Positions 1 through 64,000 of a stretch of DNA of 64,000 bases are shown here, in pieces; positions within the stretch are counted from its first letter, which is position 1, and each line of letters opens with the position of its first letter. The translations under genes were made by a program, and so were the position numbers. The stretch covers positions 124,001-188,000 of the forward strand of contig NZ_JACXXN010000008.1 of the NCBI RefSeq assembly GCF_014904695.1. Reading direction: 5' to 3'. Source of the DNA: Nostoc sp. MG11. GTDB lineage: Bacteria; Cyanobacteriota; Cyanobacteriia; Cyanobacteriales; Nostocaceae. The notes beneath the pieces are model-generated. The model searched no databases. It was not told the DNA's origin and saw only the letters and a list, made by a program, of their open reading frames with translations.

Positions 1-1
1 A

Positions 2-547
2 TGTGAAAGTATGGGCTTTTCCACAGGATTTATGCCTTCGTTGTATCGTCCCCGTCCAGATGAAAGTAGTGCATATTTTATTCAAGGTATAGTTGCAGGA
101 CGTAAATTTTACTACCACACTATCAGAGCAATTGATAAAGGCCAAAACTCTGGTATTCCTGTGCAGCAAGCGGGAAGAGAATACATCTTCAAAACTAAAT
201 TAAATTTCAAGAATTTGCTACCAGAAGAGTTAGGAACTTTGTTGATTGTCTTAGGACAAGATTCTAAGTGTCCCATTGCTTTAAAAGTAGGTGGCGGTAA
301 GCCGGTTGGGATGGGAACGATGACAGTAACTATAGACAAAATTGCCCGATCGCAAAGTCTGCAAGAACGATATTCTGCCTATCAACTCAATGAATCTGAT
401 GAATTAATTGGGGATGCTTTGCAACAGTTTATGCAAACACAAATCAAAGCAGCTTACTCGCGCCTGATTCAGCAACCCCAACTAGACGAACTTACGGCTG
501 TGCTGCGCTACCCAAGCGATCGCGAACCTCCATCTGGAATGTACTAA
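2..547 (+). CDS. C-terminal part of a type III CRISPR-associated RAMP protein (5' truncated)
   Basis: The reading frame is open to the window edge, so this is the 3' end of a longer gene; the ATG at 11 is probably internal. The visible 181 residues contain a beta-rich segment ending in the glycine-rich loop GGGKPVGMGT (about residues 97-106), which is the G-loop typical of RAMP proteins (Cas7/Cas5-like RRM folds of type III effector complexes). The GRKFYYH stretch near residue 34 resembles the large RAMP family TIGR03986, named from memory. RAMP subunits bind crRNA or target RNA in Csm/Cmr-type complexes in the cytoplasm. The next gene starts 2 nt after the stop, so the two are an operon. No CRISPR repeats are visible here; the array and other cas genes would lie upstream of the window. 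Confidence 0.7.
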   Translation, partial: CESMGFSTGFMPSLYRPRPDESSAYFIQGIVAGRKFYYHTIRAIDKGQNSGIPVQQAGREYIFKTKLNFKNLLPEELGTLLIVLGQDSKCPIALKVGGGKPVGMGTMTVTIDKIARSQSLQERYSAYQLNESDELIGDALQQFMQTQIKAAYSRLIQQPQLDELTAVLRYPSDREPPSGMY

Positions 548-549
548 TC

Positions 550-1185
550 ATGACTATGGTTGAAATTTCTTCGGAATCTTTGACAGATGCACAATGGAAA
601 ATTGCTCATGCGATCGCCCAAATTTTGGTCAAAGAAAATACAGATGTCAACGAGTTAGAAAAAGCAGTCGCTTATCTCCGTGCATCCATTCATCAACCAG
701 ATGCTACCTCTAAGTTTTTCAAATATCTAAAAGCTCTAGTGAATAGTGGTAGGCAAATTGGTCACAGTGGTAGAACCACAGATTATTACCGCAGCATTGA
801 TAAAGCTTGTAGTGATTATCTTAAAGGTATTCAAGATGCTTATACGATATTGCAAATATTAGGCTGGGTATCTCGCTTGATGCGTTACTACAAAGACGCA
901 GGCCCAATTGGAGAAATTCAATTTCCGTCTGTGAAGTCAGTTCGACAAGTAGAGATTACAAAGGCTATTACCACTCATAACTTTGTTATTGGTCAAATCC
1001 TGGAAGCTAAAATTACTGCTATTAAAGGGAATAAAGTGACTTATGAAATTCTAAAAACTCTCCAAAAACTGACCGAAAGAGAGCCAAAAAAAGCACAGTT
1101 TTTCATTAAGGGACAAATAGTTAAGGTTGAAATTATAGACCTTAAAGAAGATAAAACTCTTAAAAAGGTTAAAAGTACTGACTGA
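550..1185 (+). CDS. Hypothetical protein, likely type III CRISPR-associated
   Basis: I do not recognise the family. The 211-residue protein has a mostly alpha-helical N-terminal two thirds. The C-terminal 70 residues (from about 140) alternate hydrophobic and charged residues in short strands (GQILEAKITAIKGNKVTYEI and later KGQIVKVEIIDL), a pattern like a small OB/S1-like RNA-binding barrel; this is inference from pattern only. The Lys-rich tail would suit RNA contact. There is no signal peptide or membrane segment. It starts 2 nt after the RAMP gene, so translational coupling and a role in the same effector complex are likely. A 218-bp spacer follows before an unrelated ABC gene. Confidence 0.6.
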   Translation: MTMVEISSESLTDAQWKIAHAIAQILVKENTDVNELEKAVAYLRASIHQPDATSKFFKYLKALVNSGRQIGHSGRTTDYYRSIDKACSDYLKGIQDAYTILQILGWVSRLMRYYKDAGPIGEIQFPSVKSVRQVEITKAITTHNFVIGQILEAKITAIKGNKVTYEILKTLQKLTEREPKKAQFFIKGQIVKVEIIDLKEDKTLKKVKSTD

Positions 1186-1403
1186 AACCTCTAGAACAAC
1201 CAATGCCAATTTCAGTTTTGTTTCCCTTACCAGCTTTCATCGCAAAGATCATCATTTGCCTCTTACTGTGCCCAGTTAATCTCTTTCATACCTACTTACA
1301 CCACCGTGAAAACTTATGTAAAGTTAGCCCGTCAGATGCTCAAGCAGGATAATATGTATTAATTTTAATCCTAATTAATTTAAATATTAGGTTAATTGCA
1401 ACT

Positions 1404-2297
1404 ATGTTAAAAATCCAAAACTTAAATAAATCTTATAAGCTCAGAAAAGTTCTGCAAAATTTGTCTTTGCATATTAATTTAGGAGAGATTTACGGCTTAA
1501 TTGGTGCAAATGGAGCCGGAAAAACAACGACAATTAATATTATTTGTAATTTGCTCAAGGCTGACAGTGGTAATATTACAATCAATAATCAGCCTATTTC
1601 CGAAGCAACAAAAAAAATAATTGGCATTGCACCTCAAGAAAACTTACTATATAAAACTCTAACTTGCGAGGAAAATCTCAAATTCTTTGCTAATATTTAC
1701 GGTTTAGACCGGGAAACACGCCAGAAACAGATAAAAGAAACTCTAGCGGCTGTCAACTTATTAGATAGAGCAAAAAGTCCGGTAGAAACTCTCAGCGGTG
1801 GAATGCAGCGGCGATTGAATATTGCAGTAGCTTTGGTACATCAGCCGAAGTTAGTGATTCTTGATGAACCAACTACTGGGTTAGATATTGAGGCGCGATA
1901 CGAAATTTGGGAGTTGATTCGGCAACTAAAAAATCAGGGAATTACGATTTTGCTGACGACTCATTTATTGGATGAAACGGAGCGTTTATGTGACAGAATC
2001 GGTATTTTGAAAAGTGGTCGAATTGTGGCTGAAGGTAGTTTAGCCCAGTTACGCACCTTGATTCCGGCAGCAGAAATTGTAGTGGTGCAAACTGCACAGG
2101 AAGAAGAAGCGATCGCCCGCGCCAAAGAGTATGGTTTCACACCGCGACGTTATGGTAATGAGTTAGCTTTTTGGTTATCAGAATCTCTGGAATTAAAAGA
2201 AATTATTTCCCGGTTTGATGGGATAGCAATTGATTCAATTGCACGTCAGCCTGTGCGATTAGAGCATATTTATGTGGAAGTAACACAACAAGATTAG
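1404..2297 (+). CDS. ABC transporter ATP-binding protein, ABC-2/drug-export type
   Basis: The 297-residue protein is a single nucleotide-binding domain. It has Walker A GANGAGKTT (about residue 36), a Q-loop (APQENLLY), the signature LSGGMQRR (about 132), Walker B LVILDEPTTGLD (about 152) and an H-loop TTHLLDE. The roughly 80-residue C-terminal extension is typical of CcmA/DrrA-like ATPases that energise ABC-2 permeases exporting lipids, drugs or polysaccharides. No permease gene is adjacent on either side, so in this window it is an orphan subunit and its substrate cannot be inferred. There is no clear Shine-Dalgarno sequence; the start is chosen because the core fold begins at once. Confidence 0.9.
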   Translation: MLKIQNLNKSYKLRKVLQNLSLHINLGEIYGLIGANGAGKTTTINIICNLLKADSGNITINNQPISEATKKIIGIAPQENLLYKTLTCEENLKFFANIYGLDRETRQKQIKETLAAVNLLDRAKSPVETLSGGMQRRLNIAVALVHQPKLVILDEPTTGLDIEARYEIWELIRQLKNQGITILLTTHLLDETERLCDRIGILKSGRIVAEGSLAQLRTLIPAAEIVVVQTAQEEEAIARAKEYGFTPRRYGNELAFWLSESLELKEIISRFDGIAIDSIARQPVRLEHIYVEVTQQD

Positions 2298-2330
2298 AAC
2301 AATTCCAACTTCTTGCTACAAGGGATGGCT

Positions 2331-2353
2331 CGTTATAGGCTTCGCCTACAACG
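2331..2353. repeat. Small dispersed palindrome
   Basis: Inverted repeat CGTTATAGGC / GCCTACAACG around a TTC loop with one mismatch. It resembles the short palindromes scattered through Nostoc genomes. There is no T-tract, so termination is doubtful. Confidence 0.4.
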
Positions 2354-2413
2354 GGTGGAGAATTGCCGCCGAGTAGAATTATACCGATTTAGTTGGTACT
2401 TTTTTGGTATTAT

Positions 2414-2431
2414 TTGGTAGGATTCTACCAA
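2414..2431. promoter_or_regulatory. Inverted repeat upstream of modA, possible operator
   Basis: TTGGTAG and CTACCAA form perfect 7-bp arms around GATT, 43 bp before the modA start and 11 bp before a small upstream ORF. It does not match the E. coli ModE site. Its place just upstream of the leader suggests an operator or a 5' UTR hairpin. Confidence 0.35.
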
Positions 2432-2442
2432 GGGTCAATTTT

Positions 2443-2478
2443 ATGAAAAAAATCTCTTTCAGCGCGGTTTTTCTATGA
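2443..2478 (+). other. Eleven-codon upstream ORF overlapping modA (ATGA)
   Basis: An ATG at 2443 opens an 11-codon frame whose TGA overlaps the modA ATG as ATGA. Its peptide, MKKISFSAVFL, looks like the n-region of a signal peptide. It may be a translational coupler, or the scar of a frameshift at the start of an originally longer modA signal peptide. Confidence 0.3.
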
Positions 2479-3269
2479 ATAGAAGACAAATTTTTGCCTT
2501 TGTTGCTGTAACAGTTGCTAGCTTGCTGTTAGCAATTGGCTTACCATTGGTTACTCCTTCGCCTTTGTTAGCACAGTCAAATACCAGCTTACTCGTGTCT
2601 GCTGCCGCCAGCATGAAAGATGCTCTGGAAGAAATTAAGCCTATTTACCAACAAGGTAAAGCAAATGTCAATATTAGTTACAATTTTGGCGCTTCTGGAG
2701 CCTTGCAGCAACAGATTGAACAGGGTGCGCCAGCAGATATCTTTATCTCTGCTGGCAAAAAGCAAGTGGATGCTTTAGAGCAAAAAGGACTACTGGTTCC
2801 GGGTACTCGTGCCAACCTCGCAAATAACCGTCTGGTATTGATTGTACCGAAAGATGTTGTTGGCATTACTAGCTTTTACAATCTGACAGATACCAAAATT
2901 AACAAAATTGCGATCGGAGAACCTAGAAGTGTGCCCGCTGGGCAATATGCAGAGCAGGTGTTAAAGAAGTTGGGTATTTTTGATAAAGTCAAGTCCAAAT
3001 TTGTCTTTGTTAACAATGTGCGTCAAGCCTTGGCAGCAGTAGAAAGTGGTAATGCCCAAGCGGGTCTAGTTTACGTTACTGATGCTAAAATTTCTAACAA
3101 AATAAAAGTCGTAGTCGCTGCTGACGACAAATTTCACTCCCCAATTGTCTATCCAATGGCAGTGCTCAAAAGCAGTAAAAATGTTGATGCTGCCAAGGAG
3201 TTTGTTCAGTTTTTATCTAACAGTCAAGCTAAGGTTGTACTCAAAAAATACGGATTTATTGTGAGTTAA
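2475..3269 (+). CDS. modA: Molybdate ABC transporter periplasmic substrate-binding protein
   Basis: A 264-residue exported protein. The N-terminus has a basic start (MNRRQ), a long hydrophobic core and a likely cleavage site after SPLLAQ (about residue 35). The mature part has the ModA hallmarks: LLVSAAASMKDAL at its start, the molybdate-binding SGALQQQIEQGAPADIFISA segment, and the late AGLVYVTDA and PMAVLKSS segments. ModA captures molybdate or tungstate in the periplasm for the ModBC permease. No modB or modC follows; over 800 bp without a gene come next, so the transporter must be completed from elsewhere. The start is fixed by the signal peptide and by the ATGA overlap with a small upstream ORF. 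Confidence 0.93.
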   Translation: MNRRQIFAFVAVTVASLLLAIGLPLVTPSPLLAQSNTSLLVSAAASMKDALEEIKPIYQQGKANVNISYNFGASGALQQQIEQGAPADIFISAGKKQVDALEQKGLLVPGTRANLANNRLVLIVPKDVVGITSFYNLTDTKINKIAIGEPRSVPAGQYAEQVLKKLGIFDKVKSKFVFVNNVRQALAAVESGNAQAGLVYVTDAKISNKIKVVVAADDKFHSPIVYPMAVLKSSKNVDAAKEFVQFLSNSQAKVVLKKYGFIVS

Positions 3270-3293
3270 TAATCAGTAATAAGCTTTGTTTGA

Positions 3294-3320
3294 GATATTT
3301 CCCCCGCAGGGGGAAATATC
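3294..3320. terminator. Strong stem-loop after modA
   Basis: Perfect 12-bp arms (GATATTTCCCCC and GGGGGAAATATC) with a GCA loop, 25 bp after the modA stop. No T-tract follows, as in many cyanobacterial 3' stem-loops. It could end transcription or protect the 3' end. Confidence 0.6.
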
Positions 3321-4141
3321 AGGTGTATAATCTGCTTAAATTAACTTAATAATTACCCTTATTAAATCCAATACAGAATTTTACTGAATCTGGTAAATCG
3401 GACTGTTGGCTACTGAATATTAACTGCAAGCCAGCCAATTAATTGATAAGAAAATATTTTCTTAAAAGGAAAATACGAGAATAAATAGTCGTTCCTGATC
3501 TCTGACAGCGAATTGATTCAAGAAGGCGTAACCTTACTTAATATACTAATTTTCATCACCTGATTGATTCTGAAAATATTGCATCTCTTGAAGTAGGAAT
3601 AAAAATCAGTATATTTTTGGAAAAAAGCACAAAAATCTAGCGAAAAAATGTGTGCAGTTATACAATAAATCCAAATTAACTGTTATATGCTAGCAAAGCC
3701 CTTTACTTTTACACTTTTGGCAATTTACCGCCAAAAAAGCACCAGAGCGATAGGGAATTACCCGTGAGCAAGTGCGATTGACGTCCATCAAACGCAATGC
3801 TTGTAAAACAGCATAGGTGACTTCCTACGCCCTGCTTATTTAATTATCATTTATTCAATAACGTTGGTACTACTGGGGCTTGAGTTGATAGCTTTGGAGC
3901 CTCTACATTTCAACCTGTCTCGGATGATTCTTAGCTAGTACACATCCTTGATCAATGGGGTTGTGCGTAGACATGTAAGCAGTAACTTACCGTTATTAAA
4001 TAATATAAATAGATATTACAGTATTTTTCAGTTGAGTAGACTACAAAAACTAGACTTAAAATGTCCGATCGCTCCATCCACTATTAAAATCAATTTGCTG
4101 GGGTACTCAGCTAAATTAAAATCTTGGAGTTTTGCTACTCT
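3321..4141. other. Intergenic region without a supported gene
   Basis: About 820 bp of AT-rich sequence. A 77-codon frame at 3948-4181 overlaps miaE in another frame and has no family features. I see no tRNA, array or strong repeat. Confidence 0.6.
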
Positions 4142-4744
4142 GTGCTTACTACTTCTGTGTCACCGACTATCAACGCCCTGAAACAAGCTACCAGTCCTGC
4201 TTGGATCGAACAAGCGATCGCAAACTTAGATATCATCCTACTCGACCACTCCCACTGTGAACGCAAGGCAGCTGGCGTAGCTTTAAACTTCATGTTTCGT
4301 TACCCTTCCAATACTAAAATGGTACGGGAGTTAACAGCGATCGCTCGCGAAGAACTAGAACACTTTGAGCTAGTCAATCAATGGCTAGAACGTCGGAATA
4401 TTCCCCTGGCTCCTCTACAACCACCTCCCTACGGTGCGGGTTTAAGAGCTACTGTGCGTCCCAAAGAACCCGATAGATTTTTGGATTCCTTACTAATAAC
4501 TGGCTTAATAGAAGCTCGCAGCCACGAACGCTTGGGATTACTAGCTAATCACTGTCCTGAGCCAGAATTAGCAAAATTTTATCGTGGCTTAATGGCATCT
4601 GAGGCGCGACACTACGGTATATACTGGGTTTTAGCTGCTACTTACTTTAACCGTGAGATTGTCATGCAACGGCTTGATGAATTGGCAATTATCGAAAGTG
4701 AGTTGCTAGCAACTTTGCACCCAGAACCTAGAATTCATAGTTAG
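4142..4744 (+). CDS. miaE: tRNA-(ms2io6A)-hydroxylase, MiaE type
   Basis: A non-heme diiron monooxygenase that hydroxylates the isopentenyl group of ms2i6A at position 37 of tRNAs. The four-helix ferritin-like ligand set is visible: HSHCERKAAG (first Glu), EELEHF (ExxH), EARSHERLG (Glu and ExxH) and SEARHYGIY. Length, about 200 residues, is normal for bacterial MiaE. The longest frame begins at a TTG (4124), but GTG at 4142 or 4157 gives the more usual N-terminus (LTTSVSPTIN...); the true start is uncertain. It lies alone, 18 bp before a VOC gene that may be cotranscribed. tRNA-modification genes tgt and dus occur further on but are not linked. Confidence 0.88.
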   Translation: MLTTSVSPTINALKQATSPAWIEQAIANLDIILLDHSHCERKAAGVALNFMFRYPSNTKMVRELTAIAREELEHFELVNQWLERRNIPLAPLQPPPYGAGLRATVRPKEPDRFLDSLLITGLIEARSHERLGLLANHCPEPELAKFYRGLMASEARHYGIYWVLAATYFNREIVMQRLDELAIIESELLATLHPEPRIHS

Positions 4745-4762
4745 TAGACTAACGCAACAGAT

Positions 4763-5167
4763 ATGAAGCTTCAGTTATCACACCTGAGACTGCTTGTCGC
4801 CAACTACAAAGATTCTTTTCTGTTTTACCGCGATTTGCTGAGATTTGATGTCGATTGGGGCGATGAAAATAGTGAGTACGCTGAGTTTAATACCGGATAT
4901 GTCAAGCTGGGTTTATTCAAAAAAGAATTAATGGCTCAAGTCGTCCCCAGTGTTGAACAGCCTTCGTATGTAGCCAATCGAGACAAAATTGCTTTGATTT
5001 TCGCAGTAGATAACGTCGATGAAGTTTATCAACAAGTAAAAGATCATCATGCGATCGTTGTGACTCCACCTCAAGATCGCCCAGATTGGGGAATCCGCAC
5101 AGCTCATTTTCGCGATCCTGATGGCAATCTGATCGAAATTTACAACAATTTGGGCATCGTAAATTAG
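4763..5167 (+). CDS. VOC (glyoxalase/bleomycin-resistance) superfamily protein
   Basis: A 134-residue single VOC domain made of two beta-alpha-beta-beta-beta units. The first begins LSHLRLLVANYKDSFLFYRDLL with the usual His; the second ends TAHFRDPDGNLIEIYNN, with the conserved His and the metal-binding Glu. The family includes dioxygenases, glyoxalase I and drug-binding proteins, so the substrate cannot be named. It follows miaE by 18 bp on the same strand. The next gene downstream is a decayed VOC gene of the Fos type and not a tandem copy of this one, since their sequences differ clearly. Confidence 0.82.
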   Translation: MKLQLSHLRLLVANYKDSFLFYRDLLRFDVDWGDENSEYAEFNTGYVKLGLFKKELMAQVVPSVEQPSYVANRDKIALIFAVDNVDEVYQQVKDHHAIVVTPPQDRPDWGIRTAHFRDPDGNLIEIYNNLGIVN

Positions 5168-5279
5168 AAGTTTGCTACTAGCAATTATCTAATGTTTAAA
5201 CTACACTTTGCTGACTAAGTGGTGTTTGTGTAAGGATAAAATTTTCTAAAGATGACTAAACTATTGGGTCATTGGGTTA

Positions 5280-5310
5280 GATTCCCGAATTCTTAAAGAA
5301 TTCGGGAATC
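5280..5310. repeat. Perfect 15-bp inverted repeat
   Basis: GATTCCCGAATTCTT and AAGAATTCGGGAATC flank a single A, giving a near-perfect palindrome between two VOC genes. No T-tract follows. It may be a 3' stem-loop for the upstream gene or a dispersed palindrome. Confidence 0.6.
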
Positions 5311-5350
5311 TTGCTGTTCGTACAAACTTAACCAAGTTAATAAAATTAAG

Positions 5351-5760
5351 ATGATGATTACTGGGATTAATCACATTAATCTATCTGTCAAAGATCTGGA
5401 AGAATCTTTCCAGTTTTACAAAGAAGTTTTAGGATTTAAGCCTATAGCAAAGTGGAAAAAAGGCGCTTATCTTCTAGCAGGTGATTTGTGGTTTTGCATT
5501 TTTTAAGATGACAACACCAGAGAATCTCAGTTAAAAGAGTATACTCACATCGCTTTTAGCGTTTCTGAACAAGACTTTGAAAAATCAGTGAATGTATTAG
5601 AACATCAGCCAAAATTTGGCAAGAAAATACCAGTTAAGGTGCATCTCTCTACTTTACAGATCCAAACCATCACAAACTAGAGATTCATACCTCAGATTTA
5701 GCTACACGAATTAAGATAACAAAAGAACATCCTTATGAAGGGATGGTATTTTTTGTTTAG
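5351..5760 (+). pseudogene. Decayed fosfomycin-resistance-like VOC enzyme (FosA/FosX type)
   Basis: The frame starts MMITGINHINLSVKDLEESF and runs through GAYLLAGDLWFCIF, then hits TAA where Leu (TTA) would continue in frame as DDNTRESQLKEYTHIAFSVSE. After KKIPVK the frame shifts by one base, and the proper C-terminus continues as GASLYFTDPNHHKLEIHTSDLATR...HPYEGMVFF to a TAG at 5760. This order (NHINLSV, LWFC, YTHIAF, DPNHHKLEIH, LATR, YEGM.FF) is that of FosA-like thiol transferases and includes the metal-binding His and Glu. One nonsense and one frameshift mutation make it a pseudogene unless there are sequencing errors. The GNAT start lies 26 bp after its end. Confidence 0.8.
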
Positions 5761-5785
5761 CGCTTCCGAAGCTATAGTAATTAAA

Positions 5786-6268
5786 ATGAGAAATCATTAT
5801 CGCGATTTTTTAATTCGTAATTGGGAAGAGAGCGATCGCACCAGAGCCGCCGAAGTCATCAGTTATGTACTATCAGAATATGGTCTGGGTTGGGAACCCA
5901 ACGGCGCAGACCGAGATGTAGTGCAAGTGGAGGAATATTACTTAGCAACTGGCGGCGAATTTTGGGTAATTGAACACCAAAGCCAGTTAGTAGGTACTGG
6001 GGCATACTACCCTATACATCGTGGCGAAAAAGCTGTAGAAATCCGCAAAATGTATCTTTTGTCCAGCGTTAGGGGTTTGGGATTGGGGAAATATTTGTTA
6101 CAACAGCTAGAAGCAGCGATCGCAGATCGTGGTTTTCAGCAAATTTGGATTGAAACTGCCAGTGTGATGGTAGAAGCAGTCAAACTGTATGAAAGCAATG
6201 GATACAACCTGACAACAGGTGTAGAAACAACACGGTGCGATCGCGTCTATGTTAAGTCACTACGCTAA
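5786..6268 (+). CDS. GNAT family N-acetyltransferase
   Basis: Starting at ATG 5786 gives about 160 residues, normal for GNAT enzymes. The longer frame from 5735 overlaps the Fos-like pseudogene and adds an unlikely N-terminus. The acetyl-CoA pyrophosphate-binding segment VRGLGLGKYLLQQLE (R-x-x-G-x-G) follows the strand KAVEIRKMYLLSS, and the C-terminal part IETASVMVEAVKLYESNGY carries the usual Tyr near the thioester. The acceptor amine is unknown. It is a cytoplasmic single-domain enzyme. Confidence 0.82.
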   Translation: MRNHYRDFLIRNWEESDRTRAAEVISYVLSEYGLGWEPNGADRDVVQVEEYYLATGGEFWVIEHQSQLVGTGAYYPIHRGEKAVEIRKMYLLSSVRGLGLGKYLLQQLEAAIADRGFQQIWIETASVMVEAVKLYESNGYNLTTGVETTRCDRVYVKSLR

Positions 6269-6312
6269 GGTCATTAGTCATTAATTTTCGACAAATGACA
6301 AATGACAAAGCG

Positions 6313-6371
6313 CAAAGTCTGAGCGGTTCGCGGAGCGTCTCGTAGAGAGGCTTCCTCCGATCAGAACTTTG
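6313..6371. repeat. Dispersed inverted-repeat element
   Basis: The ends CAAAGTCTGAGCGG and CCGATCAGAACTTTG are imperfect inverted repeats around a GC-rich core (GCGGAGCGTCTCGTAGAGAG) of the kind scattered in Nostoc intergenic regions. It is flanked on both sides by copies of GACAAATGACAAA. Confidence 0.5.
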
Positions 6372-6391
6372 TAAGAGAGGACAAATGACAA

Positions 6392-7066
6392 ATGCACACT
6401 TGGACTAAAAATCTTACAGGCTTACTCAATCTTTTCCTTCAATCCCATTGCCCTCTGTGCCAACGCGCAACTTCCCAGGAATTTTGTCAAAACTGTACCA
6501 GACAACTGCAAAACTTTCACCATAAAAACCCTAGTTCTTTGTGGCGAGAGCCATTACCAGTATTTGGCTGGGGAGCGTACGGCGGTTCTCTAAAAAGAGC
6601 GATCACCGTGATGAAATACGAAAACCAGCCCCAAATTGCTCGTCCTTTGGGTCAATGGTTAGCACAAGCATGGTTATTAAATTTACCAAAAGGTTATCAA
6701 CGACCTGTGGTAGTTCCTATCCCACTGCACGCCACTAAGCAAAAGCAACGTAAATACAATCAGGCTGCATTAATAGCACAAAGTTTCTGCCAAACAACTG
6801 GGTTAAAATTGAAACTAAATTATTTAGTAAGGGTGCGAGAGACTGAAGCGCAGTTTGGCTTATCGGCGGGTGAGCGAGAAAAAAACTTGGTTGAAGCTTT
6901 TGCTGTTGGGCAAGAATTTCGTCACCTTTCAGATGTGCCAGTGCTGTTAGTGGATGACATTTACACAACTGGTGCTACTGCCAGATCTGCTGTGCAAACA
7001 CTTCGTCAGCGTGGAATTGTAGTCTTAGGTTTGGCAGCTGTAGCCACTGCCGTAAAAGACAGATAA
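6392..7066 (+). CDS. comF: ComF family phosphoribosyltransferase-like protein
   Basis: The N-terminus has a zinc-ribbon-like cysteine set, CPLCQRATSQEFCQNC (about residues 20-35). The C-terminal type I phosphoribosyltransferase fold carries the PRPP-binding signature VLLVDDIYTTGATA (about residues 188-201) and the segment QRKYNQAALIA. Its 224 residues are normal for ComF/GntX proteins. In naturally competent bacteria ComF is cytoplasmic and needed for DNA uptake; in cyanobacteria the homologue is linked to competence. It starts just after a dispersed repeat and is not obviously in an operon. Confidence 0.88.
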   Translation: MHTWTKNLTGLLNLFLQSHCPLCQRATSQEFCQNCTRQLQNFHHKNPSSLWREPLPVFGWGAYGGSLKRAITVMKYENQPQIARPLGQWLAQAWLLNLPKGYQRPVVVPIPLHATKQKQRKYNQAALIAQSFCQTTGLKLKLNYLVRVRETEAQFGLSAGEREKNLVEAFAVGQEFRHLSDVPVLLVDDIYTTGATARSAVQTLRQRGIVVLGLAAVATAVKDR

Positions 7067-7150
7067 ATCAAGAATTCCTAGGCAAACTAGGCCCAGTAAC
7101 TCTATAATCGACCAAATTACTTGTTTGTGTGTCAATATTGCTTGAAATTT

Positions 7151-7606
7151 ATGAATAAAGGTTTTGCGGCGGGTTTGAGAAAAGTCATCATCGTTCCTGC
7201 CACATTATTGGCAATAAGTATAAGTACAAGAGCAGCTGTTGCTCAAAATAAGTTGTATAGTCCAATCCCATTAATTAATACTACTGAACTTTCCGATACA
7301 CTCTCTGACAAGGATATACCCACAGGTCAAGGTGGGTTTGCCCGTGATTACACTGTGAAGTTGGAAAAGGGCGATAATCTAGCGGTCGATCTTTCATCTG
7401 AGAGCTTTGACAGCATCATCACACTGTTAGCACCTGATGGCTCAACACTAGCAGAAAATGATGATGGCCCCGATGGTAGCAGCAATTCCCTACTGTTTAC
7501 CCGCATCAACGAAACAGGGACGTATATCGTTCGCGTTCGGTCTTTTGGGGAAACTGGGGTTGGGATTTTTAAACTTAAAGTGACAAAGTTGCAACCGATT
7601 AAGTAG
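7151..7606 (+). CDS. Exported PPC-domain protein
   Basis: ATG at 7151 gives a clean signal peptide (MNKGFAAGLRK, then a hydrophobic core, then a site after AVAQ); the upstream TTG only adds residues before it. The mature protein is essentially one bacterial pre-peptidase C-terminal (PPC) jelly-roll domain: YTVKLEKGDNLAVDLSSESFDSIITLLAPDG, then NDDGPDGSSNSLLFTRINETGTYIVRVRSF. These domains usually flank secreted peptidases; here no catalytic domain is attached. It is predicted to be periplasmic or secreted, with unknown function. Confidence 0.8.
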   Translation: MNKGFAAGLRKVIIVPATLLAISISTRAAVAQNKLYSPIPLINTTELSDTLSDKDIPTGQGGFARDYTVKLEKGDNLAVDLSSESFDSIITLLAPDGSTLAENDDGPDGSSNSLLFTRINETGTYIVRVRSFGETGVGIFKLKVTKLQPIK

Positions 7607-7653
7607 GGTCAAGGGTCAGGAGATAATATTTATTCTCCCCCATTCCCCATTGC

Positions 7654-8427
7654 TTAAAAAGTGGTCATTACGCAGAGAAATAAGGCTTCAGTCCACTCAA
7701 CGACTGCGCCGTAGGTATCTCCAGTCTGTCCACCTAATTTGTGATTGAACCATGCACCAGTGAGAGTGGCGATCGCACTCCCTGCAATAATCATGCCTAG
7801 CGCCAAAAATAGGCGCTTTTTATCTGTCAGCAAAAGTAAACTACTCAAACCTATTAGTAACAACAGTCCTGGTAACACATCTTTGTAAGAACGAATGGCT
7901 TGTTTGTGAAACGCACCTTTACCCGTTGGTTTTAGATAAGGATAGCGGGCGATCGCCAATTGTTGTCCCCAACGCCCCCACCCGCAAGCAGCCATCAATA
8001 CTAGCCAACGGTTTTCTGGCATATCCGTTAAAGCTGTTGTTTTTAGTAGTAGTATGGCGATCGCTGCCATTGCCCCAAACGCACCTGTGGCACTATCTGC
8101 CATCACCTCCAGTCGCCTGTTTGGATCGCCCACTGCTAACCCATCGGCAGTATCCATTGCCCCGTCTAAGTGCAGTCCTCCAGTAATGGCAACCCAAACA
8201 CACACTACCAAGGCACTACGAGTTAATACTGGCATACCCAGATAATTCATCCCCGTATCCAATAACCCTAAAATTCCCCCAATCAGCAGCCCTACAAACG
8301 GAGCAAAACGCGCCACCCCTCGAAAGTCCAATTCATCCAAATTTGGTAGTGGAATAGAAGTATAAAATATAACGCTAGCTGCCAGCTTTAACAGTAGTTT
8401 TTTCCGCCACTGTTGCTGTTTAATCAT
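7654..8427 (-). CDS. cobS: Adenosylcobinamide-GDP ribazoletransferase (cobalamin synthase)
   Basis: A polytopic inner-membrane enzyme that joins adenosylcobinamide-GDP and alpha-ribazole in the last steps of (pseudo)cobalamin assembly. Family marks are FYTSIPLP near the start, [15 protein letters not shown] (the Asp-rich active loop), [11 protein letters not shown] and GRWGQQLA, with several hydrophobic helices and [10 protein letters not shown] near the end. The frame could start at 8457, but an AGGGA motif 8 nt before the ATG at 8427 favours that start (MIKQQQW). It stands alone, convergent with the PPC gene. I see no cobalamin riboswitch core in the upstream 500 bp, which hold a MITE. Confidence 0.93.
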
Positions 8428-8503
8428 AATTGGCATCCCTGTAATACTGAGTTGCACAGATGTTAAATAAGGGTTAAAAAAGAAATATAAAATAGAAAAT
8501 TAG

Positions 8504-8664
8504 ACCTCTTGCAAAAGTCCGAAAATTATTAGTGTCATTCTAACTAGAACGTAGTGGAGGGTAACCCTATGGGGAAGCAAGCTACGCATAGCGTTCCGCA
8601 GGAAAGAATCTCCGAGATGTTTCGCTCCGCTCAACATGACAATTTAAGCATTTATGCAAGAGGT
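8504..8664. mobile_element. MITE-like element, 161 bp
   Basis: The ends ACCTCTTGCA and TGCAAGAGGT are perfect 10-bp terminal inverted repeats. The interior has no ORF and contains the GC-rich motif runs (AAGCTACGCATAGCGTTCCG, TTTCGCTCCGCTCAACATGA) common in Nostoc dispersed repeats. Confidence 0.6.
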
Positions 8665-9021
8665 ATATTCTATACCTTTCCCCTTTCCCCCAAAGATATT
8701 GGGTAATTACCACACACTTCAGTTAAAGCTTTAAATAAGATTTACTTGTATTAGAGATTCTTTCTCAAAATTTTGTTATGCTGTTCTCAGTGATATCCAA
8801 AAAAATTTGGGTATAATTTTTTACAAAATGTAAATAACTCAAAAAACCACAATTCCATCAGTGATCTTTTTGTTTTATATTCTTTAACTAAGAACTTGCT
8901 CCAGGCTGTTAGACGATCGCCCTACAAAATTGATATTTTTTTAGATGTAGGGATTCAACAAGCTGTTCAATTGACTGTTTAGCTGTGTTGTCGCGCTCCT
9001 TTGCTCAATTGCTATTTCCTT
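8665..9021. other. Intergenic region, nothing recognised
   Basis: AT-rich spacer between the MITE and the next gene. No gene, hairpin with T-tract or array is visible. Confidence 0.5.
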
Positions 9022-9474
9022 ATGAGTCACCATCTACCCGACACCAGGATACCAGCTCCGTGCATCGTTAACACGGGCATCATTGTGAATAAGCTCGACA
9101 TGCGGCGGTTGCTAGCTGATTTAGGTCGAGTCCACTACATCTACACCCACGGAGATCAGCTATTGAGCGAGGGTGAAGGGGATGTGATGGAAGTTTTTGC
9201 TAATCCACAAAGGTCTACCCTAGTCGCTAACAAGGCACTTTATCTGAATGTTTTGAGTTTTGATTACCTGGAACTCAAACAATCCCCGCAACAAGAAACT
9301 TACCTTGATTTGATGCAAGAAGGCGTGTGTCTGCGGCTGGTTCCTCACTCTACCCCTTTGCAAGAGCGACGAGACAGGAGCTTGAATGTCAGCGCTATAG
9401 AGGCGATGATGGAGCAAGTACTCTCAGCCCGATGGGATGCAGAAATTGACGACGATAGTTCTGATTCTTTCTAA
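9022..9474 (+). CDS. Conserved cyanobacterial hypothetical protein
   Basis: The start is taken at ATG 9022 (MSHHLPDTRIP...); the TTG at 9001 adds seven unlikely residues. The roughly 150-residue soluble protein has no signal peptide or membrane segment. The middle (VHYIYTHGDQLLSEGEGDVMEVFANPQRSTLVANKALYLNVLSFDYLEL) looks like an alpha/beta domain that marks a value in a stored string, but I do not recognise the family. The C-terminus is acidic (DAEIDDDSSDSF). It is separated by 261 bp from tgt, so cotranscription is uncertain. Confidence 0.7.
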   Translation: MSHHLPDTRIPAPCIVNTGIIVNKLDMRRLLADLGRVHYIYTHGDQLLSEGEGDVMEVFANPQRSTLVANKALYLNVLSFDYLELKQSPQQETYLDLMQEGVCLRLVPHSTPLQERRDRSLNVSAIEAMMEQVLSARWDAEIDDDSSDSF

Positions 9475-9571
9475 ATAGCGACTGATAGAGCATATACTTT
9501 AAAAGTTGGTAATAGGTTAGTAGTGATCACTGTAATGGCGTGGCACAGCTAAAATAGTGCATTAGCTTTCC

Positions 9572-9629
9572 TCTTGTGGGATGGGCGTCTCGCCCGTCCG
9601 GTGCGGGCTAGAAGCCCACACTACAAGAA
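9572..9629. repeat. Dispersed inverted-repeat element
   Basis: TCTTGTGGGATGGGC at the left and GCCCACACTACAAGA at the right are imperfect inverted ends around GTCTCGCCCGTCCGGTGCGG. This is a familiar Nostoc intergenic repeat with no coding capacity. Confidence 0.55.
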
Positions 9630-9714
9630 AATTTATTGCAACATTTTACCTCTCCCACGCCAGTAATGTGTACTAAAAGTCAATTACCAATTTTTATGTT
9701 TGTCCGTAATTTAG

Positions 9715-10914
<1,200 letters not shown>

Positions 10915-10989
10915 ATGCCCAATACCCAAACCGTGTTAAGATACATCTCAATTATGAAAGCTGTGTTGGATAGGTGGATTTAAACGAAC

Positions 10990-11127
10990 ATGGAAGCAGC
11001 ACTTTTATTGGCAAAATTGCCTGAAGCTTACCAAATCTTCGACCCCTTGGTGGACGTTCTCCCAGTCATTCCCGTATTCTTTTTGTTGCTTGCATTCGTT
11101 TGGCAAGCAGCCGTAGGTTTTAGGTAA
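10990..11127 (+). CDS. psbK: Photosystem II reaction center protein K
   Basis: A 45-residue frame too short for usual ORF calling. It starts [20 protein letters not shown], continues [20 protein letters not shown] and ends AVGFR. The mature protein begins at KLPEAY after removal of a short leader, and the single membrane helix ends [10 protein letters not shown], as in all PsbK. It binds at the periphery of the PSII core near CP43 in the thylakoid. A strong rho-independent terminator follows 22 bp later, so it is a short monocistronic unit downstream of tgt. Confidence 0.97.
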
Positions 11128-11149
11128 GTTAATCTCTTACCAACTTTTG

Positions 11150-11179
11150 GGACAGGTATATTACCTGTCCTATTTTTTT
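11150..11179 (+). terminator. Rho-independent terminator of psbK
   Basis: Perfect 9-bp stem GGACAGGTA / TACCTGTCC with a TAT loop, followed by TATTTTTTT. Confidence 0.9.
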
Positions 11180-11317
11180 GTGGCATCATTTTTTTCGTAA
11201 GTTTATATTTCTTAATATTTTGCAATGAATTAACATAGTTAAGTAAGATGTGAATCAAATCATCTTAATACAAAGCTTTGAAAGTTAAGCTTACATAACA
11301 GTCAAGAGGAATCAGGT

Positions 11318-11614
11318 ATGGGTAATATCAAATTTGTTAAAGAAAATAAAGAAGTAATAGCGGCGGATAGTGCTAATCTGCGGCTCAAAGCAATGCAAAA
11401 TGACATTGATATTTATACCTTGATTGGCAAGATGACAAATTGCGGTGGCTACGGTCAGTGTGGCACTTGCATTGTTGAGATAGTCGAAGGATTAGAAAAT
11501 CTTTCTCCCCGTACAGATGTAGAAAACCGGAAATTCAAGAAAAAGCCAGAAAATTACCGCCTTGCCTGTCAAACTTTAGTTAATGGTTCCGTCAGTGTAG
11601 TCACGAAGCCTTAA
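11318..11614 (+). CDS. 2Fe-2S ferredoxin-type protein
   Basis: A 98-residue protein with the plant-type [2Fe-2S] cysteine pattern, [11 protein letters not shown] then a distant ACQ (about residues 42-52 and 86). It differs from photosynthetic PetF ferredoxin, with a Lys-rich stretch [11 protein letters not shown] before the last Cys. It is probably a low-abundance ferredoxin in a specialised electron transfer. A good AGAGGA ribosome-binding site lies about 10 nt upstream of the ATG. It sits between psbK and psbM, each with its own terminator. Confidence 0.85.
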
Positions 11615-11730
11615 GTTTTGCAGAGCATCTGTAGTTAGTGTTTGAGGAAGTAGAAAATTTGGGCTAACTCTGTCATCGATGATGCTATCCTAAAGTTGTT
11701 GACTGGAAATCTAAGAGAGGCTTTCTTGCC

Positions 11731-11847
11731 ATGCAAGTTAATGACCTAGGGTTCGTAGCGAGCATTTTGTTCGTACTAGTTCCCGCTGTGTTTTTACTAA
11801 TTCTGTACATCCAAACTGCTAGCCGCGAAGGTGGAAAAGATAATTAA
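11731..11847 (+). CDS. psbM: Photosystem II reaction center protein M
   Basis: A 38-residue frame. It starts [20 protein letters not shown], continues [10 protein letters not shown] and ends SREGGKDN: a one-helix thylakoid protein with the PsbM hallmark N-terminus and the polar tail after YIQT. PsbM sits at the monomer-monomer interface of dimeric PSII. An AGAGAGG purine run lies about 10 nt upstream, and a terminator follows the stop by 21 bp. Confidence 0.97.
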
Positions 11848-11868
11848 TAGTTTGTGTATAAAATAAAA

Positions 11869-11897
11869 AACCTCTACACCATTGGTGCAGGGGTTTT
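11869..11897 (+). terminator. Rho-independent terminator of psbM
   Basis: AACCTCTACACC and GGTGCAGGGGTT form a slightly imperfect 12-bp stem around ATT, followed by TTTGTTTATT. Confidence 0.85.
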
Positions 11898-12017
11898 TGT
11901 TTATTAAGGATGTTTAAAAAGCTAGATAATAGTAGATAGAGACTCAAAAAAGTTTTCATAGACAAGTGTCTGGCTTAACCAATATCCTGCTCGTCCTTAA
12001 ATTTAATCATTGTTTGT

Positions 12018-13073
12018 ATGATTTCACTGTCTCATAATCTAAAAAATAAACTATCCCAACCCTTAAAAATTGGCTCATTCGAGGTAAAAAGTCGAGTTCT
12101 CCAATCGCCTTTATCTGGGGTTACAGATATGGTATTCCGTCGCCTTGTGCGTCGCTATGCCCCAGATTCGATGATGTATACAGAAATGGTGAACGCTACA
12201 GGGTTGCACTATGTCAAGCAGTTACCCAAAATTATGGAGGTAGACCCCAACGAACGCCCAATTAGTATTCAGTTGTTTGATTGTCGTCCAGATTTCCTAG
12301 CTGAAGCAGCGATAAAAGCAGTTGCGGAAGGCGCTAATACTGTTGATATCAACATGGGATGTCCGGTAAATAAAATTACCAAAAATGGTGGTGGTTCTTC
12401 GTTATTGCGACAACCAGAAGTAGCTGAGGCTATTGTGCGGGAAGTGGTAAAAGCTGTTGATGTACCAGTGACAGTGAAAACCCGTATTGGCTGGAATGAC
12501 AAGGAAATCACGATTCTCGATTTTGCCAAACGCATGGAGGATGCAGGAGCAAAAATGATTACGGTGCATGGACGCACCCGCGCCCAAGGGTACAATGGCA
12601 ATGCCCGTTGGGAATGGATTACCCGCGTTAAGGAAGTGCTTTCTATCCCAGTGATTGGGAATGGGGATATTTTCACTGTTGAAGCGGCGGTAAAATGTTT
12701 AGAGCAAACTGGCGCTGATGGCGTAATGTGTTCCCGTGGGACTTTAGGTTATCCGTTTTTGGTGGGAGAAATTGATCATTTCCTCAAAACTGCGGAAATG
12801 TTACCACCGCCAACCCCAATTCAGCGCTTGGAATGTGCTAGAGAACATTTGCAAGCTTTATGGGAATATAAAGGCGATCGCGGTGTACGTCAAGCCCGCA
12901 AGCACATGACATGGTATGCTAAAGGCTTCGTCGGTGCTGCTGATTTACGCGGACAGTTAAGTTTGGTGGAAACGGTCGATCAGGGTTTGCAGTTGATTGA
13001 TCGAGCTATTGAAAAACTGGCTAATGGTTATGAGCTAGAGGAAGAGATAGAATCTAACTTAGCGTTGGTATAA
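12018..13073 (+). CDS. dus: tRNA-dihydrouridine synthase (Dus family)
   Basis: FMN-dependent reductase that converts uridine to dihydrouridine in tRNA D-loops. Family marks: LQSPLSGVTDMVFRRLVRR (FMN-binding start), YTEMVNATGL, VDINMGCPVNKI with the catalytic Cys (about residue 115), VTVKTRIGW (Lys for phosphate/FMN), TVHGRTRAQGYNG, VIGNGDIF and GVMCSRGTLGYP. Its 351 residues match the NifR3/DusB-like branch. It is a stand-alone gene with a stem-loop after the stop. The DusA/B/C subtype cannot be settled by eye. Confidence 0.93.
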   Translation: MISLSHNLKNKLSQPLKIGSFEVKSRVLQSPLSGVTDMVFRRLVRRYAPDSMMYTEMVNATGLHYVKQLPKIMEVDPNERPISIQLFDCRPDFLAEAAIKAVAEGANTVDINMGCPVNKITKNGGGSSLLRQPEVAEAIVREVVKAVDVPVTVKTRIGWNDKEITILDFAKRMEDAGAKMITVHGRTRAQGYNGNARWEWITRVKEVLSIPVIGNGDIFTVEAAVKCLEQTGADGVMCSRGTLGYPFLVGEIDHFLKTAEMLPPPTPIQRLECAREHLQALWEYKGDRGVRQARKHMTWYAKGFVGAADLRGQLSLVETVDQGLQLIDRAIEKLANGYELEEEIESNLALV

Positions 13074-13092
13074 CAAAGATTTTAGGGTTTTA

Positions 13093-13115
13093 CGCCAAGA
13101 CTTTGCATCTTGGCG
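13093..13115. terminator. Stem-loop after dus
   Basis: CGCCAAGA and TCTTGGCG form a perfect 8-bp stem with a 7-nt loop, 19 bp after the dus stop. There is no T-tract. Confidence 0.55.
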
Positions 13116-13185
13116 CTAAATAATTCAATCTAAAAAAGACCGAGCAAACCTATATATAAATTGCCAATTCTGCGTCAAATCTTTT

Positions 13186-13686
13186 TTAGGGACGACGACG
13201 CAAATATCCTTCCGCTTCTAACTTTTGCAAAGCTCTTTTAGCCGCTGCTATTCCATACTTTTGACCAATTTCTGCTGATTCCTGCGAAATTTGAGGAAGA
13301 ACACTAATTGTTTTTTTGCCTAAAGGTGTTTCATAAAACGCAATCATTTGTTTTATCTCTTCATTAGTGAAATATTTCGCATATACAGGAATTAATTCAT
13401 TCATCAGCTCATTTGGCTTGAGTTCTGCCAGAAAAGTATCCCAAGCTTTTTGAGGCACTTGCGGATATTGAGGCTTTAAGGTATCTACTAATTGAAGCAT
13501 TATTTGCCGAGAAAGATTTTCTGAACCAGTTATCTTGAGTAATTGTCTGATGTTATTAGTTTTTTCTATTTCTTGAGTATTAGTCGTAGGTGCGGTTGGA
13601 TTCTTTGGAATCTGAGAAAAAGCAACTCCATTAAAAATAGTAACTATTGAAAGTACTACTGCTGAAACTAAAAGTTTTATCTTCAT
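13186..13686 (-). CDS. Exported DUF2059-domain protein
   Basis: The 166-residue protein has a signal peptide (MKIKLLVSAVVLSIVTIFNGVAFSQ) with cleavage expected after AFS or FSQ. The mature part is all-helical: NIRQLLKITGSENLSRQIMLQLVD, then YFTNEEIKQMIAFYETPLGKKTISVLPQI. The FYxTPxGxK motif is the hallmark of DUF2059. It is probably periplasmic. The function is not known; a Pro/Thr-rich linker separates the signal from the domain. It is convergent with dus and lies 156 bp from the decarboxylase gene on the same strand. Confidence 0.85.
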   Translation of the reverse strand: MKIKLLVSAVVLSIVTIFNGVAFSQIPKNPTAPTTNTQEIEKTNNIRQLLKITGSENLSRQIMLQLVDTLKPQYPQVPQKAWDTFLAELKPNELMNELIPVYAKYFTNEEIKQMIAFYETPLGKKTISVLPQISQESAEIGQKYGIAAAKRALQKLEAEGYLRRRP

Positions 13687-13736
13687 GTACTTTAAACCTA
13701 TTAGTATTAAGTAGAAGGGCTTAATTAAAGCAAAGC

Positions 13737-13799
13737 TTGTAGTAAGCGGCTCTAGCCCTTAAGAACCTTGTATAGAGCGATAAATCGCTCACTACGAAC
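13737..13799. repeat. Dispersed inverted-repeat element
   Basis: The ends TTGTAGTAAGCG and CGCTCACTACGAA are imperfect inverted repeats; inside is a perfect GAGCGAT-AA-ATCGCTC palindrome. It lies in the promoter region of the DUF2059 gene. Confidence 0.5.
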
Positions 13800-13842
13800 A
13801 AAAGTTTTATCTTACATTTAATTACGTCTACCTACTTACTCA

Positions 13843-15312
13843 TTATTTCACTACCTTTAATGTATTTAGGCTAGGGTCTGCACAACCGCTGATAAATCCT
13901 CCCATCACCTGGATTTGTTGCAGGTAGTCAAGAACCGATTTGGTAATCATTTCTCCTGGCATTAAAACAGGAATTCCTGGAGGATAGGGACAGACAGTTT
14001 CAGTACAGATGCGATCGCTTGTCTTTGCCAAAGGTAGTGTTTCACTAACAGCAAAAAAAGCTTCACGGGGAGAAAAATGCCAAGAATATCCCATCGTACT
14101 TACAAGATTTTGACAAATGGGAGTTCTTAAAGTCAAGTTGTGGCGATATTCTTGGGCAAGACTAGTGAAACCTTGCACTAATTGCTCAATATCGGCATGG
14201 GTGTTGCCCAAACTAATGATAAAAGTAAGATGTTGCATTGATGAGAATTCGGCAGTAACACCCAATTTTTCATCCAGAATTTCATCTGCCTCAAATCCAG
14301 TTAAACCCAAATTAGAAACTGTGACAGTTAGCCGCGTTTGATCTAAAGCTACAAAACCAGATAAACTTATCTCCTCTCTACAGACAAGAGGAGTAGATAA
14401 TCCAGGAATTTGGTTAATTCTGGTTCTAGCTTCTTGTGCAAGTTGCAAAGTGCGAGACATCAGCATGTTTCCCTGCAATGCCATTTGCTGACGTGCTGCA
14501 TCCAGAGAAGCTAAAAGTAAATAACTAGGACTAGTAGACTGTATGAGCTGCAAAGCTTTACTGATGCGATCGCTATCTATCCTATGACCTTGGATATGCA
14601 ACATCGATGCTTGTGTTAAAGCACCAAGTACCTTGTGAATGGATTGTACAGTTAAATCAGCGCCACAGGCTAAAGCTGGGGTGGGTAATTCTGGATGAAA
14701 AGCGAAGTGTGCGCCGTGGGCCTCGTCTACGAGTAAAGGGATATTGTATTGGTGCGTAATGTGAGCGATCGCGCTCAAATCGCCACAAACACCGTAATAT
14801 GTTGGGTAAACTACCAAGACAGCTTTGGCATCAGGATGTTGTTGGAGTGCAGATTGTACAGCACTAGGCGTAATGCTGTGGGCAATATCTAAAACTGGAT
14901 CATATTCAGGATTAACAAAAATTGGGATAGCACCAGAGAGAATTAAACCCGCGATCGCAGAAGAATGCACATTTCGAGGCAGAATGATTTTATCGCCCGT
15001 GCCACAGGTAGCGAGAATTGCCGCCTCCACTCCACAGGTAGAACCATTGACTAAAAACCATGTTTGTGAAGCGCCAAAAGCCTCAGCCGCCAGTTGTTGT
15101 GATTCTTGGATAACGCCTTGGGGTGCAAACAGATTATCTAAATCAGCTAATTCGGTTAAATCAGCGCAAAACACAGCTTTACCTAGTAAATCAACTAATG
15201 ATTGAGAAATGCCTTTACCTTGCTTATGTCCTGGGGTGTAAAAAGGAGCGTGGGGACGTGCTGCATTAGCTTTTAAGGCGTTTAATAAGGGTGTTTGGTT
15301 TTGATTTAGCAT
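13843..15312 (-). CDS. Orn/Lys/Arg decarboxylase family PLP enzyme
   Basis: A fold-type I PLP enzyme of 489 residues, shorter than the roughly 700-residue inducible decarboxylases because the N-terminal wing domain is absent. Marks: FYTPGHKQGKG at the start, VNGSTCGVEAAILA, LLVDEAHGAHFAFHPELP (Asp/His for PLP), VQSIHKVLGALTQ with the Schiff-base Lys (about residue 229), and the C-terminal domain CPYPPGIPVLMPGE. It would decarboxylate Lys, Orn or Arg to a polyamine; the substrate cannot be decided. It is not part of the NRPS operon, which ends 180 bp away. Confidence 0.85.
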   Translation of the reverse strand: MLNQNQTPLLNALKANAARPHAPFYTPGHKQGKGISQSLVDLLGKAVFCADLTELADLDNLFAPQGVIQESQQLAAEAFGASQTWFLVNGSTCGVEAAILATCGTGDKIILPRNVHSSAIAGLILSGAIPIFVNPEYDPVLDIAHSITPSAVQSALQQHPDAKAVLVVYPTYYGVCGDLSAIAHITHQYNIPLLVDEAHGAHFAFHPELPTPALACGADLTVQSIHKVLGALTQASMLHIQGHRIDSDRISKALQLIQSTSPSYLLLASLDAARQQMALQGNMLMSRTLQLAQEARTRINQIPGLSTPLVCREEISLSGFVALDQTRLTVTVSNLGLTGFEADEILDEKLGVTAEFSSMQHLTFIISLGNTHADIEQLVQGFTSLAQEYRHNLTLRTPICQNLVSTMGYSWHFSPREAFFAVSETLPLAKTSDRICTETVCPYPPGIPVLMPGEMITKSVLDYLQQIQVMGGFISGCADPSLNTLKVVK

Positions 15313-15408
15313 TAGTCTCTAGCAAAAGCCAACGTTTTAGAGATTAACCTGTTTTGCACTTTTATATCCTTATACCAATTTAAAAAAACAATGTAACAGA
15401 TAGACCAT

Positions 15409-15437
15409 GTAGAGACGTTGCAATGCAACGTCTCTAC
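15409..15437. repeat. Dispersed GTAGAGACG palindrome, copy 1
   Basis: Perfect 13-bp arms GTAGAGACGTTGC / GCAACGTCTCTAC around AAT. Related copies occur at 30684-30709 (inside an NRPS gene) and 59407-59449. Confidence 0.8.
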
Positions 15438-15492
15438 CAAAGGATTTGTTACAATCATTAATTGAATCGGTATTATTTAACAGTTTTAGCCC

Positions 15493-17517
15493 TTAAATTT
15501 TCACCCATTTCAAAACCTTTGGGTCTTTGTCGTATTGGTAGGTTCCGCCATCCTTAGTAGTGATGGATCTTCCTTGGCTTGCCCTACTTCTGATCGTAGT
15601 AAGAGAATAGTCTGTTAATGTTTTCATCTCTTGATGAGAAAGCCTGACAATTGTTGCTGTTGCTGCTGAGATTTCTGGTTCTATTTGAAGTTCATTGTTA
15701 GAGAAAATATCTATTGTTATTTGAGCTTTTTCAGGTGGATTAATGACAATTGCTTTTTGCAGTTGATAATCCTGTATAGAAATAAGTTGCCAATTAGAAT
15801 CTTCTGAAAGCTCTAAAACCCATTGATGGTAATTAAACAAACTTTCCCTATGTCCAACGCTAATAAAAGTTGTTTGCGTTTCTTGTAATTGTTTGTATAA
15901 ATTTCCTTCGTTATTCAAATCCAAAGCACTCGTTGCTTCATCTAATATGGTGAAGCTAGGACGTGTAATTAATAGTCGTGCGAAAGCGAGGCGTTGTTGT
16001 TCTCCTAACGATAATATATTTTCCCAAGGAACCTCTGTGTCAAAGCCATCCACGCGGGTAAGCAAGTTTTGCAGATTTACTTGTTGTAAAACTTCTTCGA
16101 GTTCGCGATCGCTTATTTTTCGGTCTGTATGCGAATAGAGTAACTGTTCGCGCAAAGTTCCCAAAATTATATAAGGACGTTGGGGTAAAAATAAGACTTC
16201 TTCTAGGGGAGGTCGCACCAGACGGCCAGTTCCCGCATTCCACAAACCAGCGATCGCTCGCAATAAAGAACTTTTACCTCGACCACTAGGCCCAACAATC
16301 AATAAACCTTTTCCTAGCTGAACAGACAATGATAAGTCTTCGACGATTACCTGTTCATAGTTGGGCGTTTGTAAAGTGACATCCTCAAAAGCCAGACGTT
16401 TTTCTTCTATTGTTTTAATAGTACTTACATTCTCTGGTTCTTTGGTAACAGCTTCTAACGCATCTGAAAACTCAGTTAAACGCTCAACGTAACTCGAAAA
16501 TCGTCCTGAAGTTCCAAATTCATTGATTAATGTTGCCAGCGCACTAGCAAATAGATTGGCAGCCATATTAGCTTGGCTAACTTGGCCAAAATCAATTTCA
16601 TCCTTCATATATAAAGGTGCAAGTACTAAAAAAGGAAATATTTGGATAAGGGCCTGATACCCTCGGTTAAAAATTTCCTCATTTCTTTCCCAATTAATCT
16701 TGCGTTGAACATTTTTAATAACCTGATCAAATCTCCGCCCAATTATATTTGATTCTTGATTTTCTCCTCGAAAAAAAGCTATTGATTCAGCATGATTACG
16801 AACATGAGTTAGAGAATAATTATAATCGGCTTCAACTTCAAGTTTTTCTTGATTAATCTTATTTAATTCTTGAGTTAAGTAAAGAGCAATTAAATTTCCT
16901 ATGATTGTATAAACAAGTAAAACAGATGCAACGAATTGAGAAATTGACCAAAGAATTGTTAAAAAAATCATCATTTCCAACACTTTTTCTAAAAAAGTAG
17001 TTGAAAAACTAAAAAAAGTTCTGGTAACAGGTTCGATTTCTTGAGCTAGACGTTGGTCTGGGTTATCGATATCAGATTTAAAATTGATTTTATAATAGGC
17101 GCGATTACGCAAATATTTTTCTAAAATGTGATTATTTAACCATTGATACCAATCAAGAGCAATTTTCTTTCTAACAAATTTAGAAAATCCTACCAAGAGT
17201 GTTACGCAGAAAAGACCAACGGCGTAAAGTGATATCGTTTGAAGAAAGCTAGAATAATCTTTCTCTTCAATAATATCGATTAGATCGCGAGTAATGAAGG
17301 TATTAAAGGCGGTTACGCCCACAAGCGCCATTACTAATAATATCAGGAGAGCTAGCATCCCCCAAGCACGAATCACGTCTGAAAATGCTCTGCTCCCTGC
17401 CTTTGTTGGATACCAGTAAGGCCCTGCGATCGCTTTTACGTTTTCCCAAAATTGAGTAAAAGCCGAAATAAAAGAAGGATTTTTTGAAGGTTGATTAGGA
17501 AAAACTTGAATTTGCAT
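15493..17517 (-). CDS. ABC transporter ATP-binding/permease protein, SbmA/BacA-like
   Basis: A 674-residue half-transporter. The N-terminal 330 residues form a membrane domain of the ABC_membrane_2 type (RAWGMLALLILLVMALVGVTAFN, then FRGENQESNIIGRRF after VRNHAESIAF). The nucleotide-binding domain has Walker A GPSGRGKSS (about 409), signature LSLGEQQRLAFAR and Walker B FTILDEATSALD (about 524). A roughly 90-residue C-terminal extension (TIDIFSNNELQIEPE...DPKVLKWVKI) is unusual for the family. It lies 5 bp after the racemase and is the last gene of the NRPS/PKS operon, so product export is the likely job, although SbmA/BacA themselves import peptides. Confidence 0.88.
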   Translation of the reverse strand: MQIQVFPNQPSKNPSFISAFTQFWENVKAIAGPYWYPTKAGSRAFSDVIRAWGMLALLILLVMALVGVTAFNTFITRDLIDIIEEKDYSSFLQTISLYAVGLFCVTLLVGFSKFVRKKIALDWYQWLNNHILEKYLRNRAYYKINFKSDIDNPDQRLAQEIEPVTRTFFSFSTTFLEKVLEMMIFLTILWSISQFVASVLLVYTIIGNLIALYLTQELNKINQEKLEVEADYNYSLTHVRNHAESIAFFRGENQESNIIGRRFDQVIKNVQRKINWERNEEIFNRGYQALIQIFPFLVLAPLYMKDEIDFGQVSQANMAANLFASALATLINEFGTSGRFSSYVERLTEFSDALEAVTKEPENVSTIKTIEEKRLAFEDVTLQTPNYEQVIVEDLSLSVQLGKGLLIVGPSGRGKSSLLRAIAGLWNAGTGRLVRPPLEEVLFLPQRPYIILGTLREQLLYSHTDRKISDRELEEVLQQVNLQNLLTRVDGFDTEVPWENILSLGEQQRLAFARLLITRPSFTILDEATSALDLNNEGNLYKQLQETQTTFISVGHRESLFNYHQWVLELSEDSNWQLISIQDYQLQKAIVINPPEKAQITIDIFSNNELQIEPEISAATATIVRLSHQEMKTLTDYSLTTIRSRASQGRSITTKDGGTYQYDKDPKVLKWVKI

Positions 17518-17522
17518 ATAGA

Positions 17523-18320
17523 TTAAATTGTTTCACACAAAGCCGTTTTAGAGTTAATAGTCGATGAATTAAATTGCTGAGGTAATTTTATTTTTTCTGT
17601 GAGTAAAATAGAACTAGATGTAGCTGTTTCTAATAGCTGAGAAAAGTTTTGAGCAATAGTAGTTAAAGGATCAATCGCTTTTATAGAATCAATTTTATTG
17701 AGTTTGAGAGATTTTGTGAATAAATGAAATTCTGTACAACCAGAAATATAGGAACGAGTATTATATTTATGTAATAATGCTTGGATATCTACAAGAATTG
17801 TGAGTGGGTCTTGTCCGCGTTTAAGAACTCGATAAATCAGCTCATGAATTGAGTATTGGTCTTTTTCAGATAGAGAAATAATCCGATTTGTAGCAGCACA
17901 GCCTTCGTGAAACAATTTTTTATGGTAAGTGCCTGTGCTTGCCAGCAAAAGGGCAGGTTCATCATGTTCTTGAAGTTGTTGATCTGCGATTTTAATTAAG
18001 GAAATTACTTTATTAGTAAGATGTTCTGGGATATGAGGCAGAGCATAATGAGATGTACAACAGCCAATCACTATGCGGTCAACCAATTTATTGAGATTTT
18101 CTAGATGCAGTTGAATAAAATCAATAAATTCTCTTTCATTTCCATTATTAATTGAACTTGTGCGATCGGGTGCAGAAGGAAGTGAGAACACAATGACGTT
18201 GGGTGCTTCTTGTTCCTTGTCAATAAACTGGTTATATTCATAAATAGATTTGAGAAATTCGGCAGTAACTACAGGCCCCATACCACCTAAAACTCCAAGC
18301 ATTGGTAGTTTTTTATTCAT
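17523..18320 (-). CDS. Aspartate/glutamate racemase family protein
   Basis: A cofactor-independent racemase of 265 residues with a two-cysteine active site. MLGVLGGMGPVVTAEFL starts the fold; the first catalytic Cys lies in VIGCCTSHYALP (the family usually has C-N-T, here C-C-T) and the second in ISGCTEFHL. It lies 62 bp after the thioesterase module and 5 bp before the transporter, within the biosynthetic operon. McyF in microcystin clusters is the known precedent for a dedicated Asp/Glu racemase. Because no epimerisation domain exists in any module, this enzyme is the natural source of a D-residue, most likely D-Asp for the final module. Confidence 0.85.
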   Translation of the reverse strand: MNKKLPMLGVLGGMGPVVTAEFLKSIYEYNQFIDKEQEAPNVIVFSLPSAPDRTSSINNGNEREFIDFIQLHLENLNKLVDRIVIGCCTSHYALPHIPEHLTNKVISLIKIADQQLQEHDEPALLLASTGTYHKKLFHEGCAATNRIISLSEKDQYSIHELIYRVLKRGQDPLTILVDIQALLHKYNTRSYISGCTEFHLFTKSLKLNKIDSIKAIDPLTTIAQNFSQLLETATSSSILLTEKIKLPQQFNSSTINSKTALCETI

Positions 18321-18382
18321 AAATATTCTTTAAATCAGTGATTGCAACGATTTAGCGGCGAATGGCTTATACCAATTCGTAA

Positions 18383-21300
18383 TTACAAAACTTGGACAGA
18401 ATCAGGCTTTATGGGTTTGAATTTATTGCCGAATTTTGGAGAAGCTTGTGCTTGCTGGATGAAGACTTTCAACCGTTCGGCTAACACCTGGACGTGGGGT
18501 TCAGCCATCATTGTCACATGATTGCCTGGCAGAAAATCGACATTCACTGGTTCGCCAGAAAATTCATTCCAGCCCAAGGTTGAATCTTGTAACATCTCAT
18601 CAGGTAATTTTCTAACGTAATTTTCTCCAAGAGGTTCGCTGGCACGTAAAAGCGTAATTTGGTCAGGATAAATATGTTGTGGTACGTAATCAATGAGAGA
18701 AAGAGAGTTAGCTTTATAGGCTTGCATCATATTTTTTAGCTGCGTAGTTTCAGCGTTAGGAGGTAGCATATTAACCATTTTCAAAAGCTGTAAAACATAT
18801 TTTAGTTGCTCGTCCACGGGCAGCGATCGCAGAGTATTGTAAGAAATGTCCATCTTCGTTGCCAGCGTCACTTCTACTATTTTGATCAAGTCAATCAGCC
18901 ACCTAGCATGATCCCAATCAAGACAATCAAGACGTGTTTGCCTTTCATTAGAGGTTGGTGCGGTAGTATCAATAATCACAAGCAGTTCTACCTGATGTCC
19001 CTGAACCTGCAACTGTTGCGCCATTTCAAAAGCTACTTTGCCTCCAAAAGAATGCCCTCCCAAAAAGTATGGCCCTTGCGGCTGAACAGCTTGGATTGCT
19101 TGAATATAATTACAAGCCATATCCCGAATTTGGGTGGCTGGCGCTAATTCTCCATCTCGATTGTTTAGTTGAAAACTATACAACGGTTGATCTGCTCCTA
19201 AATAACGCCCTAAGTGATACAAGTAGAAAGGCTCGCCACCAGCGCCGGGCACGCAGAAGAAAGGTAAATTTGCACCGTTTGGCTGAATTGGTACTAAGCA
19301 AGACGAATTTGAGCAATCTGAGTCTATTTGCACAATTGTCGCCAACTGTTCAATAGTGGGATTTTGGAATAGGCTTGCCAAGGGTAACTCTTTGCCAAAC
19401 TGTTGCTTAATTTGAGCCATTAAGAAGGGAACTAAAAGAGAATGACCGCCAAAGTCAAAAAAGTTATCTTGTACTCCCACTTTGTCAATTTTGAGAATCT
19501 TTGACCAAATTTGCACCAATTGCAGTTCTAATTGGTTACGGGGTTCGACAAATGTGCCTGAGTTATTAATGTGAGAAGGTGCGGGCAAAGCGCGGCGGTC
19601 TACCTTGCCGTTGGGTGTGAGTGGCAAGCTATCTAGGAAGACAAAACTAGAAGGAACCATATACTGTGGCAACTTCGTGGAGAGGAAGTTGCGGATTTCA
19701 TTAATAGTGGGTGCTGAATGCTGATTTGGGATGATGTAAGCCACTAAGCTTTGCTCACCAAAAGCATCTTCACGGGCAGTCACTACAGTCTGATGTACAG
19801 ATGGGTGTTGTGCTAATGCTGTCTCAATTTCCCCAAGCTCAATACGTATGCCGCGAATCTTGACTTGATGGTCTTGGCGACCAATAATTTCTAGGGAACC
19901 ATCTGGAAGATAGCGTCCGCGATCGCCTGTATAGTACAGTAAATCCTGGTCGTCATTGCGAAAATGGTTTTTGACGAATCGAGAGCGCATTTCTGCTGGG
20001 GCATTAATGTAGCCCAAGCTGCGGAATGGTGTTCGCAAAATAATCTCTCCCAGTTCTCCAATGCCACACAATTGCTGATTTACACCCAAAACTAGTGCTT
20101 GAGTTTCAGGTATTGCCCATCCTGCTGGCTGTATTCCTGGTGTCGGTTCGCTAGGTACTTGGTAGTAACACTTAACTAAAGTTGTCTCTGTCGCCCCATA
20201 AAGATTGATGATTTCTCCTGCTTGGGGAAAAGCATCTCGCCACCGCCTTATCAGTGTTTCCTTAAGCGGTTCTCCAGAAAAGAATAACCAGCGTAAGTGA
20301 CGCAGAGAAACTTCTTTTGGTACATTAGCTAACCATGATTGCGCTAAGCAAGGAACTGTATGTACAACAGAAATCTGCTCGCGTTCCAAGTAACGCAGGA
20401 TTTTCGTCGGTTCTAAGTTATCTCCTTGGGCTGGCAGACATAAGGTTGCACCACTAGTTAAAGGTAAGAAGATATCTCTAAGGATGGCATCAAAGGAAAG
20501 TTTTGTTAATTGGGCAATGCGGTCTTGCTGACCAATTCCGAAGATCTGACGCTGCCAGCTGATAAAATGCGCTATCCCTTTGTGACACCCTAACACTCCT
20601 TTCGGAACGCCAGTACTACCAGAAGTAAAGAAAATATAGGCTGCATCATCACTAGATATTTCCGGCAGGGGTATTGTCTGACTGCTTTCCTGGCGATAAT
20701 TTATCGGTTCTGCCGTGTCTTTATTTATACGTATGACAGTTAGAGACTGCCATATCTCCTCGCCTTGTGGGTACTGACCATCAATATCCAATATGTATTT
20801 AGCTTTAGCTTCTTTGAGTATCAGCTGTTGGCGAACGCTTGGAAGTTGGGGGTCGAGAATCAGTAGTACTCCTCCACTTAAAAGAACGGCAAGTATACTG
20901 GTAATCAATCCAAAACTAGATGTCCCATACAAGGCGACGACATCTCCCCGTTGGATTCCGTGACTCAGCATCACCCTGGCTAAGGTTTGGGAGCTTTTGC
21001 CTAATTCCCCATAGTTCCAAGTGCGAGAGCCTTGACGCACTGCTGAGAGTTCTGGGGTGCTATTTACCCAAGAGGTAAACGTGGTTGTGACTAATTCGTA
21101 TTCTGGTTCTGGTATGGCTTTTGTGGGATCTGGCAGCAAAAATCGGGCTTGTGGTGTGACAAGAGAATAAGAGGCGATACCTTCTCTACGAGAGGCTCCG
21201 CCAACGGTAAGCTGCGCTAACGCACTATCAGGCTCGACAACAATTTGATTCAGCAAATGATGGAACTGTTGCAACATTTCCACCATTCGTTGTGAAGTAA

Positions 21301-24300
21301 ATAGGTCAGAATTGTAGACTACTTGCAGAGTTATTCCTTGTTCGTGTTCTGCAACATACAAGCTTAAGTCAAACTTGGAAGCTGCTTCTGGTATCGATAT
21401 CGGTTCTAAAGACAACCCAAAAAGTTCCGGTTGAGTGTCTGCCAAGTTCATTAAATTAAACCATACTTGAAACATTGGGTTATGGCTGAGATTTCGTTCT
21501 GGCTGCAATGCTTCCACCAACATTTCAAAAGGCAAATCTTGATGAGAGTATGCTCCCAAAGCCACTTCTCGCACCCGTGATAATAGCTGCCTAAAACTAG
21601 GATTACCATCCAAGCGGGTACGCAACACAAGGGTATTGACAAAAAAGCCAATTAATGGTTCTACTTCTGCACGATTACGGTTAGCGATCGGTGTTCCTAT
21701 GCAGATATCATCCTGCCCACTATAGCGCCATAGCAATATTTGGAATGCTGCTAACAACGTCATAAATAAAGTCACACTTTCTGTTTGGCTCAACTGTTTG
21801 AGTGCAACAGTCAGTTCTTTTGAGAGTGCAAACTTTTGATATGCCCCGTGGTAAGTTTGCATAGCTCCTCTAGGTCGGTCTGTCGGTAGAGAAGATAAAG
21901 CTGGTGCGTTGGCTAATTGTTGTTGCCAGTAACTCAGTTGCCTTTGCAGTACATCCCCTTGCAACCAGTTTCGCTGCCAAATTGCAAAATCTGCGTACTG
22001 AATCGGCAATGGCGCTAAGGGTGACAGCTCACCTTGAGAATAAGCATTGTACAGCGATGCTAACTCTTGGATAAACACACCCATTGACCAGCCATCCGAG
22101 ACAATGTGATGTATGTACACTAACAAAGCGTGTTCTGTTTGAGACAGCACGACTAAAGTTGCCTTGATTAACGGTTCATCTGCCAGGCTAAAAGGTTGAA
22201 TGGCTTGTTTCTGCACTAATTGCTGTATGGCAATTTCTTTTTCACTTGTTGGTAGATCTTCGCAGTTAATAATTGATAGTGTCCAATTCGTTTTTGTTTG
22301 GATAACTTGAGTTGGTTGTCCATCAACTGTAAGGAAATTGGTGCGTAAAGCTTCATGGCGACCAATGATTGCTTGTAAACTTTGTTCTAAGGCAGGTTGA
22401 TTGAGATTTCCTACTAGACGCACAGTTAAGGGCATATTGTAGGAACCACTGCCCGGTTGCAGTTGGTCTAAAAACCACAAACGCTGCTGAGCAAATGACA
22501 ATGGTAATTGAGCATCCCTTGCCCGCCTTAAGATTGGTTGAGAAGTTAGTTCTAATTTCTGTTGCTGCAACTGCCCAATCAGATACCCTAATTCGGCAAC
22601 TGTGGCTGCGGCAAACAGGCTACGCAAAGGTAATTCTACTTGGAAAATGTTGCCAATACGTGATAGCAATTGTGTTGCTAGTAACGAATGTCCCCCCAGT
22701 TCAAAGAAGTTATCATAAATACCCACTTGCTCCACTTTCAGCACTTGCGCCCAAATTTGTGCCAGCATTTCTTCAATCGGTGTGCTTGGGGCAATATATT
22801 TGTTTTTGGGTTCGCTGTGTAAATCTGGTGCAGGTAAAGCGCGGCGGTCTACTTTGCCGTTGGGAGTGAGTGGCAGATACTCCAGAATAACTATTGCATT
22901 TGGCACCATGTACTCTGGGAGTTTTGCCTTTAGGAAGTGCCGTAGTTGATTGATTGTGGGTGTACAGTGCTGATGCAACACCACGTAGGCGACTAAGCGT
23001 TTATCACCTGGGATATCTTCACGGGCAATGACACAAGATGCCTGTACATCTCCATGTTGACTCAGTGCTGTTTCGATTTCGCCCAACTCAATGCGGAAGC
23101 CGCGAATCTTAACTTGATTATCTATACGTCCTATATATTCAATGTTGCCATCGGGTAAATAGCGTGCTAAATCCCCGGTTTTATATAATTTTGAATTTTG
23201 AATTTTGAATTTTGAATTGTCAAAGGGGTTGGAAATGAACTTCTCTTGTTTTAATTTCGGGCGGTTGAGATAGCCTCGTGCTAATCCTGCGCCACCAATG
23301 TGCAGTTCTCCTGGTACACCTACGGGAACTGGTTGTAAGTTCGAGTCGAGAATGTAGATTTGTGTGTTGGGAAGGGGGCGACCAATGGGAACCGAGGACA
23401 AGGCATCACACATCTGGGCAGATAAGGGACAGCCACTAGCTTGAATTGTTGTTTCTGTAGGTCCGTAACCGTTAATTAGCTGGGGGGAAGTTGCAAACTT
23501 ATATAAATCTGCATTTTGTTGTATGTATTCGTACCACAGTTTGATTTTTTCTGGTAATAATCTTTCTCCACCAATAGTTATTAGTCGTATCGGTGACAAA
23601 CTCTTGTTTGTTCGAGCCAGTTCTGTAACTAACTCATGCCAGTAAGCTGCTGGTAGATTGAGTACGGTTATTTGCCAACGCTCAATTCCTTCCATCAAAG
23701 CGAGCCAGGAATTCAACATTTGTTCTGTCCGCAACACCAGTGTGCCGCCAACACTTAAGCAGGGATAAACATCTTTAGCGAAGACATCAAAACTAAAAGA
23801 ACTAAACTGGAGGATGCAATCTTTTTGGTTAATCCCCCATTGTGTTACCTCAGCTTTTGTAAAGTTGACCAAAGACTGATGCTCAATCATCACTCCTTTT
23901 GGTGTTCCTGTAGAACCAGAGGTATAAATCACATAAGCCAGATTAGTTGCTTGTAAATTACTAATGAGATTATCTTGACTTGACTGAGTTATGCTCTCCC
24001 ACTGTGTATCTAAACAGATGAGTTTCGCTTGATGCTCAGGTAGTCTGTCAACTAGATGCTGTTGAGTAAGCAACACTGAAACTTGAGCATCTTTAAGCAT
24101 AAAGTGCAAACGTTCAGTTGGATACTCTGGGTCAAGTGGCACATAAGCACCACCCGCCTTGAGAACCCCCAACAGCCCCACGACCATTTCTATAGAACGC
24201 TCTATACAAATGCCCACTAACACATCAGCTTTTACACCCAAAGTTCTTAGATAGTGCGCCAACTGGTTAGCGCGGCAGTTCAATTCATGGTAGGTTAGTT

Positions 24301-25966
24301 GTCGATCGCTAAACACAACTGCCACTGCATCGGGTGTGCTATCAACCTGCTCCTCAAACAACTGATGGATACACTTATCACGGGGGTACTCAACTTGAGT
24401 ATCATTCCACTCGACAAGTAACTTTCGTTGTTCTGCTTCTGTCAGCAGAGGCAATTGAGAAATCAATTGCTGTGGGTTAGTAACAATGGCTTCCAGCAAC
24501 GTCACAAAATGCCCTGCCATCCGTTCGATAGTGCCTGCATCAAACAAGTCAGTGTTGTACTCCCACATACCCACTAGTCCAGTGGCAGTGTTCTGCATGA
24601 CTAAGGTAAGGTCAAACTTTGCCGTTGCGCTTTCTGTTGGCAAAGAACTTACAGTTAAACCAGTAAGTTCTACTCCAGACGCAGGTACATTCTGGAAGCC
24701 AAACAACACTTGGAAAAGTGGTGTATGACTGAGGTCGCGTTGTGGCTGCAATGCTTTGACCAACTCCTCAAAGGGTAGGTCTGGATGAGCGTAAGCTTCC
24801 AGTGTCACTTGCCGCACTCGACTTAGTAACTGCTGAAAACTGGGGTTGCCTGACAAATCTGTGCGTAATACTAAAGTGTTGACAAAAAAGCCAATTAACC
24901 CTTCTATTTCTAGGCGATCGCGGTTAGCAATGGGTGTACCTACTACAATATCATCGGAGCCTGTATAGCGATAAAGCAAGGTCACAAATGCTGTGAACAG
25001 CGTCATGAACAGGGTGGCTCTCTCTTGCCTACTGAAATTGGCAAGTGCTTCACTCAATTCAATTGGCAGTTCTATATATTGACGCGCCCCCCGGAAACTT
25101 TGAACGGCTGGTCTGGGACGGTCTGTGGGTAATTCTAGTAAAGTGGGAGCGTTTTTAAGTTTTTGCTTCCAGTAATTAAGTTGTGTTTGCAGTATCTCTG
25201 TTTGCCACAATTGCCGTTGCCAAATCGCAAAGTCGGCATACTGAATTGGTAACTTAGGTAACTGTGGGGACGAATTATTGCACACAGCCGAGTAAATGCT
25301 GGCTAACTCCCGCATCAATACGCCTGTTGACCAACCATCAAAAACAATATGGTGTATTGTCAGTAGCAAGACGTGTTCTACTTCTGTGATTTTAACTACA
25401 GAAGCTCGAATTAAAGGAGAGCTAGCGAGGTCAAATGGTCGAGTAGCTTCTGCTGTGGCTAATTGCCCAAGAGTGATTTCTCTTTCAGGTAATTCTGTTA
25501 AGTCTACTACTGGCACAGTTAAGGTTAAGCTTTCAGTAATTACCTGGACTGGCTGCTCGTTGATGGTGCGGAAGTTGGTACGTAAGGTTTCGTGGCGAGC
25601 GATAATTTTGTTGAGGCTTTGCTCTAGTGCCACGATGTTCAAGTAACCATGAAGTCGTAGAGCTATTAGTTCATTGTAGAAGGGGTTATCTGGTTCTAAC
25701 TGATTCAAGAGCCAGATTTGTTCTTGGGCAAAAGATAGAGGTAATTTCTGAGTGCGATCGCTTTTGATTATAGGTAAATTAGTGTTGGTGGCAATTACGT
25801 TTTTCTGTTCAAGCAACAAGATAAGTTCTGCTTTATTCTTAGCTAGTAAGTCACGAGTTTCTGCTGTCAATACTCCTTTTGGAGCATTAACACGCAACTG
25901 CTCACCGTCAACCCACAACTTTACACCTTGCTGAGAAAGTTCAGATACAAATTGCTTGATATTCAC
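18383..25966 (-). CDS. Two-module NRPS with thioesterase: TubC-C-A-PCP-C-A-PCP-TE
   Basis: About 2,527 residues. A TubC-type docking domain (1-55, KLWVDGEQLRVNAPKGVLT) is followed by C (HHIVFDG about 209), A1 (TSGSTGTPKG about 682), PCP (GGHSLL about 1090), C (HHIVSDG about 1287), A2 (TSGSTGVPKG about 1782), PCP (GGHSLL about 2175) and TE (GHSFGG about 2305, His in PGNHVTMM about 2482). The nine pocket residues read by eye are DVKNIIGIQ for A1 (no match I know) and DARHFSLLV for A2, which shares DARH and the final V with the D-methylaspartate domain of McyB. No epimerase or methyltransferase domain is present. GTG at 25966 is preferred because GGAGG lies 8 nt upstream and the docking domain then starts MNIKQF; an ATG at 25981 is in frame. 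Two repeat insertions lie inside the gene. Confidence 0.93.
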   Translation of the reverse strand: MNIKQFVSELSQQGVKLWVDGEQLRVNAPKGVLTAETRDLLAKNKAELILLLEQKNVIATNTNLPIIKSDRTQKLPLSFAQEQIWLLNQLEPDNPFYNELIALRLHGYLNIVALEQSLNKIIARHETLRTNFRTINEQPVQVITESLTLTVPVVDLTELPEREITLGQLATAEATRPFDLASSPLIRASVVKITEVEHVLLLTIHHIVFDGWSTGVLMRELASIYSAVCNNSSPQLPKLPIQYADFAIWQRQLWQTEILQTQLNYWKQKLKNAPTLLELPTDRPRPAVQSFRGARQYIELPIELSEALANFSRQERATLFMTLFTAFVTLLYRYTGSDDIVVGTPIANRDRLEIEGLIGFFVNTLVLRTDLSGNPSFQQLLSRVRQVTLEAYAHPDLPFEELVKALQPQRDLSHTPLFQVLFGFQNVPASGVELTGLTVSSLPTESATAKFDLTLVMQNTATGLVGMWEYNTDLFDAGTIERMAGHFVTLLEAIVTNPQQLISQLPLLTEAEQRKLLVEWNDTQVEYPRDKCIHQLFEEQVDSTPDAVAVVFSDRQLTYHELNCRANQLAHYLRTLGVKADVLVGICIERSIEMVVGLLGVLKAGGAYVPLDPEYPTERLHFMLKDAQVSVLLTQQHLVDRLPEHQAKLICLDTQWESITQSSQDNLISNLQATNLAYVIYTSGSTGTPKGVMIEHQSLVNFTKAEVTQWGINQKDCILQFSSFSFDVFAKDVYPCLSVGGTLVLRTEQMLNSWLALMEGIERWQITVLNLPAAYWHELVTELARTNKSLSPIRLITIGGERLLPEKIKLWYEYIQQNADLYKFATSPQLINGYGPTETTIQASGCPLSAQMCDALSSVPIGRPLPNTQIYILDSNLQPVPVGVPGELHIGGAGLARGYLNRPKLKQEKFISNPFDNSKFKIQNSKLYKTGDLARYLPDGNIEYIGRIDNQVKIRGFRIELGEIETALSQHGDVQASCVIAREDIPGDKRLVAYVVLHQHCTPTINQLRHFLKAKLPEYMVPNAIVILEYLPLTPNGKVDRRALPAPDLHSEPKNKYIAPSTPIEEMLAQIWAQVLKVEQVGIYDNFFELGGHSLLATQLLSRIGNIFQVELPLRSLFAAATVAELGYLIGQLQQQKLELTSQPILRRARDAQLPLSFAQQRLWFLDQLQPGSGSYNMPLTVRLVGNLNQPALEQSLQAIIGRHEALRTNFLTVDGQPTQVIQTKTNWTLSIINCEDLPTSEKEIAIQQLVQKQAIQPFSLADEPLIKATLVVLSQTEHALLVYIHHIVSDGWSMGVFIQELASLYNAYSQGELSPLAPLPIQYADFAIWQRNWLQGDVLQRQLSYWQQQLANAPALSSLPTDRPRGAMQTYHGAYQKFALSKELTVALKQLSQTESVTLFMTLLAAFQILLWRYSGQDDICIGTPIANRNRAEVEPLIGFFVNTLVLRTRLDGNPSFRQLLSRVREVALGAYSHQDLPFEMLVEALQPERNLSHNPMFQVWFNLMNLADTQPELFGLSLEPISIPEAASKFDLSLYVAEHEQGITLQVVYNSDLFTSQRMVEMLQQFHHLLNQIVVEPDSALAQLTVGGASRREGIASYSLVTPQARFLLPDPTKAIPEPEYELVTTTFTSWVNSTPELSAVRQGSRTWNYGELGKSSQTLARVMLSHGIQRGDVVALYGTSSFGLITSILAVLLSGGVLLILDPQLPSVRQQLILKEAKAKYILDIDGQYPQGEEIWQSLTVIRINKDTAEPINYRQESSQTIPLPEISSDDAAYIFFTSGSTGVPKGVLGCHKGIAHFISWQRQIFGIGQQDRIAQLTKLSFDAILRDIFLPLTSGATLCLPAQGDNLEPTKILRYLEREQISVVHTVPCLAQSWLANVPKEVSLRHLRWLFFSGEPLKETLIRRWRDAFPQAGEIINLYGATETTLVKCYYQVPSEPTPGIQPAGWAIPETQALVLGVNQQLCGIGELGEIILRTPFRSLGYINAPAEMRSRFVKNHFRNDDQDLLYYTGDRGRYLPDGSLEIIGRQDHQVKIRGIRIELGEIETALAQHPSVHQTVVTAREDAFGEQSLVAYIIPNQHSAPTINEIRNFLSTKLPQYMVPSSFVFLDSLPLTPNGKVDRRALPAPSHINNSGTFVEPRNQLELQLVQIWSKILKIDKVGVQDNFFDFGGHSLLVPFLMAQIKQQFGKELPLASLFQNPTIEQLATIVQIDSDCSNSSCLVPIQPNGANLPFFCVPGAGGEPFYLYHLGRYLGADQPLYSFQLNNRDGELAPATQIRDMACNYIQAIQAVQPQGPYFLGGHSFGGKVAFEMAQQLQVQGHQVELLVIIDTTAPTSNERQTRLDCLDWDHARWLIDLIKIVEVTLATKMDISYNTLRSLPVDEQLKYVLQLLKMVNMLPPNAETTQLKNMMQAYKANSLSLIDYVPQHIYPDQITLLRASEPLGENYVRKLPDEMLQDSTLGWNEFSGEPVNVDFLPGNHVTMMAEPHVQVLAERLKVFIQQAQASPKFGNKFKPIKPDSVQVL
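21173..21226. repeat. Dispersed repeat inserted in NRPS coding sequence (C-A linker)
   Basis: A GC-rich block containing TTCTCTACGAGAGGCTCCGC and AACGGTAAGCTGCGCTAACG, of the kind seen in Nostoc intergenic repeats, sits in frame near the end of the second C domain. It encodes the atypical stretch LAQLTVGGASRREGIAS. Confidence 0.6.
23189..23216. repeat. Heptamer STRR inserted in NRPS A1 domain
   Basis: Four TTTTGAA heptamers. On the coding strand they give NSKFKIQNSKL just before YKTGDLARY, where the sister A domains carry a short SNNPQAR or CTDPHSR loop. Confidence 0.75.
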
Positions 25967-26079
25967 AGAAATTACCTCCATACCTGGTTAGTAGATGGGA
26001 GCATCCCAAATGTTTTGTTTTTAAACGCAGAGGAGCGCAGAGTTTTACGCAGAGGGGCGCGGAGGGTTTTTGAACTTAT

Positions 26080-29000
26080 TCATATTGCGATTTCTTCTCT
26101 ATCAATTTTTTGTTGCTCTAGCTTTAGTGAGATGTCAGCTATTGTGGGGGATTCAAATAAGCTTGTTACAGATAATTGAATAAAAAAAGTATTTCTTAAT
26201 CGGGTTATAAATTGAACACCTATTAACGAATCTCCTCCTAATTCAAAAAAGTTGTCATGGATTCCTACTTGTTTAATTCCTAATAATTTTTGCCAGATAT
26301 CGGCAATTTTTTCTTCAAGTTCATTGCGGGGAGCTATATATGAATTTGGCAAATTGGGTCTGGAGTGAGGTGCGGATAAGTTTTCTGGCTGAAGATTATC
26401 TAACTTTGGTGAAGGTGTAGTTTTGAGCAGCTCATCGCTATATTTTTTTGGTGGTTCAATCCAGTAACGTTGGCGTTCAAAGGGATAAGTTGGTAAGGGA
26501 AGACGATAATATCCATCCTGACTATAAAATCCCAACCAATCTACTTTGACACCCGCTAGCCAGAGTTGACCTAATGTGGCGAATAAAACATGATTATCGG
26601 ATTTTTTTTCTTGAGGATGGCGTACCGAAGTCAACACCGTTTGTGTGGCTGTTTTGTTTGGATGTATTTTGATTAATGTAGTTAGTGTATGTCCTGGCCC
26701 TACTTCTAGTAAGACTTGCTCTGGTGTTGCTAATAATTTCTCTACACCAGAGGCAAACAGCACTGTAGAACGCAGATGTTGAGCGTAATAGTCAGGATTT
26801 GTGGCTTGGGTGACTGTAATCCAAGTACCAGTTAGGTTGGAGATATAAGGAAGTTTGGGGGGATTTAAAGTAACTTTTTTAACTCGCTCTGCAAATGCCT
26901 CTAAGATTGGTTCCATCATTTGGGAATGGAAGGCATGGGAAGTATGCAAACGACGAGATTCAATCCCTTGAGTCGCAAGTTGATTTTGTAGTGCATCTAC
27001 GGCAGATGTTGAACCGGAAATTACACACTGCGAAGGTTGATTAATCGCGGCAACAAAAAGGTCTTGCCCCAGTAAGGATTTTACCTTGTCTACGGGTAGA
27101 GGAACTGAAAGCATTGCCCCAGTGGGAAGTTGCTGCATCATCTCCCCGCGTGCTGCTATCAAAAATAAGGCATCTTCTAGGGAAAAAACTCCTGCTAGAG
27201 TTGCTGCTACATATTCGCCAATACTATGACCGATCGCAGCTTGTGGTTCTACTCCATAAGACTGCCATAATTGAGCTAGGGCGTATTCAATGACAAAAAT
27301 AGCGCTTTGGGCAATGGCTGTTTGTTGAAGTTGCTTTAATGCTTCATCAATCTGTTCGTCACTGGGGTAAAGGATATGACGTAAATCTAGCCCTAGTAGA
27401 GGTTTAAGGATTTCCGAGCAATAATCAACTTGTTCTTGAAATACTGTCTCGGTTTGATAAATTTCCCGCGCCATGTTGACGTATTGAGAACCCTGACCAG
27501 GAAACATAAACACAACAGGTCGTTCTGTAATCTCTGTATAATTGGTAAAAACTTGTTGGGCTGCTAAGTTACTGAGAGCTTTAACAGCATCTTCTAAGTC
27601 TTGACAAATCAGCATCCGTCTGTGATTAAAACCCCGACGACCACTATTGAGGGTATAAGCTACATCACCTAAGTTAAGTTCTGGATGCTCTTTTAAATGC
27701 GTGACTAAATTAGCTGTTGCTTTCTCAAGAGCCGTAGCAGTCTTAGCCGACAGACACAACAATTGATAATTTCTCTCCTGCTCCCTGCTCCCTGCTCCCT
27801 GCCCCCTGCCCCCTGCCCCCTGCTCAAAAACAGGTGCTTCTTCTAAAATTACATGAGCATTAGTACCCCCCATCCCAAAAGAACTAACCCCAGCACGGCG
27901 AGTGGTGTTATTTGTTTTCCATTCCGTCAGGGTTGTATTGACATAAAAAGGACTGTTAGCAAAATCAATTTTGGGATTAGGTGTATCGAAATGTAAACTA
28001 GGAGGTAGCATTTGATGTTGCAGTGCTAATACCGTTTTAATCAAACCTGCGACACCTGCTGCTGTATCCAAATGTCCTAAGTTGGTTTTTAGCGAACCAA
28101 TAGCGCAGAAACCTTTTTTATCGGTAGTTTGATTAAAAGCTTGAGTTAAAGCGGCGATTTCAATCGGATCTCCTAAAGGTGTGGCTGTGCCGTGTGCTTC
28201 GATGTAGGAAATTGTTTCGGCATCTACACCAGCTATCGCTTGAGCTTCGCCAATGACTGCGGCTTGACCGCTAACACTGGGAGCAGTGTAGCCGACTTTC
28301 ATTGCGCCATCGTTATTAATCGCCGAGCCTTTAATGATTGCATGGATGTGGTCGCGATTTGCGATCGCATCCTTTAATCTTTTCAATACCACAATCCCAG
28401 CACCGCTACCACCAACAGTTCCTTGTGCTTTTGCATCAAAACTACGGCAGTGTCCATCAGGAGAAAGGATCATTTCCGGTTGATACAAATAACCTGTTTT
28501 TTGTGGAACGCCCAGAGACACTCCACCAGCCAACGCCATGTCACATTCACCATTTAAAAGACTTTGACAAGCTTGGTGAACTGCCACCAAAGACGTAGAA
28601 CAGGCAGTTTGCACATTTACTGCTGGCCCAGTCAAGTTGAGTTTATAGGCAACCCGTGTTGGTAAAAAATCTTTTTCGTTGGAAACTATTAATTGAAGAG
28701 GGTCAATTTTTTCTAATAATTGATGATTAGAATATATATTTTTTATCAAATAATGATTCATCCCCACACCAGCATAAACCCCTATCAAACCATTGTAAGT
28801 TTGTGGGTCATAACCAGCCTTTTCTATTGCCTCCCAAGCTAATTCTAAAAATAGGCGTTGTTGTGGATCTATTAACTCAGCTTCTTTAGCATTATAAGCA
28901 AAGAAATTTGCATCAAACAATTCAATGTCTGATATAACAGGACTAGCTTTTACATAATTAGAATTACTCAGCAAATCTGGAGAAACACCAGATTCTAATA

Positions 29001-29151
29001 ACTCTTCATCGGTAAAACTGGAGATAGATTCTACGCCATCATGTATATTTTGCCAAAAAGACTCAATATCTTTTGCTCCAGGAAACCGACCAGCAACAGC
29101 AATTATTGCTATTTCTGAATTGTTATCGTTATAGACTAAAATCATTGTCAT
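26080..29151 (-). CDS. Type I PKS module KS-AT-ACP
   Basis: 1,023 residues. The ketosynthase has active Cys in QTACSTSLVAVH (about 184) and the two His in EAHGTATPLGDP and KTNLGHLDTAAG. The acyltransferase has GQGSQYVNMAR, active Ser in GHSIGEYVAA (about 644) and HAFHS, the motif of malonyl-CoA selectivity. The ACP carries DNFFELGGDSLIGVQ (about 970). There is no KR, DH, ER or methyltransferase, so the extension should leave a beta-ketone. It follows the stop of the upstream NRPS by only 2 nt. A heptamer array encodes the KS-AT linker stretch GAGGRGQGAGSREQE. In the colinear reading it adds two carbons to the Ile/Val-like residue. Confidence 0.94.
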   Translation of the reverse strand: MTMILVYNDNNSEIAIIAVAGRFPGAKDIESFWQNIHDGVESISSFTDEELLESGVSPDLLSNSNYVKASPVISDIELFDANFFAYNAKEAELIDPQQRLFLELAWEAIEKAGYDPQTYNGLIGVYAGVGMNHYLIKNIYSNHQLLEKIDPLQLIVSNEKDFLPTRVAYKLNLTGPAVNVQTACSTSLVAVHQACQSLLNGECDMALAGGVSLGVPQKTGYLYQPEMILSPDGHCRSFDAKAQGTVGGSGAGIVVLKRLKDAIANRDHIHAIIKGSAINNDGAMKVGYTAPSVSGQAAVIGEAQAIAGVDAETISYIEAHGTATPLGDPIEIAALTQAFNQTTDKKGFCAIGSLKTNLGHLDTAAGVAGLIKTVLALQHQMLPPSLHFDTPNPKIDFANSPFYVNTTLTEWKTNNTTRRAGVSSFGMGGTNAHVILEEAPVFEQGAGGRGQGAGSREQERNYQLLCLSAKTATALEKATANLVTHLKEHPELNLGDVAYTLNSGRRGFNHRRMLICQDLEDAVKALSNLAAQQVFTNYTEITERPVVFMFPGQGSQYVNMAREIYQTETVFQEQVDYCSEILKPLLGLDLRHILYPSDEQIDEALKQLQQTAIAQSAIFVIEYALAQLWQSYGVEPQAAIGHSIGEYVAATLAGVFSLEDALFLIAARGEMMQQLPTGAMLSVPLPVDKVKSLLGQDLFVAAINQPSQCVISGSTSAVDALQNQLATQGIESRRLHTSHAFHSQMMEPILEAFAERVKKVTLNPPKLPYISNLTGTWITVTQATNPDYYAQHLRSTVLFASGVEKLLATPEQVLLEVGPGHTLTTLIKIHPNKTATQTVLTSVRHPQEKKSDNHVLFATLGQLWLAGVKVDWLGFYSQDGYYRLPLPTYPFERQRYWIEPPKKYSDELLKTTPSPKLDNLQPENLSAPHSRPNLPNSYIAPRNELEEKIADIWQKLLGIKQVGIHDNFFELGGDSLIGVQFITRLRNTFFIQLSVTSLFESPTIADISLKLEQQKIDREEIAI
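27775..27823. repeat. Heptamer STRR (7 units) inside PKS linker
   Basis: Seven tandem 7-mers of the form TCCCTGC or CCCCTGC. In the coding direction they encode the Gly/Gln/Arg-rich KS-AT linker. 49 bp is not a multiple of three, so flanking bases must restore the frame. Confidence 0.8.
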
Positions 29152-29153
29152 TT

Positions 29154-32100
29154 TTACCTTTTTCTCTGGGAGCGATATTGTTGTCTGGATTGTAATTGTT
29201 GGGTTCTTAAAGATTTAATTTCACTATGAGATTGAGTACGATAATTATTGTGCTTGTTTGGATCTTCTTTTTGAATAGAAGTACTCAAATATTGACTTAA
29301 AGTATGTATAGTTGGGTAATTAAACATATCAACTATTGAAATTTCCAAAGCAAATTGTTCTTGCAATTGCTGATTAATTATTACTAGTAGTAACGAATGA
29401 CCTCCCAGTTCAAAGAAATTATTGTAAATTCCCACTTTTTCTACTTTTAAGGCTTTTTGCCAAATGTCAGCAATGATTTTTTCTGCTTGCGTATTTGGCA
29501 TGACATAATCTGATAGTTCTTGATGTAAATCTGGGTCAGGTAGAGCGCGACGGTTTACTTTGCCGTTGGGTGTCAGAGGTAGGGACTCCAATATCACAAA
29601 AGCAGATGGCACCATATACCCAGGCAGTTTATCGACAAGGAACTGTCGTAGTTCGCTAGTTGTAAGTGTCTGCTGTTGATGTGGCACTACATAAGCGACT
29701 AAACACTTACTACCTGAACTGTCTTCCTTGGCAATGACGCAAGATATTTGTACATCACCGTGTTGGCTCAGTACGGCTTCGATTTCGCCTAATTCGATAC
29801 GGAAGCCTCGAATTTTTACCTGATTGTCAATGCGTCTTATATATTCAATGTTGCCATCACTTAAATAGCGTACTAAATCCCCAGTTTTGTAGAGGCGCGA
29901 ATGTGGGTCAGTGCAAAATGGATTAGGGATGAAGTTCTCTTGTGTTAATTCTGGGCGATTGAGGTAGCCGCGTGCTAATCCTACTCCACCAAGGTACAAT
30001 TCTCCTGGTATACCAATCGCTACAGGTTGTAAGTTTTGGTCTAATAAATAGATTTGTGTATTGGAAATTGCCCGACCAATGGGGATAGTTACGGCTTTTG
30101 TTGGTAATTTCTCTACTAAATACCAAGTAGAAAAAGTAGTATTTTCTGTTGGGCCATAGACATGGAGTAATTGCTGTGGAGCGCCTTTGTCTAGGGCTTC
30201 TTCCACCCATCTGGGGTCAACCGCTTCACCACCAAATAGTAAATATCGTAGAGAACTAAATGCTTGCGGTACAAAACTGGCTAACTGATTGAATAAAGCT
30301 GTAGTTAAAAATAAGATGCTAATCTCATAGGAGCACATATTTACAGCAAACTCTTTCGGGATGAGCAGTACAGATTGATGGAAAATAACTAGTTTTGCTC
30401 CGTGAAGCAATGCTCCCCAAATTTCAAAGGTTGCAGCATCAAAAGCAATATTTGCAGCTTGAGCAACGCGGTCATCGGGTGTTAATTGTATGTAGTTGGT
30501 GTTGAAAACCAATCGATTTACAGCTTGATGTGTGACGATTACTCCCTTGGGTGTGCCTGTAGAACCGGAGGTGTAAATCACATAAGCTAGGTTTTGGGAA
30601 CTGACTGTACTGTTGAGATTATCGTGATTTACTTCCTTAATGCTTTGCCAGTCTATGTCTAAGCAGACGACACGGGTCTGATCTAGAGACGTTGTATGCA
30701 ACGTCTCTACAAATTTCTCTTGAGTCAACAGCACTTTTAAGCGAGTATCTGCCAGCATAAATTGTAAGCGTTCTTGGGGATACTCTGGATCAAGTGGCAG
30801 GTATGCACCACCAGCTTTGAGAATGCCTAGTAGTCCCACAACCATTTCTAAAGAACGCTCGACGCAAATACCTATTAGCATATCTGCTCCCACTCCCAAA
30901 GACTTGAGGTAGTGCGCCAACTGATTAGCCTGACAGTTCAATTCATGGTAGGTGAGTTGTTGATCGCCATACACTACCGCCACAGCATCAGGGGTACGTT
31001 CAACTTGTTCCTCAAACAACTGATGAATACACTTATCTTCGGGATAATCCGTCTGAGTATTGTTCCATTCAACTAATAATTGATGCTGCTCAACTTGTGT
31101 TAGCATTGGCAAATGCGAAATTTTTCCCTCTGGGTTAGCAACAATACTTTCAAGCAATGTTTGAAAATGCCCAGCCATGCGCTCAATTGTGCTGGCATTA
31201 AATAAGTCAGTGTTATACTCCCATACACTTACCAGCCCGGTACTTGTGTTTTCTATTAATAAAGTCAAATCAAATTTGGTAGTTGTAGTTTCTGTAGGTA
31301 ATGAAGTGACAGTTAACCCAGTCAAGTTTACTGGAGACGTGGAAGCATTCTGGAGGGCAAACGTTACTTGGAATAGGGGTGTATGACTGAGGTCTCTTTG
31401 CGGTTGCAATGCCTCAACCAGCATTTCAAAGGGGAAATCTTGATGAGTGTATGCATCCATTGCGATTTCACGAACACGACTCAGTAATTCGTTAAAGCTG
31501 GGGTTGCCTGTCAAGTTGGTACGCAAAACTAAAGTATTGGCAAAAAAGCCGATGAGTGATTCAAGTTCTTGGCGATCGCGGTTAGCGAAAGGCGAACCGA
31601 TACAAATATCATCTTGACCACTGTAACGATGTAGTAAGACGACATAAGCTGTCAGCAGGGTCATAAACAAAGTTACACCTGACTTTTGACTGAGGGTTAC
31701 TAGTTGAGAAGTTAAATCCTTTTCGAGTTGAAATCTTTGAGTAGCACCAGAAAAAGTCTGGACTGGTGGACGCGGATAATCTGTTGGTAACTCCAATAAT
31801 GGCGGTGCGTCAGCTAACTGTTGTTTCCAATACTCAAGTTGCTTTTGTTGAACTTCTTTAGTTAAACATTGGCGTTGCCAGAGGGCAAAATCAGCGTATT
31901 GTATCGTTAACTCTGGTAAGGAACTTAGTTGTCCTTTAGTAAAAGCATCATAAAAAACTTCTAACTCTTTAAAGAATATTTCCATTGACCAGCCATCAGT
32001 AATGATGTGGTGCATAGTCAATACTAATAGGTAAGATTCTACTTCTTGGCGCAGTAGAGTAACTCGCAATAAAGGAGCGATACTTAAATCAAAAGGTTGC

Positions 32101-32639
32101 TGAATTTCTTTAGTAACTAGTTGTTGGATTTCACCTTTTTCTAATCCTTCTACATCTACTACGGATATATTGATAGTCAAAGTAGGGATAATCTTCTGTA
32201 CCGCTAATCCATCTACTGTTAGGAAAATAGTCCGTAAAGCTTCGTGGCGACGGATAATTTCGTTGAGGCTATGCTCTAATGCTGCTATGTTTAGCGCCTC
32301 AGTAATCCGAAGTTGTACACTGCCATTATAAAAGGAGTTTTGTTTATCTAACTGATTGAGAAACCACAACCTTTGTTGACTAAAAGATAAAGGTAAATCG
32401 CTATCTCGGTCAACAGATAAAATAGGTTCAAAAGCTAATTTATTATCTGTTTTTGCTTCTTTAAGACAGTTAAATATTTCTTCTTTTCGCTTTATCAACT
32501 CCTGCTTGAAGGCTGATGTCATTACTCCCTTGGGAGCGCGATAGCGAAGTTGGTCGTTTTCAACCCAAACTTTTATATCTAAACTGTTCAGTAAAGATAA
32601 AAATTCAAATACGGTTGTTTTATTAATATCATTATTCAT
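29154..32639 (-). CDS. NRPS module TubC-C-A-PCP, predicted Ile/Val-like specificity
   Basis: 1,161 residues: a TubC docking domain (about 8-65, KVWVENDQLRYRAPKGVMT), C (HHIITDG about 211), A (TSGSTGTPKG about 691) and PCP (GGHSLLLV about 1077), with a basic tail (QSRQQYRSQRKR). The pocket residues read DAFFLGVTF, a code of the Ile/Val class with the Lys of NGKV present; the usual D of NGKVDRRAL is N here. A palindromic repeat interrupts the A domain near residue 647. The PKS starts 2 nt after the stop, so this residue should be the one extended by malonate. The docking domain is strikingly similar to that of the neighbouring methyltransferase gene. Confidence 0.94.
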   Translation of the reverse strand: MNNDINKTTVFEFLSLLNSLDIKVWVENDQLRYRAPKGVMTSAFKQELIKRKEEIFNCLKEAKTDNKLAFEPILSVDRDSDLPLSFSQQRLWFLNQLDKQNSFYNGSVQLRITEALNIAALEHSLNEIIRRHEALRTIFLTVDGLAVQKIIPTLTINISVVDVEGLEKGEIQQLVTKEIQQPFDLSIAPLLRVTLLRQEVESYLLVLTMHHIITDGWSMEIFFKELEVFYDAFTKGQLSSLPELTIQYADFALWQRQCLTKEVQQKQLEYWKQQLADAPPLLELPTDYPRPPVQTFSGATQRFQLEKDLTSQLVTLSQKSGVTLFMTLLTAYVVLLHRYSGQDDICIGSPFANRDRQELESLIGFFANTLVLRTNLTGNPSFNELLSRVREIAMDAYTHQDFPFEMLVEALQPQRDLSHTPLFQVTFALQNASTSPVNLTGLTVTSLPTETTTTKFDLTLLIENTSTGLVSVWEYNTDLFNASTIERMAGHFQTLLESIVANPEGKISHLPMLTQVEQHQLLVEWNNTQTDYPEDKCIHQLFEEQVERTPDAVAVVYGDQQLTYHELNCQANQLAHYLKSLGVGADMLIGICVERSLEMVVGLLGILKAGGAYLPLDPEYPQERLQFMLADTRLKVLLTQEKFVETLHTTSLDQTRVVCLDIDWQSIKEVNHDNLNSTVSSQNLAYVIYTSGSTGTPKGVIVTHQAVNRLVFNTNYIQLTPDDRVAQAANIAFDAATFEIWGALLHGAKLVIFHQSVLLIPKEFAVNMCSYEISILFLTTALFNQLASFVPQAFSSLRYLLFGGEAVDPRWVEEALDKGAPQQLLHVYGPTENTTFSTWYLVEKLPTKAVTIPIGRAISNTQIYLLDQNLQPVAIGIPGELYLGGVGLARGYLNRPELTQENFIPNPFCTDPHSRLYKTGDLVRYLSDGNIEYIRRIDNQVKIRGFRIELGEIEAVLSQHGDVQISCVIAKEDSSGSKCLVAYVVPHQQQTLTTSELRQFLVDKLPGYMVPSAFVILESLPLTPNGKVNRRALPDPDLHQELSDYVMPNTQAEKIIADIWQKALKVEKVGIYNNFFELGGHSLLLVIINQQLQEQFALEISIVDMFNYPTIHTLSQYLSTSIQKEDPNKHNNYRTQSHSEIKSLRTQQLQSRQQYRSQRKR
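30684..30709. repeat. GTAGAGACG palindrome copy 2, inside NRPS A domain
   Basis: Arms TAGAGACGTTG / CAACGTCTCTA around TATG. In frame it encodes VETLHTTSLDQ between core motifs A2 and A3, where the sister A domains have LPEHQAK or LPEHAAR. Confidence 0.75.
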
Positions 32640-32798
32640 ATTTATTTTGCTTTATTACTAGTCAAACCAATCATTGGCAAAGTTGTATTTAAGTAGGTAA
32701 TTGCAATTATTTAGAACTCAGTAGCCTGACTAGAAGAGGGTTGAGCGCAGTCGAAACCCGGCAATTCCAAGTTAGGTTTAATTTGGCTTTTCTACTTA

Positions 32799-34118
32799 CT
32801 ACCTTTTTGATGTTGTAACAGAACTATTTATATTAGAATTCAACACATAGTTAGAAAAAAGATTCTTATAAAATAATGTTTGTTTAAATGCCATTTTGTA
32901 ATGATACGAATAGTATTTAAATTCAATTTTTTGTCCTGTTTTTTTAATCACATAACCTTCTATCTTATAGTCTGGGTTCAGATTGTTCTCACAAAGCGAG
33001 CCACTACAAATGGCTTCTATCTTGTCTCCTTGAGAAACTTGAATTCCTGGCGAGAAGACTGGGAAATATACAGGTAGCCAGCAATATTCATGCTCTAGTA
33101 CATCGATAACTTCTCCCTCTATTGTGTGTAGGTTGAGCCAAACGATAAAGCCATCCAATCTCGAATCTTTTAGAATGCTGAGATTGACTTTGTGACTATA
33201 TTCTGGCTCGATAGTAGCTGCGAAATTCAGGTCTTCAAAAATCGAGCTAGTGGAGATAATACTAGACTTGGAAAAATGTCTCAGACATAACCTTAAATCA
33301 AAGGGGTATCCAACTTGTTCAAATATTTTACGGGTATAATAAGCTGGGATTTCTGTAAACTCTGGATTTTGCAAAAACTCATCAAGTAGGCAAACACCAG
33401 CAATTTTAGTAACGCTTCTTGCCGGAATCATCACTCCATCTTCTTTCAAAAATCTGCGGGCGTTATTCAAAATTAATGCCGCGCCTTCAACTCCTCCAAT
33501 GGAGCCAACTATTTCTGACACACAAACGTCAGCCAATTCAGGTAAACTAACTTTGGTTGCATCCCCTAAAATTAAGGTTATCTTGTCCGATAAACCAAGT
33601 TTGTTAATGCAAGCTTTGGCTGAGTTGTAATATTTTTCGCTCATTTCAATTGCATAGACTTTCCGCGCATTGGCTTCTACACAAAATCTAGCTAAAATTG
33701 CATCTTTGCCTGTTCCTATATCGACAACTACTTTATCTTTGACTAACTGATTAATAGCCACTTTATAGCTGTGATTTCTGCGGCGATCATTAGTTAAAAG
33801 GTAGTACAAAAAATCATCATACACGAAGAATTCTGCTAATGATGGCCATAGTTCAATTTGACTAGGCTTTTCATACTCTTCCTGAGATATTGACTTGACA
33901 TTTTTTTGAGAAACTACATCAGTTACTAAGCGTTTGTCGCCCATCACATCTTTTGCTTGTTTGAGAGACGTAAGTATTTCTGTTTTTCGTTCCACCAATT
34001 CCTGTTTGATATCTAATGTCATTACTCCTTTGGGAGCGCGATAGCGTAGCTGATTATCTTCAATCCAGATTGTGATGCCTAAATCTTTGAGTGAAGCAAA
34101 AAATTCAACTGTTGTCAT
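32799..34118 (-). CDS. Stand-alone SAM methyltransferase (PRMT-like) with an N-terminal TubC docking domain
   Basis: 439 residues. Residues 1-55 are a TubC-type docking domain (ITIWIEDNQLRYRAPKGVMT) nearly matching that of the next NRPS. Then comes a linker (MGDKRLVTDVV) that resembles the A-domain segment DKRLVAYVV of neighbouring genes. The catalytic part has motif I VVDIGTGKDAILARF (about 132), post-I VYAIEMSE, LILGDATKVSLPE, and SEIVGSIGGVEGAALIL with two Glu spaced nine residues apart, as in the double-E loop of protein arginine methyltransferases. The C-terminal half is a beta-rich barrel-like domain. It lies between two NRPS genes and 1 nt after the first, so it likely acts in trans on a carrier-bound intermediate. 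The methyl acceptor is unknown. Confidence 0.82.
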   Translation of the reverse strand: MTTVEFFASLKDLGITIWIEDNQLRYRAPKGVMTLDIKQELVERKTEILTSLKQAKDVMGDKRLVTDVVSQKNVKSISQEEYEKPSQIELWPSLAEFFVYDDFLYYLLTNDRRRNHSYKVAINQLVKDKVVVDIGTGKDAILARFCVEANARKVYAIEMSEKYYNSAKACINKLGLSDKITLILGDATKVSLPELADVCVSEIVGSIGGVEGAALILNNARRFLKEDGVMIPARSVTKIAGVCLLDEFLQNPEFTEIPAYYTRKIFEQVGYPFDLRLCLRHFSKSSIISTSSIFEDLNFAATIEPEYSHKVNLSILKDSRLDGFIVWLNLHTIEGEVIDVLEHEYCWLPVYFPVFSPGIQVSQGDKIEAICSGSLCENNLNPDYKIEGYVIKKTGQKIEFKYYSYHYKMAFKQTLFYKNLFSNYVLNSNINSSVTTSKR

Positions 34119-34119
34119 T

Positions 34120-37100
34120 TTATAAACACCCTTCTTCGTATTCTTCTTCTGTATTAGTCATCCAAGTATCTTCGTCTTTTGTTGCAATTCGTAGTATCTC
34201 AATGTTATTAGCTAACTCAGCTACAGTAGGAGATATAAATAAACGGTGTAAAGACAAATCAATAGAGAAAGCAACGCGCAATCGAGAAATTACTTGCGCC
34301 CCCAAGAGGGAATTTCCTCCCAGTTCAAAGAAGTTATCGTGAATACCTACTGGCTCTACTTTGAGGATGTCAGCCCAAATTTTTACCAATATTTCTTCTT
34401 GTGGGGTGCGCGGGGCTACAAAATTTACCTCTAGTCCCTCACGCGACTCTGGGGCAGGTAAGGCGCGGCGGTCTATTTTACCGTTAGATGTTAAGGGTAA
34501 AGATTCTAGCATGACAAAAGCACTGGGAACCATGTAGCTTGGCAGTTGGTCGTTGAGGAAGCGACGTAGTTCTGCGACGGTGAGAGATTGCTCTGTCTTC
34601 GGCACTACGTAAGCAACTAAACGCTTGTCGTTGAGTTCATCCTCTCGTACCACCACCACGTTTTCCCAAACGGCTAAGTGTTGCGCTAGTAATCCCTCAA
34701 TTTCTCCCAACTCTATGCGGAAGCCGCGAATTTTGACTTGATTGTCAATTCGTCCTAAATACTCCAACTCGCCATTGGGCAAATACCGTGCTAAGTCCCC
34801 TGTTTTATATAGTCGCGCTTGAGGGTTGTTGCTAAAAGGATGACAAATAAAACGTTCTGCTGTCAGTTCGGGACGATTCAGATAACCATGCGTTACCCCT
34901 GCACCACCGACATACATTTCACCTGGAACACCGATTGGTACTGGTTGTTTATATTCATCCAGCACATACACTTGTAAGTCAGGTATCGGAAGACCAATGA
35001 CACTGGCGCTATGATTTAAATCGGCTTTGCTCAAGGGACGATAGGTGACGTGTACAGTGGTTTCGGTAATCCCGTACATATTCACTAATTGGGGCATCTG
35101 ATCGCCATGTCGCTTAAACCAAGGCTGTAAACTCTTGATTTCTAAGGCTTCTCCACCGAAAATTACTAGGCGTAAGTTCAACTCATCAGCAGTTGTCATT
35201 GACTGTTCGGCTTGAATTAATTGGCGAAAGGCGGAGGGTGTTTGATTGAGAACTGTGACTTGTTCTTGAGCTAATAACTGGTAGAATGATTCGGGCGATC
35301 GCGTCACTAAGTAAGGAACTATTACCAGTCGTCCACCATACAGCAAAGCTCCCCAAATTTCCCACACGGAAAAGTCAAAGGCGTAGGAGTGGAACATTGT
35401 CCACACATCTTGGGCATTGAAGCGATACCATGCTGCTGTAGCTGCAAACAGACGCACTATATGAGCGTGGTTGACTAAAACGCCTTTAGGTTTACCTGTG
35501 GAACCTGAAGTATAGATGACATAAGCTAGGTTATTGGGTGTTGCGGTGTTTTCCGGGTTTGACTCACTATTTTGAGCTATTTTTTCCCAATTGGTATCTA
35601 AGCAGAAAACTCTGGCAGCATGCTCAGGTAGCTGGTTGACTAATTGCTGTTGGGTGAGCAGTACTTGAACTTGAGCATCTTCCAGCATAAAGCTCAGACG
35701 CTCAATCGGATACTCAGGGTCAAGGGGTAAATAAGCACCACCCGCTTTGAGAATGCCTAGTATACCGACAATCATTTCTAGCGATCGTTCTACACACAAC
35801 CCAACCAATGTATCTGGTTTGACACCCAAGGACTGCAAGTAACGAGCTAACTGATTAGCACGACAATTTAACTGCTCATAGGTTAATTGTTGATTGTCAT
35901 ACACCACCGCTACAGCATCAGGAGTATGCTCAACCTGCGACTCAAACAACTGATGGATGCACTGATCGGCAGGATATTTCGCCTGAGTATCGTTCCATTC
36001 AACTAATAACTGTTGTTGCTCAGGTTGTGTCAGCAGTGGTAATTGCGAAATTCTTTCCTCTGGGTTAGCAACAATACCTTCTAGCAAGGTGACAAAATGC
36101 CCTGCCATTTGGGTAATTGTAGATCGATCAAATAGGTCAGAGTTGTACTCTAAACTTCCACTCAGTCCTTGTTCAGTTTCCGTCATCAACAAGGTTAAAT
36201 CAAACTTAGCTGTCGGGTTTTCTATTTCTAAGGCAGTTACAGATAAACCAGGCAATTCCAATTTTCCCGGTGGCGTATTCAACAAAACGAACATTACCTG
36301 GAACAATGGAGAGTAGTTGAGATTTCTTTGTGGCTGTAAGGCTTCTACTACTTGCTCAAACGGCACATCTTGATGAGCGTAAGCATCGAGCGCGACTTGG
36401 CGTACTCTTTGCAATAACTCCCAAAAACTGGGATTCCTGGAAACGTCAGTACGCAACACCAAAATGTTGACAAAAAAGCCGATAAGTGAATCTATTTCAC
36501 TACGGTTACGGTTGGCTATTGGAGAACCGACGAGAATGTCTTGTTGATTGCTGTAGCGCGATAGTAGGATGACGAAGCCACTCAGCAAAGTCATAAATAA
36601 GGTTGCGCCTGAATGTTCGTTAAGGCTTTTGAGTTTTTGCGTCAGACGCTTGTCTAAGCTAAAGCGCTCGATACCGCCACGGTTTGTCTGGATTGGTGGG
36701 CGCACTCTATCGGTGGGAAGTTCTAGCAGGGGAGGCGAATTTGCTAGCTGTTGCTTCCAGTAGTTCAGTTGAATTTCGATGACTTGAGCTTCTTGCAACC
36801 ATTGTTTTTGCCAAATTGCAAAGTCTGCGTACTGAATGGACAATTCAGGCAATGGAGAAGGCTTACCAACAGAAAAAGCCGTGTACAAGGCTGTCAGTTC
36901 TTGCCAAAAAATACCTTCCGACCAACTATCAAAAACAATGTGGTGGACACTTAAGAGTAGTACATATTCATTTTCATCTAGTTGCACTAGGGAAGACCGC
37001 AACAGCGAGTCTTGCTCTAAATTAAAGGGTTGTTGAGCTTCGTTTTTGACTATTTGTAAAAGTTGAGTTTCTCTTTCGCTTTGAGGAAGTTCTTGAAGAT

Positions 37101-37482
37101 AGACTACAGGTAAAGTTAATTTTAGGCTCGGAGTAATTACTTGAACTGGCTTATTTTCTGAAGCGAAAAATGTAGTTCGTAATGCTTCGTGGCGTTGGAT
37201 TATCTCATTGAGACTATACTCTAATGCACAAATGTTGAGTAAACCCTGGAGGCGAAAAGCAAAGGAGACGTTGTAGGTGGAGCTATTTTGCTGCAATTGG
37301 TAGAGGAACCATAACCTTTCTTGGGAGAAGGACAAAGGTAGGTGTTGATGGCGAGATACAGGTATCAAGGCTGGAGCTTGATTCTGTAAATCGAGAATAC
37401 TTGCGATCGCCTGCCAGATATTCTCTCCTGTTTTTACTGTCTTGTTTGGTTCTAATGGATTTATTTCAGCAGAATAGCTCAT
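34120..37482 (-). CDS. NRPS module C-A-PCP, predicted threonine
   Basis: 1,120 residues, the first elongation module. After a roughly 45-residue lead come C (HHIVFDSWS about 181, with Ser in place of the usual Gly of HHxxxDG), A (TSGSTGKPKG about 659) and PCP (GGNSLLGAQ about 1059). The pocket residues read DFWNIGMVH, the classical threonine code, with Lys in NGKIDRRALP. There is no TubC domain; the C-terminus is acidic (DEDTWMTNTEEEYEEG), suitable as a docking tail for the TubC domains of the methyltransferase and the next NRPS. The C domain should couple the 4-hydroxybenzoyl starter from the free carrier protein to Thr. Confidence 0.94.
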   Translation of the reverse strand: MSYSAEINPLEPNKTVKTGENIWQAIASILDLQNQAPALIPVSRHQHLPLSFSQERLWFLYQLQQNSSTYNVSFAFRLQGLLNICALEYSLNEIIQRHEALRTTFFASENKPVQVITPSLKLTLPVVYLQELPQSERETQLLQIVKNEAQQPFNLEQDSLLRSSLVQLDENEYVLLLSVHHIVFDSWSEGIFWQELTALYTAFSVGKPSPLPELSIQYADFAIWQKQWLQEAQVIEIQLNYWKQQLANSPPLLELPTDRVRPPIQTNRGGIERFSLDKRLTQKLKSLNEHSGATLFMTLLSGFVILLSRYSNQQDILVGSPIANRNRSEIDSLIGFFVNILVLRTDVSRNPSFWELLQRVRQVALDAYAHQDVPFEQVVEALQPQRNLNYSPLFQVMFVLLNTPPGKLELPGLSVTALEIENPTAKFDLTLLMTETEQGLSGSLEYNSDLFDRSTITQMAGHFVTLLEGIVANPEERISQLPLLTQPEQQQLLVEWNDTQAKYPADQCIHQLFESQVEHTPDAVAVVYDNQQLTYEQLNCRANQLARYLQSLGVKPDTLVGLCVERSLEMIVGILGILKAGGAYLPLDPEYPIERLSFMLEDAQVQVLLTQQQLVNQLPEHAARVFCLDTNWEKIAQNSESNPENTATPNNLAYVIYTSGSTGKPKGVLVNHAHIVRLFAATAAWYRFNAQDVWTMFHSYAFDFSVWEIWGALLYGGRLVIVPYLVTRSPESFYQLLAQEQVTVLNQTPSAFRQLIQAEQSMTTADELNLRLVIFGGEALEIKSLQPWFKRHGDQMPQLVNMYGITETTVHVTYRPLSKADLNHSASVIGLPIPDLQVYVLDEYKQPVPIGVPGEMYVGGAGVTHGYLNRPELTAERFICHPFSNNPQARLYKTGDLARYLPNGELEYLGRIDNQVKIRGFRIELGEIEGLLAQHLAVWENVVVVREDELNDKRLVAYVVPKTEQSLTVAELRRFLNDQLPSYMVPSAFVMLESLPLTSNGKIDRRALPAPESREGLEVNFVAPRTPQEEILVKIWADILKVEPVGIHDNFFELGGNSLLGAQVISRLRVAFSIDLSLHRLFISPTVAELANNIEILRIATKDEDTWMTNTEEEYEEGCL

Positions 37483-37560
37483 TTTAGTCTTTTTGCTTCA
37501 GGTTTTTCAGGATTTACTGGAGTCTTTTGTTTTGCTGAAAAAGCTTGGTTATAAAAATTA

Positions 37561-37812
37561 TCAGCCTTGCTTTTCATTAATTAGTTTCACAATAGTTTCT
37601 ACGCTTTGAAAATTTCCTGCATTAATATCACTAACTGTAAACTTAATCCCAAAATTATTCTGTAGTTTCAAGACAAGGGTCATGGCATTAACAGAATCTA
37701 AACCCATACTAAAAAGATTGCTAGATTCTGAGAAATCTTCGATATTAATATTTGGTAAAACGTTTAAGACAATATTTTTAGTTTCTTGCTTAATTAAATC
37801 AAGACTTTTCAT
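37561..37812 (-). CDS. Free-standing acyl/aryl carrier protein
   Basis: 83 residues forming a four-helix carrier fold. The phosphopantetheine Ser lies in FSMGLDSVNAMTL (about residue 40). Its start overlaps the stop of the upstream AMP-ligase gene by 4 nt (ATGA), which indicates translational coupling and partnership: the ligase should load this carrier. It sits 78 bp before the first NRPS module. This ligase plus carrier arrangement parallels FadD22 of mycobacteria, where both are fused. Confidence 0.9.
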   Translation of the reverse strand: MKSLDLIKQETKNIVLNVLPNINIEDFSESSNLFSMGLDSVNAMTLVLKLQNNFGIKFTVSDINAGNFQSVETIVKLINEKQG

Positions 37813-39350
37813 GAATTTACTGGTTTTGATAAATTATCAATTAAAATTTTTCTTAATACTTTGCCTAATGGACTTTTGGGTATCTCGCTACGAAATTCGA
37901 TAATTTTTGGTATTTTAAAATCAGCTAACCTGTCTTTACAGTAAGATAAAATATCTTTTTCATCACAAATATCTCGGTTTTGAGGTACAATAACCGCTTT
38001 AATGATTTCTCCTGCATACAAGCCTTTGATACCAACAACAACTGCTTCTTTAACTTGATGGTGAGTTATCAGGATATTTTCTATTTCTAGTGGATCAACT
38101 TTGTGACCTCCTGTATCAATAAAAATTTGCTTTCTACCAGTAATATAAATACGCCCGGCTTCATCTTTCTTACCTAAATCACCAGTGAAAAACGACCCAT
38201 CTTTAAATACTTGTTGATTTAGTTGTGGCTGATTACAATATCCTTTAGTCAATGCTTGACTTTTGATGACTAACTCTCCAATGCTTCCAGTTGGGAGTTC
38301 CTTTCCTGCATCATCAATAATTTTAATCTCAATATTTTTTAAAGGAAGACCTACAGAATCGAAGGTATTTTTTATGTCTTCGTCTAGATTAATTGCAATA
38401 GAACCTGCTTCTGTAGAACCATAAAGTTGTCTCACTGTAATGCCAAATCTCTGAAGAAATTTATCAAAAATCTCTTTTGATAAAAAGTTACCGGCGGAAA
38501 AGCATAATTTCAGTGTAGAAATATCAGATTCAGTTTCATCTGATGCTTCTGCTAGAGTATTAAATATATAAGGAACACCAGGTAAAATAGTAATTTTCTC
38601 TTTTTCTATAAGTTCTAACACTCTCGAACGTCTAAAAACAAATGGCACTTCAATAGCTTTTCCTTGATGTAAAACTGGTTCTAAAATCACCAGAGTCGCA
38701 CCGTTGTGTATGGCAGCTAATAGGCAATTTCCTAATCCATGTGCGTGATACAGTGGCACTACACATAAAATATGATCTACTGAAGATATATGAGTGGTTT
38801 CAGAAAAGTTTGTAACTTCGTGATATAGATTATTTTGAGTTCTACATACTCTTTTAGGTCTACCTGTAGAACCAGAGGAATATTGATAAAGCACATCCCC
38901 TATAAAGGTAGAGGAGCTTTCTGTAATTATTGAGTTATTTAATTCTTTAGTAGGTGAATAAATATCATCAAGGATAATTAATTCTATTTTATTGTTTATT
39001 TTTGAGATAATTTTACGACTGATATCCGCGCCAGCACTACTGGTAATAATTGCCCTAGCATTGCTATCGATAATGTAGTAGTTGATTTCTTCTTCTTTAA
39101 GAAGGGGATTTATTGGCAAAGCTATAGCGTTCAGTTTGGCAGTAGCGTAAAAGGCGATCGCAAATTCTGGACTATTAGGTAAAATCAAAGCTATGCAGTC
39201 ACCTTGGACTATACCAATTTTGCTTAAATTGTTACTTAATTCTTTGATATTAGTGTATAGTTGCTGATAGCTAATTCTTGAATTATTATAGGCGATCACA
39301 GTTTTTTTAGGATATTTTCTTACGATTTCAACAAGTCTTTTTTTTAACAT
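37809..39350 (-). CDS. AMP-dependent acyl/aryl-acid ligase (starter loading)
   Basis: 513 residues of the ANL superfamily. The P-loop is YQYSSGSTGRPKR (about 173), followed by VVPLYHAHGLGNCLLAA, LYGSTEAG, FFTGDLGKKDEAGRIYITGRKQIF and the late Lys in PLGKVLRK. The PLYHAHGLG segment and the overall length resemble benzoate/coumarate ligases. With a chorismate lyase upstream and a carrier protein overlapping downstream, the expected reaction is ATP-dependent activation of 4-hydroxybenzoate and transfer to the carrier. A fatty-acid substrate remains possible. Confidence 0.88.
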   Translation of the reverse strand: MLKKRLVEIVRKYPKKTVIAYNNSRISYQQLYTNIKELSNNLSKIGIVQGDCIALILPNSPEFAIAFYATAKLNAIALPINPLLKEEEINYYIIDSNARAIITSSAGADISRKIISKINNKIELIILDDIYSPTKELNNSIITESSSTFIGDVLYQYSSGSTGRPKRVCRTQNNLYHEVTNFSETTHISSVDHILCVVPLYHAHGLGNCLLAAIHNGATLVILEPVLHQGKAIEVPFVFRRSRVLELIEKEKITILPGVPYIFNTLAEASDETESDISTLKLCFSAGNFLSKEIFDKFLQRFGITVRQLYGSTEAGSIAINLDEDIKNTFDSVGLPLKNIEIKIIDDAGKELPTGSIGELVIKSQALTKGYCNQPQLNQQVFKDGSFFTGDLGKKDEAGRIYITGRKQIFIDTGGHKVDPLEIENILITHHQVKEAVVVGIKGLYAGEIIKAVIVPQNRDICDEKDILSYCKDRLADFKIPKIIEFRSEIPKSPLGKVLRKILIDNLSKPVNS

Positions 39351-39424
39351 TTTTCCTCAACGATTAAAAATATACAGGCTTAAGCAAATCTGTTCTTATT
39401 TAGATATTTAACTATTCAATTTCT

Positions 39425-39964
39425 TTAATGTTCTTTAATGAAGTAGCTTTTCGGGAATTTTTCAGTAATCATTATTATCGGCTTTCTGTTAGAAAAAACT
39501 CGATAAGTCCGAGAAAGCATTTTGTCTTCTCTTGCTATATTAAAATAATCAGATAAGTCTTCAGCTGTTTCTATAGCTGAATCAATTATTTCTTTAAATA
39601 TCTCAAGTTTATGCTCTAACCAGAGCCTACCCATTGGTTCCTGGGATTCGATTAGTCTGGACTTCAATCTGTTATCTAGTCTTTCAGGTACAATTATAGA
39701 TTCAGCGTAAATAAAGTTTTTTAGACTAATCTGGCCTTGTAACAATATTTTTCTCTTAATTACTTGAGTGCCAATATCTAAATCTAAAGCTGAAATAGAT
39801 TTTGTAATTATGACTAATTCTTCTGATAACTTGACTAACTGAACTTTTTCCAATAAATAAGCTTCTAATATTTCCGTCAACGTGCCATCAGTTGTTAGTA
39901 AAATTCTTTGGAAAAGACTTAATTTAAACAAATCAATATGCTTAGTTGTCAATGATATTTGCAT
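39425..39964 (-). CDS. Chorismate lyase-like protein (DUF98/Rv2949c type)
   Basis: 179 residues. The pattern QRILLTTDGTLTEILEAY near the start, QVIKRKILLQG and NFIYAESIIVPERL in the middle, PMGRLWLEHKLE, and MLSRTYRVF...PIIMITEKFP at the end fits the DUF98 branch of chorismate pyruvate-lyases. Mycobacterial Rv2949c of this branch makes 4-hydroxybenzoate for FadD22/Pks15-1. It is the first gene of the operon and lies 74 bp before the ligase. The expected reaction is chorismate to 4-hydroxybenzoate plus pyruvate in the cytoplasm. Compared with plastoquinone-pathway lyases it is cluster-bound and probably dedicated. Confidence 0.78.
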   Translation of the reverse strand: MQISLTTKHIDLFKLSLFQRILLTTDGTLTEILEAYLLEKVQLVKLSEELVIITKSISALDLDIGTQVIKRKILLQGQISLKNFIYAESIIVPERLDNRLKSRLIESQEPMGRLWLEHKLEIFKEIIDSAIETAEDLSDYFNIAREDKMLSRTYRVFSNRKPIIMITEKFPKSYFIKEH

Positions 39965-40679
39965 CTTTTATCTGATATTGTGTATGCTTTTTACTGTTTT
40001 TTGTTGTGAGGAATTTATATCCTATATTTGATTAAGTATTTTTTCAAAAAATAATGGTTAGTAAAATATCTTCGCCTCATACTCAAGAAATATTTGCAAG
40101 AGATATTCAACAGTGTGTAACAGTTTTTGTCCCAAAGATTACTGTTAGTTAATACACTAATTGTAGATAAAAACTTTATGAAATACTCAGTCATTTTTAA
40201 GCAAAAAACTTAATTAATATAGTCTAAAGCATAAATTATCAATTAAATGAATACGAACTTTTATTTTGATTTTCCTACTTAATATTAGTTACTTATGAAG
40301 GAAGCATTTTTTATTGTTTTAATTTATTATATAGAATTCCAATCTGATTTTTTCGTTTGTTTTTAACCTTATTTGCGATCAGGAGTAATTTAGATGTGAT
40401 CGCACTGGGAGTTTGATCAATATGGTTTAGATAACTACTTTTCACTTTCTTTGTGGTCTGGAGAAAGAGGAAAATAATGTATTCAAAATACTTTTTCTTA
40501 CCTTTTAACCAAACTGCATTGCGAGTCTGATAGACAATTTTGAGTAAATTAGAATGTATTTATTAAAGTCAAAGATTAATCTCATTACATAAACTATCTA
40601 TTATTTCGTAGTATTTTTTAAAAATTAAATCTGATTCTTATCATCTCAGCTTTATCAAGAAAATGCAATAGCAGATTAA

Positions 40680-40811
40680 GACAGTTAAGTAAACAATTAA
40701 TCGGACAGTTAAGACAGTTAAGACAGTTAAGATAGCTAAGTCAAAAATTAATTGGACAGTTAAGACAGTTAAGACAGTTAAGGAGATAATTAAAATATTT
40801 AAAACAGTTAA
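40680..40811. repeat. GACAGTTAA 9-bp tandem repeats in two arrays
   Basis: Units of GACAGTTAA occur at 40680, in a run of three plus one variant (40704-40739), in a run of three (40755-40781), and as a last partial copy near 40804. Each array is preceded by AATTAATYG, giving a 51-bp higher-order repeat. It is neither heptameric STRR nor palindromic. Confidence 0.85.
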
Positions 40812-41067
40812 TCAAGCAGAATTGCCAACTGTAACTTATTTGCAGCTAGAGAAACATGTACAATTAGGATAACGATTTTTTCGGAGGAGATGGATGACGA
40901 TTAAGCAAGGGTTTTAAACATTAATTATCCCAAAAATCATCCCAAAGCCTCTGAAAGTTGGTAGATACAAGTTTGGCTCTGACTTCTGACTTCGTTAAAA
41001 AACAACTTCACGCACTTTAACCAGACAATTCAAAGCATTGACTAAAGCAGGAGTGCTGTGACGAGTT

Positions 41068-41098
41068 GGCGATGGCTACGTCCGCCGCAGGCATCGCC
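41068..41098. repeat. Dispersed palindrome
   Basis: GGCGATGGCTACGTCCG followed by CCGCAGGCATCGCC: inverted ends GGCGATG / CATCGCC around a GC-rich core, a common Nostoc repeat type. Confidence 0.5.
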
Positions 41099-41152
41099 GT
41101 AACTGGTTGAGTGGGGTGTACCAAGTTTTCTCATCAGGATCTACCAGTTAAA

Positions 41153-41182
41153 CTTAACATTACCTTAATCCTTACTTGATCC
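41153..41182 (+). promoter_or_regulatory. Pho box upstream of phoD
   Basis: Three 8-mers, CTTAACAT, CTTAATCC and CTTGATCC, are spaced exactly 11 bp apart (3-bp spacers TAC and TTA). This is the architecture and near-consensus (CTTAACCT) of cyanobacterial SphR/PhoB Pho boxes. It lies 133 bp upstream of the phoD start and implies induction by phosphate starvation. Confidence 0.7.
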
Positions 41183-41315
41183 TAGGTTGGTAGGTTCCTT
41201 TTGTTTAGTTGAGCAAGCTGGAGACGAGTCAAAACAAGCTACTAAATTTCTTTGCGCTACTCGTAACTGACGCTCCTGAATGCCAACAGTATCGACATCA
41301 AAAGTAGGGGTGAAT

Positions 41316-42884
41316 ATGGAACTTAAAAATTGCGGCCTGTTATCCAATCAGTGCAGACGGCGGAGTTTTTTGCTGGGTGCAGCGTTCTTAACCGGGTTAG
41401 CGGTGACTAGCCAAGGGCTTCCAGTATTGGCAAAAACGAGGTTTTCTGACTATCCATTCAGTCTTGGTGTTGCCTCTGGTGATCCTTTGCCAGATGGTGT
41501 TGTATTATGGACACGACTGGCTCCCGCTCCACTCTTCGGCGGTGGAATGCCACTCAGAAACGTTGTAGTGCAGTGGCAAATTGCACTTGATGAGAATATG
41601 AAGAAAGTCGTACAACGTGGGAAAACGCTGGCGACTCCAGAATTAGCCCACTCGGTACACGTTGATGTGCGTGGGCTAGAGCCTGACCGATGGTATTGGT
41701 ATCAGTTTAAAGTAGGTAATGAAGTTAGCCCCATCGGGCGAACTCGTACAGCTAGCGGATTCCATAGTTACATCAAACAACTCAACTTTGCCTTTGTTTC
41801 TTGCCAAGATTGGCAAAACGGCTACTACACAGCCTATCGGCATTTGGTTGATGAGGAACTTGATTTAGTTGTTCATCTTGGAGACTACATTTACGAGTAT
41901 GGGCCGCAATCGGGTGGCCCACGCCAACATAACAGCCCAGAAATAGTCACTCTTGCCGATTATCGTAACCGTCACGCCTTGTACAAGACTGACCCGAATC
42001 TACAAGCGGCTCACGCAGCCTTTCCCTGGATAGTCACTTGGGACGATCACGAAGTTGACAACAACTATGCAAACTTAATATCTGAAGATGACCAAAGCCA
42101 GCAAGCATTTGTGGCGCGGCGAGCCAATGCTTACCAAGCTTACTACGAACACATGCCACTGCGTCAATCTTCGCTGCCTCAAGGAGCAAACATGCAGCTG
42201 TATCGACGGTTTACTTATGGTGATTTAGCTGAGTTCAGTGTGCTAGACACCCGCCAGTATCGCACTGATCAACCTTGTGATGACGGACTCAAGCCCCGTT
42301 GTGACCAAGCCTCTGATGTAAATGCCACTATGACAGGCTCAGAGCAAGAGCAGTGGCTATTTAAAGGGTTAGATAAGTCGCGATCGCGTTGGAATGTGAT
42401 TGCTCAACAGACTATGTTAGCTGAATACGATTTTAACGCCAGCCCAGACGCAGAAGTGTTCAACGTGGATCAGTGGGACGGTTACGTAGCTGCACGTAAT
42501 CGCCTTCTGAGTTTCCTAAACCAACGACAACCATCAAACCCTGTGGTTATTACTGGAGATATCCACTCTAGTTGGGTACACGACCTCAAGATTGATTTTA
42601 GTAAACCGACTTCCGCGACAGTCGGCACAGAGTTCGTGGGAACCTCAATTTCCTCTGACTTTCCGTCCCAGTTCATCCCCCTAGTTGAAGTTGCTCTGAG
42701 AGACAATCCCCACACCAAGTTTTTCGATGGTGCATTCCGGGGTTATGTCCGCTGTCACCTCACCTCAGAACGCTGGCAAAGCGACTACCGTGTTGTATCC
42801 AGCATTACTGACTCGAATGCTTCTATCAGTACTTTAGCTTCGTTTGCAGTCCAAAACGGACAACCGGGCGCACATCGGATGTAA
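41316..42884 (+). CDS. phoD: PhoD-type alkaline phosphatase/phosphodiesterase
   Basis: About 522 residues. A Tat signal peptide is clear: CRRRSFLLGAAFLTGLAV with cleavage near PVLA. The catalytic domain has the PhoD metal-site blocks: FVSCQDWQNGYY (with the metal-ligand Cys), VVHLGDYIYEYG, TWDDHEVDNNYA and VITGDIHSSWVHDL. It needs Fe3+ and Ca2+, is exported folded, and releases phosphate from phosphomono- and diesters. ATG at 41316 is preferred over 41280 because GGGG lies 6-10 nt upstream and the Tat signal then has normal length. A well-formed Pho box lies upstream. Confidence 0.93.
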   Translation: MELKNCGLLSNQCRRRSFLLGAAFLTGLAVTSQGLPVLAKTRFSDYPFSLGVASGDPLPDGVVLWTRLAPAPLFGGGMPLRNVVVQWQIALDENMKKVVQRGKTLATPELAHSVHVDVRGLEPDRWYWYQFKVGNEVSPIGRTRTASGFHSYIKQLNFAFVSCQDWQNGYYTAYRHLVDEELDLVVHLGDYIYEYGPQSGGPRQHNSPEIVTLADYRNRHALYKTDPNLQAAHAAFPWIVTWDDHEVDNNYANLISEDDQSQQAFVARRANAYQAYYEHMPLRQSSLPQGANMQLYRRFTYGDLAEFSVLDTRQYRTDQPCDDGLKPRCDQASDVNATMTGSEQEQWLFKGLDKSRSRWNVIAQQTMLAEYDFNASPDAEVFNVDQWDGYVAARNRLLSFLNQRQPSNPVVITGDIHSSWVHDLKIDFSKPTSATVGTEFVGTSISSDFPSQFIPLVEVALRDNPHTKFFDGAFRGYVRCHLTSERWQSDYRVVSSITDSNASISTLASFAVQNGQPGAHRM

Positions 42885-44227
42885 CCAAATCTCTAAAGGA
42901 ATGAAAAAACCACGCTCACAAGGGGTATAGAGTAAGGGCATAGGGCATGAGGAAGAAGTAGGAGAGCAGGGGAGAAGAGTTTTCCTTCAGCTTCTTGTCA
43001 ATACCCACTGCCCATTACCTACTGATTGAGAATGATAAAATTTTTCAGCGTCCGGCTATTATTGCCATATATGCATTGTGTAATTTTGCAAATGATTAGG
43101 TTCAATTAAGATTACTATTGGTGGCATTGCAGGGATGGCATCGCAACATCAATATGAATTAGCATGTTTAAGTATGCAGTCAATAATTGCATAATTGCTT
43201 GCAGGTTTGATCACTGATTGTATTGCTGGAGTATTGATGTAAAAAATAGCAAACAAGCTCAATACAAATAAAGGTAGAAACCAGCATAAATCAGGCTAAT
43301 CACAAGCACTCCTTCTAGATGAAAGAGCGATTAGAATATTTCGCATGTCGTAACCTCAAAGAGTATATGCAAATCAATACCTTGGATAATAAATTTGTCC
43401 AAATTGAGTTGAAATACATTGATGTTGGTTTTATGCCATTCAGATTGAAAATGGCTTTAACGGCTGCTCTCTAAAGACTATAACCCTCACAAAACAAAGC
43501 TGTCTATCTTTTGATATGGCGGACTGCTGATTACTAGTTATCAATGTAAGCATTAATTTAAAAAATATGCAAGACCTCACCTGTACCTCAAACACTGCCT
43601 ACATTTTAAGAAAAATCTGGAGCTGAATTAATCACAAAGGTTGCTTTGATGGTTCTGCTTCCTCGACAACATCTTCCTATTTCATTAATTTTTCTTATTT
43701 CATTGTTTCATCGTTATATGCAGAAGTATTGGCACTCACCATTATGGATATGTGTAATGGAATTTGGGACTGCTGACTTTTCCCGCTAAGTCTTGAAATA
43801 TCAAAAAAACCATAATTTTAAAATGGTTTATTCTCAATTATTTTTATTTAATGACAATAAATCTACGGGATAGCAGTACTTTGAGGCTATGTTTAAGAAA
43901 GTGATCCCAGCCTTGAAAAAAATAACGGAAAAAGTCATGTATGATGATTAAGTTGATTTTGACTCTCCTAAATGAAAAATAGCTCAACTGACAATTAAGA
44001 CTCAAATAGATGAGAAGCAAGTATTCAGAAGGGCAAAAAACTCACTGGCAAAGAACTTTCAAGCGTCTAACCAGACAAGTCTGATTTTCATGGGGACTCT
44101 AATTACCAGATTTCACCTCGAAATGGTTTGAATCTTTCTTCCCCTCCAGCACACAGGTAAGTTAATTCTGTGCGATGCCTGAGTAGCAAGAAATAGTTAA
44201 CCAAGCATAATTTAGAGGAATTCTTGA
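42885..44227. other. Intergenic region, nothing recognised
   Basis: 1.34 kb without a supported gene. The longest plausible frame starting with ATG (43319-43474, 51 codons) has no ribosome-binding site or family marks. The last 12 bp contain the AGAGGA site of the next gene. Confidence 0.6.
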
Positions 44228-46150
44228 ATGCCTACTATCATCGTCCAAAACGCCAACGATAAGGGTGCAGGTTCGTTGAGAAATGCACTCGCCCAAGCTA
44301 AAGATGGGGATGTGATTGCATTTGCATCTGGGCTGGCGAATAAAACGATTAAGCTCACCAGTGGTGAATTGTCAGTTAAAAGTGATGTCACAATTAATGG
44401 TGCTGCGGCTAAGAACTTAACCATCAGTGGCAATGACAAAAGCCGAATTTTCTTCACCGCATACGGAACTGATGTCACTCTGAAAAATTTGACCATTACC
44501 GATGGATACGACAGAGGAAGAGGCGGTGCAGTTAGAGTTAGTTCCAACAGTGAACTAACGGTGGAAAATGTTCAGTTCAAAAATAATGTTGGTGGTCAAG
44601 GTGGGGCAATTCACGTTGGTTTTCGTAGTGATGCCACAGTGATTAACAGCACCTTCGACAACAACGATGGTACTATTACCAAAAATGGTTTTAGTGCAGG
44701 TGCGATCGCTAACGACAATAATGGCTCACTAACTGTCAAAGGTAGTCGATTTACTAATAACAGTGGTCAAACGGGTGGTGCGATTTACACCCAACTAGGC
44801 CCCCTGACTGTAGAAAATTCAGTTTTCCTCAACAACCGCTCAAAAGATGGAGCCGCGGGGATTTTCGCAGATGGCGCAAGTATTGGCGGCCCAAGGGCGA
44901 GCGCATCATCTCCGGGTGGCACAATTAAGGTTAGTGGCAGCCATTTTGAGGGAAATGAGGGTTTTGGTGCAGGCGGAGCACTTTTTCTGTATGGTTACGG
45001 CAAAGATAAGACAATTGTTGAAAACACCAAGATTATCAACAATAAGTCCAAGTCTAACTACAAAGGCATTGCCCAGGGAGGGGGGGCACGACTTAATGGT
45101 AATGTGACAGTTCGCAATGTTACCTTTGCAAACAACACTTCCGAAGGCCAAGGCGGTGGGTTGTGGTTAGATGGAGATACAACCTCAAAAAATGCGGTTA
45201 TCAACCTCGAAAACGTTACCTTTTCTGGAAACAGAGCAACTACCGATAAAGGACTGGGTGGTGCAATAGCCATTAATCCCAGTGCAGATGCCAAACTCAA
45301 CGTCAAAAACTCGACTTTTTTCAAAAACTACGCCCAAAAGAACGGCGGAGCGTTTTGGGTTGTTGGTGGGCAACCTGTAACACTCACCAATTCAATTGTT
45401 GCCAACAATACAGCAAATAATCTTAGTGGAACAGGTCAGCAGACCGCGTTCCGGTTACGTGATGGTGGTGGGAATATTGAGTTTCCAGCACCACCAAATA
45501 GCAGAAACTCCAGAGTAACTGCTAATTCCCGAATTGCCGACCCCAAACTGGGTTCTCTGCAAAACGTCAACGGTGATCTAGTTCATCCGCTGCTGGCTGG
45601 TAGTTCTGCCATTGGTGCGGCTGTTGCAGGCGCAACAGGAACCGACCAACGCGGTTTTAAACGTGATGGCGACGCTGACAGTGGGGCGTATGAATTTAGC
45701 GGTGCGAATAAAGCTACATCTGCACTGGCTGGTACTTCCGCTGAAAGTACATCTGCACTGACTGGTACTTCCGCTAATGATACCTTAACTGGCACTTCCA
45801 GTGGCGATCGCTTCCTCAGCTCGCAAGGTGCCGATAAACTCACGGGTGGTGGCGGCAATGACCAATTTGTCTACACTGATATTAATCATCGCGGTGATAC
45901 AATCACTGACTTCCGAATCGGCGCAGACAAAATTGTTCTGACTGAGTTACTCGACGACCTATTGAATAAAAATTACACTGGCAACGCAATAAGCGATGGT
46001 TATGTGAAAGTTGTGCAAGGTAGTAGTAACAAAAATTTCACAGTGCAAATAGATCCTGATGGCCGCAATGGTGATAGCAGTTTCAGATCTTTCCTCACGG
46101 TGAACACAGCAAATACAGGCAGCTTAAATAGTGACAGCTTCGTGTTTTAG
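44228..46150 (+). CDS. Secreted right-handed parallel beta-helix protein with RTX-type C-terminus
   Basis: 640 residues without a Sec signal peptide, which suits type I secretion. The N-terminal part matches the choice start of such proteins (VQNANDKGAGSLRNALAQAKDGDVIAF); about 20 beta-helix coils follow, with the recurring motif (F-x-N-N-x-x-x-x-G-G-A-I) through residue 400. An Ala/Thr/Ser linker leads to an RTX-like calcium-binding and secretion target: GTSSGDRFLSSQGADKLTGGGGNDQFVY, then DTITDFRIGADKIVL, ending in DSFVF, the hydrophobic C-terminus typical of type I substrates. The role is probably surface adhesion or polysaccharide binding. AGAGGA precedes the ATG. Confidence 0.88.
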   Translation: MPTIIVQNANDKGAGSLRNALAQAKDGDVIAFASGLANKTIKLTSGELSVKSDVTINGAAAKNLTISGNDKSRIFFTAYGTDVTLKNLTITDGYDRGRGGAVRVSSNSELTVENVQFKNNVGGQGGAIHVGFRSDATVINSTFDNNDGTITKNGFSAGAIANDNNGSLTVKGSRFTNNSGQTGGAIYTQLGPLTVENSVFLNNRSKDGAAGIFADGASIGGPRASASSPGGTIKVSGSHFEGNEGFGAGGALFLYGYGKDKTIVENTKIINNKSKSNYKGIAQGGGARLNGNVTVRNVTFANNTSEGQGGGLWLDGDTTSKNAVINLENVTFSGNRATTDKGLGGAIAINPSADAKLNVKNSTFFKNYAQKNGGAFWVVGGQPVTLTNSIVANNTANNLSGTGQQTAFRLRDGGGNIEFPAPPNSRNSRVTANSRIADPKLGSLQNVNGDLVHPLLAGSSAIGAAVAGATGTDQRGFKRDGDADSGAYEFSGANKATSALAGTSAESTSALTGTSANDTLTGTSSGDRFLSSQGADKLTGGGGNDQFVYTDINHRGDTITDFRIGADKIVLTELLDDLLNKNYTGNAISDGYVKVVQGSSNKNFTVQIDPDGRNGDSSFRSFLTVNTANTGSLNSDSFVF

Positions 46151-46624
46151 GGCTTGACCCCCTTTAACTAGTGATCAGTTTTTCGTCGGGAATTATAGCC
46201 TCCCGCGAACAAACTGATTTAACAGATTGTGGCGATTTCTCCTCGAACTACTGCGTTGAGTATGGGGAGGAATCGTTTTTCCCATGCATTGATCTGCAAA
46301 AATTAATGCATCCTTTGTTTAACTTTGCTTTATCTAAAAACCTCGCTCTAATGCCTTTTTCTACTTTGGAGGGCAGTTCCTACTTTAAAATATGGTATCG
46401 TTAGGCGATCGCTTTACATCTTGGTATTCGTTGTCATTACTATTAAGTGAGTGAAATAACGAGGAAAGGCAACTGAGCTTCGCACTATCGACCAACTTTG
46501 GGTAAGATACACCAAGGGGCGCTCTAGATTTAATGTGCAAAAACGTATCTAGGATGTTGTCAGTCCTCAACAAGTAATTTTGGCTCATCTGCATATATTC
46601 AGTTTTGCTTTGAGGAACTAAATT
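46151..46624. other. Intergenic region without a supported gene
   Basis: 474 bp. A 77-codon frame from GTG 46171 has no recognisable features. A GGCGATCGC site is present near 46402. Confidence 0.5.
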
Positions 46625-47245
46625 ATGACTCAGGCTTTACATAAAATAGTTACATTTGAAGAATTTATTGCTTGGTATCCAGATATACAACGCCGATATG
46701 AACTACATGACGGAGTAATTGTTGAAATACCCCCACCTACAGGCGACCATGAAGAGGTAATTGGATTTTTAGCGACAAAGTTGACTTTAGAGTATAGTCG
46801 TTTAGATTTTCCTTATTTCATACCAAAAACAGCATTTGTCAAACCATTGGAGGGCGAGTCAGCTTACTCACCAGATGTGCTGTTGTTGAATCGTCACAAT
46901 TTAGTAAATGAACCTCTGTGGAAAAAAGCATCTACAGTTAGCCAAGCAGCATCGATTGCCTTGGTTGTTGAGGTGGTAAGTACCAACTGGAGAGATGACT
47001 ATTTAAAAAAAGCCGCTGACTATGAGGCAGTAGGCATTCCAGAATACTGGATTATAGATTATGCAGCTTTAGGTGGTAGACGATTCATTGGCAACCCCAA
47101 ACAACCGACTATATCGATTTACAGTTTGGTAGAAGGTGAATATCAAGTCAGCCAGTTCCGAGGCGACGATTACATTAAATCACCCATTTTTGCAGAATTG
47201 AACTTAACCGCAGAACAGATTTTTCAAGCTGGTATCTCAACTTAG
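46625..47245 (+). CDS. Uma2 family (DUF820) PD-(D/E)XK nuclease-like protein
   Basis: 206 residues. The Uma2 pattern is clear: TFEEFIAWYPDIQRRYELHDGVIVEIPPPTGDHEEV at the start, AYSPDVLLLNR (the Asp of the PD motif), LVVEVVSTNWRDDYLKKAADYEAVGIPEYWIIDY (E-x-V and Lys). The family is hugely expanded in cyanobacteria and its biological role is unknown. AGGA lies about 8 nt before the ATG. It is a single gene with no obvious partner. Confidence 0.9.
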   Translation: MTQALHKIVTFEEFIAWYPDIQRRYELHDGVIVEIPPPTGDHEEVIGFLATKLTLEYSRLDFPYFIPKTAFVKPLEGESAYSPDVLLLNRHNLVNEPLWKKASTVSQAASIALVVEVVSTNWRDDYLKKAADYEAVGIPEYWIIDYAALGGRRFIGNPKQPTISIYSLVEGEYQVSQFRGDDYIKSPIFAELNLTAEQIFQAGIST

Positions 47246-47381
47246 GACGATTGATTCTATAGTTGGTAGAAATAGCAAAGCTTTAATAGTGAAAGTTTAC
47301 AGGATATTTCAGCAGCGATCGCCTCATGTTGCTAGATTATCATTGGAAATCAAAATTAAGGGCAGCTAGCTGCAATCGACA

Positions 47382-49412
47382 ATGGTATCTACTTCTACTT
47401 CTTTCTCGGATATTCAAAACCATTGGACACGCCGATTCATTGAAGCCTTAGCAGGGCGTCGCATTGTTAATGGGTATCCTGATGGGACTTTTCGTCCGAA
47501 TAACTCACTCACCCGCGCTGAGTTTGCTGCCATCATCACCAAAGCATTTACACAAGTTGCAAAACAGCGACAGTACATCCCCTTTGTCGATGTACCTACC
47601 AATCATTGGGCCGCAGCTGCAATTCAAACAGCTTACGAAAAAGGATTTATTAGTGGATTCCCTGATAAAAGCTTTCGTCCGAATAACCGAATTACAAGGG
47701 TAGAAGTTCTAGTTTCTCTAGTATCAGGATTAGAAATTGCCGCAAAGATAAAACCTGACCCCTTGTCAGCACTACCACAAATTTATCAAGATGCCGCTCA
47801 GATTCCAGAGTATGGCAGAAATCAGATAGCTATTGCAACTAGTGCTGGGCTAGTACCTAATTTCCCAAATATTAAATTACTTAATCCTAATCTTGCAGCC
47901 ACTCGTAGCGATGTGGCAGTGATTATTTATCAAGCTTTAGTTTATCTGGGTCAGGCAGAAAAGATTGTCTCTGTTTACCTTGTAGTACCGCCAACATCTA
48001 CAACACCGATACCAACACCTCCTGGTAGCCTGAAGCTAAATCACAGCCGGGAGTTTCGTGGGGCGTGGGTAGCAGCTGTGTGGAATGGTGATTGGCCTTC
48101 TAAAGCGGGACTAACTGCTGTTCAACAACAAGCTGAACTTACCGAGATTATCAATAAATTACAAGCACTAAACTTCAATGCCCTGATCTTCCAGGTACGA
48201 CCGGAGGGAGATGCCTTATATGCTTCTCAATTAGAACCTTGGAGTGCTTGGATAACGGGGACTCAAGGTAAAGCACCAGAACCATTTTACGATCCATTGG
48301 AGTTTGCGATCGCCGAATGTCACAAGCGCAATATTGAACTTCATGCTTGGTTTAACCCCTACCGTGCCAAAACTAGCATTAAAGGCTCGCCCAATGTCCG
48401 CCCTCACCTAGCTGTAACTAATCCAGAAGTTGTCTACCAATGGGGTAATCAGTTGTGGATGGAACCAGGAGCAAAAATCGTTCAAGACAGAGCATACAAC
48501 GTAATTCTAGACGTAGTGAAGCGCTACGATATTGATGGCATTCACTTAGATGACTATTTTTATCCATATCCCATCGAGGGACAATCTTTCCCCGATGATA
48601 AAACCTACGCTGCATATAAGGCAGCAGGTGGTACACTCAACATCGGCGACTGGCGACGAGACAATGTTAACAAAATGGTACAGCGTCTCTGGCAAGGAAT
48701 TAAAGCAACCAAACCCCACGTTAAATTTGGTATTAGTCCCTTTGGTATTTATCGCCCTGGACAACCACCTGGAATTACTGGTTTAGATGCTTACAATGTG
48801 CTGTATGCCGACGCCAAAAAATGGCTAGAACAAGGCTGGATTGATTACATCGCCCCTCAACTTTACTGGCGTACTGACCAAACACAACAAAGTTACTCTG
48901 CGTTGCTTAAGTGGTGGACACAGGTAAATACAAAGCAAAGGCACGTTTATGCTGGTAACAACCTGACAGAACCAAGCAACAAGAGTCGGGAGAGTGATGA
49001 GATTGAAAAGCAAGTGAAAATCAGTCGTAGCCAGGCTGGACAGTTCTCACTGGGAAATATCTTCTTTAATCTCGGTGTTTTGACAGAAAATAGTCAGGGC
49101 ATTGCTGATAAATTCCAAAGTTTGCTTTATAACAAACCTGCGCTACCTCCAACTTTGTCTTGGCAGAACACAACACCACCCCCCCCTCCCACAGAACTGC
49201 AAGTCAACAACCGCAAACTCAGTTGGCAATCTGGTGATACTCAGCCAGTTCGTTCTTGGACACTCTATCGGCAAAGTGGAGATACTTGGATACTTCAACG
49301 GATTTTATCTGCTGGCACAACCTTTGCCACTGTCCAACCGGGAACTTATGCTGTGTGTGCGGTGGATAGGTTGGCGAATGAAAGTGTGGGTGTGGTGATT
49401 TCAGTGAGTTGA
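47382..49412 (+). CDS. SLH-domain protein with glycosyl hydrolase-like 10 (GHL10) domain
   Basis: 676 residues. Three SLH repeats occupy residues 1-190 (FSDIQNHWTRRFIEAL..GYPDGTFRPNNSLTRAEFAAII; FVDVPTNHWAAAAIQTAY; a weaker third). After a Pro/Thr linker, the GHL10 (DUF187) TIM-barrel runs from FRGAWVAAVWNGDWPSK (about 225) through FNALIFQVRPEGDALY, HAWFNPYRAKTS, DGIHLDDYFYPYP and FGISPFGIYRPG to about 560. The last 100 residues look like a fibronectin-type domain. A stop codon lies in frame 12 nt upstream of the ATG, so there is no room for a signal peptide, although SLH proteins act at the cell surface. It probably acts on peptidoglycan or a surface glycan. Confidence 0.9.
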   Translation: MVSTSTSFSDIQNHWTRRFIEALAGRRIVNGYPDGTFRPNNSLTRAEFAAIITKAFTQVAKQRQYIPFVDVPTNHWAAAAIQTAYEKGFISGFPDKSFRPNNRITRVEVLVSLVSGLEIAAKIKPDPLSALPQIYQDAAQIPEYGRNQIAIATSAGLVPNFPNIKLLNPNLAATRSDVAVIIYQALVYLGQAEKIVSVYLVVPPTSTTPIPTPPGSLKLNHSREFRGAWVAAVWNGDWPSKAGLTAVQQQAELTEIINKLQALNFNALIFQVRPEGDALYASQLEPWSAWITGTQGKAPEPFYDPLEFAIAECHKRNIELHAWFNPYRAKTSIKGSPNVRPHLAVTNPEVVYQWGNQLWMEPGAKIVQDRAYNVILDVVKRYDIDGIHLDDYFYPYPIEGQSFPDDKTYAAYKAAGGTLNIGDWRRDNVNKMVQRLWQGIKATKPHVKFGISPFGIYRPGQPPGITGLDAYNVLYADAKKWLEQGWIDYIAPQLYWRTDQTQQSYSALLKWWTQVNTKQRHVYAGNNLTEPSNKSRESDEIEKQVKISRSQAGQFSLGNIFFNLGVLTENSQGIADKFQSLLYNKPALPPTLSWQNTTPPPPPTELQVNNRKLSWQSGDTQPVRSWTLYRQSGDTWILQRILSAGTTFATVQPGTYAVCAVDRLANESVGVVISVS

Positions 49413-49446
49413 GAGAATATATTTTGTACGTACTGCTATTTACTGG

Positions 49447-49593
49447 GTGATTTATAATCTTGACTGCAAAAACCCGAATAGTCAGCAAGGTTTTGAGTAT
49501 TTATCACCTAAACAGTTAGTGGTTGATATCTTAGAGAAAGATAGACAAGTAGCTGAAATTATGGCAGAGATTAAAGCCTTTTTAGGAAGTTAA
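49447..49593 (+). pseudogene. 3' remnant of a type I restriction-modification HsdM gene
   Basis: A 48-residue frame without a proper start reads VIYNLDCKNPNSQQGFEYLSP, continues KQLVVDILEKDRQVAEIMAE and ends IKAFLGS. The NLDxKNPN motif and helical tail are those of HsdM (N6-adenine methyltransferase subunit) C-termini. The rest of the gene is missing; upstream lies the SLH gene. It is 16 bp before a toxin-antitoxin pair. Confidence 0.6.
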
Positions 49594-49609
49594 ATCAGGA
49601 GAAAGTTAG

Positions 49610-49834
49610 ATGAATATCGAGCAAGCAGTGTTAGCAAGATTACGCCATTTACCTATTGATAAACAGCAGCAACTATTAGATTTTGCAGAATTTTTGTATC
49701 AGAAAACGACTCCTAAGAATTCTTTGCGGACTGTTAGAGGATTATGTGCTGATTTAAAAGTAGATATTACTGAAGAAGATATTGCTCAAGCACGTCAAGA
49801 AATGTGGGGGAATTTTCCTAGGGATGTCGTTTGA
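49610..49834 (+). CDS. Antitoxin of a VapBC-like pair (DUF2281-like)
   Basis: 74 residues. The first half (IEQAVLARLRHLPIDKQQQLLDFAEFLYQKT) is the short helical motif of DUF2281-like antitoxins. The second half (RGLCADLKVDITEEDIAQARQEMWGNFPRD) is the usual toxin-binding tail. An AGGAGA site lies 7 nt upstream. The stop TGA overlaps the toxin ATG by one base, so the two are translationally coupled. It is expected to neutralise the PIN toxin and autorepress the operon. Confidence 0.82.
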   Translation: MNIEQAVLARLRHLPIDKQQQLLDFAEFLYQKTTPKNSLRTVRGLCADLKVDITEEDIAQARQEMWGNFPRDVV

Positions 49835-50238
49835 TGACATCAGTGATAGCAGATACACACACTTTAATTTGGTATGTTTTTGACTTGCAGAGATTGTCAG
49901 AAGCCGCATTAACAGCATTGGAACAAGCAATTAATACAAGTAATCCTATTTATGTATCAGCTATCACAGTCATAGAAATTGCTTATTTAGTTGAGAAGGG
50001 ACGCTTTGCTAAAGAGGTATTAACACGAATTTTAAACGCTTTGGATGACCCCAATGTAGGCATTGTACTTGCACCTCTGGATCGGAATGTTTCAGGAGCG
50101 ATTCGGCGAATTGACCGGGTAACTGTTCCTGATATGCCTGATCGGATTATTGCGGCTACAGCTTTTTGTTTGGGTATTCCTTTAGTTACTCGTGATTTGC
50201 GAATTCAAGCTTTAACGACTATAAAAACTATTTGGTGA
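49834..50238 (+). CDS. PIN-domain toxin (VapC-like ribonuclease)
   Basis: 134 residues from ATG 49834. The PIN acidic residues are visible: SVIADTHTLIWYV (first Asp), VSAITVIEIAYLVEKGR (Glu), DMPDRIIAATAFCLGIPLVTRDLRIQ (Asp pair). These form the Mg-dependent active site of an endoribonuclease. The antitoxin gene precedes it with a one-base overlap. Chromosomal VapBC pairs often sit beside restriction genes, and here an HsdM remnant lies just upstream. Confidence 0.9.
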   Translation: MTSVIADTHTLIWYVFDLQRLSEAALTALEQAINTSNPIYVSAITVIEIAYLVEKGRFAKEVLTRILNALDDPNVGIVLAPLDRNVSGAIRRIDRVTVPDMPDRIIAATAFCLGIPLVTRDLRIQALTTIKTIW

Positions 50239-50357
50239 AAAAAATTGCCAAACATAATTGCTTGATGGTTATGATTTGCCTGAAGGCTCAGCAGCATGAA
50301 TAGCTTCTGGTTCCAGCATTGGTTTTACTGGCATAGCCTTCGTAAATGATCAAATTT

Positions 50358-51200
50358 CTAGTTTTGAGATGCGCTAGATTGGTTAGCGAACGCTTTAAAC
50401 TCGATAGCATCGTGACTACAGAAGAGGCGCACGTCCTGACTGCGATCAAGCGATAACGCGCGTAGCCGATTTTGATTGAGCAACCGAGCCTTGCGGTCTA
50501 CTTCCATCATCCATTGATAAGCACGTAAACCAGGTGTACGGTGGGGTTTGGCAGATCCCATCTCGTCTCGGTAAAAGTAAGCATCGCCTGCATGTAAAAG
50601 CCAGCCTGCTGGCGTCTCAATGGCAATACCTGCATGCCCCCGCGTGTGACCGGCAAGTGGGATGAGGAGAATCTCTGGCGGTAGTCCTTCGAGGTCACGT
50701 ACTGCCTCAAAGCCGAACCAAGGTTCACCTCCTGGCGAATAGTGCTTCCAGTGCTTAACCTCGTCCCACTGTTCTGGACGATAGCGCCCTCTGGCGATGA
50801 AGCCGTGTCGGTCTTGTGCAGTTTCAATCTCAGTCTGCATTACATGCACAGTTGCTTCAGGAAAATCCTCTAAACCACCAGCATGATCAAAATCGAGATG
50901 AGTAAGCACAATATGACGCACGTCTTGCGCGGAAAATCCGAGCAGCTGAATTTGAGCGAGTGCCGTGTATTTCTGATCAAACTGGATGCGATTGAAATGA
51001 ATGAAGAACGGGCTGAGCCGGGAGTAAGGCGAGTTGATATCGCGCAGTCCAAAACCAGTATCTATCAGAACAAGTCCCTGGTTTGTCTCAACGAGCAGAC
51101 AGTGGCAGACAAGGTGAGCCGTTGGGCCGCGACTGAAGCCATCGAAGAGTGCCCCGCCAATCGGGCACATGCAACCACAATTGAGATGATGAATTTGCAT
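50358..51200 (-). CDS. MBL-fold metallo-hydrolase
   Basis: About 280 residues of the metallo-beta-lactamase fold. Zinc ligands are visible in LTHLDFDHAGGLEDF (HxHxDH variant with Leu-Asp-Phe: H-L-D-F-D-H), LAGHTRGHAG, HAGDAYFY and a last His in FCSHDAIEF. The arrangement resembles lactonases of the AttM/AiiA group and related hydrolases; the substrate is unknown. The ATG at 51200 is chosen because a GGAGG lies 5 nt upstream; the upstream frame adds nine residues without support. Confidence 0.85.
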   Translation of the reverse strand: MQIHHLNCGCMCPIGGALFDGFSRGPTAHLVCHCLLVETNQGLVLIDTGFGLRDINSPYSRLSPFFIHFNRIQFDQKYTALAQIQLLGFSAQDVRHIVLTHLDFDHAGGLEDFPEATVHVMQTEIETAQDRHGFIARGRYRPEQWDEVKHWKHYSPGGEPWFGFEAVRDLEGLPPEILLIPLAGHTRGHAGIAIETPAGWLLHAGDAYFYRDEMGSAKPHRTPGLRAYQWMMEVDRKARLLNQNRLRALSLDRSQDVRLFCSHDAIEFKAFANQSSASQN

Positions 51201-51204
51201 AAAT

Positions 51205-51209
51205 CCTCC
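51205..51209 (-). promoter_or_regulatory. GGAGG ribosome-binding site deciding the MBL start
   Basis: Read on the minus strand, GGAGG lies 4 nt before ATG 51200. The alternative start at 51227 has no such site. Confidence 0.7.
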
Positions 51210-51356
51210 GTTACGACTCTGAACCAAATAATTCCCGTAGACTGTGCGCTTCCAATCCTTAAAATCTTAGGGAAGCAAAAGTGTGATTGCGTCTTTCCAA
51301 GGAAATATGGCTGTTATGTCTTTAAAGTTACTTTTTTAGATTTACGTATATCTATC

Positions 51357-52205
51357 TCAAAATAAACGTGCAGGCTTGTTTTGTAACTGAGAAGCAATTA
51401 ATTTTACTCGCTCAACCACAGTAATCATGTACCGATAATCTGGGACTTTACCATTAGGTATATATCCTATTTCTTCAGCCAGAACTGAGGGAAACTCGCT
51501 CATAACTTGGCGGATGTACTCTTGGCGGTTGCGTTCGATATTAGGCCCAATCAAAACCACACCAGATGGAACATAGTGAGGGTCTGTATGGAGTGTGCGT
51601 AAATCAGTCTGGCGGCCTGCTTGATTAAATTCTGCGATCGAAACAGCCCCAGCAGTTGCCTTTCCTTGAGTTACAAATTCTAAAACTGTTTTGGGTGTGG
51701 GTGCAAACAGTACTTCAGCTAATGTCAAACCATAAAGATTATAAAGAGGTAGATAATATCCTGTTGCTGAACCTGGTTGACCTAAAGCAACTATTTGACT
51801 CTGTAATTGTTTTAAATCTTGAATCGGATTGTCTTTACGAACAACCAAGATTGAGCGTAAATTACTCACACCTAGTAAAGGAAAAAGCGGAACATATTGA
51901 TATCGAGCGATCGCAATAGCCGCTAACCCTGGTGGTGCAAATACCAATGACCAAGCACGAGCCTGAAGACGCTCAATCGCATTATTTTCGTTGAAAACAG
52001 GCTCTAACTGAATGTATGCTTTTGTTTTTTCGCCTAAATAACGATTAAACTTAGCATATTGGTTAATAATCTCTTCGCTCCCACTATAGTTGATAACACC
52101 AATTGTTAACGTGCCCTCAAAGGTTGGTGTTGATTGGCATCCAGCTAATGTCAAACCTAACAGTTGTAAAAGAAATAAACGACGTGAAAATCGCAAAGGC
52201 ATCAC
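51357..52205 (-). CDS. PhnD-like periplasmic substrate-binding lipoprotein
   Basis: 282 residues. A lipobox LTLAGC (about 18-23) follows a hydrophobic core, so the protein is likely a lipoprotein. The mature fold is type II periplasmic-binding: LTIGVINYSGSEEIINQYAKFNRYLGEKT, LVFAPPGLAAIAIAR, SILVVRKDNPIQDLKQLQSQIVALGQPGSATGYYLP, as in phosphate/phosphite/phosphonate binding PhnD proteins. No permease or ATPase gene is adjacent; some members serve as sensor inputs, so its role is open. Confidence 0.85.
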   Translation of the reverse strand: MMPLRFSRRLFLLQLLGLTLAGCQSTPTFEGTLTIGVINYSGSEEIINQYAKFNRYLGEKTKAYIQLEPVFNENNAIERLQARAWSLVFAPPGLAAIAIARYQYVPLFPLLGVSNLRSILVVRKDNPIQDLKQLQSQIVALGQPGSATGYYLPLYNLYGLTLAEVLFAPTPKTVLEFVTQGKATAGAVSIAEFNQAGRQTDLRTLHTDPHYVPSGVVLIGPNIERNRQEYIRQVMSEFPSVLAEEIGYIPNGKVPDYRYMITVVERVKLIASQLQNKPARLF

Positions 52206-52694
52206 TAAATTATAGTTAAGTAAATAATTGTACTCTTAGGAATAACCTAAATCAGCTTAGCTAGTGCCTATATTGGTTATATTGCAAAAAAAAATTAATA
52301 TTTGTTTAACTGTTAATTAGCTGTTTTCCTACAGATATAAATGATATTGCACAAGCTTAGATACCAGCTTTATTTGTAAAGTGGCATTACACAACAATAT
52401 GTTAAAAAACTTAAAAAATAAACATTAAGTTTAATTTGCCAAAATAGTACTCTCTATAAAGATGCCACTAAATTTGACCCTGCTGTAGTCCTTCTTGAAA
52501 AAATCGCTGGGAACTGGTTAAAGCATTGACCGTCTAAAGTGAAGGTAAAAGTTAAGAGCTAGAGTAATGGATTACTAATTTCAAACTCTCACGCTTCTAG
52601 TGAAAAGCTTTCCCTGCTCCCGTATGCTTACCCTTTTCATTCGGGGGTTACGTGGTTAACAATGGGTTGGATGTTTTTCAAATGATTCAACCTT
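52206..52694. other. Intergenic region, nothing recognised
   Basis: 489 bp of AT-rich sequence between divergent genes. Promoters for both are expected here, but no motif stands out. Confidence 0.5.
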
Positions 52695-52949
52695 ATGCCT
52701 AGAACTCCTAATGAATATGCTGTACACCTCCTACTGGAAAGCGGTCACAGGGAAGAAGTACGTTTTTCGACTATTCAAGAATTTCAGAAGTGGTATAGTA
52801 GCGAACTTGTGCCAAAGTCTGCTTCTCATGATTTTATCAGCGTGCCGATCAAGAATATTCAAGGGGAGTATATGGTAGTACGCCCATCTCGGATTGTGGC
52901 AATCCGAGTAGAACCCGTTTTTAGTTCTAGTGTTGAAAGATTCAACTAA
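52695..52949 (+). CDS. Small conserved hypothetical protein preceding mltA
   Basis: 84 residues: MPRTPNEYAVHLLLESGHREEVRFSTIQEFQKWYSSEL, then VPIKNIQGEYMVVRPSRIVAIRVEPVF. The strands alternate in a way that fits a small beta-barrel-like cytoplasmic protein. I do not recognise the family. Its TAA is immediately followed by the mltA ATG (no spacer), so the two are an operon and translationally coupled. No signal peptide. Confidence 0.7.
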   Translation: MPRTPNEYAVHLLLESGHREEVRFSTIQEFQKWYSSELVPKSASHDFISVPIKNIQGEYMVVRPSRIVAIRVEPVFSSSVERFN

Positions 52950-54203
52950 ATGATGAGAAAAACCCTTGCTTTGCTTTCCCTGATGGGAATTGCCCTTGTA
53001 AATCCACTCTGGTCAGCTGTTGCTCAGGTTCCTAACTTACTACCTTTGCCAGTACCGACTACTCCTGAGATCCTGCTACCGCCAGTCCAAACAAATCCGC
53101 AAATACCGCCACTAGAACCAGTCGCTCTGGGAAGTTGTGCGCCCCGGTACGCTTGTTTGGGATGGGATGAGCAAATTTTGGGTCAAAGAGGTAAAGCAGG
53201 CGATCGCAAAGCGCTATTGGCTTCAATTGACAACAGTTTGCGTTATTTGGCAAAAAAAGAGGCGATCGCAGCGTATCAAAATTATCCCATTCATGAGATT
53301 ACCCTTGATCGCGTTCGTCGGAGTTTGCTGCGTTTTCGCCAACTAGTTGTTAGTTCTAAGTCAACAGCGCAACTACAAGCCGCTGTCCGTCGAGAGTTTG
53401 TCTTTTACAAATCCGTGGGCAACGATGGCAAGGGTACTGTTAAATTCACTGCTTATTATGAGCCTGTTTATACTGCTAGTCGAGTCAAAACCTCAGTATA
53501 CAAGTATCCTCTTTATCGACTACCATCAGACTTCAATCAATGGGCTAAACCCCATCCCAAACGCATTGATTTGGAAGGAAAGGATGGTTTGCTAGGAAAT
53601 AAAAGCCAATTGCGTGGTTTAGAAATGCTTTGGTTTCGCGATCGCCTTGATGCATACATGGTACACATCCAAGGTTCTGCTCAAATTAAGTTAACTAATG
53701 GTACAAAAACATCAATTGGTTATGCAGGTGGAACAGATTACCCCTGGACTAGTATCGGCAAAGAACTGGCAAAAGATGGCAAACTTCCTCTGGAAGGAAT
53801 GACGCTACCACGCATGATCAGTTACTTCCAAAGACAGCCGCAGGAGTTGAATAATTATCTGCCACGCTGGGAACGGTTTGTCTTTTTCCAAGAAACAGCC
53901 GGCAGACCAGCTACGGGCAGTATCCATGTACCAGTGACAGCAGAGCGTTCTATTGCTACAGATAAGTCTCTCATGCCTCCGGGAGCACTAGCGCTGATTT
54001 ACAACTCATTTCCCTATCCTACCAGGGTTGGCAAACTAGAGCGTCGTGCTGTGAGCCGTTTTGTACTCGATCAAGATACAGGAAGCGCTATCAAAGGGCC
54101 AGGACGGGTAGATTACTTTATGGGATCTGGTAAACTAGCAGGCGATCGCGCTGGTGTTACAGGCGGTAATGGTTCACTATATTATTTGCTGTTGAGGGAA
54201 TAG
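52950..54203 (+). CDS. mltA: Membrane-bound lytic murein transglycosylase A-like
   Basis: 417 residues with a signal peptide (MMRKTLALLSLMGIALVNPLWSAVAQ) and a Pro-rich linker. The MltA domain runs FTAYYEPVYTASRVKTSVYKYPLYRLP...MLWFRDRLDAYMVHIQGSAQIKLTNG...IGYAGGTDYPWTSIGKEL. The catalytic-Asp 3D domain follows (DQDTGSAIKGPGRVDYFMGSG). No lipobox Cys is present. The enzyme cleaves the MurNAc-GlcNAc bond in the periplasm with 1,6-anhydro formation. It is coupled to the preceding small gene. Confidence 0.92.
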   Translation: MMRKTLALLSLMGIALVNPLWSAVAQVPNLLPLPVPTTPEILLPPVQTNPQIPPLEPVALGSCAPRYACLGWDEQILGQRGKAGDRKALLASIDNSLRYLAKKEAIAAYQNYPIHEITLDRVRRSLLRFRQLVVSSKSTAQLQAAVRREFVFYKSVGNDGKGTVKFTAYYEPVYTASRVKTSVYKYPLYRLPSDFNQWAKPHPKRIDLEGKDGLLGNKSQLRGLEMLWFRDRLDAYMVHIQGSAQIKLTNGTKTSIGYAGGTDYPWTSIGKELAKDGKLPLEGMTLPRMISYFQRQPQELNNYLPRWERFVFFQETAGRPATGSIHVPVTAERSIATDKSLMPPGALALIYNSFPYPTRVGKLERRAVSRFVLDQDTGSAIKGPGRVDYFMGSGKLAGDRAGVTGGNGSLYYLLLRE

Positions 54204-54307
54204 GGCATTGGGCATGGGAAAGGGGGAATGGGGAAACGGAAAAACCATCCCCTTACCCTTTAACCTTTAACCTTTTCCCCCTCTTAAAAGTTCCCAGTCC
54301 CCAGTCC

Positions 54308-55177
54308 CTAATACGGCGGATAAGCAAAATCATCTTCATCAGCATAAACGTAAGAATTGGAAACCCCAGCCATTGCCATCTTGGGTGTTTCTAGTTTTAC
54401 AGTTTCCTTACCAAAATCTTTGTGTTCTTCAAAAGTCTTGCAAATCATTGCAGACTCAAGCGAATCTGAAGCAATCAGATATTGTGTTAACGTCCCAACT
54501 GTGGGATGTTTGTAATCTACAGTTGAAGCAACTAGAACCGTATTTGGTTCAATGCCTCTTTCTTCACACTCAATTATGGGGGAAAAAATCCCGTGAGCGT
54601 GGAATAGGGGGCCTTTTGGCGTTAAAGGTTGCTTGCGGTATACAGCATAAGCCTTTTCTAGTTCAGCGACGAACCCACTGACTACTTTGCCTTGTTGAAA
54701 TTCGCAGTAGGTTTTGCTGAAACTCGCTCCAGCTGCGCCATTAAGAGTTAATTGTAGTGGTGATTCATGTAAAAACTTTTTATTTTCACCCACTAAAAAA
54801 ATTAGATAGCGAGTAAAGGTTTTAAATTTAAGTTTATCTGCTAGAAAAGCATCATAATTCTCTTTGAGCGTACCTAGTTTTAAGCCAGTTTCGCGGTCTT
54901 TGACGGACAATGGCCCCCGACGCACTATGACTAATTGGGGAGTGCTAGTAATAAAGACAGTTTCGACTCCAGAGCTAAATTCATGCTCCACCTGCTGCCA
55001 ATTGTCATCTGGTTGAAAGCCAACAGCCTGGGCATTATCTAGCTTAATTGCCAAACCGTGAGGCTGAATGCCATCTGTGCCATATCGAGGATTAATCATC
55101 TGACACCAGGGGATGACTTGAGAAGGCGGTGCATTAAATTTTTCGTCTTCAAAGTCGAAATTAGCAGATGCTTTCAT
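54308..55177 (-). CDS. Cyanobacterial DUF5895-like protein
   Basis: 289 residues, soluble. FNAPPSQVIPWCQMINPRYGTDGIQPHGLAIKLDNAQAVGF starts the conserved part; LVIVRRGPLSVKDRETG, RYLIFLVGENKKFLHESPLQLTLNGAAGASF and a C-terminal GVSNSYVYADEDDFAYPPY follow. The name DUF5895 is from memory. The function is unknown; the size and acidic C-terminal tail recall single-strand-DNA-binding proteins, which is inference only. The gene is convergent with mltA and separated by a short Nostoc-type heptamer-like repeat. Confidence 0.7.
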   Translation of the reverse strand: MKASANFDFEDEKFNAPPSQVIPWCQMINPRYGTDGIQPHGLAIKLDNAQAVGFQPDDNWQQVEHEFSSGVETVFITSTPQLVIVRRGPLSVKDRETGLKLGTLKENYDAFLADKLKFKTFTRYLIFLVGENKKFLHESPLQLTLNGAAGASFSKTYCEFQQGKVVSGFVAELEKAYAVYRKQPLTPKGPLFHAHGIFSPIIECEERGIEPNTVLVASTVDYKHPTVGTLTQYLIASDSLESAMICKTFEEHKDFGKETVKLETPKMAMAGVSNSYVYADEDDFAYPPY

Positions 55178-55375
55178 CGTTTTAGGCTATACAAGGAGTG
55201 TTTTGTTGATACAAGTTTATCGGCAGAGCGCTGATGCTGGGGAGCCACCATCAAAACTTTGGCAGTTTCCTATTGTAGCAAGTGGCGTCAAACTGGTGTA
55301 GTAGTTTTTCCAGAGTAAGTCAGAATTAATCTTTGTTGCAATCCCTGTTTCGTTTTTTAACAACAGATGTATTTT

Positions 55376-55437
55376 CCTTGGTGTCTTAGTGGTGAAAAAT
55401 TTGACTTTTGAAACCCAAAGGCACTAAGACACTAAGG
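55376..55437. repeat. Inverted-repeat element in a 344-bp spacer
   Basis: CCTTGGTGTCTTAGTG and CACTAAGACACTAAGG are 16-bp arms with one mismatch. It lies in the otherwise featureless 55178-55521 spacer. Confidence 0.55.
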
Positions 55438-55521
55438 TGAAAAGCCCGCAATTGGGCAAAATTTTTTAAGATTTTTTCCTACTTTGAAAGGGCTAGTCCT
55501 AATAGCAGACAAGTTTCTGGG

Positions 55522-58500
55522 TTATGAATTTACAGTACAGTCTGACTCTTGATGCCAAATCTGATAAAACTCTAGATAAGTCATGTTTTCTGCACAGTGC
55601 CAGAGAAGTTTGTAAGACTCGCGGAATTTTTCTAACTCTTGTTCGCAGACTTGTTCAGAAAAACAATTCTTTAAAGATGCAATCACTTCTGGCAATTGTT
55701 CATCTACAAGGATTTCTTTTAAGTTATCTGCGGTGCGTTTACGAATTAATTCACTTTGGGCTGATTTCATCAATTTTAATAAGGTAGTAAATGCCACTTG
55801 ATTCCCTGGAACAAGCTTTGCCAATTTGTAAGCCCTGCGTCTTTGGGTATCATCATTTGCCGCTGAGGCGATACCTCGGAGTAAAGAGGAGAGCAGAAGA
55901 GGAGGGGAGGATTGGGAGAGGGGAGGAAGGGGAGAGGGGGATTTTATTGGTTGGGGAATATTGCGGAGTGCTGCTAGATTTTCTGTAGCTTGTCGTTGTT
56001 GGCATGCATCGGCTGCTGATGCGGCAATTTTTTGTAGTGTGGAAATAGCTAATGTATTGCCGGAATCAATTTTACCTAAACTATAAGCAGCTTTGCGACG
56101 AGTTGATTCATTATTGGTGGAGTCGATAATTTGAATTAAAGCCGCGATCGCAACTTGATTACCCGGATCAACTCTTCCTAGATTATATGCCGCCTGCCAA
56201 CGAATAGATTCATGGCGGATTGTTGTGATCAGTTTAACTAATGCTGCGATTGCAATTTGATTACCCGGATCAAAAATTTTTCCTAAGCTATAAGCTGCAT
56301 TCCAACTATCGAATTCATTATTGGTGGATGTGATAAATTGCTCTAAAGCTGCGATCGCTTTTAGGCGATCGGTTTTCAGTAATGCTACCCGCGCACCCTC
56401 AATAATTGGCGGTGGATATCTCCACCACTTTTGTTTTTTTGGATTGAAATATCCAAAACGCCACTCGATTAATTGCCTGACTATTGCATCAGCTTTTTGG
56501 CAATCTGTAAATTCGGCAATTCCTTGGGCTGCCAAAAAATAAGCTTGATAGCGATAGTACCCCCCGCATTTGTCGGGAAACTCGATTAATGAGCAGATAA
56601 ATTCTTCCTTGTCTTCCTGTGGTATGTCTTCCCTACCTAACCACAGTAAAATTACCTCCCGCCACTGCGCCTCAAAGATGCGGTAACTGGAAATAGAGTC
56701 CCCAGTTTCTAATGTGTGATTTAAGAAAAAGTGCCAATCAGTAACAGCTTGTGCAGCAAAGTATTCTTGAAAGGTGGGATGGTAAAAGGCATAAACTTTT
56801 TCACCTGGAGTTTCTGAAATACCAACCTGATTCAACCAACCTAACTGTAGTGCTAATTGAAATAGACCATCATCAGGAGCGCCTAAAACTTGACAGACAA
56901 AGCGGTGTCTGAGGCGAAACTTAGTTTTTTCTTGAGCAATAGCTAACAGCGCCAGTTCGCCCAGCGCTTGATTTAACTGTTGTCGTTGGGCTGAAGTCGT
57001 AGGAAAACGATCCTGCTTCCATTCATAAATTGCTTCAACAAACTGCTCATACAACATTGCTTTAGTGTTGGGTAATCCTCCTTGCCACAATCCCCAAGTG
57101 CGACATAATAGCGCTAACCGCAAGGGATTTTTCACCGCATCCTTAATCCGTCGTCGTTCTGGTTGGTTTAACTCTACCCGCAGACTTTCTCCTAAAACGG
57201 GATTCTCTTGAAACCATCGCTGAATGAATTGCCCTACTTGGTCGGAGAGGAGGGTAGGGGGAGCAGGGGAAGCAGGGGAAGCAGGGGGAGCAGGGGGAGC
57301 AGGGGAAGCAGGGTGAGCAGGGGGGGTGATTGAGAAATTACTTTGGTCGCTCTTTGGGATGGACTGCAATAGGTGTTCGTTGCTGTAAGTAAAATTGAGG
57401 TTGCAATAGGTGTGAAAAGACTCCAAAGCATTTTTGCCTGCATCCCAAACGTTTAGCCGACAAGTTAGTACTACTGTGGCATCTGCTATCCAGCCTGTGA
57501 GGAAACTGGCAATTTTTGCTAGGGCATGACTAGATTCAATTGCCATTTCATCCACTGCATCTAGAAGTAGCCAAACCCGTCTTTGGTTGAACTGTTCACA
57601 AAACGCATTCTCTATTTCTGGCAGTACGCGCAGCTTGCGAGTAGCTGAGGGTAGCCAATCTTGAATGAGGTACTGCTCTAAAGTTTTACCCTGCAAATCT
57701 GCTAAAGAAATCCAGATGGGCAAATCTGCGGTGTTATTTAACACCCATGCGGCAATTTTCTGAAGCAAAGTAGTCTTTCCCGCTCCCGGTTCTCCAACAA
57801 TAGCGATGCGCTGGATTTGTCTTTGCTGTAGCACCTGTTGGATAAATTCATTATGGTCAAAAACCTGGGTTACTTCAGTGTCTTCTGGTTCGTATAACCG
57901 CGAACCCTCTTGAGGAGTCACATCACCGCGATGGCGAAGACGCTGTTTTCGTTGTACTAATCCCAAGGGTACATAAACTTGATCCAGCTCAAAGGTGACA
58001 CCATCAGCACTAGTAAGGGGATTGGTGGTTAGTCGTCCGTGATTTTGCGCTTCTAGATTGAGGCGACATAGTTCTTGCCAGTTGGGGAGAGTTGGAGATG
58101 AGGGGGACAAGGGAGAAAATTCTACGTTGTCTCCCCCTGCTCCGGTTGTTGAGCGTAGTCGAAACACTGCTCCCTGCTTCGACTTCTCCGGGCGACGGCG
58201 TTCCCACTCTAGGTCAAATTGCCGCAAGTTGGCTGCTATGTCTAGGCGTTTGTGCCATAGTTTTAGGGTGAAATGCCAAGTTTCCGAACCACCGCGAGAT
58301 GGGCGATTGTCTTCGAGAATTTCGAGGAAATCTGCAAATCGCTTCAGGGCTTCTTTGATTTGCTCGGTGTTTAATTGACTCTCGCCTGGTGTCAAATCTA
58401 TCAACGCCTGGATATATCTAACTTTCGTCCTGACAACTAGCTGATTTTCGCTTTGCCAACGCGTTTGAATTTGGGGACGCAGGATATCCAAAGCTGCTTC

Positions 58501-58599
58501 ATCAGCACAGTCTATTTCGTCATTAGCATAAACTAACAGCGTCTCTAACAAGCGCCGCGATCGCTTTTTTGCTTCTGGGCCATAACTCGGTCTTGCCAT
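55522..58599 (-). CDS. NACHT-type STAND NTPase with C-terminal HEAT repeats
   Basis: About 1,025 residues. A conserved N-terminal helical domain (about 1-130; [31 protein letters not shown]) precedes a linker full of repeat-derived Ser/Pro. The NTPase has Walker [17 protein letters not shown] (about 268), Walker [14 protein letters not shown] (about 340), an Arg-rich sensor region and [11 protein letters not shown], as in NACHT proteins. The last 300 residues hold HEAT-like repeats of about 37 residues with the recurring DPGNQxAIAALxxLI pattern. Such proteins are common in cyanobacteria; related NACHT proteins act in anti-phage defence, but no effector enzyme domain is visible here. ATG 58599 ([16 protein letters not shown]) is favoured over 58623. 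Confidence 0.88.
57257..57319. repeat. 9-bp tandem repeat in the NACHT gene
   Basis: Seven tandem units of the type GGGGGAGCA or GGGGAAGCA. In the coding direction they give the low-complexity linker [15 protein letters not shown] between the NTPase and the helical part. Confidence 0.85.
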
Positions 58600-58798
58600 C
58601 GCTGTGATTACAGGACTGAACAAAGTTCGGGGATTCCCCTAAGTTTAACAACTTCCCTTGGCTTCTAAGCCAGATTTTACAAGCTTTTCCGGTTGCAATT
58701 ACTCTGCTAGCTGAGGGGAAATTCCCCAAGTTACTCTGTATTTATAGATAAGCAAACTAAAGCATACAAATTAGAATCTCAACCGATAGATAAGTACA

Positions 58799-59007
58799 GA
58801 ACTTACGCACTCAGATCCCCCAACCCCCTTAGAAAGGGGGCTTTAGACGTTCCCCCCCTTTTTAAGGGGAGCCAGCGCGGTCTTCTGCCTTCGCGTAGCG
58901 TCTCCAAGAGTTGGGGAGACGCAATCATGCGATGGGGTCTCCCCAAGTGGAGCGACTGGCGTGGGTTAGGGGGGGATCAGGGTTTCAGGCTTCAGTGCGT
59001 AAGTCCT
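58799..59007. mobile_element. MITE-like element, copy 1 (interrupted)
   Basis: The ends AACTTACGCACT and AGTGCGTAAGTCCT are near-perfect terminal inverted repeats shared with 63048-63154. The interior starts with the same C-rich/G-rich run but is split by a roughly 105-bp block (58867-58973) that recurs in inverted orientation at 62737-62849. Confidence 0.7.
58867..58973. repeat. Shared roughly 105-bp block, copy 1
   Basis: Contains CGCGTAGCGTCTCCAAGAG, GGGGAGACGCAATCATGCG and GGTCTCCCCAAGTGGAGCG, which occur in reverse complement at 62737-62849. It interrupts MITE copy 1. Confidence 0.75.
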
Positions 59008-59046
59008 AAAGTAAACAACTAAAAATTTAGATATAAATTAGCCCAG

Positions 59047-59406
59047 ATGTTGAAACTAACTTACACAGAGAATAGCTTTAGCCTAGAGATGCTCAACGAA
59101 TCTTTAGAAGATTGGGTGAATACAAGAGTAATCCTGGCTCTGCGATCGCATACAAAGATTTATATTGAACCAAGCACAGCTGCTTTTCTACTTCCAGGGA
59201 ACTTGCCCCATCTGGCTGATGTAGCTCAAGAAAATATCGTAGAACTCTGCTCTTGTGATGCCGATTTGGTAGAAGTTATTCTTAAAGGTACTTGGCTGAC
59301 ATCTGATACAGATAATGAAGTAGGTATTTTTGTGACTGCACTGAGCAAATCTGCTGAGTTATTGCTCAACCAACTCTCACAAAGCGAGCAATTCTGCCAC
59401 GCTTAA
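59047..59406 (+). CDS. Conserved cyanobacterial hypothetical protein
   Basis: 119 residues: MLKLTYTENSFSLEMLNESLEDWVNTRVILALRSHTKIYIEPSTAAFLLPGNLPHL, then VELCSCDADLVEVILKGTWLTSDTDNEVGIFVTALS. There is no signal peptide or membrane segment. I do not recognise the family. It lies just after the MITE and before a palindromic repeat and the TROVE-type gene, on the same strand as that gene, but a 219-bp spacer with a structured element separates them. Confidence 0.65.
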   Translation: MLKLTYTENSFSLEMLNESLEDWVNTRVILALRSHTKIYIEPSTAAFLLPGNLPHLADVAQENIVELCSCDADLVEVILKGTWLTSDTDNEVGIFVTALSKSAELLLNQLSQSEQFCHA

Positions 59407-59449
59407 GTAGAGACGTTACATATAGAGACCGTAGATGTAACGTCTCTAC
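59407..59449. repeat. GTAGAGACG palindrome, copy 3
   Basis: Perfect 15-bp arms GTAGAGACGTTACAT / ATGTAACGTCTCTAC with a 13-nt loop. Same family as 15409-15437 and 30684-30709. It begins 1 nt after the stop of the preceding gene and may act as its terminator. Confidence 0.75.
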
Positions 59450-59513
59450 AGGATTTCGGGTTTTATTTATGTACTTCATTTACCTGAAATCTGCTGTAAG
59501 AAATTTTCAGTCT

Positions 59514-59598
59514 TGCTGTTCGCGGGACTATGGTACAACTTCCGAACCCGATCTGTTAAATCGTCCTAGCTGGTTGTGCCGCCTTTCCCCGAACAGCA
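59514..59598 (+). ncRNA. Candidate structured RNA (Y-RNA-like) upstream of the TROVE gene
   Basis: TGCTGTTCG (59514-59522) pairs with CGAACAGCA (59590-59598). After one bulged C (59523), GGG pairs with CCC (59587-59589). Inside, GGTACAAC (59532-59539) pairs with GTTGTGCC (59573-59580, one G-U), and CGAT / ATCG (59549-59563) close a 7-nt loop. Paired 5' and 3' ends with a bulge and an inner domain resemble Y RNAs, which in Deinococcus and Salmonella are encoded next to the Ro60/Rsr gene. Alternatively it is a regulatory 5' UTR: AGCAC (59595-59599) could instead pair with GTGCT (59610-59614). Expression is not known. Confidence 0.4.
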
Positions 59599-59625
59599 CC
59601 CTCTTCAAAGTGCTGAGTTATCGAT

Positions 59626-61092
59626 ATGGTTACTAACTATACCAACCGTGTAGAACAGGTAACGCGGGAAGATTTGGTGATGTTCATCAATGCCTGCCTC
59701 GCCTGCACAGGACAGCGTGAATTTTATGATGATGCTTATGGTCAGCGGGTATCAATTGACTTCTTACATGATTACATTCTGGGTAATTACCGCTTGCTGT
59801 ATGCTCGTTCTTTAGCAGCGGGTATCAACCATTTCAACCAAGCACAAATTATTCTCAAGCTACTAGCGACGGGACGGGACACGCTCCCAGAAAATCGCCA
59901 AGAAGAAGGTGCATTGATTGCCCATGCACTCAACACTTTGCCACCGCAACGAGCTTGGGGAGTTTTGCAACAGTTGCGTCAACGAAAAATTAACAATCGT
60001 CGTAGCAGAGCGATCGCCCGCGATTATTTAAGTATGCGGAATGATATGAGTTTCCATGCTGTGAAGTATCGCGCTAAAGTGCGGGCGATCGCAACCCATG
60101 CCCACCTCAAACTTCACGGCGAATTAAGTACTTTTCTCTTCCGCAACTGGAAACAAAATATCTACTCAACTGAATTATTCGAGCAGTTTCGCCAAGCGCA
60201 TTACAGCGCCGAAGCGATTTATCAGCTTCCTTTCACCATTGCAGAAGGATTTGCTGTTAAACACAAAGTTCCCCGTGATATCTTTTTGTCCCGCATTCAA
60301 CAGCAAATGACTTTGGGCGAAAAGTTGCGTTTCCAAGGTGCAGCAGAACGTACCGAGATTGAAATTGACTTAAATTTAGGTCGTCTTCCCTTGACTAAAT
60401 TGGCATTGTATATCTTGTCATTGCCATTGGAAACTAGACAACAGCAATGGGATACTTTAAACCAAGCCTTGGAGCGATCAGCGCGATCAACGTTAAAAAA
60501 AGCACCTTTAAAGTTAGGAAGAGTCGCGGCTGTCTTAGATTGCAGCTACTCCAGTTTTGGATCTGGTGAAAAGCGCCGTCGTCCTTTGGGTGTGGCTTTA
60601 GCTACTCACTATTTATTGCAAGCTGCATCAAAAGAATACCGAGCTTTTTGGACAGTACCCGTGGAAGATGCGCTGCAAGTGCGTCCCCGTGGACAAACTG
60701 ACTTGGCGACACCACTGTTAGCCGCTTTAGGATCTGGTGCGGAGTTGGTAGTAATTGTATCTGACGGTTGCGATAATTCTCCACCCAACGGTGCAGCAGA
60801 AGTGTTGCGAATATACCGCACCAAGTTAGATCCGATGCGGCGAACTTCAATTGTTCACTGCAATCCTGTCTATAATTCTGAAGATTTTTCGCTGCGTAAT
60901 CTTAGCTCTACTATCCCCACTGTAGGACTGAGAGACGCGGAAGATTTACCAACAATGCTAGGCTTTGCCCGTTTTGCTGAAGGTTCTGCTCCTTTGTCGG
61001 AATTAGAAGCATATTTGGCGGAACGAGTACAGCAGATGTTAGGGGGAGATGGTGAGCAGGGGGAGCAAGGGGGTTTCAAATATGACGGCTGA
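59626..61092 (+). CDS. TROVE/Ro60-like protein with C-terminal vWA domain
   Basis: 488 residues, cytoplasmic. The N-terminal 300 residues are helical repeats with AVKYRAKVRAIATHAHLKL, like the KY..R..WSH.DLLRLSH block of TROVE domains. The last 190 residues are vWA-like with a MIDAS set: AAVLDCSYSSFG (DxSxS), GQTDLATPLLAA (Thr) and VVIVSDGCDNSPP (Asp). A helical ring plus vWA is the architecture of Ro60 and bacterial Rsr, which bind Y RNA and misfolded or decaying RNA. The TROVE assignment is by eye. The stop lies inside the first 21-bp repeat, so the last residues (YDG) are repeat-derived. A conserved-looking partner gene follows 247 bp after. Confidence 0.7.
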   Translation: MVTNYTNRVEQVTREDLVMFINACLACTGQREFYDDAYGQRVSIDFLHDYILGNYRLLYARSLAAGINHFNQAQIILKLLATGRDTLPENRQEEGALIAHALNTLPPQRAWGVLQQLRQRKINNRRSRAIARDYLSMRNDMSFHAVKYRAKVRAIATHAHLKLHGELSTFLFRNWKQNIYSTELFEQFRQAHYSAEAIYQLPFTIAEGFAVKHKVPRDIFLSRIQQQMTLGEKLRFQGAAERTEIEIDLNLGRLPLTKLALYILSLPLETRQQQWDTLNQALERSARSTLKKAPLKLGRVAAVLDCSYSSFGSGEKRRRPLGVALATHYLLQAASKEYRAFWTVPVEDALQVRPRGQTDLATPLLAALGSGAELVVIVSDGCDNSPPNGAAEVLRIYRTKLDPMRRTSIVHCNPVYNSEDFSLRNLSSTIPTVGLRDAEDLPTMLGFARFAEGSAPLSELEAYLAERVQQMLGGDGEQGEQGGFKYDG

Positions 61093-61312
61093 ACCTCTGA
61101 GCATGACGGCTGAACCTCTGAGCATGGCGGCTGAACCTTTGAGCATGACGGTTGAACCTCTGAACATAACGGCTGAACCTCTGAGCATGACGGTTGAACC
61201 TTTGAGCATGACGGTTGAACCTTTGAGCATGACGGTTGAACCTCTGAGCATGACGGTTGAACCTCTGAGCATGACGGCTGAACCTCTGAACATGGCGGTT
61301 GAACCTCTGAGC
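61082..61312. repeat. Eleven 21-bp tandem repeats
   Basis: Eleven consecutive 21-bp units. Units differ at few positions (GCT/GTT, CTG/TTG, AGC/AAC, ACG/GCG, ATG/ATA). In one frame each unit reads M-T-(A/V)-E-P-L-S and the frame stays open to 61330; the reverse strand is open too. The array overlaps the stop codon of the TROVE gene and ends 27 bp before the next gene. 21 bp is two helical turns. Confidence 0.95.
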
Positions 61313-61339
61313 CTAAAACTTATATTTTGACTATTAAAT

Positions 61340-62521
61340 ATGGCACTCAAAAGCAAATTATTAACAGACATATCCCTGAAAGGATTAGATATTGCACCTT
61401 CCCAAGTCCGGGGAGCAGTCCGTATTGTGCCACTACTGCGGCGTCAAGTGCATGGTGACTTGCGTTTGCTGCATCGTTCTTACAACGAAGATATTACAGT
61501 TGTTTCCCTAGAAGGTGAGATTACAAAGCCAGGTATGAAGTACTTTTCCTATGTACCTCACGGGCTGGTAATGTCTTGGAGTGATGATGGTAGCCCAGTT
61601 GCAAGTTTTGGCGGACAGATAGTTAAGCCTGATGGTAAGCGTTTGGACTGCGGTTGTGCAAGTGTGCGGTTGATGCATCGCATGGCTAAGCGAGAATCAG
61701 CTAATCAACTCAGGTTTTTGCCACTACACTTGGCAATGGAAGGTTTTTTGTCGCTGTTTTTCTCTGGCCCCGATATTGCTTGGAATGAGTATTCTCGGTA
61801 CGCCCTATCTCACGGACTGGGTTCGCGCTATGAAACTGCTGTTAGTGGGCGTTATATTGCGGGATTAGAAGATGCTTTGCGGGTGTTTGAAATTCATAGT
61901 AGACAAGTTGGAGTATTAGTATTTGTTGCTGAAGCTTTAGCCTCTGCTTTTGTGGTTCCTACGCCAGAGGATTATCGGGCTTTGCACACCAGCTTGCTAG
62001 AGGATTTCTACAGTGACTTGATTTACCAGTACGGCTTGCTTTACGATACGACCTTGCCAATGGATGTATCTGTAGATGAGTCTAAGATTAATAGTTTGGC
62101 AGATTTGAGGGGAGCGATCGCCAAAATGCGATCGGATTGGGCATCATTTCAGGGGTTCATGGCTGAAGGACTACTGCAACGCCAACTGCATTCCCAGAGA
62201 GTTTATACAGCGGGGCCCTTTGTTCTGCAACGGTTTATGACTAACCTGCAACTCAAGCACGAAAATTATATCGGGGAAGCGATCGCGCGGGAAAATGGAG
62301 AAATAGAGTACCTCAAAATCTATCGTCTCTCAGAAGCCCAGACTCGCCGTGCTTATTTACTCAGCAAGCTAGCTCACTATAACTGGAATCTAGATGCGAC
62401 TGCCAAAGCACTCTCCCATACCCGCGAAGAGTTTGTGTGTCGTATGGAAGCAGCCGGCTTTGGCTATTTGCTAAATCAACAAGTACGCGACGCCGCACGC
62501 AAAAAAGCTAAAAAGTCTTGA
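61340..62521 (+). CDS. Unrecognised protein with C-terminal Fis-like HTH, partner of the TROVE gene
   Basis: 393 residues. I do not recognise the family. N-terminal 130 residues are beta-rich (RGAVRIVPLLRRQVHGDLRLLHRSYNEDITVVSLEG, then CGCASVRLMHR); a middle helical part follows (RFLPLHLAMEGFLSLFFSGPDIAWNEYSRYAL..YETAVSGRYIAGLEDALRVFEIHSRQVGVLVFV). The last 60 residues (RRAYLLSKLAHYNWNLDATAKALSHTREEFVCRMEAAGFGYLL) look like the Fis-type helix-turn-helix of sigma-54 activators. No signal peptide. Being downstream of the TROVE gene on the same strand, it is probably its functional partner or regulator. Confidence 0.75.
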   Translation: MALKSKLLTDISLKGLDIAPSQVRGAVRIVPLLRRQVHGDLRLLHRSYNEDITVVSLEGEITKPGMKYFSYVPHGLVMSWSDDGSPVASFGGQIVKPDGKRLDCGCASVRLMHRMAKRESANQLRFLPLHLAMEGFLSLFFSGPDIAWNEYSRYALSHGLGSRYETAVSGRYIAGLEDALRVFEIHSRQVGVLVFVAEALASAFVVPTPEDYRALHTSLLEDFYSDLIYQYGLLYDTTLPMDVSVDESKINSLADLRGAIAKMRSDWASFQGFMAEGLLQRQLHSQRVYTAGPFVLQRFMTNLQLKHENYIGEAIARENGEIEYLKIYRLSEAQTRRAYLLSKLAHYNWNLDATAKALSHTREEFVCRMEAAGFGYLLNQQVRDAARKKAKKS

Positions 62522-62551
62522 CTCGAAATGAGGTCAATTTTATGAAAATTA

Positions 62552-62654
62552 AACCACAGATGAACACTGATAAACACAGCGAAAAGTATGAGCGTTGGCT
62601 TCCGGCAAACATAACTTTTCAAGACAGATAATTTATCGGTTTTCATCTGTGGTT
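62552..62654. mobile_element. MITE-like element, 103 bp
   Basis: The ends AACCACAGATGA and TCATCTGTGGTT are perfect 12-bp inverted repeats. Noncoding interior. Confidence 0.65.
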
Positions 62655-62736
62655 ATAGTAAAAAACTAGGATTTTTGCAAAATGTCTAAGAAGTTGTTTG
62701 AAAAGTGGTCGGCTGTGATACTAGGCACTTATTAAT

Positions 62737-62849
62737 CCCCCCTAGCCCACGCCAATCGCTCCACTTGGGGAGACCCCATCGCATGATTGCGTCTCCCCAA
62801 CTCTTGGAGACGCTACTTCGCGTTGGGAGAAGACCGCGCTGGCTCCCCT
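62737..62849. repeat. Shared roughly 105-bp block, copy 2 (inverted)
   Basis: Reverse complement of the block at 58867-58973, with a few differences (for example CGCGTTGGGAGAAGACCGCG). Together they bracket the TROVE locus in opposite orientation. Confidence 0.75.
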
Positions 62850-62854
62850 AAAAA

Positions 62855-63025
62855 AGGCTACGGTGTACACACAAGTCTTTGAGAGTTGCCCCACAGGCTT
62901 TTGATCCCCCCAACCCCCCTTCAAAAGGGGGGCAAAAACCTCTCAAAGTCCCCCTTAAAAAGGGAAATTTAGGAGGATTTACAACGATTTTGGTTTTGTA
63001 CAGAGATGTGTGTACACCGTAGCCT
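62855..63025. mobile_element. MITE-like element, 171 bp
   Basis: Perfect 19-bp terminal inverted repeats, left AGGCTACGGTGTACACACA at 62855-62873 and its complement at 63007-63025. It sits in an A-tract between CCCCTA and AAAAAAGGGG. Noncoding. Confidence 0.8.
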
Positions 63026-63047
63026 AAAAAAGGGGGGAAACGGAATC

Positions 63048-63154
63048 AGGACTTACGCACTCAGATCCCCCAACCCCCTTAAAAAGGGTGCTTTAGAAGT
63101 TCCCCCCTTTTTAAGGGGGGCTAGGGGGGATCTAGGCTTCAGTGCGTAAGTCCT
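63048..63154. mobile_element. MITE-like element, copy 2 (intact), 107 bp
   Basis: Perfect 14-bp terminal inverted repeats AGGACTTACGCACT / AGTGCGTAAGTCCT, flanked by GGAATC on both sides. Same family as 58799-59007 but without the inserted block. The rest of 63155-63298 holds C-run/G-run repeats and no gene. Confidence 0.8.
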
Positions 63155-63298
63155 AGGAATCAAAGTCCCCCTTTTTAAGGGGGGAAACGGAATCAAAGTC
63201 CCCCTTAAAAAGGGGGATTTAGGGGGATCTAAAAGTATTTGATACATCACCAAGGACTTTTCAAACATCCTCTAATGACGAATGACAAATGACAAATT

Positions 63299-64000
63299 CT
63301 ACCGATACAACCAAACCCGCAATAATGAAAGCAGTTGCTCGGTATCCACAGGTTTGGTAATGTAATCAGAGGCTCCAGCTTCGATGCACTTTTCGCGATC
63401 GCCTGGCATAGCTTTGGCTGTTAAAGCAATAATTGGCAGTGAGCGGAACTTTTGTTGCTGGCGGATGGCGCGAGTTGTTTCGTAACCATCCACTTCTGGC
63501 ATCATCACATCCATTAAAACTATACTAATGTCGGGATTAGCTTGCAGCATCTCAATGCCATCTCTGCCATTTTCAGCAAATAGCACTTGCATTTGATAAC
63601 TTTCTAAGAAACTAGTAAGAGCAAAAATATTACGCAGATCATCATCCACAATCAGAATTTTCCGATTAGCTAGAACTGGATCGGTCTGGCGCAGTTGCTC
63701 TAATATTTGACGTTTAGGCGGTGGTAAATTTGCTTGTACTCGATGCAAGAATAGGGCAGTTTCATCTAATAATCGTTCTGGCGATCGCACATTCTTAATG
63801 ATAATTGTCTCTGCCAGTCCCCTGAGTTGACTTTCTTCTTGCCGATTTAGTTCTTTGCCAGTGTAAATAATAATTGGCAGTTTCAAAAGGCTCGATTCTT
63901 GCTTAATCTGCTCAATTAGTTCAAACCCGCTCATATCGGGCAAACCTAAATCTAGGACGATACAATCAAAGCGATTTGATCGCAAAATTGAGAGTGCTTC
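63299..64000 (-). CDS. Tandem receiver-domain protein, C-terminal part (hybrid kinase or response regulator; 5' truncated)
   Basis: The frame is open to the window edge; the TTG at 63985 is not a convincing start. The first receiver lacks its N-terminus and shows [16 protein letters not shown] with the phospho-Asp, then [11 protein letters not shown] and the Lys of [12 protein letters not shown]. The second is complete: [20 protein letters not shown] (acid pocket), [19 protein letters not shown] (phospho-Asp), IIALTAKAM and [12 protein letters not shown]. Ending on a receiver with VDDDxRNxFAL is typical of large cyanobacterial hybrid histidine kinases. No output domain follows. A 777-bp repeat-rich spacer lies downstream. 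Confidence 0.88.

What the first reader, a model, noticed from the sequence alone, without database searches (positions are those of the whole stretch)
15493..39964. Complete NRPS/PKS operon predicted to make a 4-hydroxybenzoyl-capped peptide-polyketide
Gene order matches an assembly line: chorismate lyase, ligase, carrier, C-A(Thr)-PCP, methyltransferase, C-A(Ile/Val-like)-PCP, KS-AT-ACP, C-A-PCP-C-A-PCP-TE, racemase, exporter. The Rv2949c/FadD22 pair is a precedent for the starter. I know of no described product with this exact order. The Thr hydroxyl could allow lactone closure by the TE (inference).
Basis: partly seen in the sequence, partly recalled or inferred. Interest (0 to 1): 0.75.

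Follow-up and report, generated by a model that had tools for sequence, protein, structure and literature searches.

The report
Aryl-capped cyanobacterial peptide–polyketide gene cluster
A cyanobacterium carries a complete-looking set of genes predicted to build a ring-shaped molecule by starting from a simple aromatic acid, and close relatives show the same starter genes attached to several different assembly lines.

Summary
The operon is real: ten uninterrupted genes on one strand, 15493-39964. It reads as a nostopeptolide/minutumamide-type NRPS-PKS line started by a 4-hydroxybenzoate cassette (chorismate lyase, ligase, carrier protein, first condensation domain). Nine of 216 other family genomes carry that cassette at 81-86% DNA identity, in front of differing assembly lines; one of them has all ten genes in order. 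The operon lies in a 25.8-kb island: three congeners show the flanks adjacent; a fourth keeps the exporter and scraps of the racemase and ligase genes. I found no described product with this order, but searched only an open-access library and opened few papers. One caution: the first C domain reads HHxxxDS where nine relatives have DG. All chemistry is inferred from sequence.

The parts
39425..39964 (-). CL: Rv2949c-like chorismate pyruvate-lyase paralog, proposed to make 4-hydroxybenzoate
   Evidence: PF01947 69.8 bits; PDB 2nwi E 3.4e-17; second, stronger PF01947 hit elsewhere in own genome, 212 bits; 43-85% identical lyases close to the ligase gene in 14 further loci
37809..39350 (-). LIG: acyl/aryl-AMP ligase, proposed 4-hydroxybenzoate activation
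   Evidence: PF00501/PF13193; nearest solved relatives oxalate-CoA and 4-coumarate-CoA ligases; YSSGSTG and the terminal LGK in 17 of 17 aligned ligases
37561..37812 (-). free aryl carrier protein, 83 aa, overlaps LIG by 4 bp
   Evidence: LDSV motif; 72-82% identical in the nine other cassettes
34120..37482 (-). N1: C-A(Thr)-PCP; first C proposed to accept the aryl starter (motif HHIVFDS); C-terminal tail ends EEEYEEGCL
   Evidence: code DFWNIGMVH; first C 79-87% identical in nine other clusters; tail shared only by the three of ten clusters with a free MT; motif
32799..34118 (-). MT: TubC_N docking domain + PRMT-like methyltransferase, free-standing
   Evidence: PF18563 and PF05185; residues 1-54 match the AerJ docking domain 8aqq, 108-262 match CARM1; 54-71% identical domains lie inside NRPS A-PCP stretches, shown as A-domain interruptions by Pfam in six of them and in G403
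29154..32639 (-). N2: TubC_N-C-A(Ile/Val)-PCP
   Evidence: code DAFFLGVTF
26080..29151 (-). PKS: KS-AT-ACP, AT motif HAFH (malonyl type, recalled), no KR, no C-MT; tail DREEIAI
   Evidence: seven related PKS genes have a C-MT between AT and ACP (Pfam for G528)
18383..25981 (-). N34: TubC_N-C-A-PCP-C-A-PCP-TE; codes DVKNTGGIQ and DARHFSLLV
   Evidence: terminal 3.8-5.5 kb 82-88% identical in DNA to six genomes, among them G403 and G445 with minutumamide-like lines
17523..18320 (-). RAC: McyF-like aspartate racemase, both cysteine motifs present
   Evidence: PDB 5wxx McyF E 1.8e-119, 401 bits; best non-McyF racemase 1jfl 67 bits
15493..17517 (-). ABC exporter (ABC_membrane_2 type)
   Evidence: the only whole cluster gene kept in congener G447, 95%
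15348..41140 (.). genomic island holding the operon, between an Orn/Lys/Arg-decarboxylase-like gene and phoD
   Evidence: three congeners have the two flanks adjacent; a fourth has a deletion scar

Best explanation
The operon is an orphan hybrid NRPS-PKS line of the minutumamide/nostopeptolide kind with a plug-in aryl starter. Shown by sequence: a conserved cassette CL-LIG-ACP-first C domain, module order Thr, Ile-type, KS-AT-ACP, X, acidic-type, TE, a McyF-like racemase and an exporter. Inferred: CL makes 4-hydroxybenzoate from chorismate; LIG adenylates it and loads the free ACP; the first C domain joins it to Thr on N1. MT, carrying a TubC-type docking domain, binds the acidic C-terminal tail of N1, which N2 also uses, and methylates the aroyl-Thr intermediate there, most likely on the phenol (4-methoxybenzoyl). 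N2 adds Ile or Val; the PKS adds one malonyl unit left as a beta-ketone; N34 adds an unassigned residue X and a D-Asp-like residue (RAC supplies the D-form), possibly activated through its side-chain carboxyl; the TE closes a lactone on the Thr hydroxyl. Predicted product: cyclo-[(4-methoxy- or 4-hydroxybenzoyl)-Thr-(4-amino-5-methyl-3-oxoheptanoyl)-X-D-isoAsp], exported by the ABC protein.
For: Cassette: 9 of 216 other family genomes carry it at 81-86% DNA identity over 3.2-3.9 kb (which scored at most two candidates per genome, so a floor). By protein, C1 is 79-87% identical while the first A domain is 53-82% to its best-matching window A domain; residue 1 is Thr in six and Pro-type in four of the ten clusters, so the starter end is conserved and the rest swapped. 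Core: G403 and G445 carry minutumamide-like lines (Thr, Pro/MePro-type, Phe, [KS-AT-CMT-ACP], Tyr-type, DVRHFALLA, TE, ABC), and minutumamides are acyl-Thr-Hmp-Amopa cyclic pentadepsipeptides (PMC12184294, section 6). My arithmetic on their formula leaves C13H14N2O5, i.e. Tyr + Asp, for the last two residues. MT: all 3 clusters with a free MT, and none of the other 7, have N1 ending EEEYEEGCL; MT and N2 docking domains are 50-60% identical to each other but 30-40% to that of N34. Embedded relatives follow Tyr-type A domains in 12 of 20 cases; the PRMT-like first methyltransferase of LynB3 is presumed a Tyr phenol O-methyltransferase (PMC10127204, passages); G403 with Tyr-type residue 1 has the PRMT-like domain plus a second one, G445 with Phe-type has only the second. 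In G528 the residue after MT is methylproline-type, with nosE/F-like genes near, which argues against N-methylation of the next residue. RAC: McyF match. The two clusters with RAC have DARHFSLLV; four related lines without it in the stretches read have DVRHFALLA.
Against: No substrate was tested. 4 of 20 embedded MT relatives follow Ile-type A domains, which offer no hydroxyl, and 4 more have unclear codes; one Ile-type and one unclear relative lost the first Glu of the double-E loop, but three Ile-type ones kept it. G098 has a 52% identical free-standing relative of 415 aa with no docking domain and no NRPS/PKS match in the 19.9 kb read, so free-standing forms are not tied to docking. The free MTs group with the Tyr-type L010 and with L011 at a weak support of 61. 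The window's first C domain has HHIVFDS in place of HHxxxDG. LIG's closest solved relatives are ligases for oxalate and coumarate, not 4-hydroxybenzoate. CL is absent beside LIG in 2 of the 10 cassettes. X cannot be assigned. GrsA positions and the meaning of all codes (Thr, Ile, Val, Pro, Phe, Tyr, MeAsp, D-Glu) are recalled.
Confidence: 0.6

Rival explanations
1. The free MT is a backbone N-methyltransferase: it methylates the amine of Thr on N1, or of Ile on N2, before condensation, giving an N-methyl residue and leaving a free 4-hydroxybenzoyl cap.
For: The MT family lives inside interrupted A domains, where N-methylation is common; four of 20 relatives follow Ile-type A domains without a side-chain hydroxyl; N2 carries the same kind of docking domain.
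Against: In G528 the next residue is methylproline-type and cannot be N-methylated; Thr on N1 stays possible. Where both kinds occur in one module (G403 by Pfam, G250/L022 by BLAST at 35%) the second, Methyltransf_12-like domain fits the N-methyl role. Ile-type modules of G428, G470, G502 and G522 use that other type.
Confidence: 0.27
2. LIG activates a fatty acid or another aryl acid, and CL only adds 4-hydroxybenzoate for other uses.
For: NCBIfam's best hit is a long-chain fatty acid-CoA ligase subfamily, far below its cut-off (362 against 476 bits); LIG occurs without CL beside it in G359 and G342.
Against: CL sits with LIG in 8 of 10 family cassettes, in L042 and L043, and in five more distant clusters with a different synthetase; a separate, higher-scoring lyase exists; the first C domain is kept with the cassette.
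Confidence: 0.12
3. The cluster makes a minutumamide or nostopeptolide already described, and the cassette is incidental.
For: Core genes are related to minutumamide-like lines.
Against: The window operon lacks methylproline genes, the C-MT and a Phe-type module, and has an Ile-type module, RAC and a different starter; the described minutumamides start with phenylbutyrate or phenylbutenoate, nostopeptolides with a fatty acid.
Confidence: 0.03
4. The cluster is decaying or blocked and makes nothing.
For: A congener has lost nearly all of it; the first C domain has Ser for the Gly of HHxxxDG, unlike nine relatives.
Against: No stop or frameshift in ten genes; the other motifs checked are present; the whole set is conserved in G443 at 63-94% per counterpart domain.
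Confidence: 0.07

Closest known systems
Minutumamide (min) cluster and compounds, Nostoc minutum NIES-26 (PMC12184294)
   Same: Thr first residue, one PKS module making a beta-keto unit, two further residues, TE, cyclic depsipeptide logic; the minutumamide-like lines of G403 and G445 share the terminal modules
   Different: Starter is PKS-derived phenylbutyrate; has Hmp and Amopa (Phe plus C-methyl); the words chorismate and hydroxybenz do not occur in that paper's text; the named min sequence itself was not compared here
Nostopeptolide A1/KVJ3 (nos) clusters
   Same: NRPS-PKS-NRPS order, TubB/TubC-type docking domains, ABC exporter
   Different: Fatty-acid start, larger rings, methylproline genes
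LynB3 (lyngbyapeptin B) and ColG (columbamide) double-methyltransferase modules
   Same: LynB3 has a PRMT-like first methyltransferase; ColG's two domains are as cited there
   Different: There it is embedded in an A domain; here it is a separate protein with a docking domain; sequences not compared
AerJ docking domain (PDB 8aqq, 8aqr)
   Same: Residues 1-54 of MT match it; AerJ as a docked tailoring halogenase is recalled
   Different: MT carries a methyltransferase
Rv2949c/FadD22 pair of mycobacteria (recalled)
   Same: Chorismate lyase plus ligase plus carrier giving a 4-hydroxybenzoyl starter
   Different: Carrier is a separate protein here and feeds an NRPS C domain; sequences not compared
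McyF aspartate racemase of microcystin clusters (PDB 5wxx)
   Same: RAC matches over 231 residues at 401 bits
   Different: The other nine genes do not form a microcystin line (mcy order recalled)

Membership tests
Minutumamide/nostopeptolide-type NRPS-PKS lines | Terminal NRPS with TubC_N-C-A-T-C-A-T-TE related to minutumamide-like lines | tested here: met
   82-88% DNA identity over 3.8-5.5 kb to G443, G403, G469, G475, G460, G445 (140 of 217 genomes scored, one candidate each); only G443, G469, G403 and G445 were annotated
Minutumamide/nostopeptolide-type NRPS-PKS lines | PKS module leaving a beta-ketone (no KR) | tested here: met
   KS-AT-ACP only in the window; KS-AT-CMT-ACP in G528 by Pfam and in G469, G470, G359, G342, G403, G445 by BLAST
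Minutumamide/nostopeptolide-type NRPS-PKS lines | Methylproline genes nosE/nosF | tested here: not met
   Not among the window operon's genes; Pfam-confirmed in G528, inferred from length and place in G469, G403, G445
Minutumamide (compound class) | PKS-derived phenylbutyrate starter | tested here: not met
   CL-LIG-ACP cassette instead
4-hydroxybenzoyl starter cassette | Rv2949c-like lyase next to ligase and carrier | tested here: met
4-hydroxybenzoyl starter cassette | Ligase activates 4-hydroxybenzoate | not testable with these tools
   needs an enzyme assay
Interrupted-A-domain methyltransferases, PRMT-like kind | Sequence kinship and intact SAM/double-E motifs | tested here: met
   54-71% to 20 embedded domains (19 of the 23 matches of 50% or more, plus G403); tree and motifs
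Interrupted-A-domain methyltransferases, PRMT-like kind | Located inside an A domain | tested here: not met
   Free-standing with TubC_N in the window, G443 and G528; free-standing without it in G098
TubC-type docking domain proteins | PF18563 at the N-terminus and an acidic C-terminal partner tail | tested here: inconclusive
   PF18563 63.6 bits; co-occurrence with tail EEEYEEGCL 3 of 3 against 0 of 7; binding not tested
McyF-type aspartate racemase | Close sequence match and two cysteine motifs | tested here: met
Microcystin cluster | Other mcy genes in the operon | tested here: not met
   Domain order of the ten genes does not fit; mcy order recalled

The most novel reading that the evidence does not exclude
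A phenol O-methyltransferase was lifted out of an interrupted A domain, given its own docking domain, and now works in trans on the aryl starter while it sits on the first module, sharing one docking tail with the next synthetase. The product would be the first described 4-methoxybenzoyl- or 4-hydroxybenzoyl-capped member of the minutumamide/nostopeptolide kind, as far as my searches reach, and the cassette a natural plug-in starter swapped between lines.
Probability: 0.45. Interest if true: 0.6.

Novelty: new variant of a known kind. Interest (0 to 1): 0.5.

Why it matters
Nature appears to have done what engineers try to do: the same four-part aryl starter unit is attached to lines with different first residues (Thr or Pro-type), with or without a PKS, while the C domain that accepts it is kept. 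It also offers a testable case of a tailoring enzyme that shares one docking tail with the next synthetase. The orphan product can be sought directly in strains that carry the cluster.

Tried and rejected
N-methylation of the following residue was my first reading of MT; put second after G528 (methylproline-type next residue), the G403/G445 pair and the lyngbyapeptin passage. A KR in the longer PKS of relatives was my first guess; Pfam shows a Methyltransf_12 domain in G528 instead. Ten paper searches were run; six concerned a product, the others docking or methyltransferases. Of the listings no title or abstract start named such a peptide; only PMC11877528 of them was opened, by passages. From I saw passages of PMC6835634 and PMC5088731: the terms benzoic and benzoyl do not occur in either text. 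So a description that I did not meet remains possible. The AerJ search found no paper. The plasmid collection held only ligases under 60% identity (with a cap reached in 11 records). Structure prediction was not run: no alignment seemed allowed beyond the window's own sequence and I expected a poor model. X was not assigned. Whether the N1 tail is unique in the genome was not tested.
Full report
Ten genes run on the minus strand from 39964 to 15493 with tight spacing. Domain searches give lyase, ligase, carrier, C-A-PCP, TubC_N-methyltransferase, TubC_N-C-A-PCP, KS-AT-ACP, TubC_N-C-A-PCP-C-A-PCP-TE, racemase, exporter (the carrier and motif). The motifs checked are present, except that the first C domain reads HHIVFDS; the nine related first C domains read HHxxFDG. 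The genome (8.41 Mb, 238 contigs) is rich in NRPS: 50 condensation-domain matches, 49 over the family cut-off.

Relatives. DNA of the lyase-ligase-carrier-first C stretch was searched in the family, 217 genomes with the own one: nine others hold it at 81-86% identity over 3.2-3.9 kb (at most two candidates per genome were scored); many lower matches are ordinary condensation-domain kinship. G502 is taken as Nostoc sp. TH1S01 because its contig has the same 65,879 bases as L041's. Two more loci are L042 (Phormidium sp. LEGE 05292) and L043 (Xenococcaceae MAG, cut off after the ligase). 39.8 kb from each of the nine was annotated. G443 has all ten genes in order (63-94% per counterpart domain), with a Val-type in place of the Ile-type code. 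G528 shares lyase, ligase, carrier, N1 and MT, then has methylproline-type and Phe-type modules and KS-AT-CMT-ACP. G469 is similar without MT. G359 and G342 lack the lyase beside the ligase. G428, G502 and G522 show no PKS in the stretch read. G470's PKS is split over three frames. So the starter end is conserved and the rest swapped: C1 79-87%, first A domain 53-82% to the best-matching window A domain.

Core. PMC12184294 (outline, passages, sections 6-11 read) describes minutumamides as cyclic pentadepsipeptides acyl-Thr-Hmp-Amopa plus two residues. Subtracting the named parts from C45H53N5O12 leaves C13H14N2O5, which is Tyr + Asp (my arithmetic; a passage search for Asp and Tyr in that text found none). 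G403 and G445 encode Thr, Pro/MePro-type, Phe, KS-AT-CMT-ACP, Tyr-type, DVRHFALLA, TE, which fits, although both have one more module in front. The window's last code DARHFSLLV keeps R239/H278, which I recall from microcystin MeAsp and D-Glu and from aminoadipate domains that activate a distal carboxyl. RAC matches McyF at 401 bits against 67 for the best non-McyF racemase. RAC is in the two clusters with DARHFSLLV and was not seen beside the four DVRHFALLA lines in the stretches read. D-Asp, side-chain linked, is the best guess. The DVKNTGGIQ residue stays open.

The methyltransferase. In 388 genomes of the order only the window's own match spans residues 1-439 (which scored at most four candidates per genome); G443 and G528, found later, have the same two-part protein. 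Most strong relatives lie in long NRPS frames; Pfam shows the A-domain interruption in six of them and in G403. One relative, in G098, is free-standing without a docking domain (52%, 415 aa). Of 20 embedded ones examined (19 of the 23 matches of 50% or more, plus G403; G098 and three others of the 23 were not in this set), 12 follow Tyr-type codes, 4 Ile-type, 4 others. Two are followed by a second methyltransferase: G403 by Pfam and G250/L022 by a 35% match. The free ones of the three clusters form one clade (bootstrap 100), nearest to L010 (Tyr-type) and L011 with weak support of 61; the Ile-type ones group with G403. PMC10127204 (passages) presumes the PRMT-like first domain of LynB3 to be the Tyr phenol O-methyltransferase and the second the N-methyltransferase. 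G403 (Tyr-type) has both, G445 (Phe-type) only the second. N1 ends EEEYEEGCL in the three clusters with a free MT and in none of the other seven; MT and N2 have related docking domains (50-60%), N34 another kind. Hence MT probably acts on what N1 carries, aroyl-Thr. The phenol is the Tyr-like site, and the Thr hydroxyl is wanted for the lactone. N-methylation remains possible (0.27).

History. Four congeners were checked. G445, G446 and G347 have the decarboxylase-like gene and phoD adjacent: window 15332-15347 jumps to 41139-41146. G447 keeps the exporter (95%), the sequence up to window 17661, which is 139 bp into the 3' end of the racemase gene, 148 bp of the ligase gene, and about 0.7 kb upstream of the operon, between the same flanks. 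The island was therefore once present in G447 and decayed; whether the empty sites are ancestral or later losses cannot be told from five genomes.

Limits. No named sequence of the min or nos clusters was compared; substrate codes rest on recalled register and meaning; the library holds open-access papers only and most hits were seen as listings; one search left 77 of 217 genomes unscored.

Noticed in passing
window 13708-13838: A stretch of about 130 bp between two genes matches many places in the five genomes of the genus (12-45 matches per genome to the whole query, mostly to this stretch), so it looks like a dispersed repeat.
   Followed up: no
L135, L136, L058, L059, L061: A second cluster kind: lyase, ligase (58-64%), carrier and a C-T-TE protein of 855-878 aa in which no A domain was recognised.
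   Followed up: partly
L126, L127, L129, L130: PRMT-like methyltransferases after Ile-type A domains, just before a Tyr-type module with the other kind of methyltransferase, in cyanopeptolin-like lines (that name is recalled); in L013, and in L021 of another line, the first Glu of the double-E loop is Ala.
   Followed up: partly
L156 9018-10262: Free-standing 415-aa relative of the methyltransferase (52%) without docking domain and without NRPS/PKS matches in the 19.9 kb read.
   Followed up: partly
L095:8361-9152: WelO5/2OG-oxygenase-like 264-aa gene where the window has its racemase; probably a proline hydroxylase.
   Followed up: partly
L044 9664-10284: 82% identical lyase with no ligase match in the 19.9 kb read, so the lyase may also serve other pathways.
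   Followed up: no
window 40676-40793: TTAAGACAG-type short repeats upstream of the operon.
   Followed up: no
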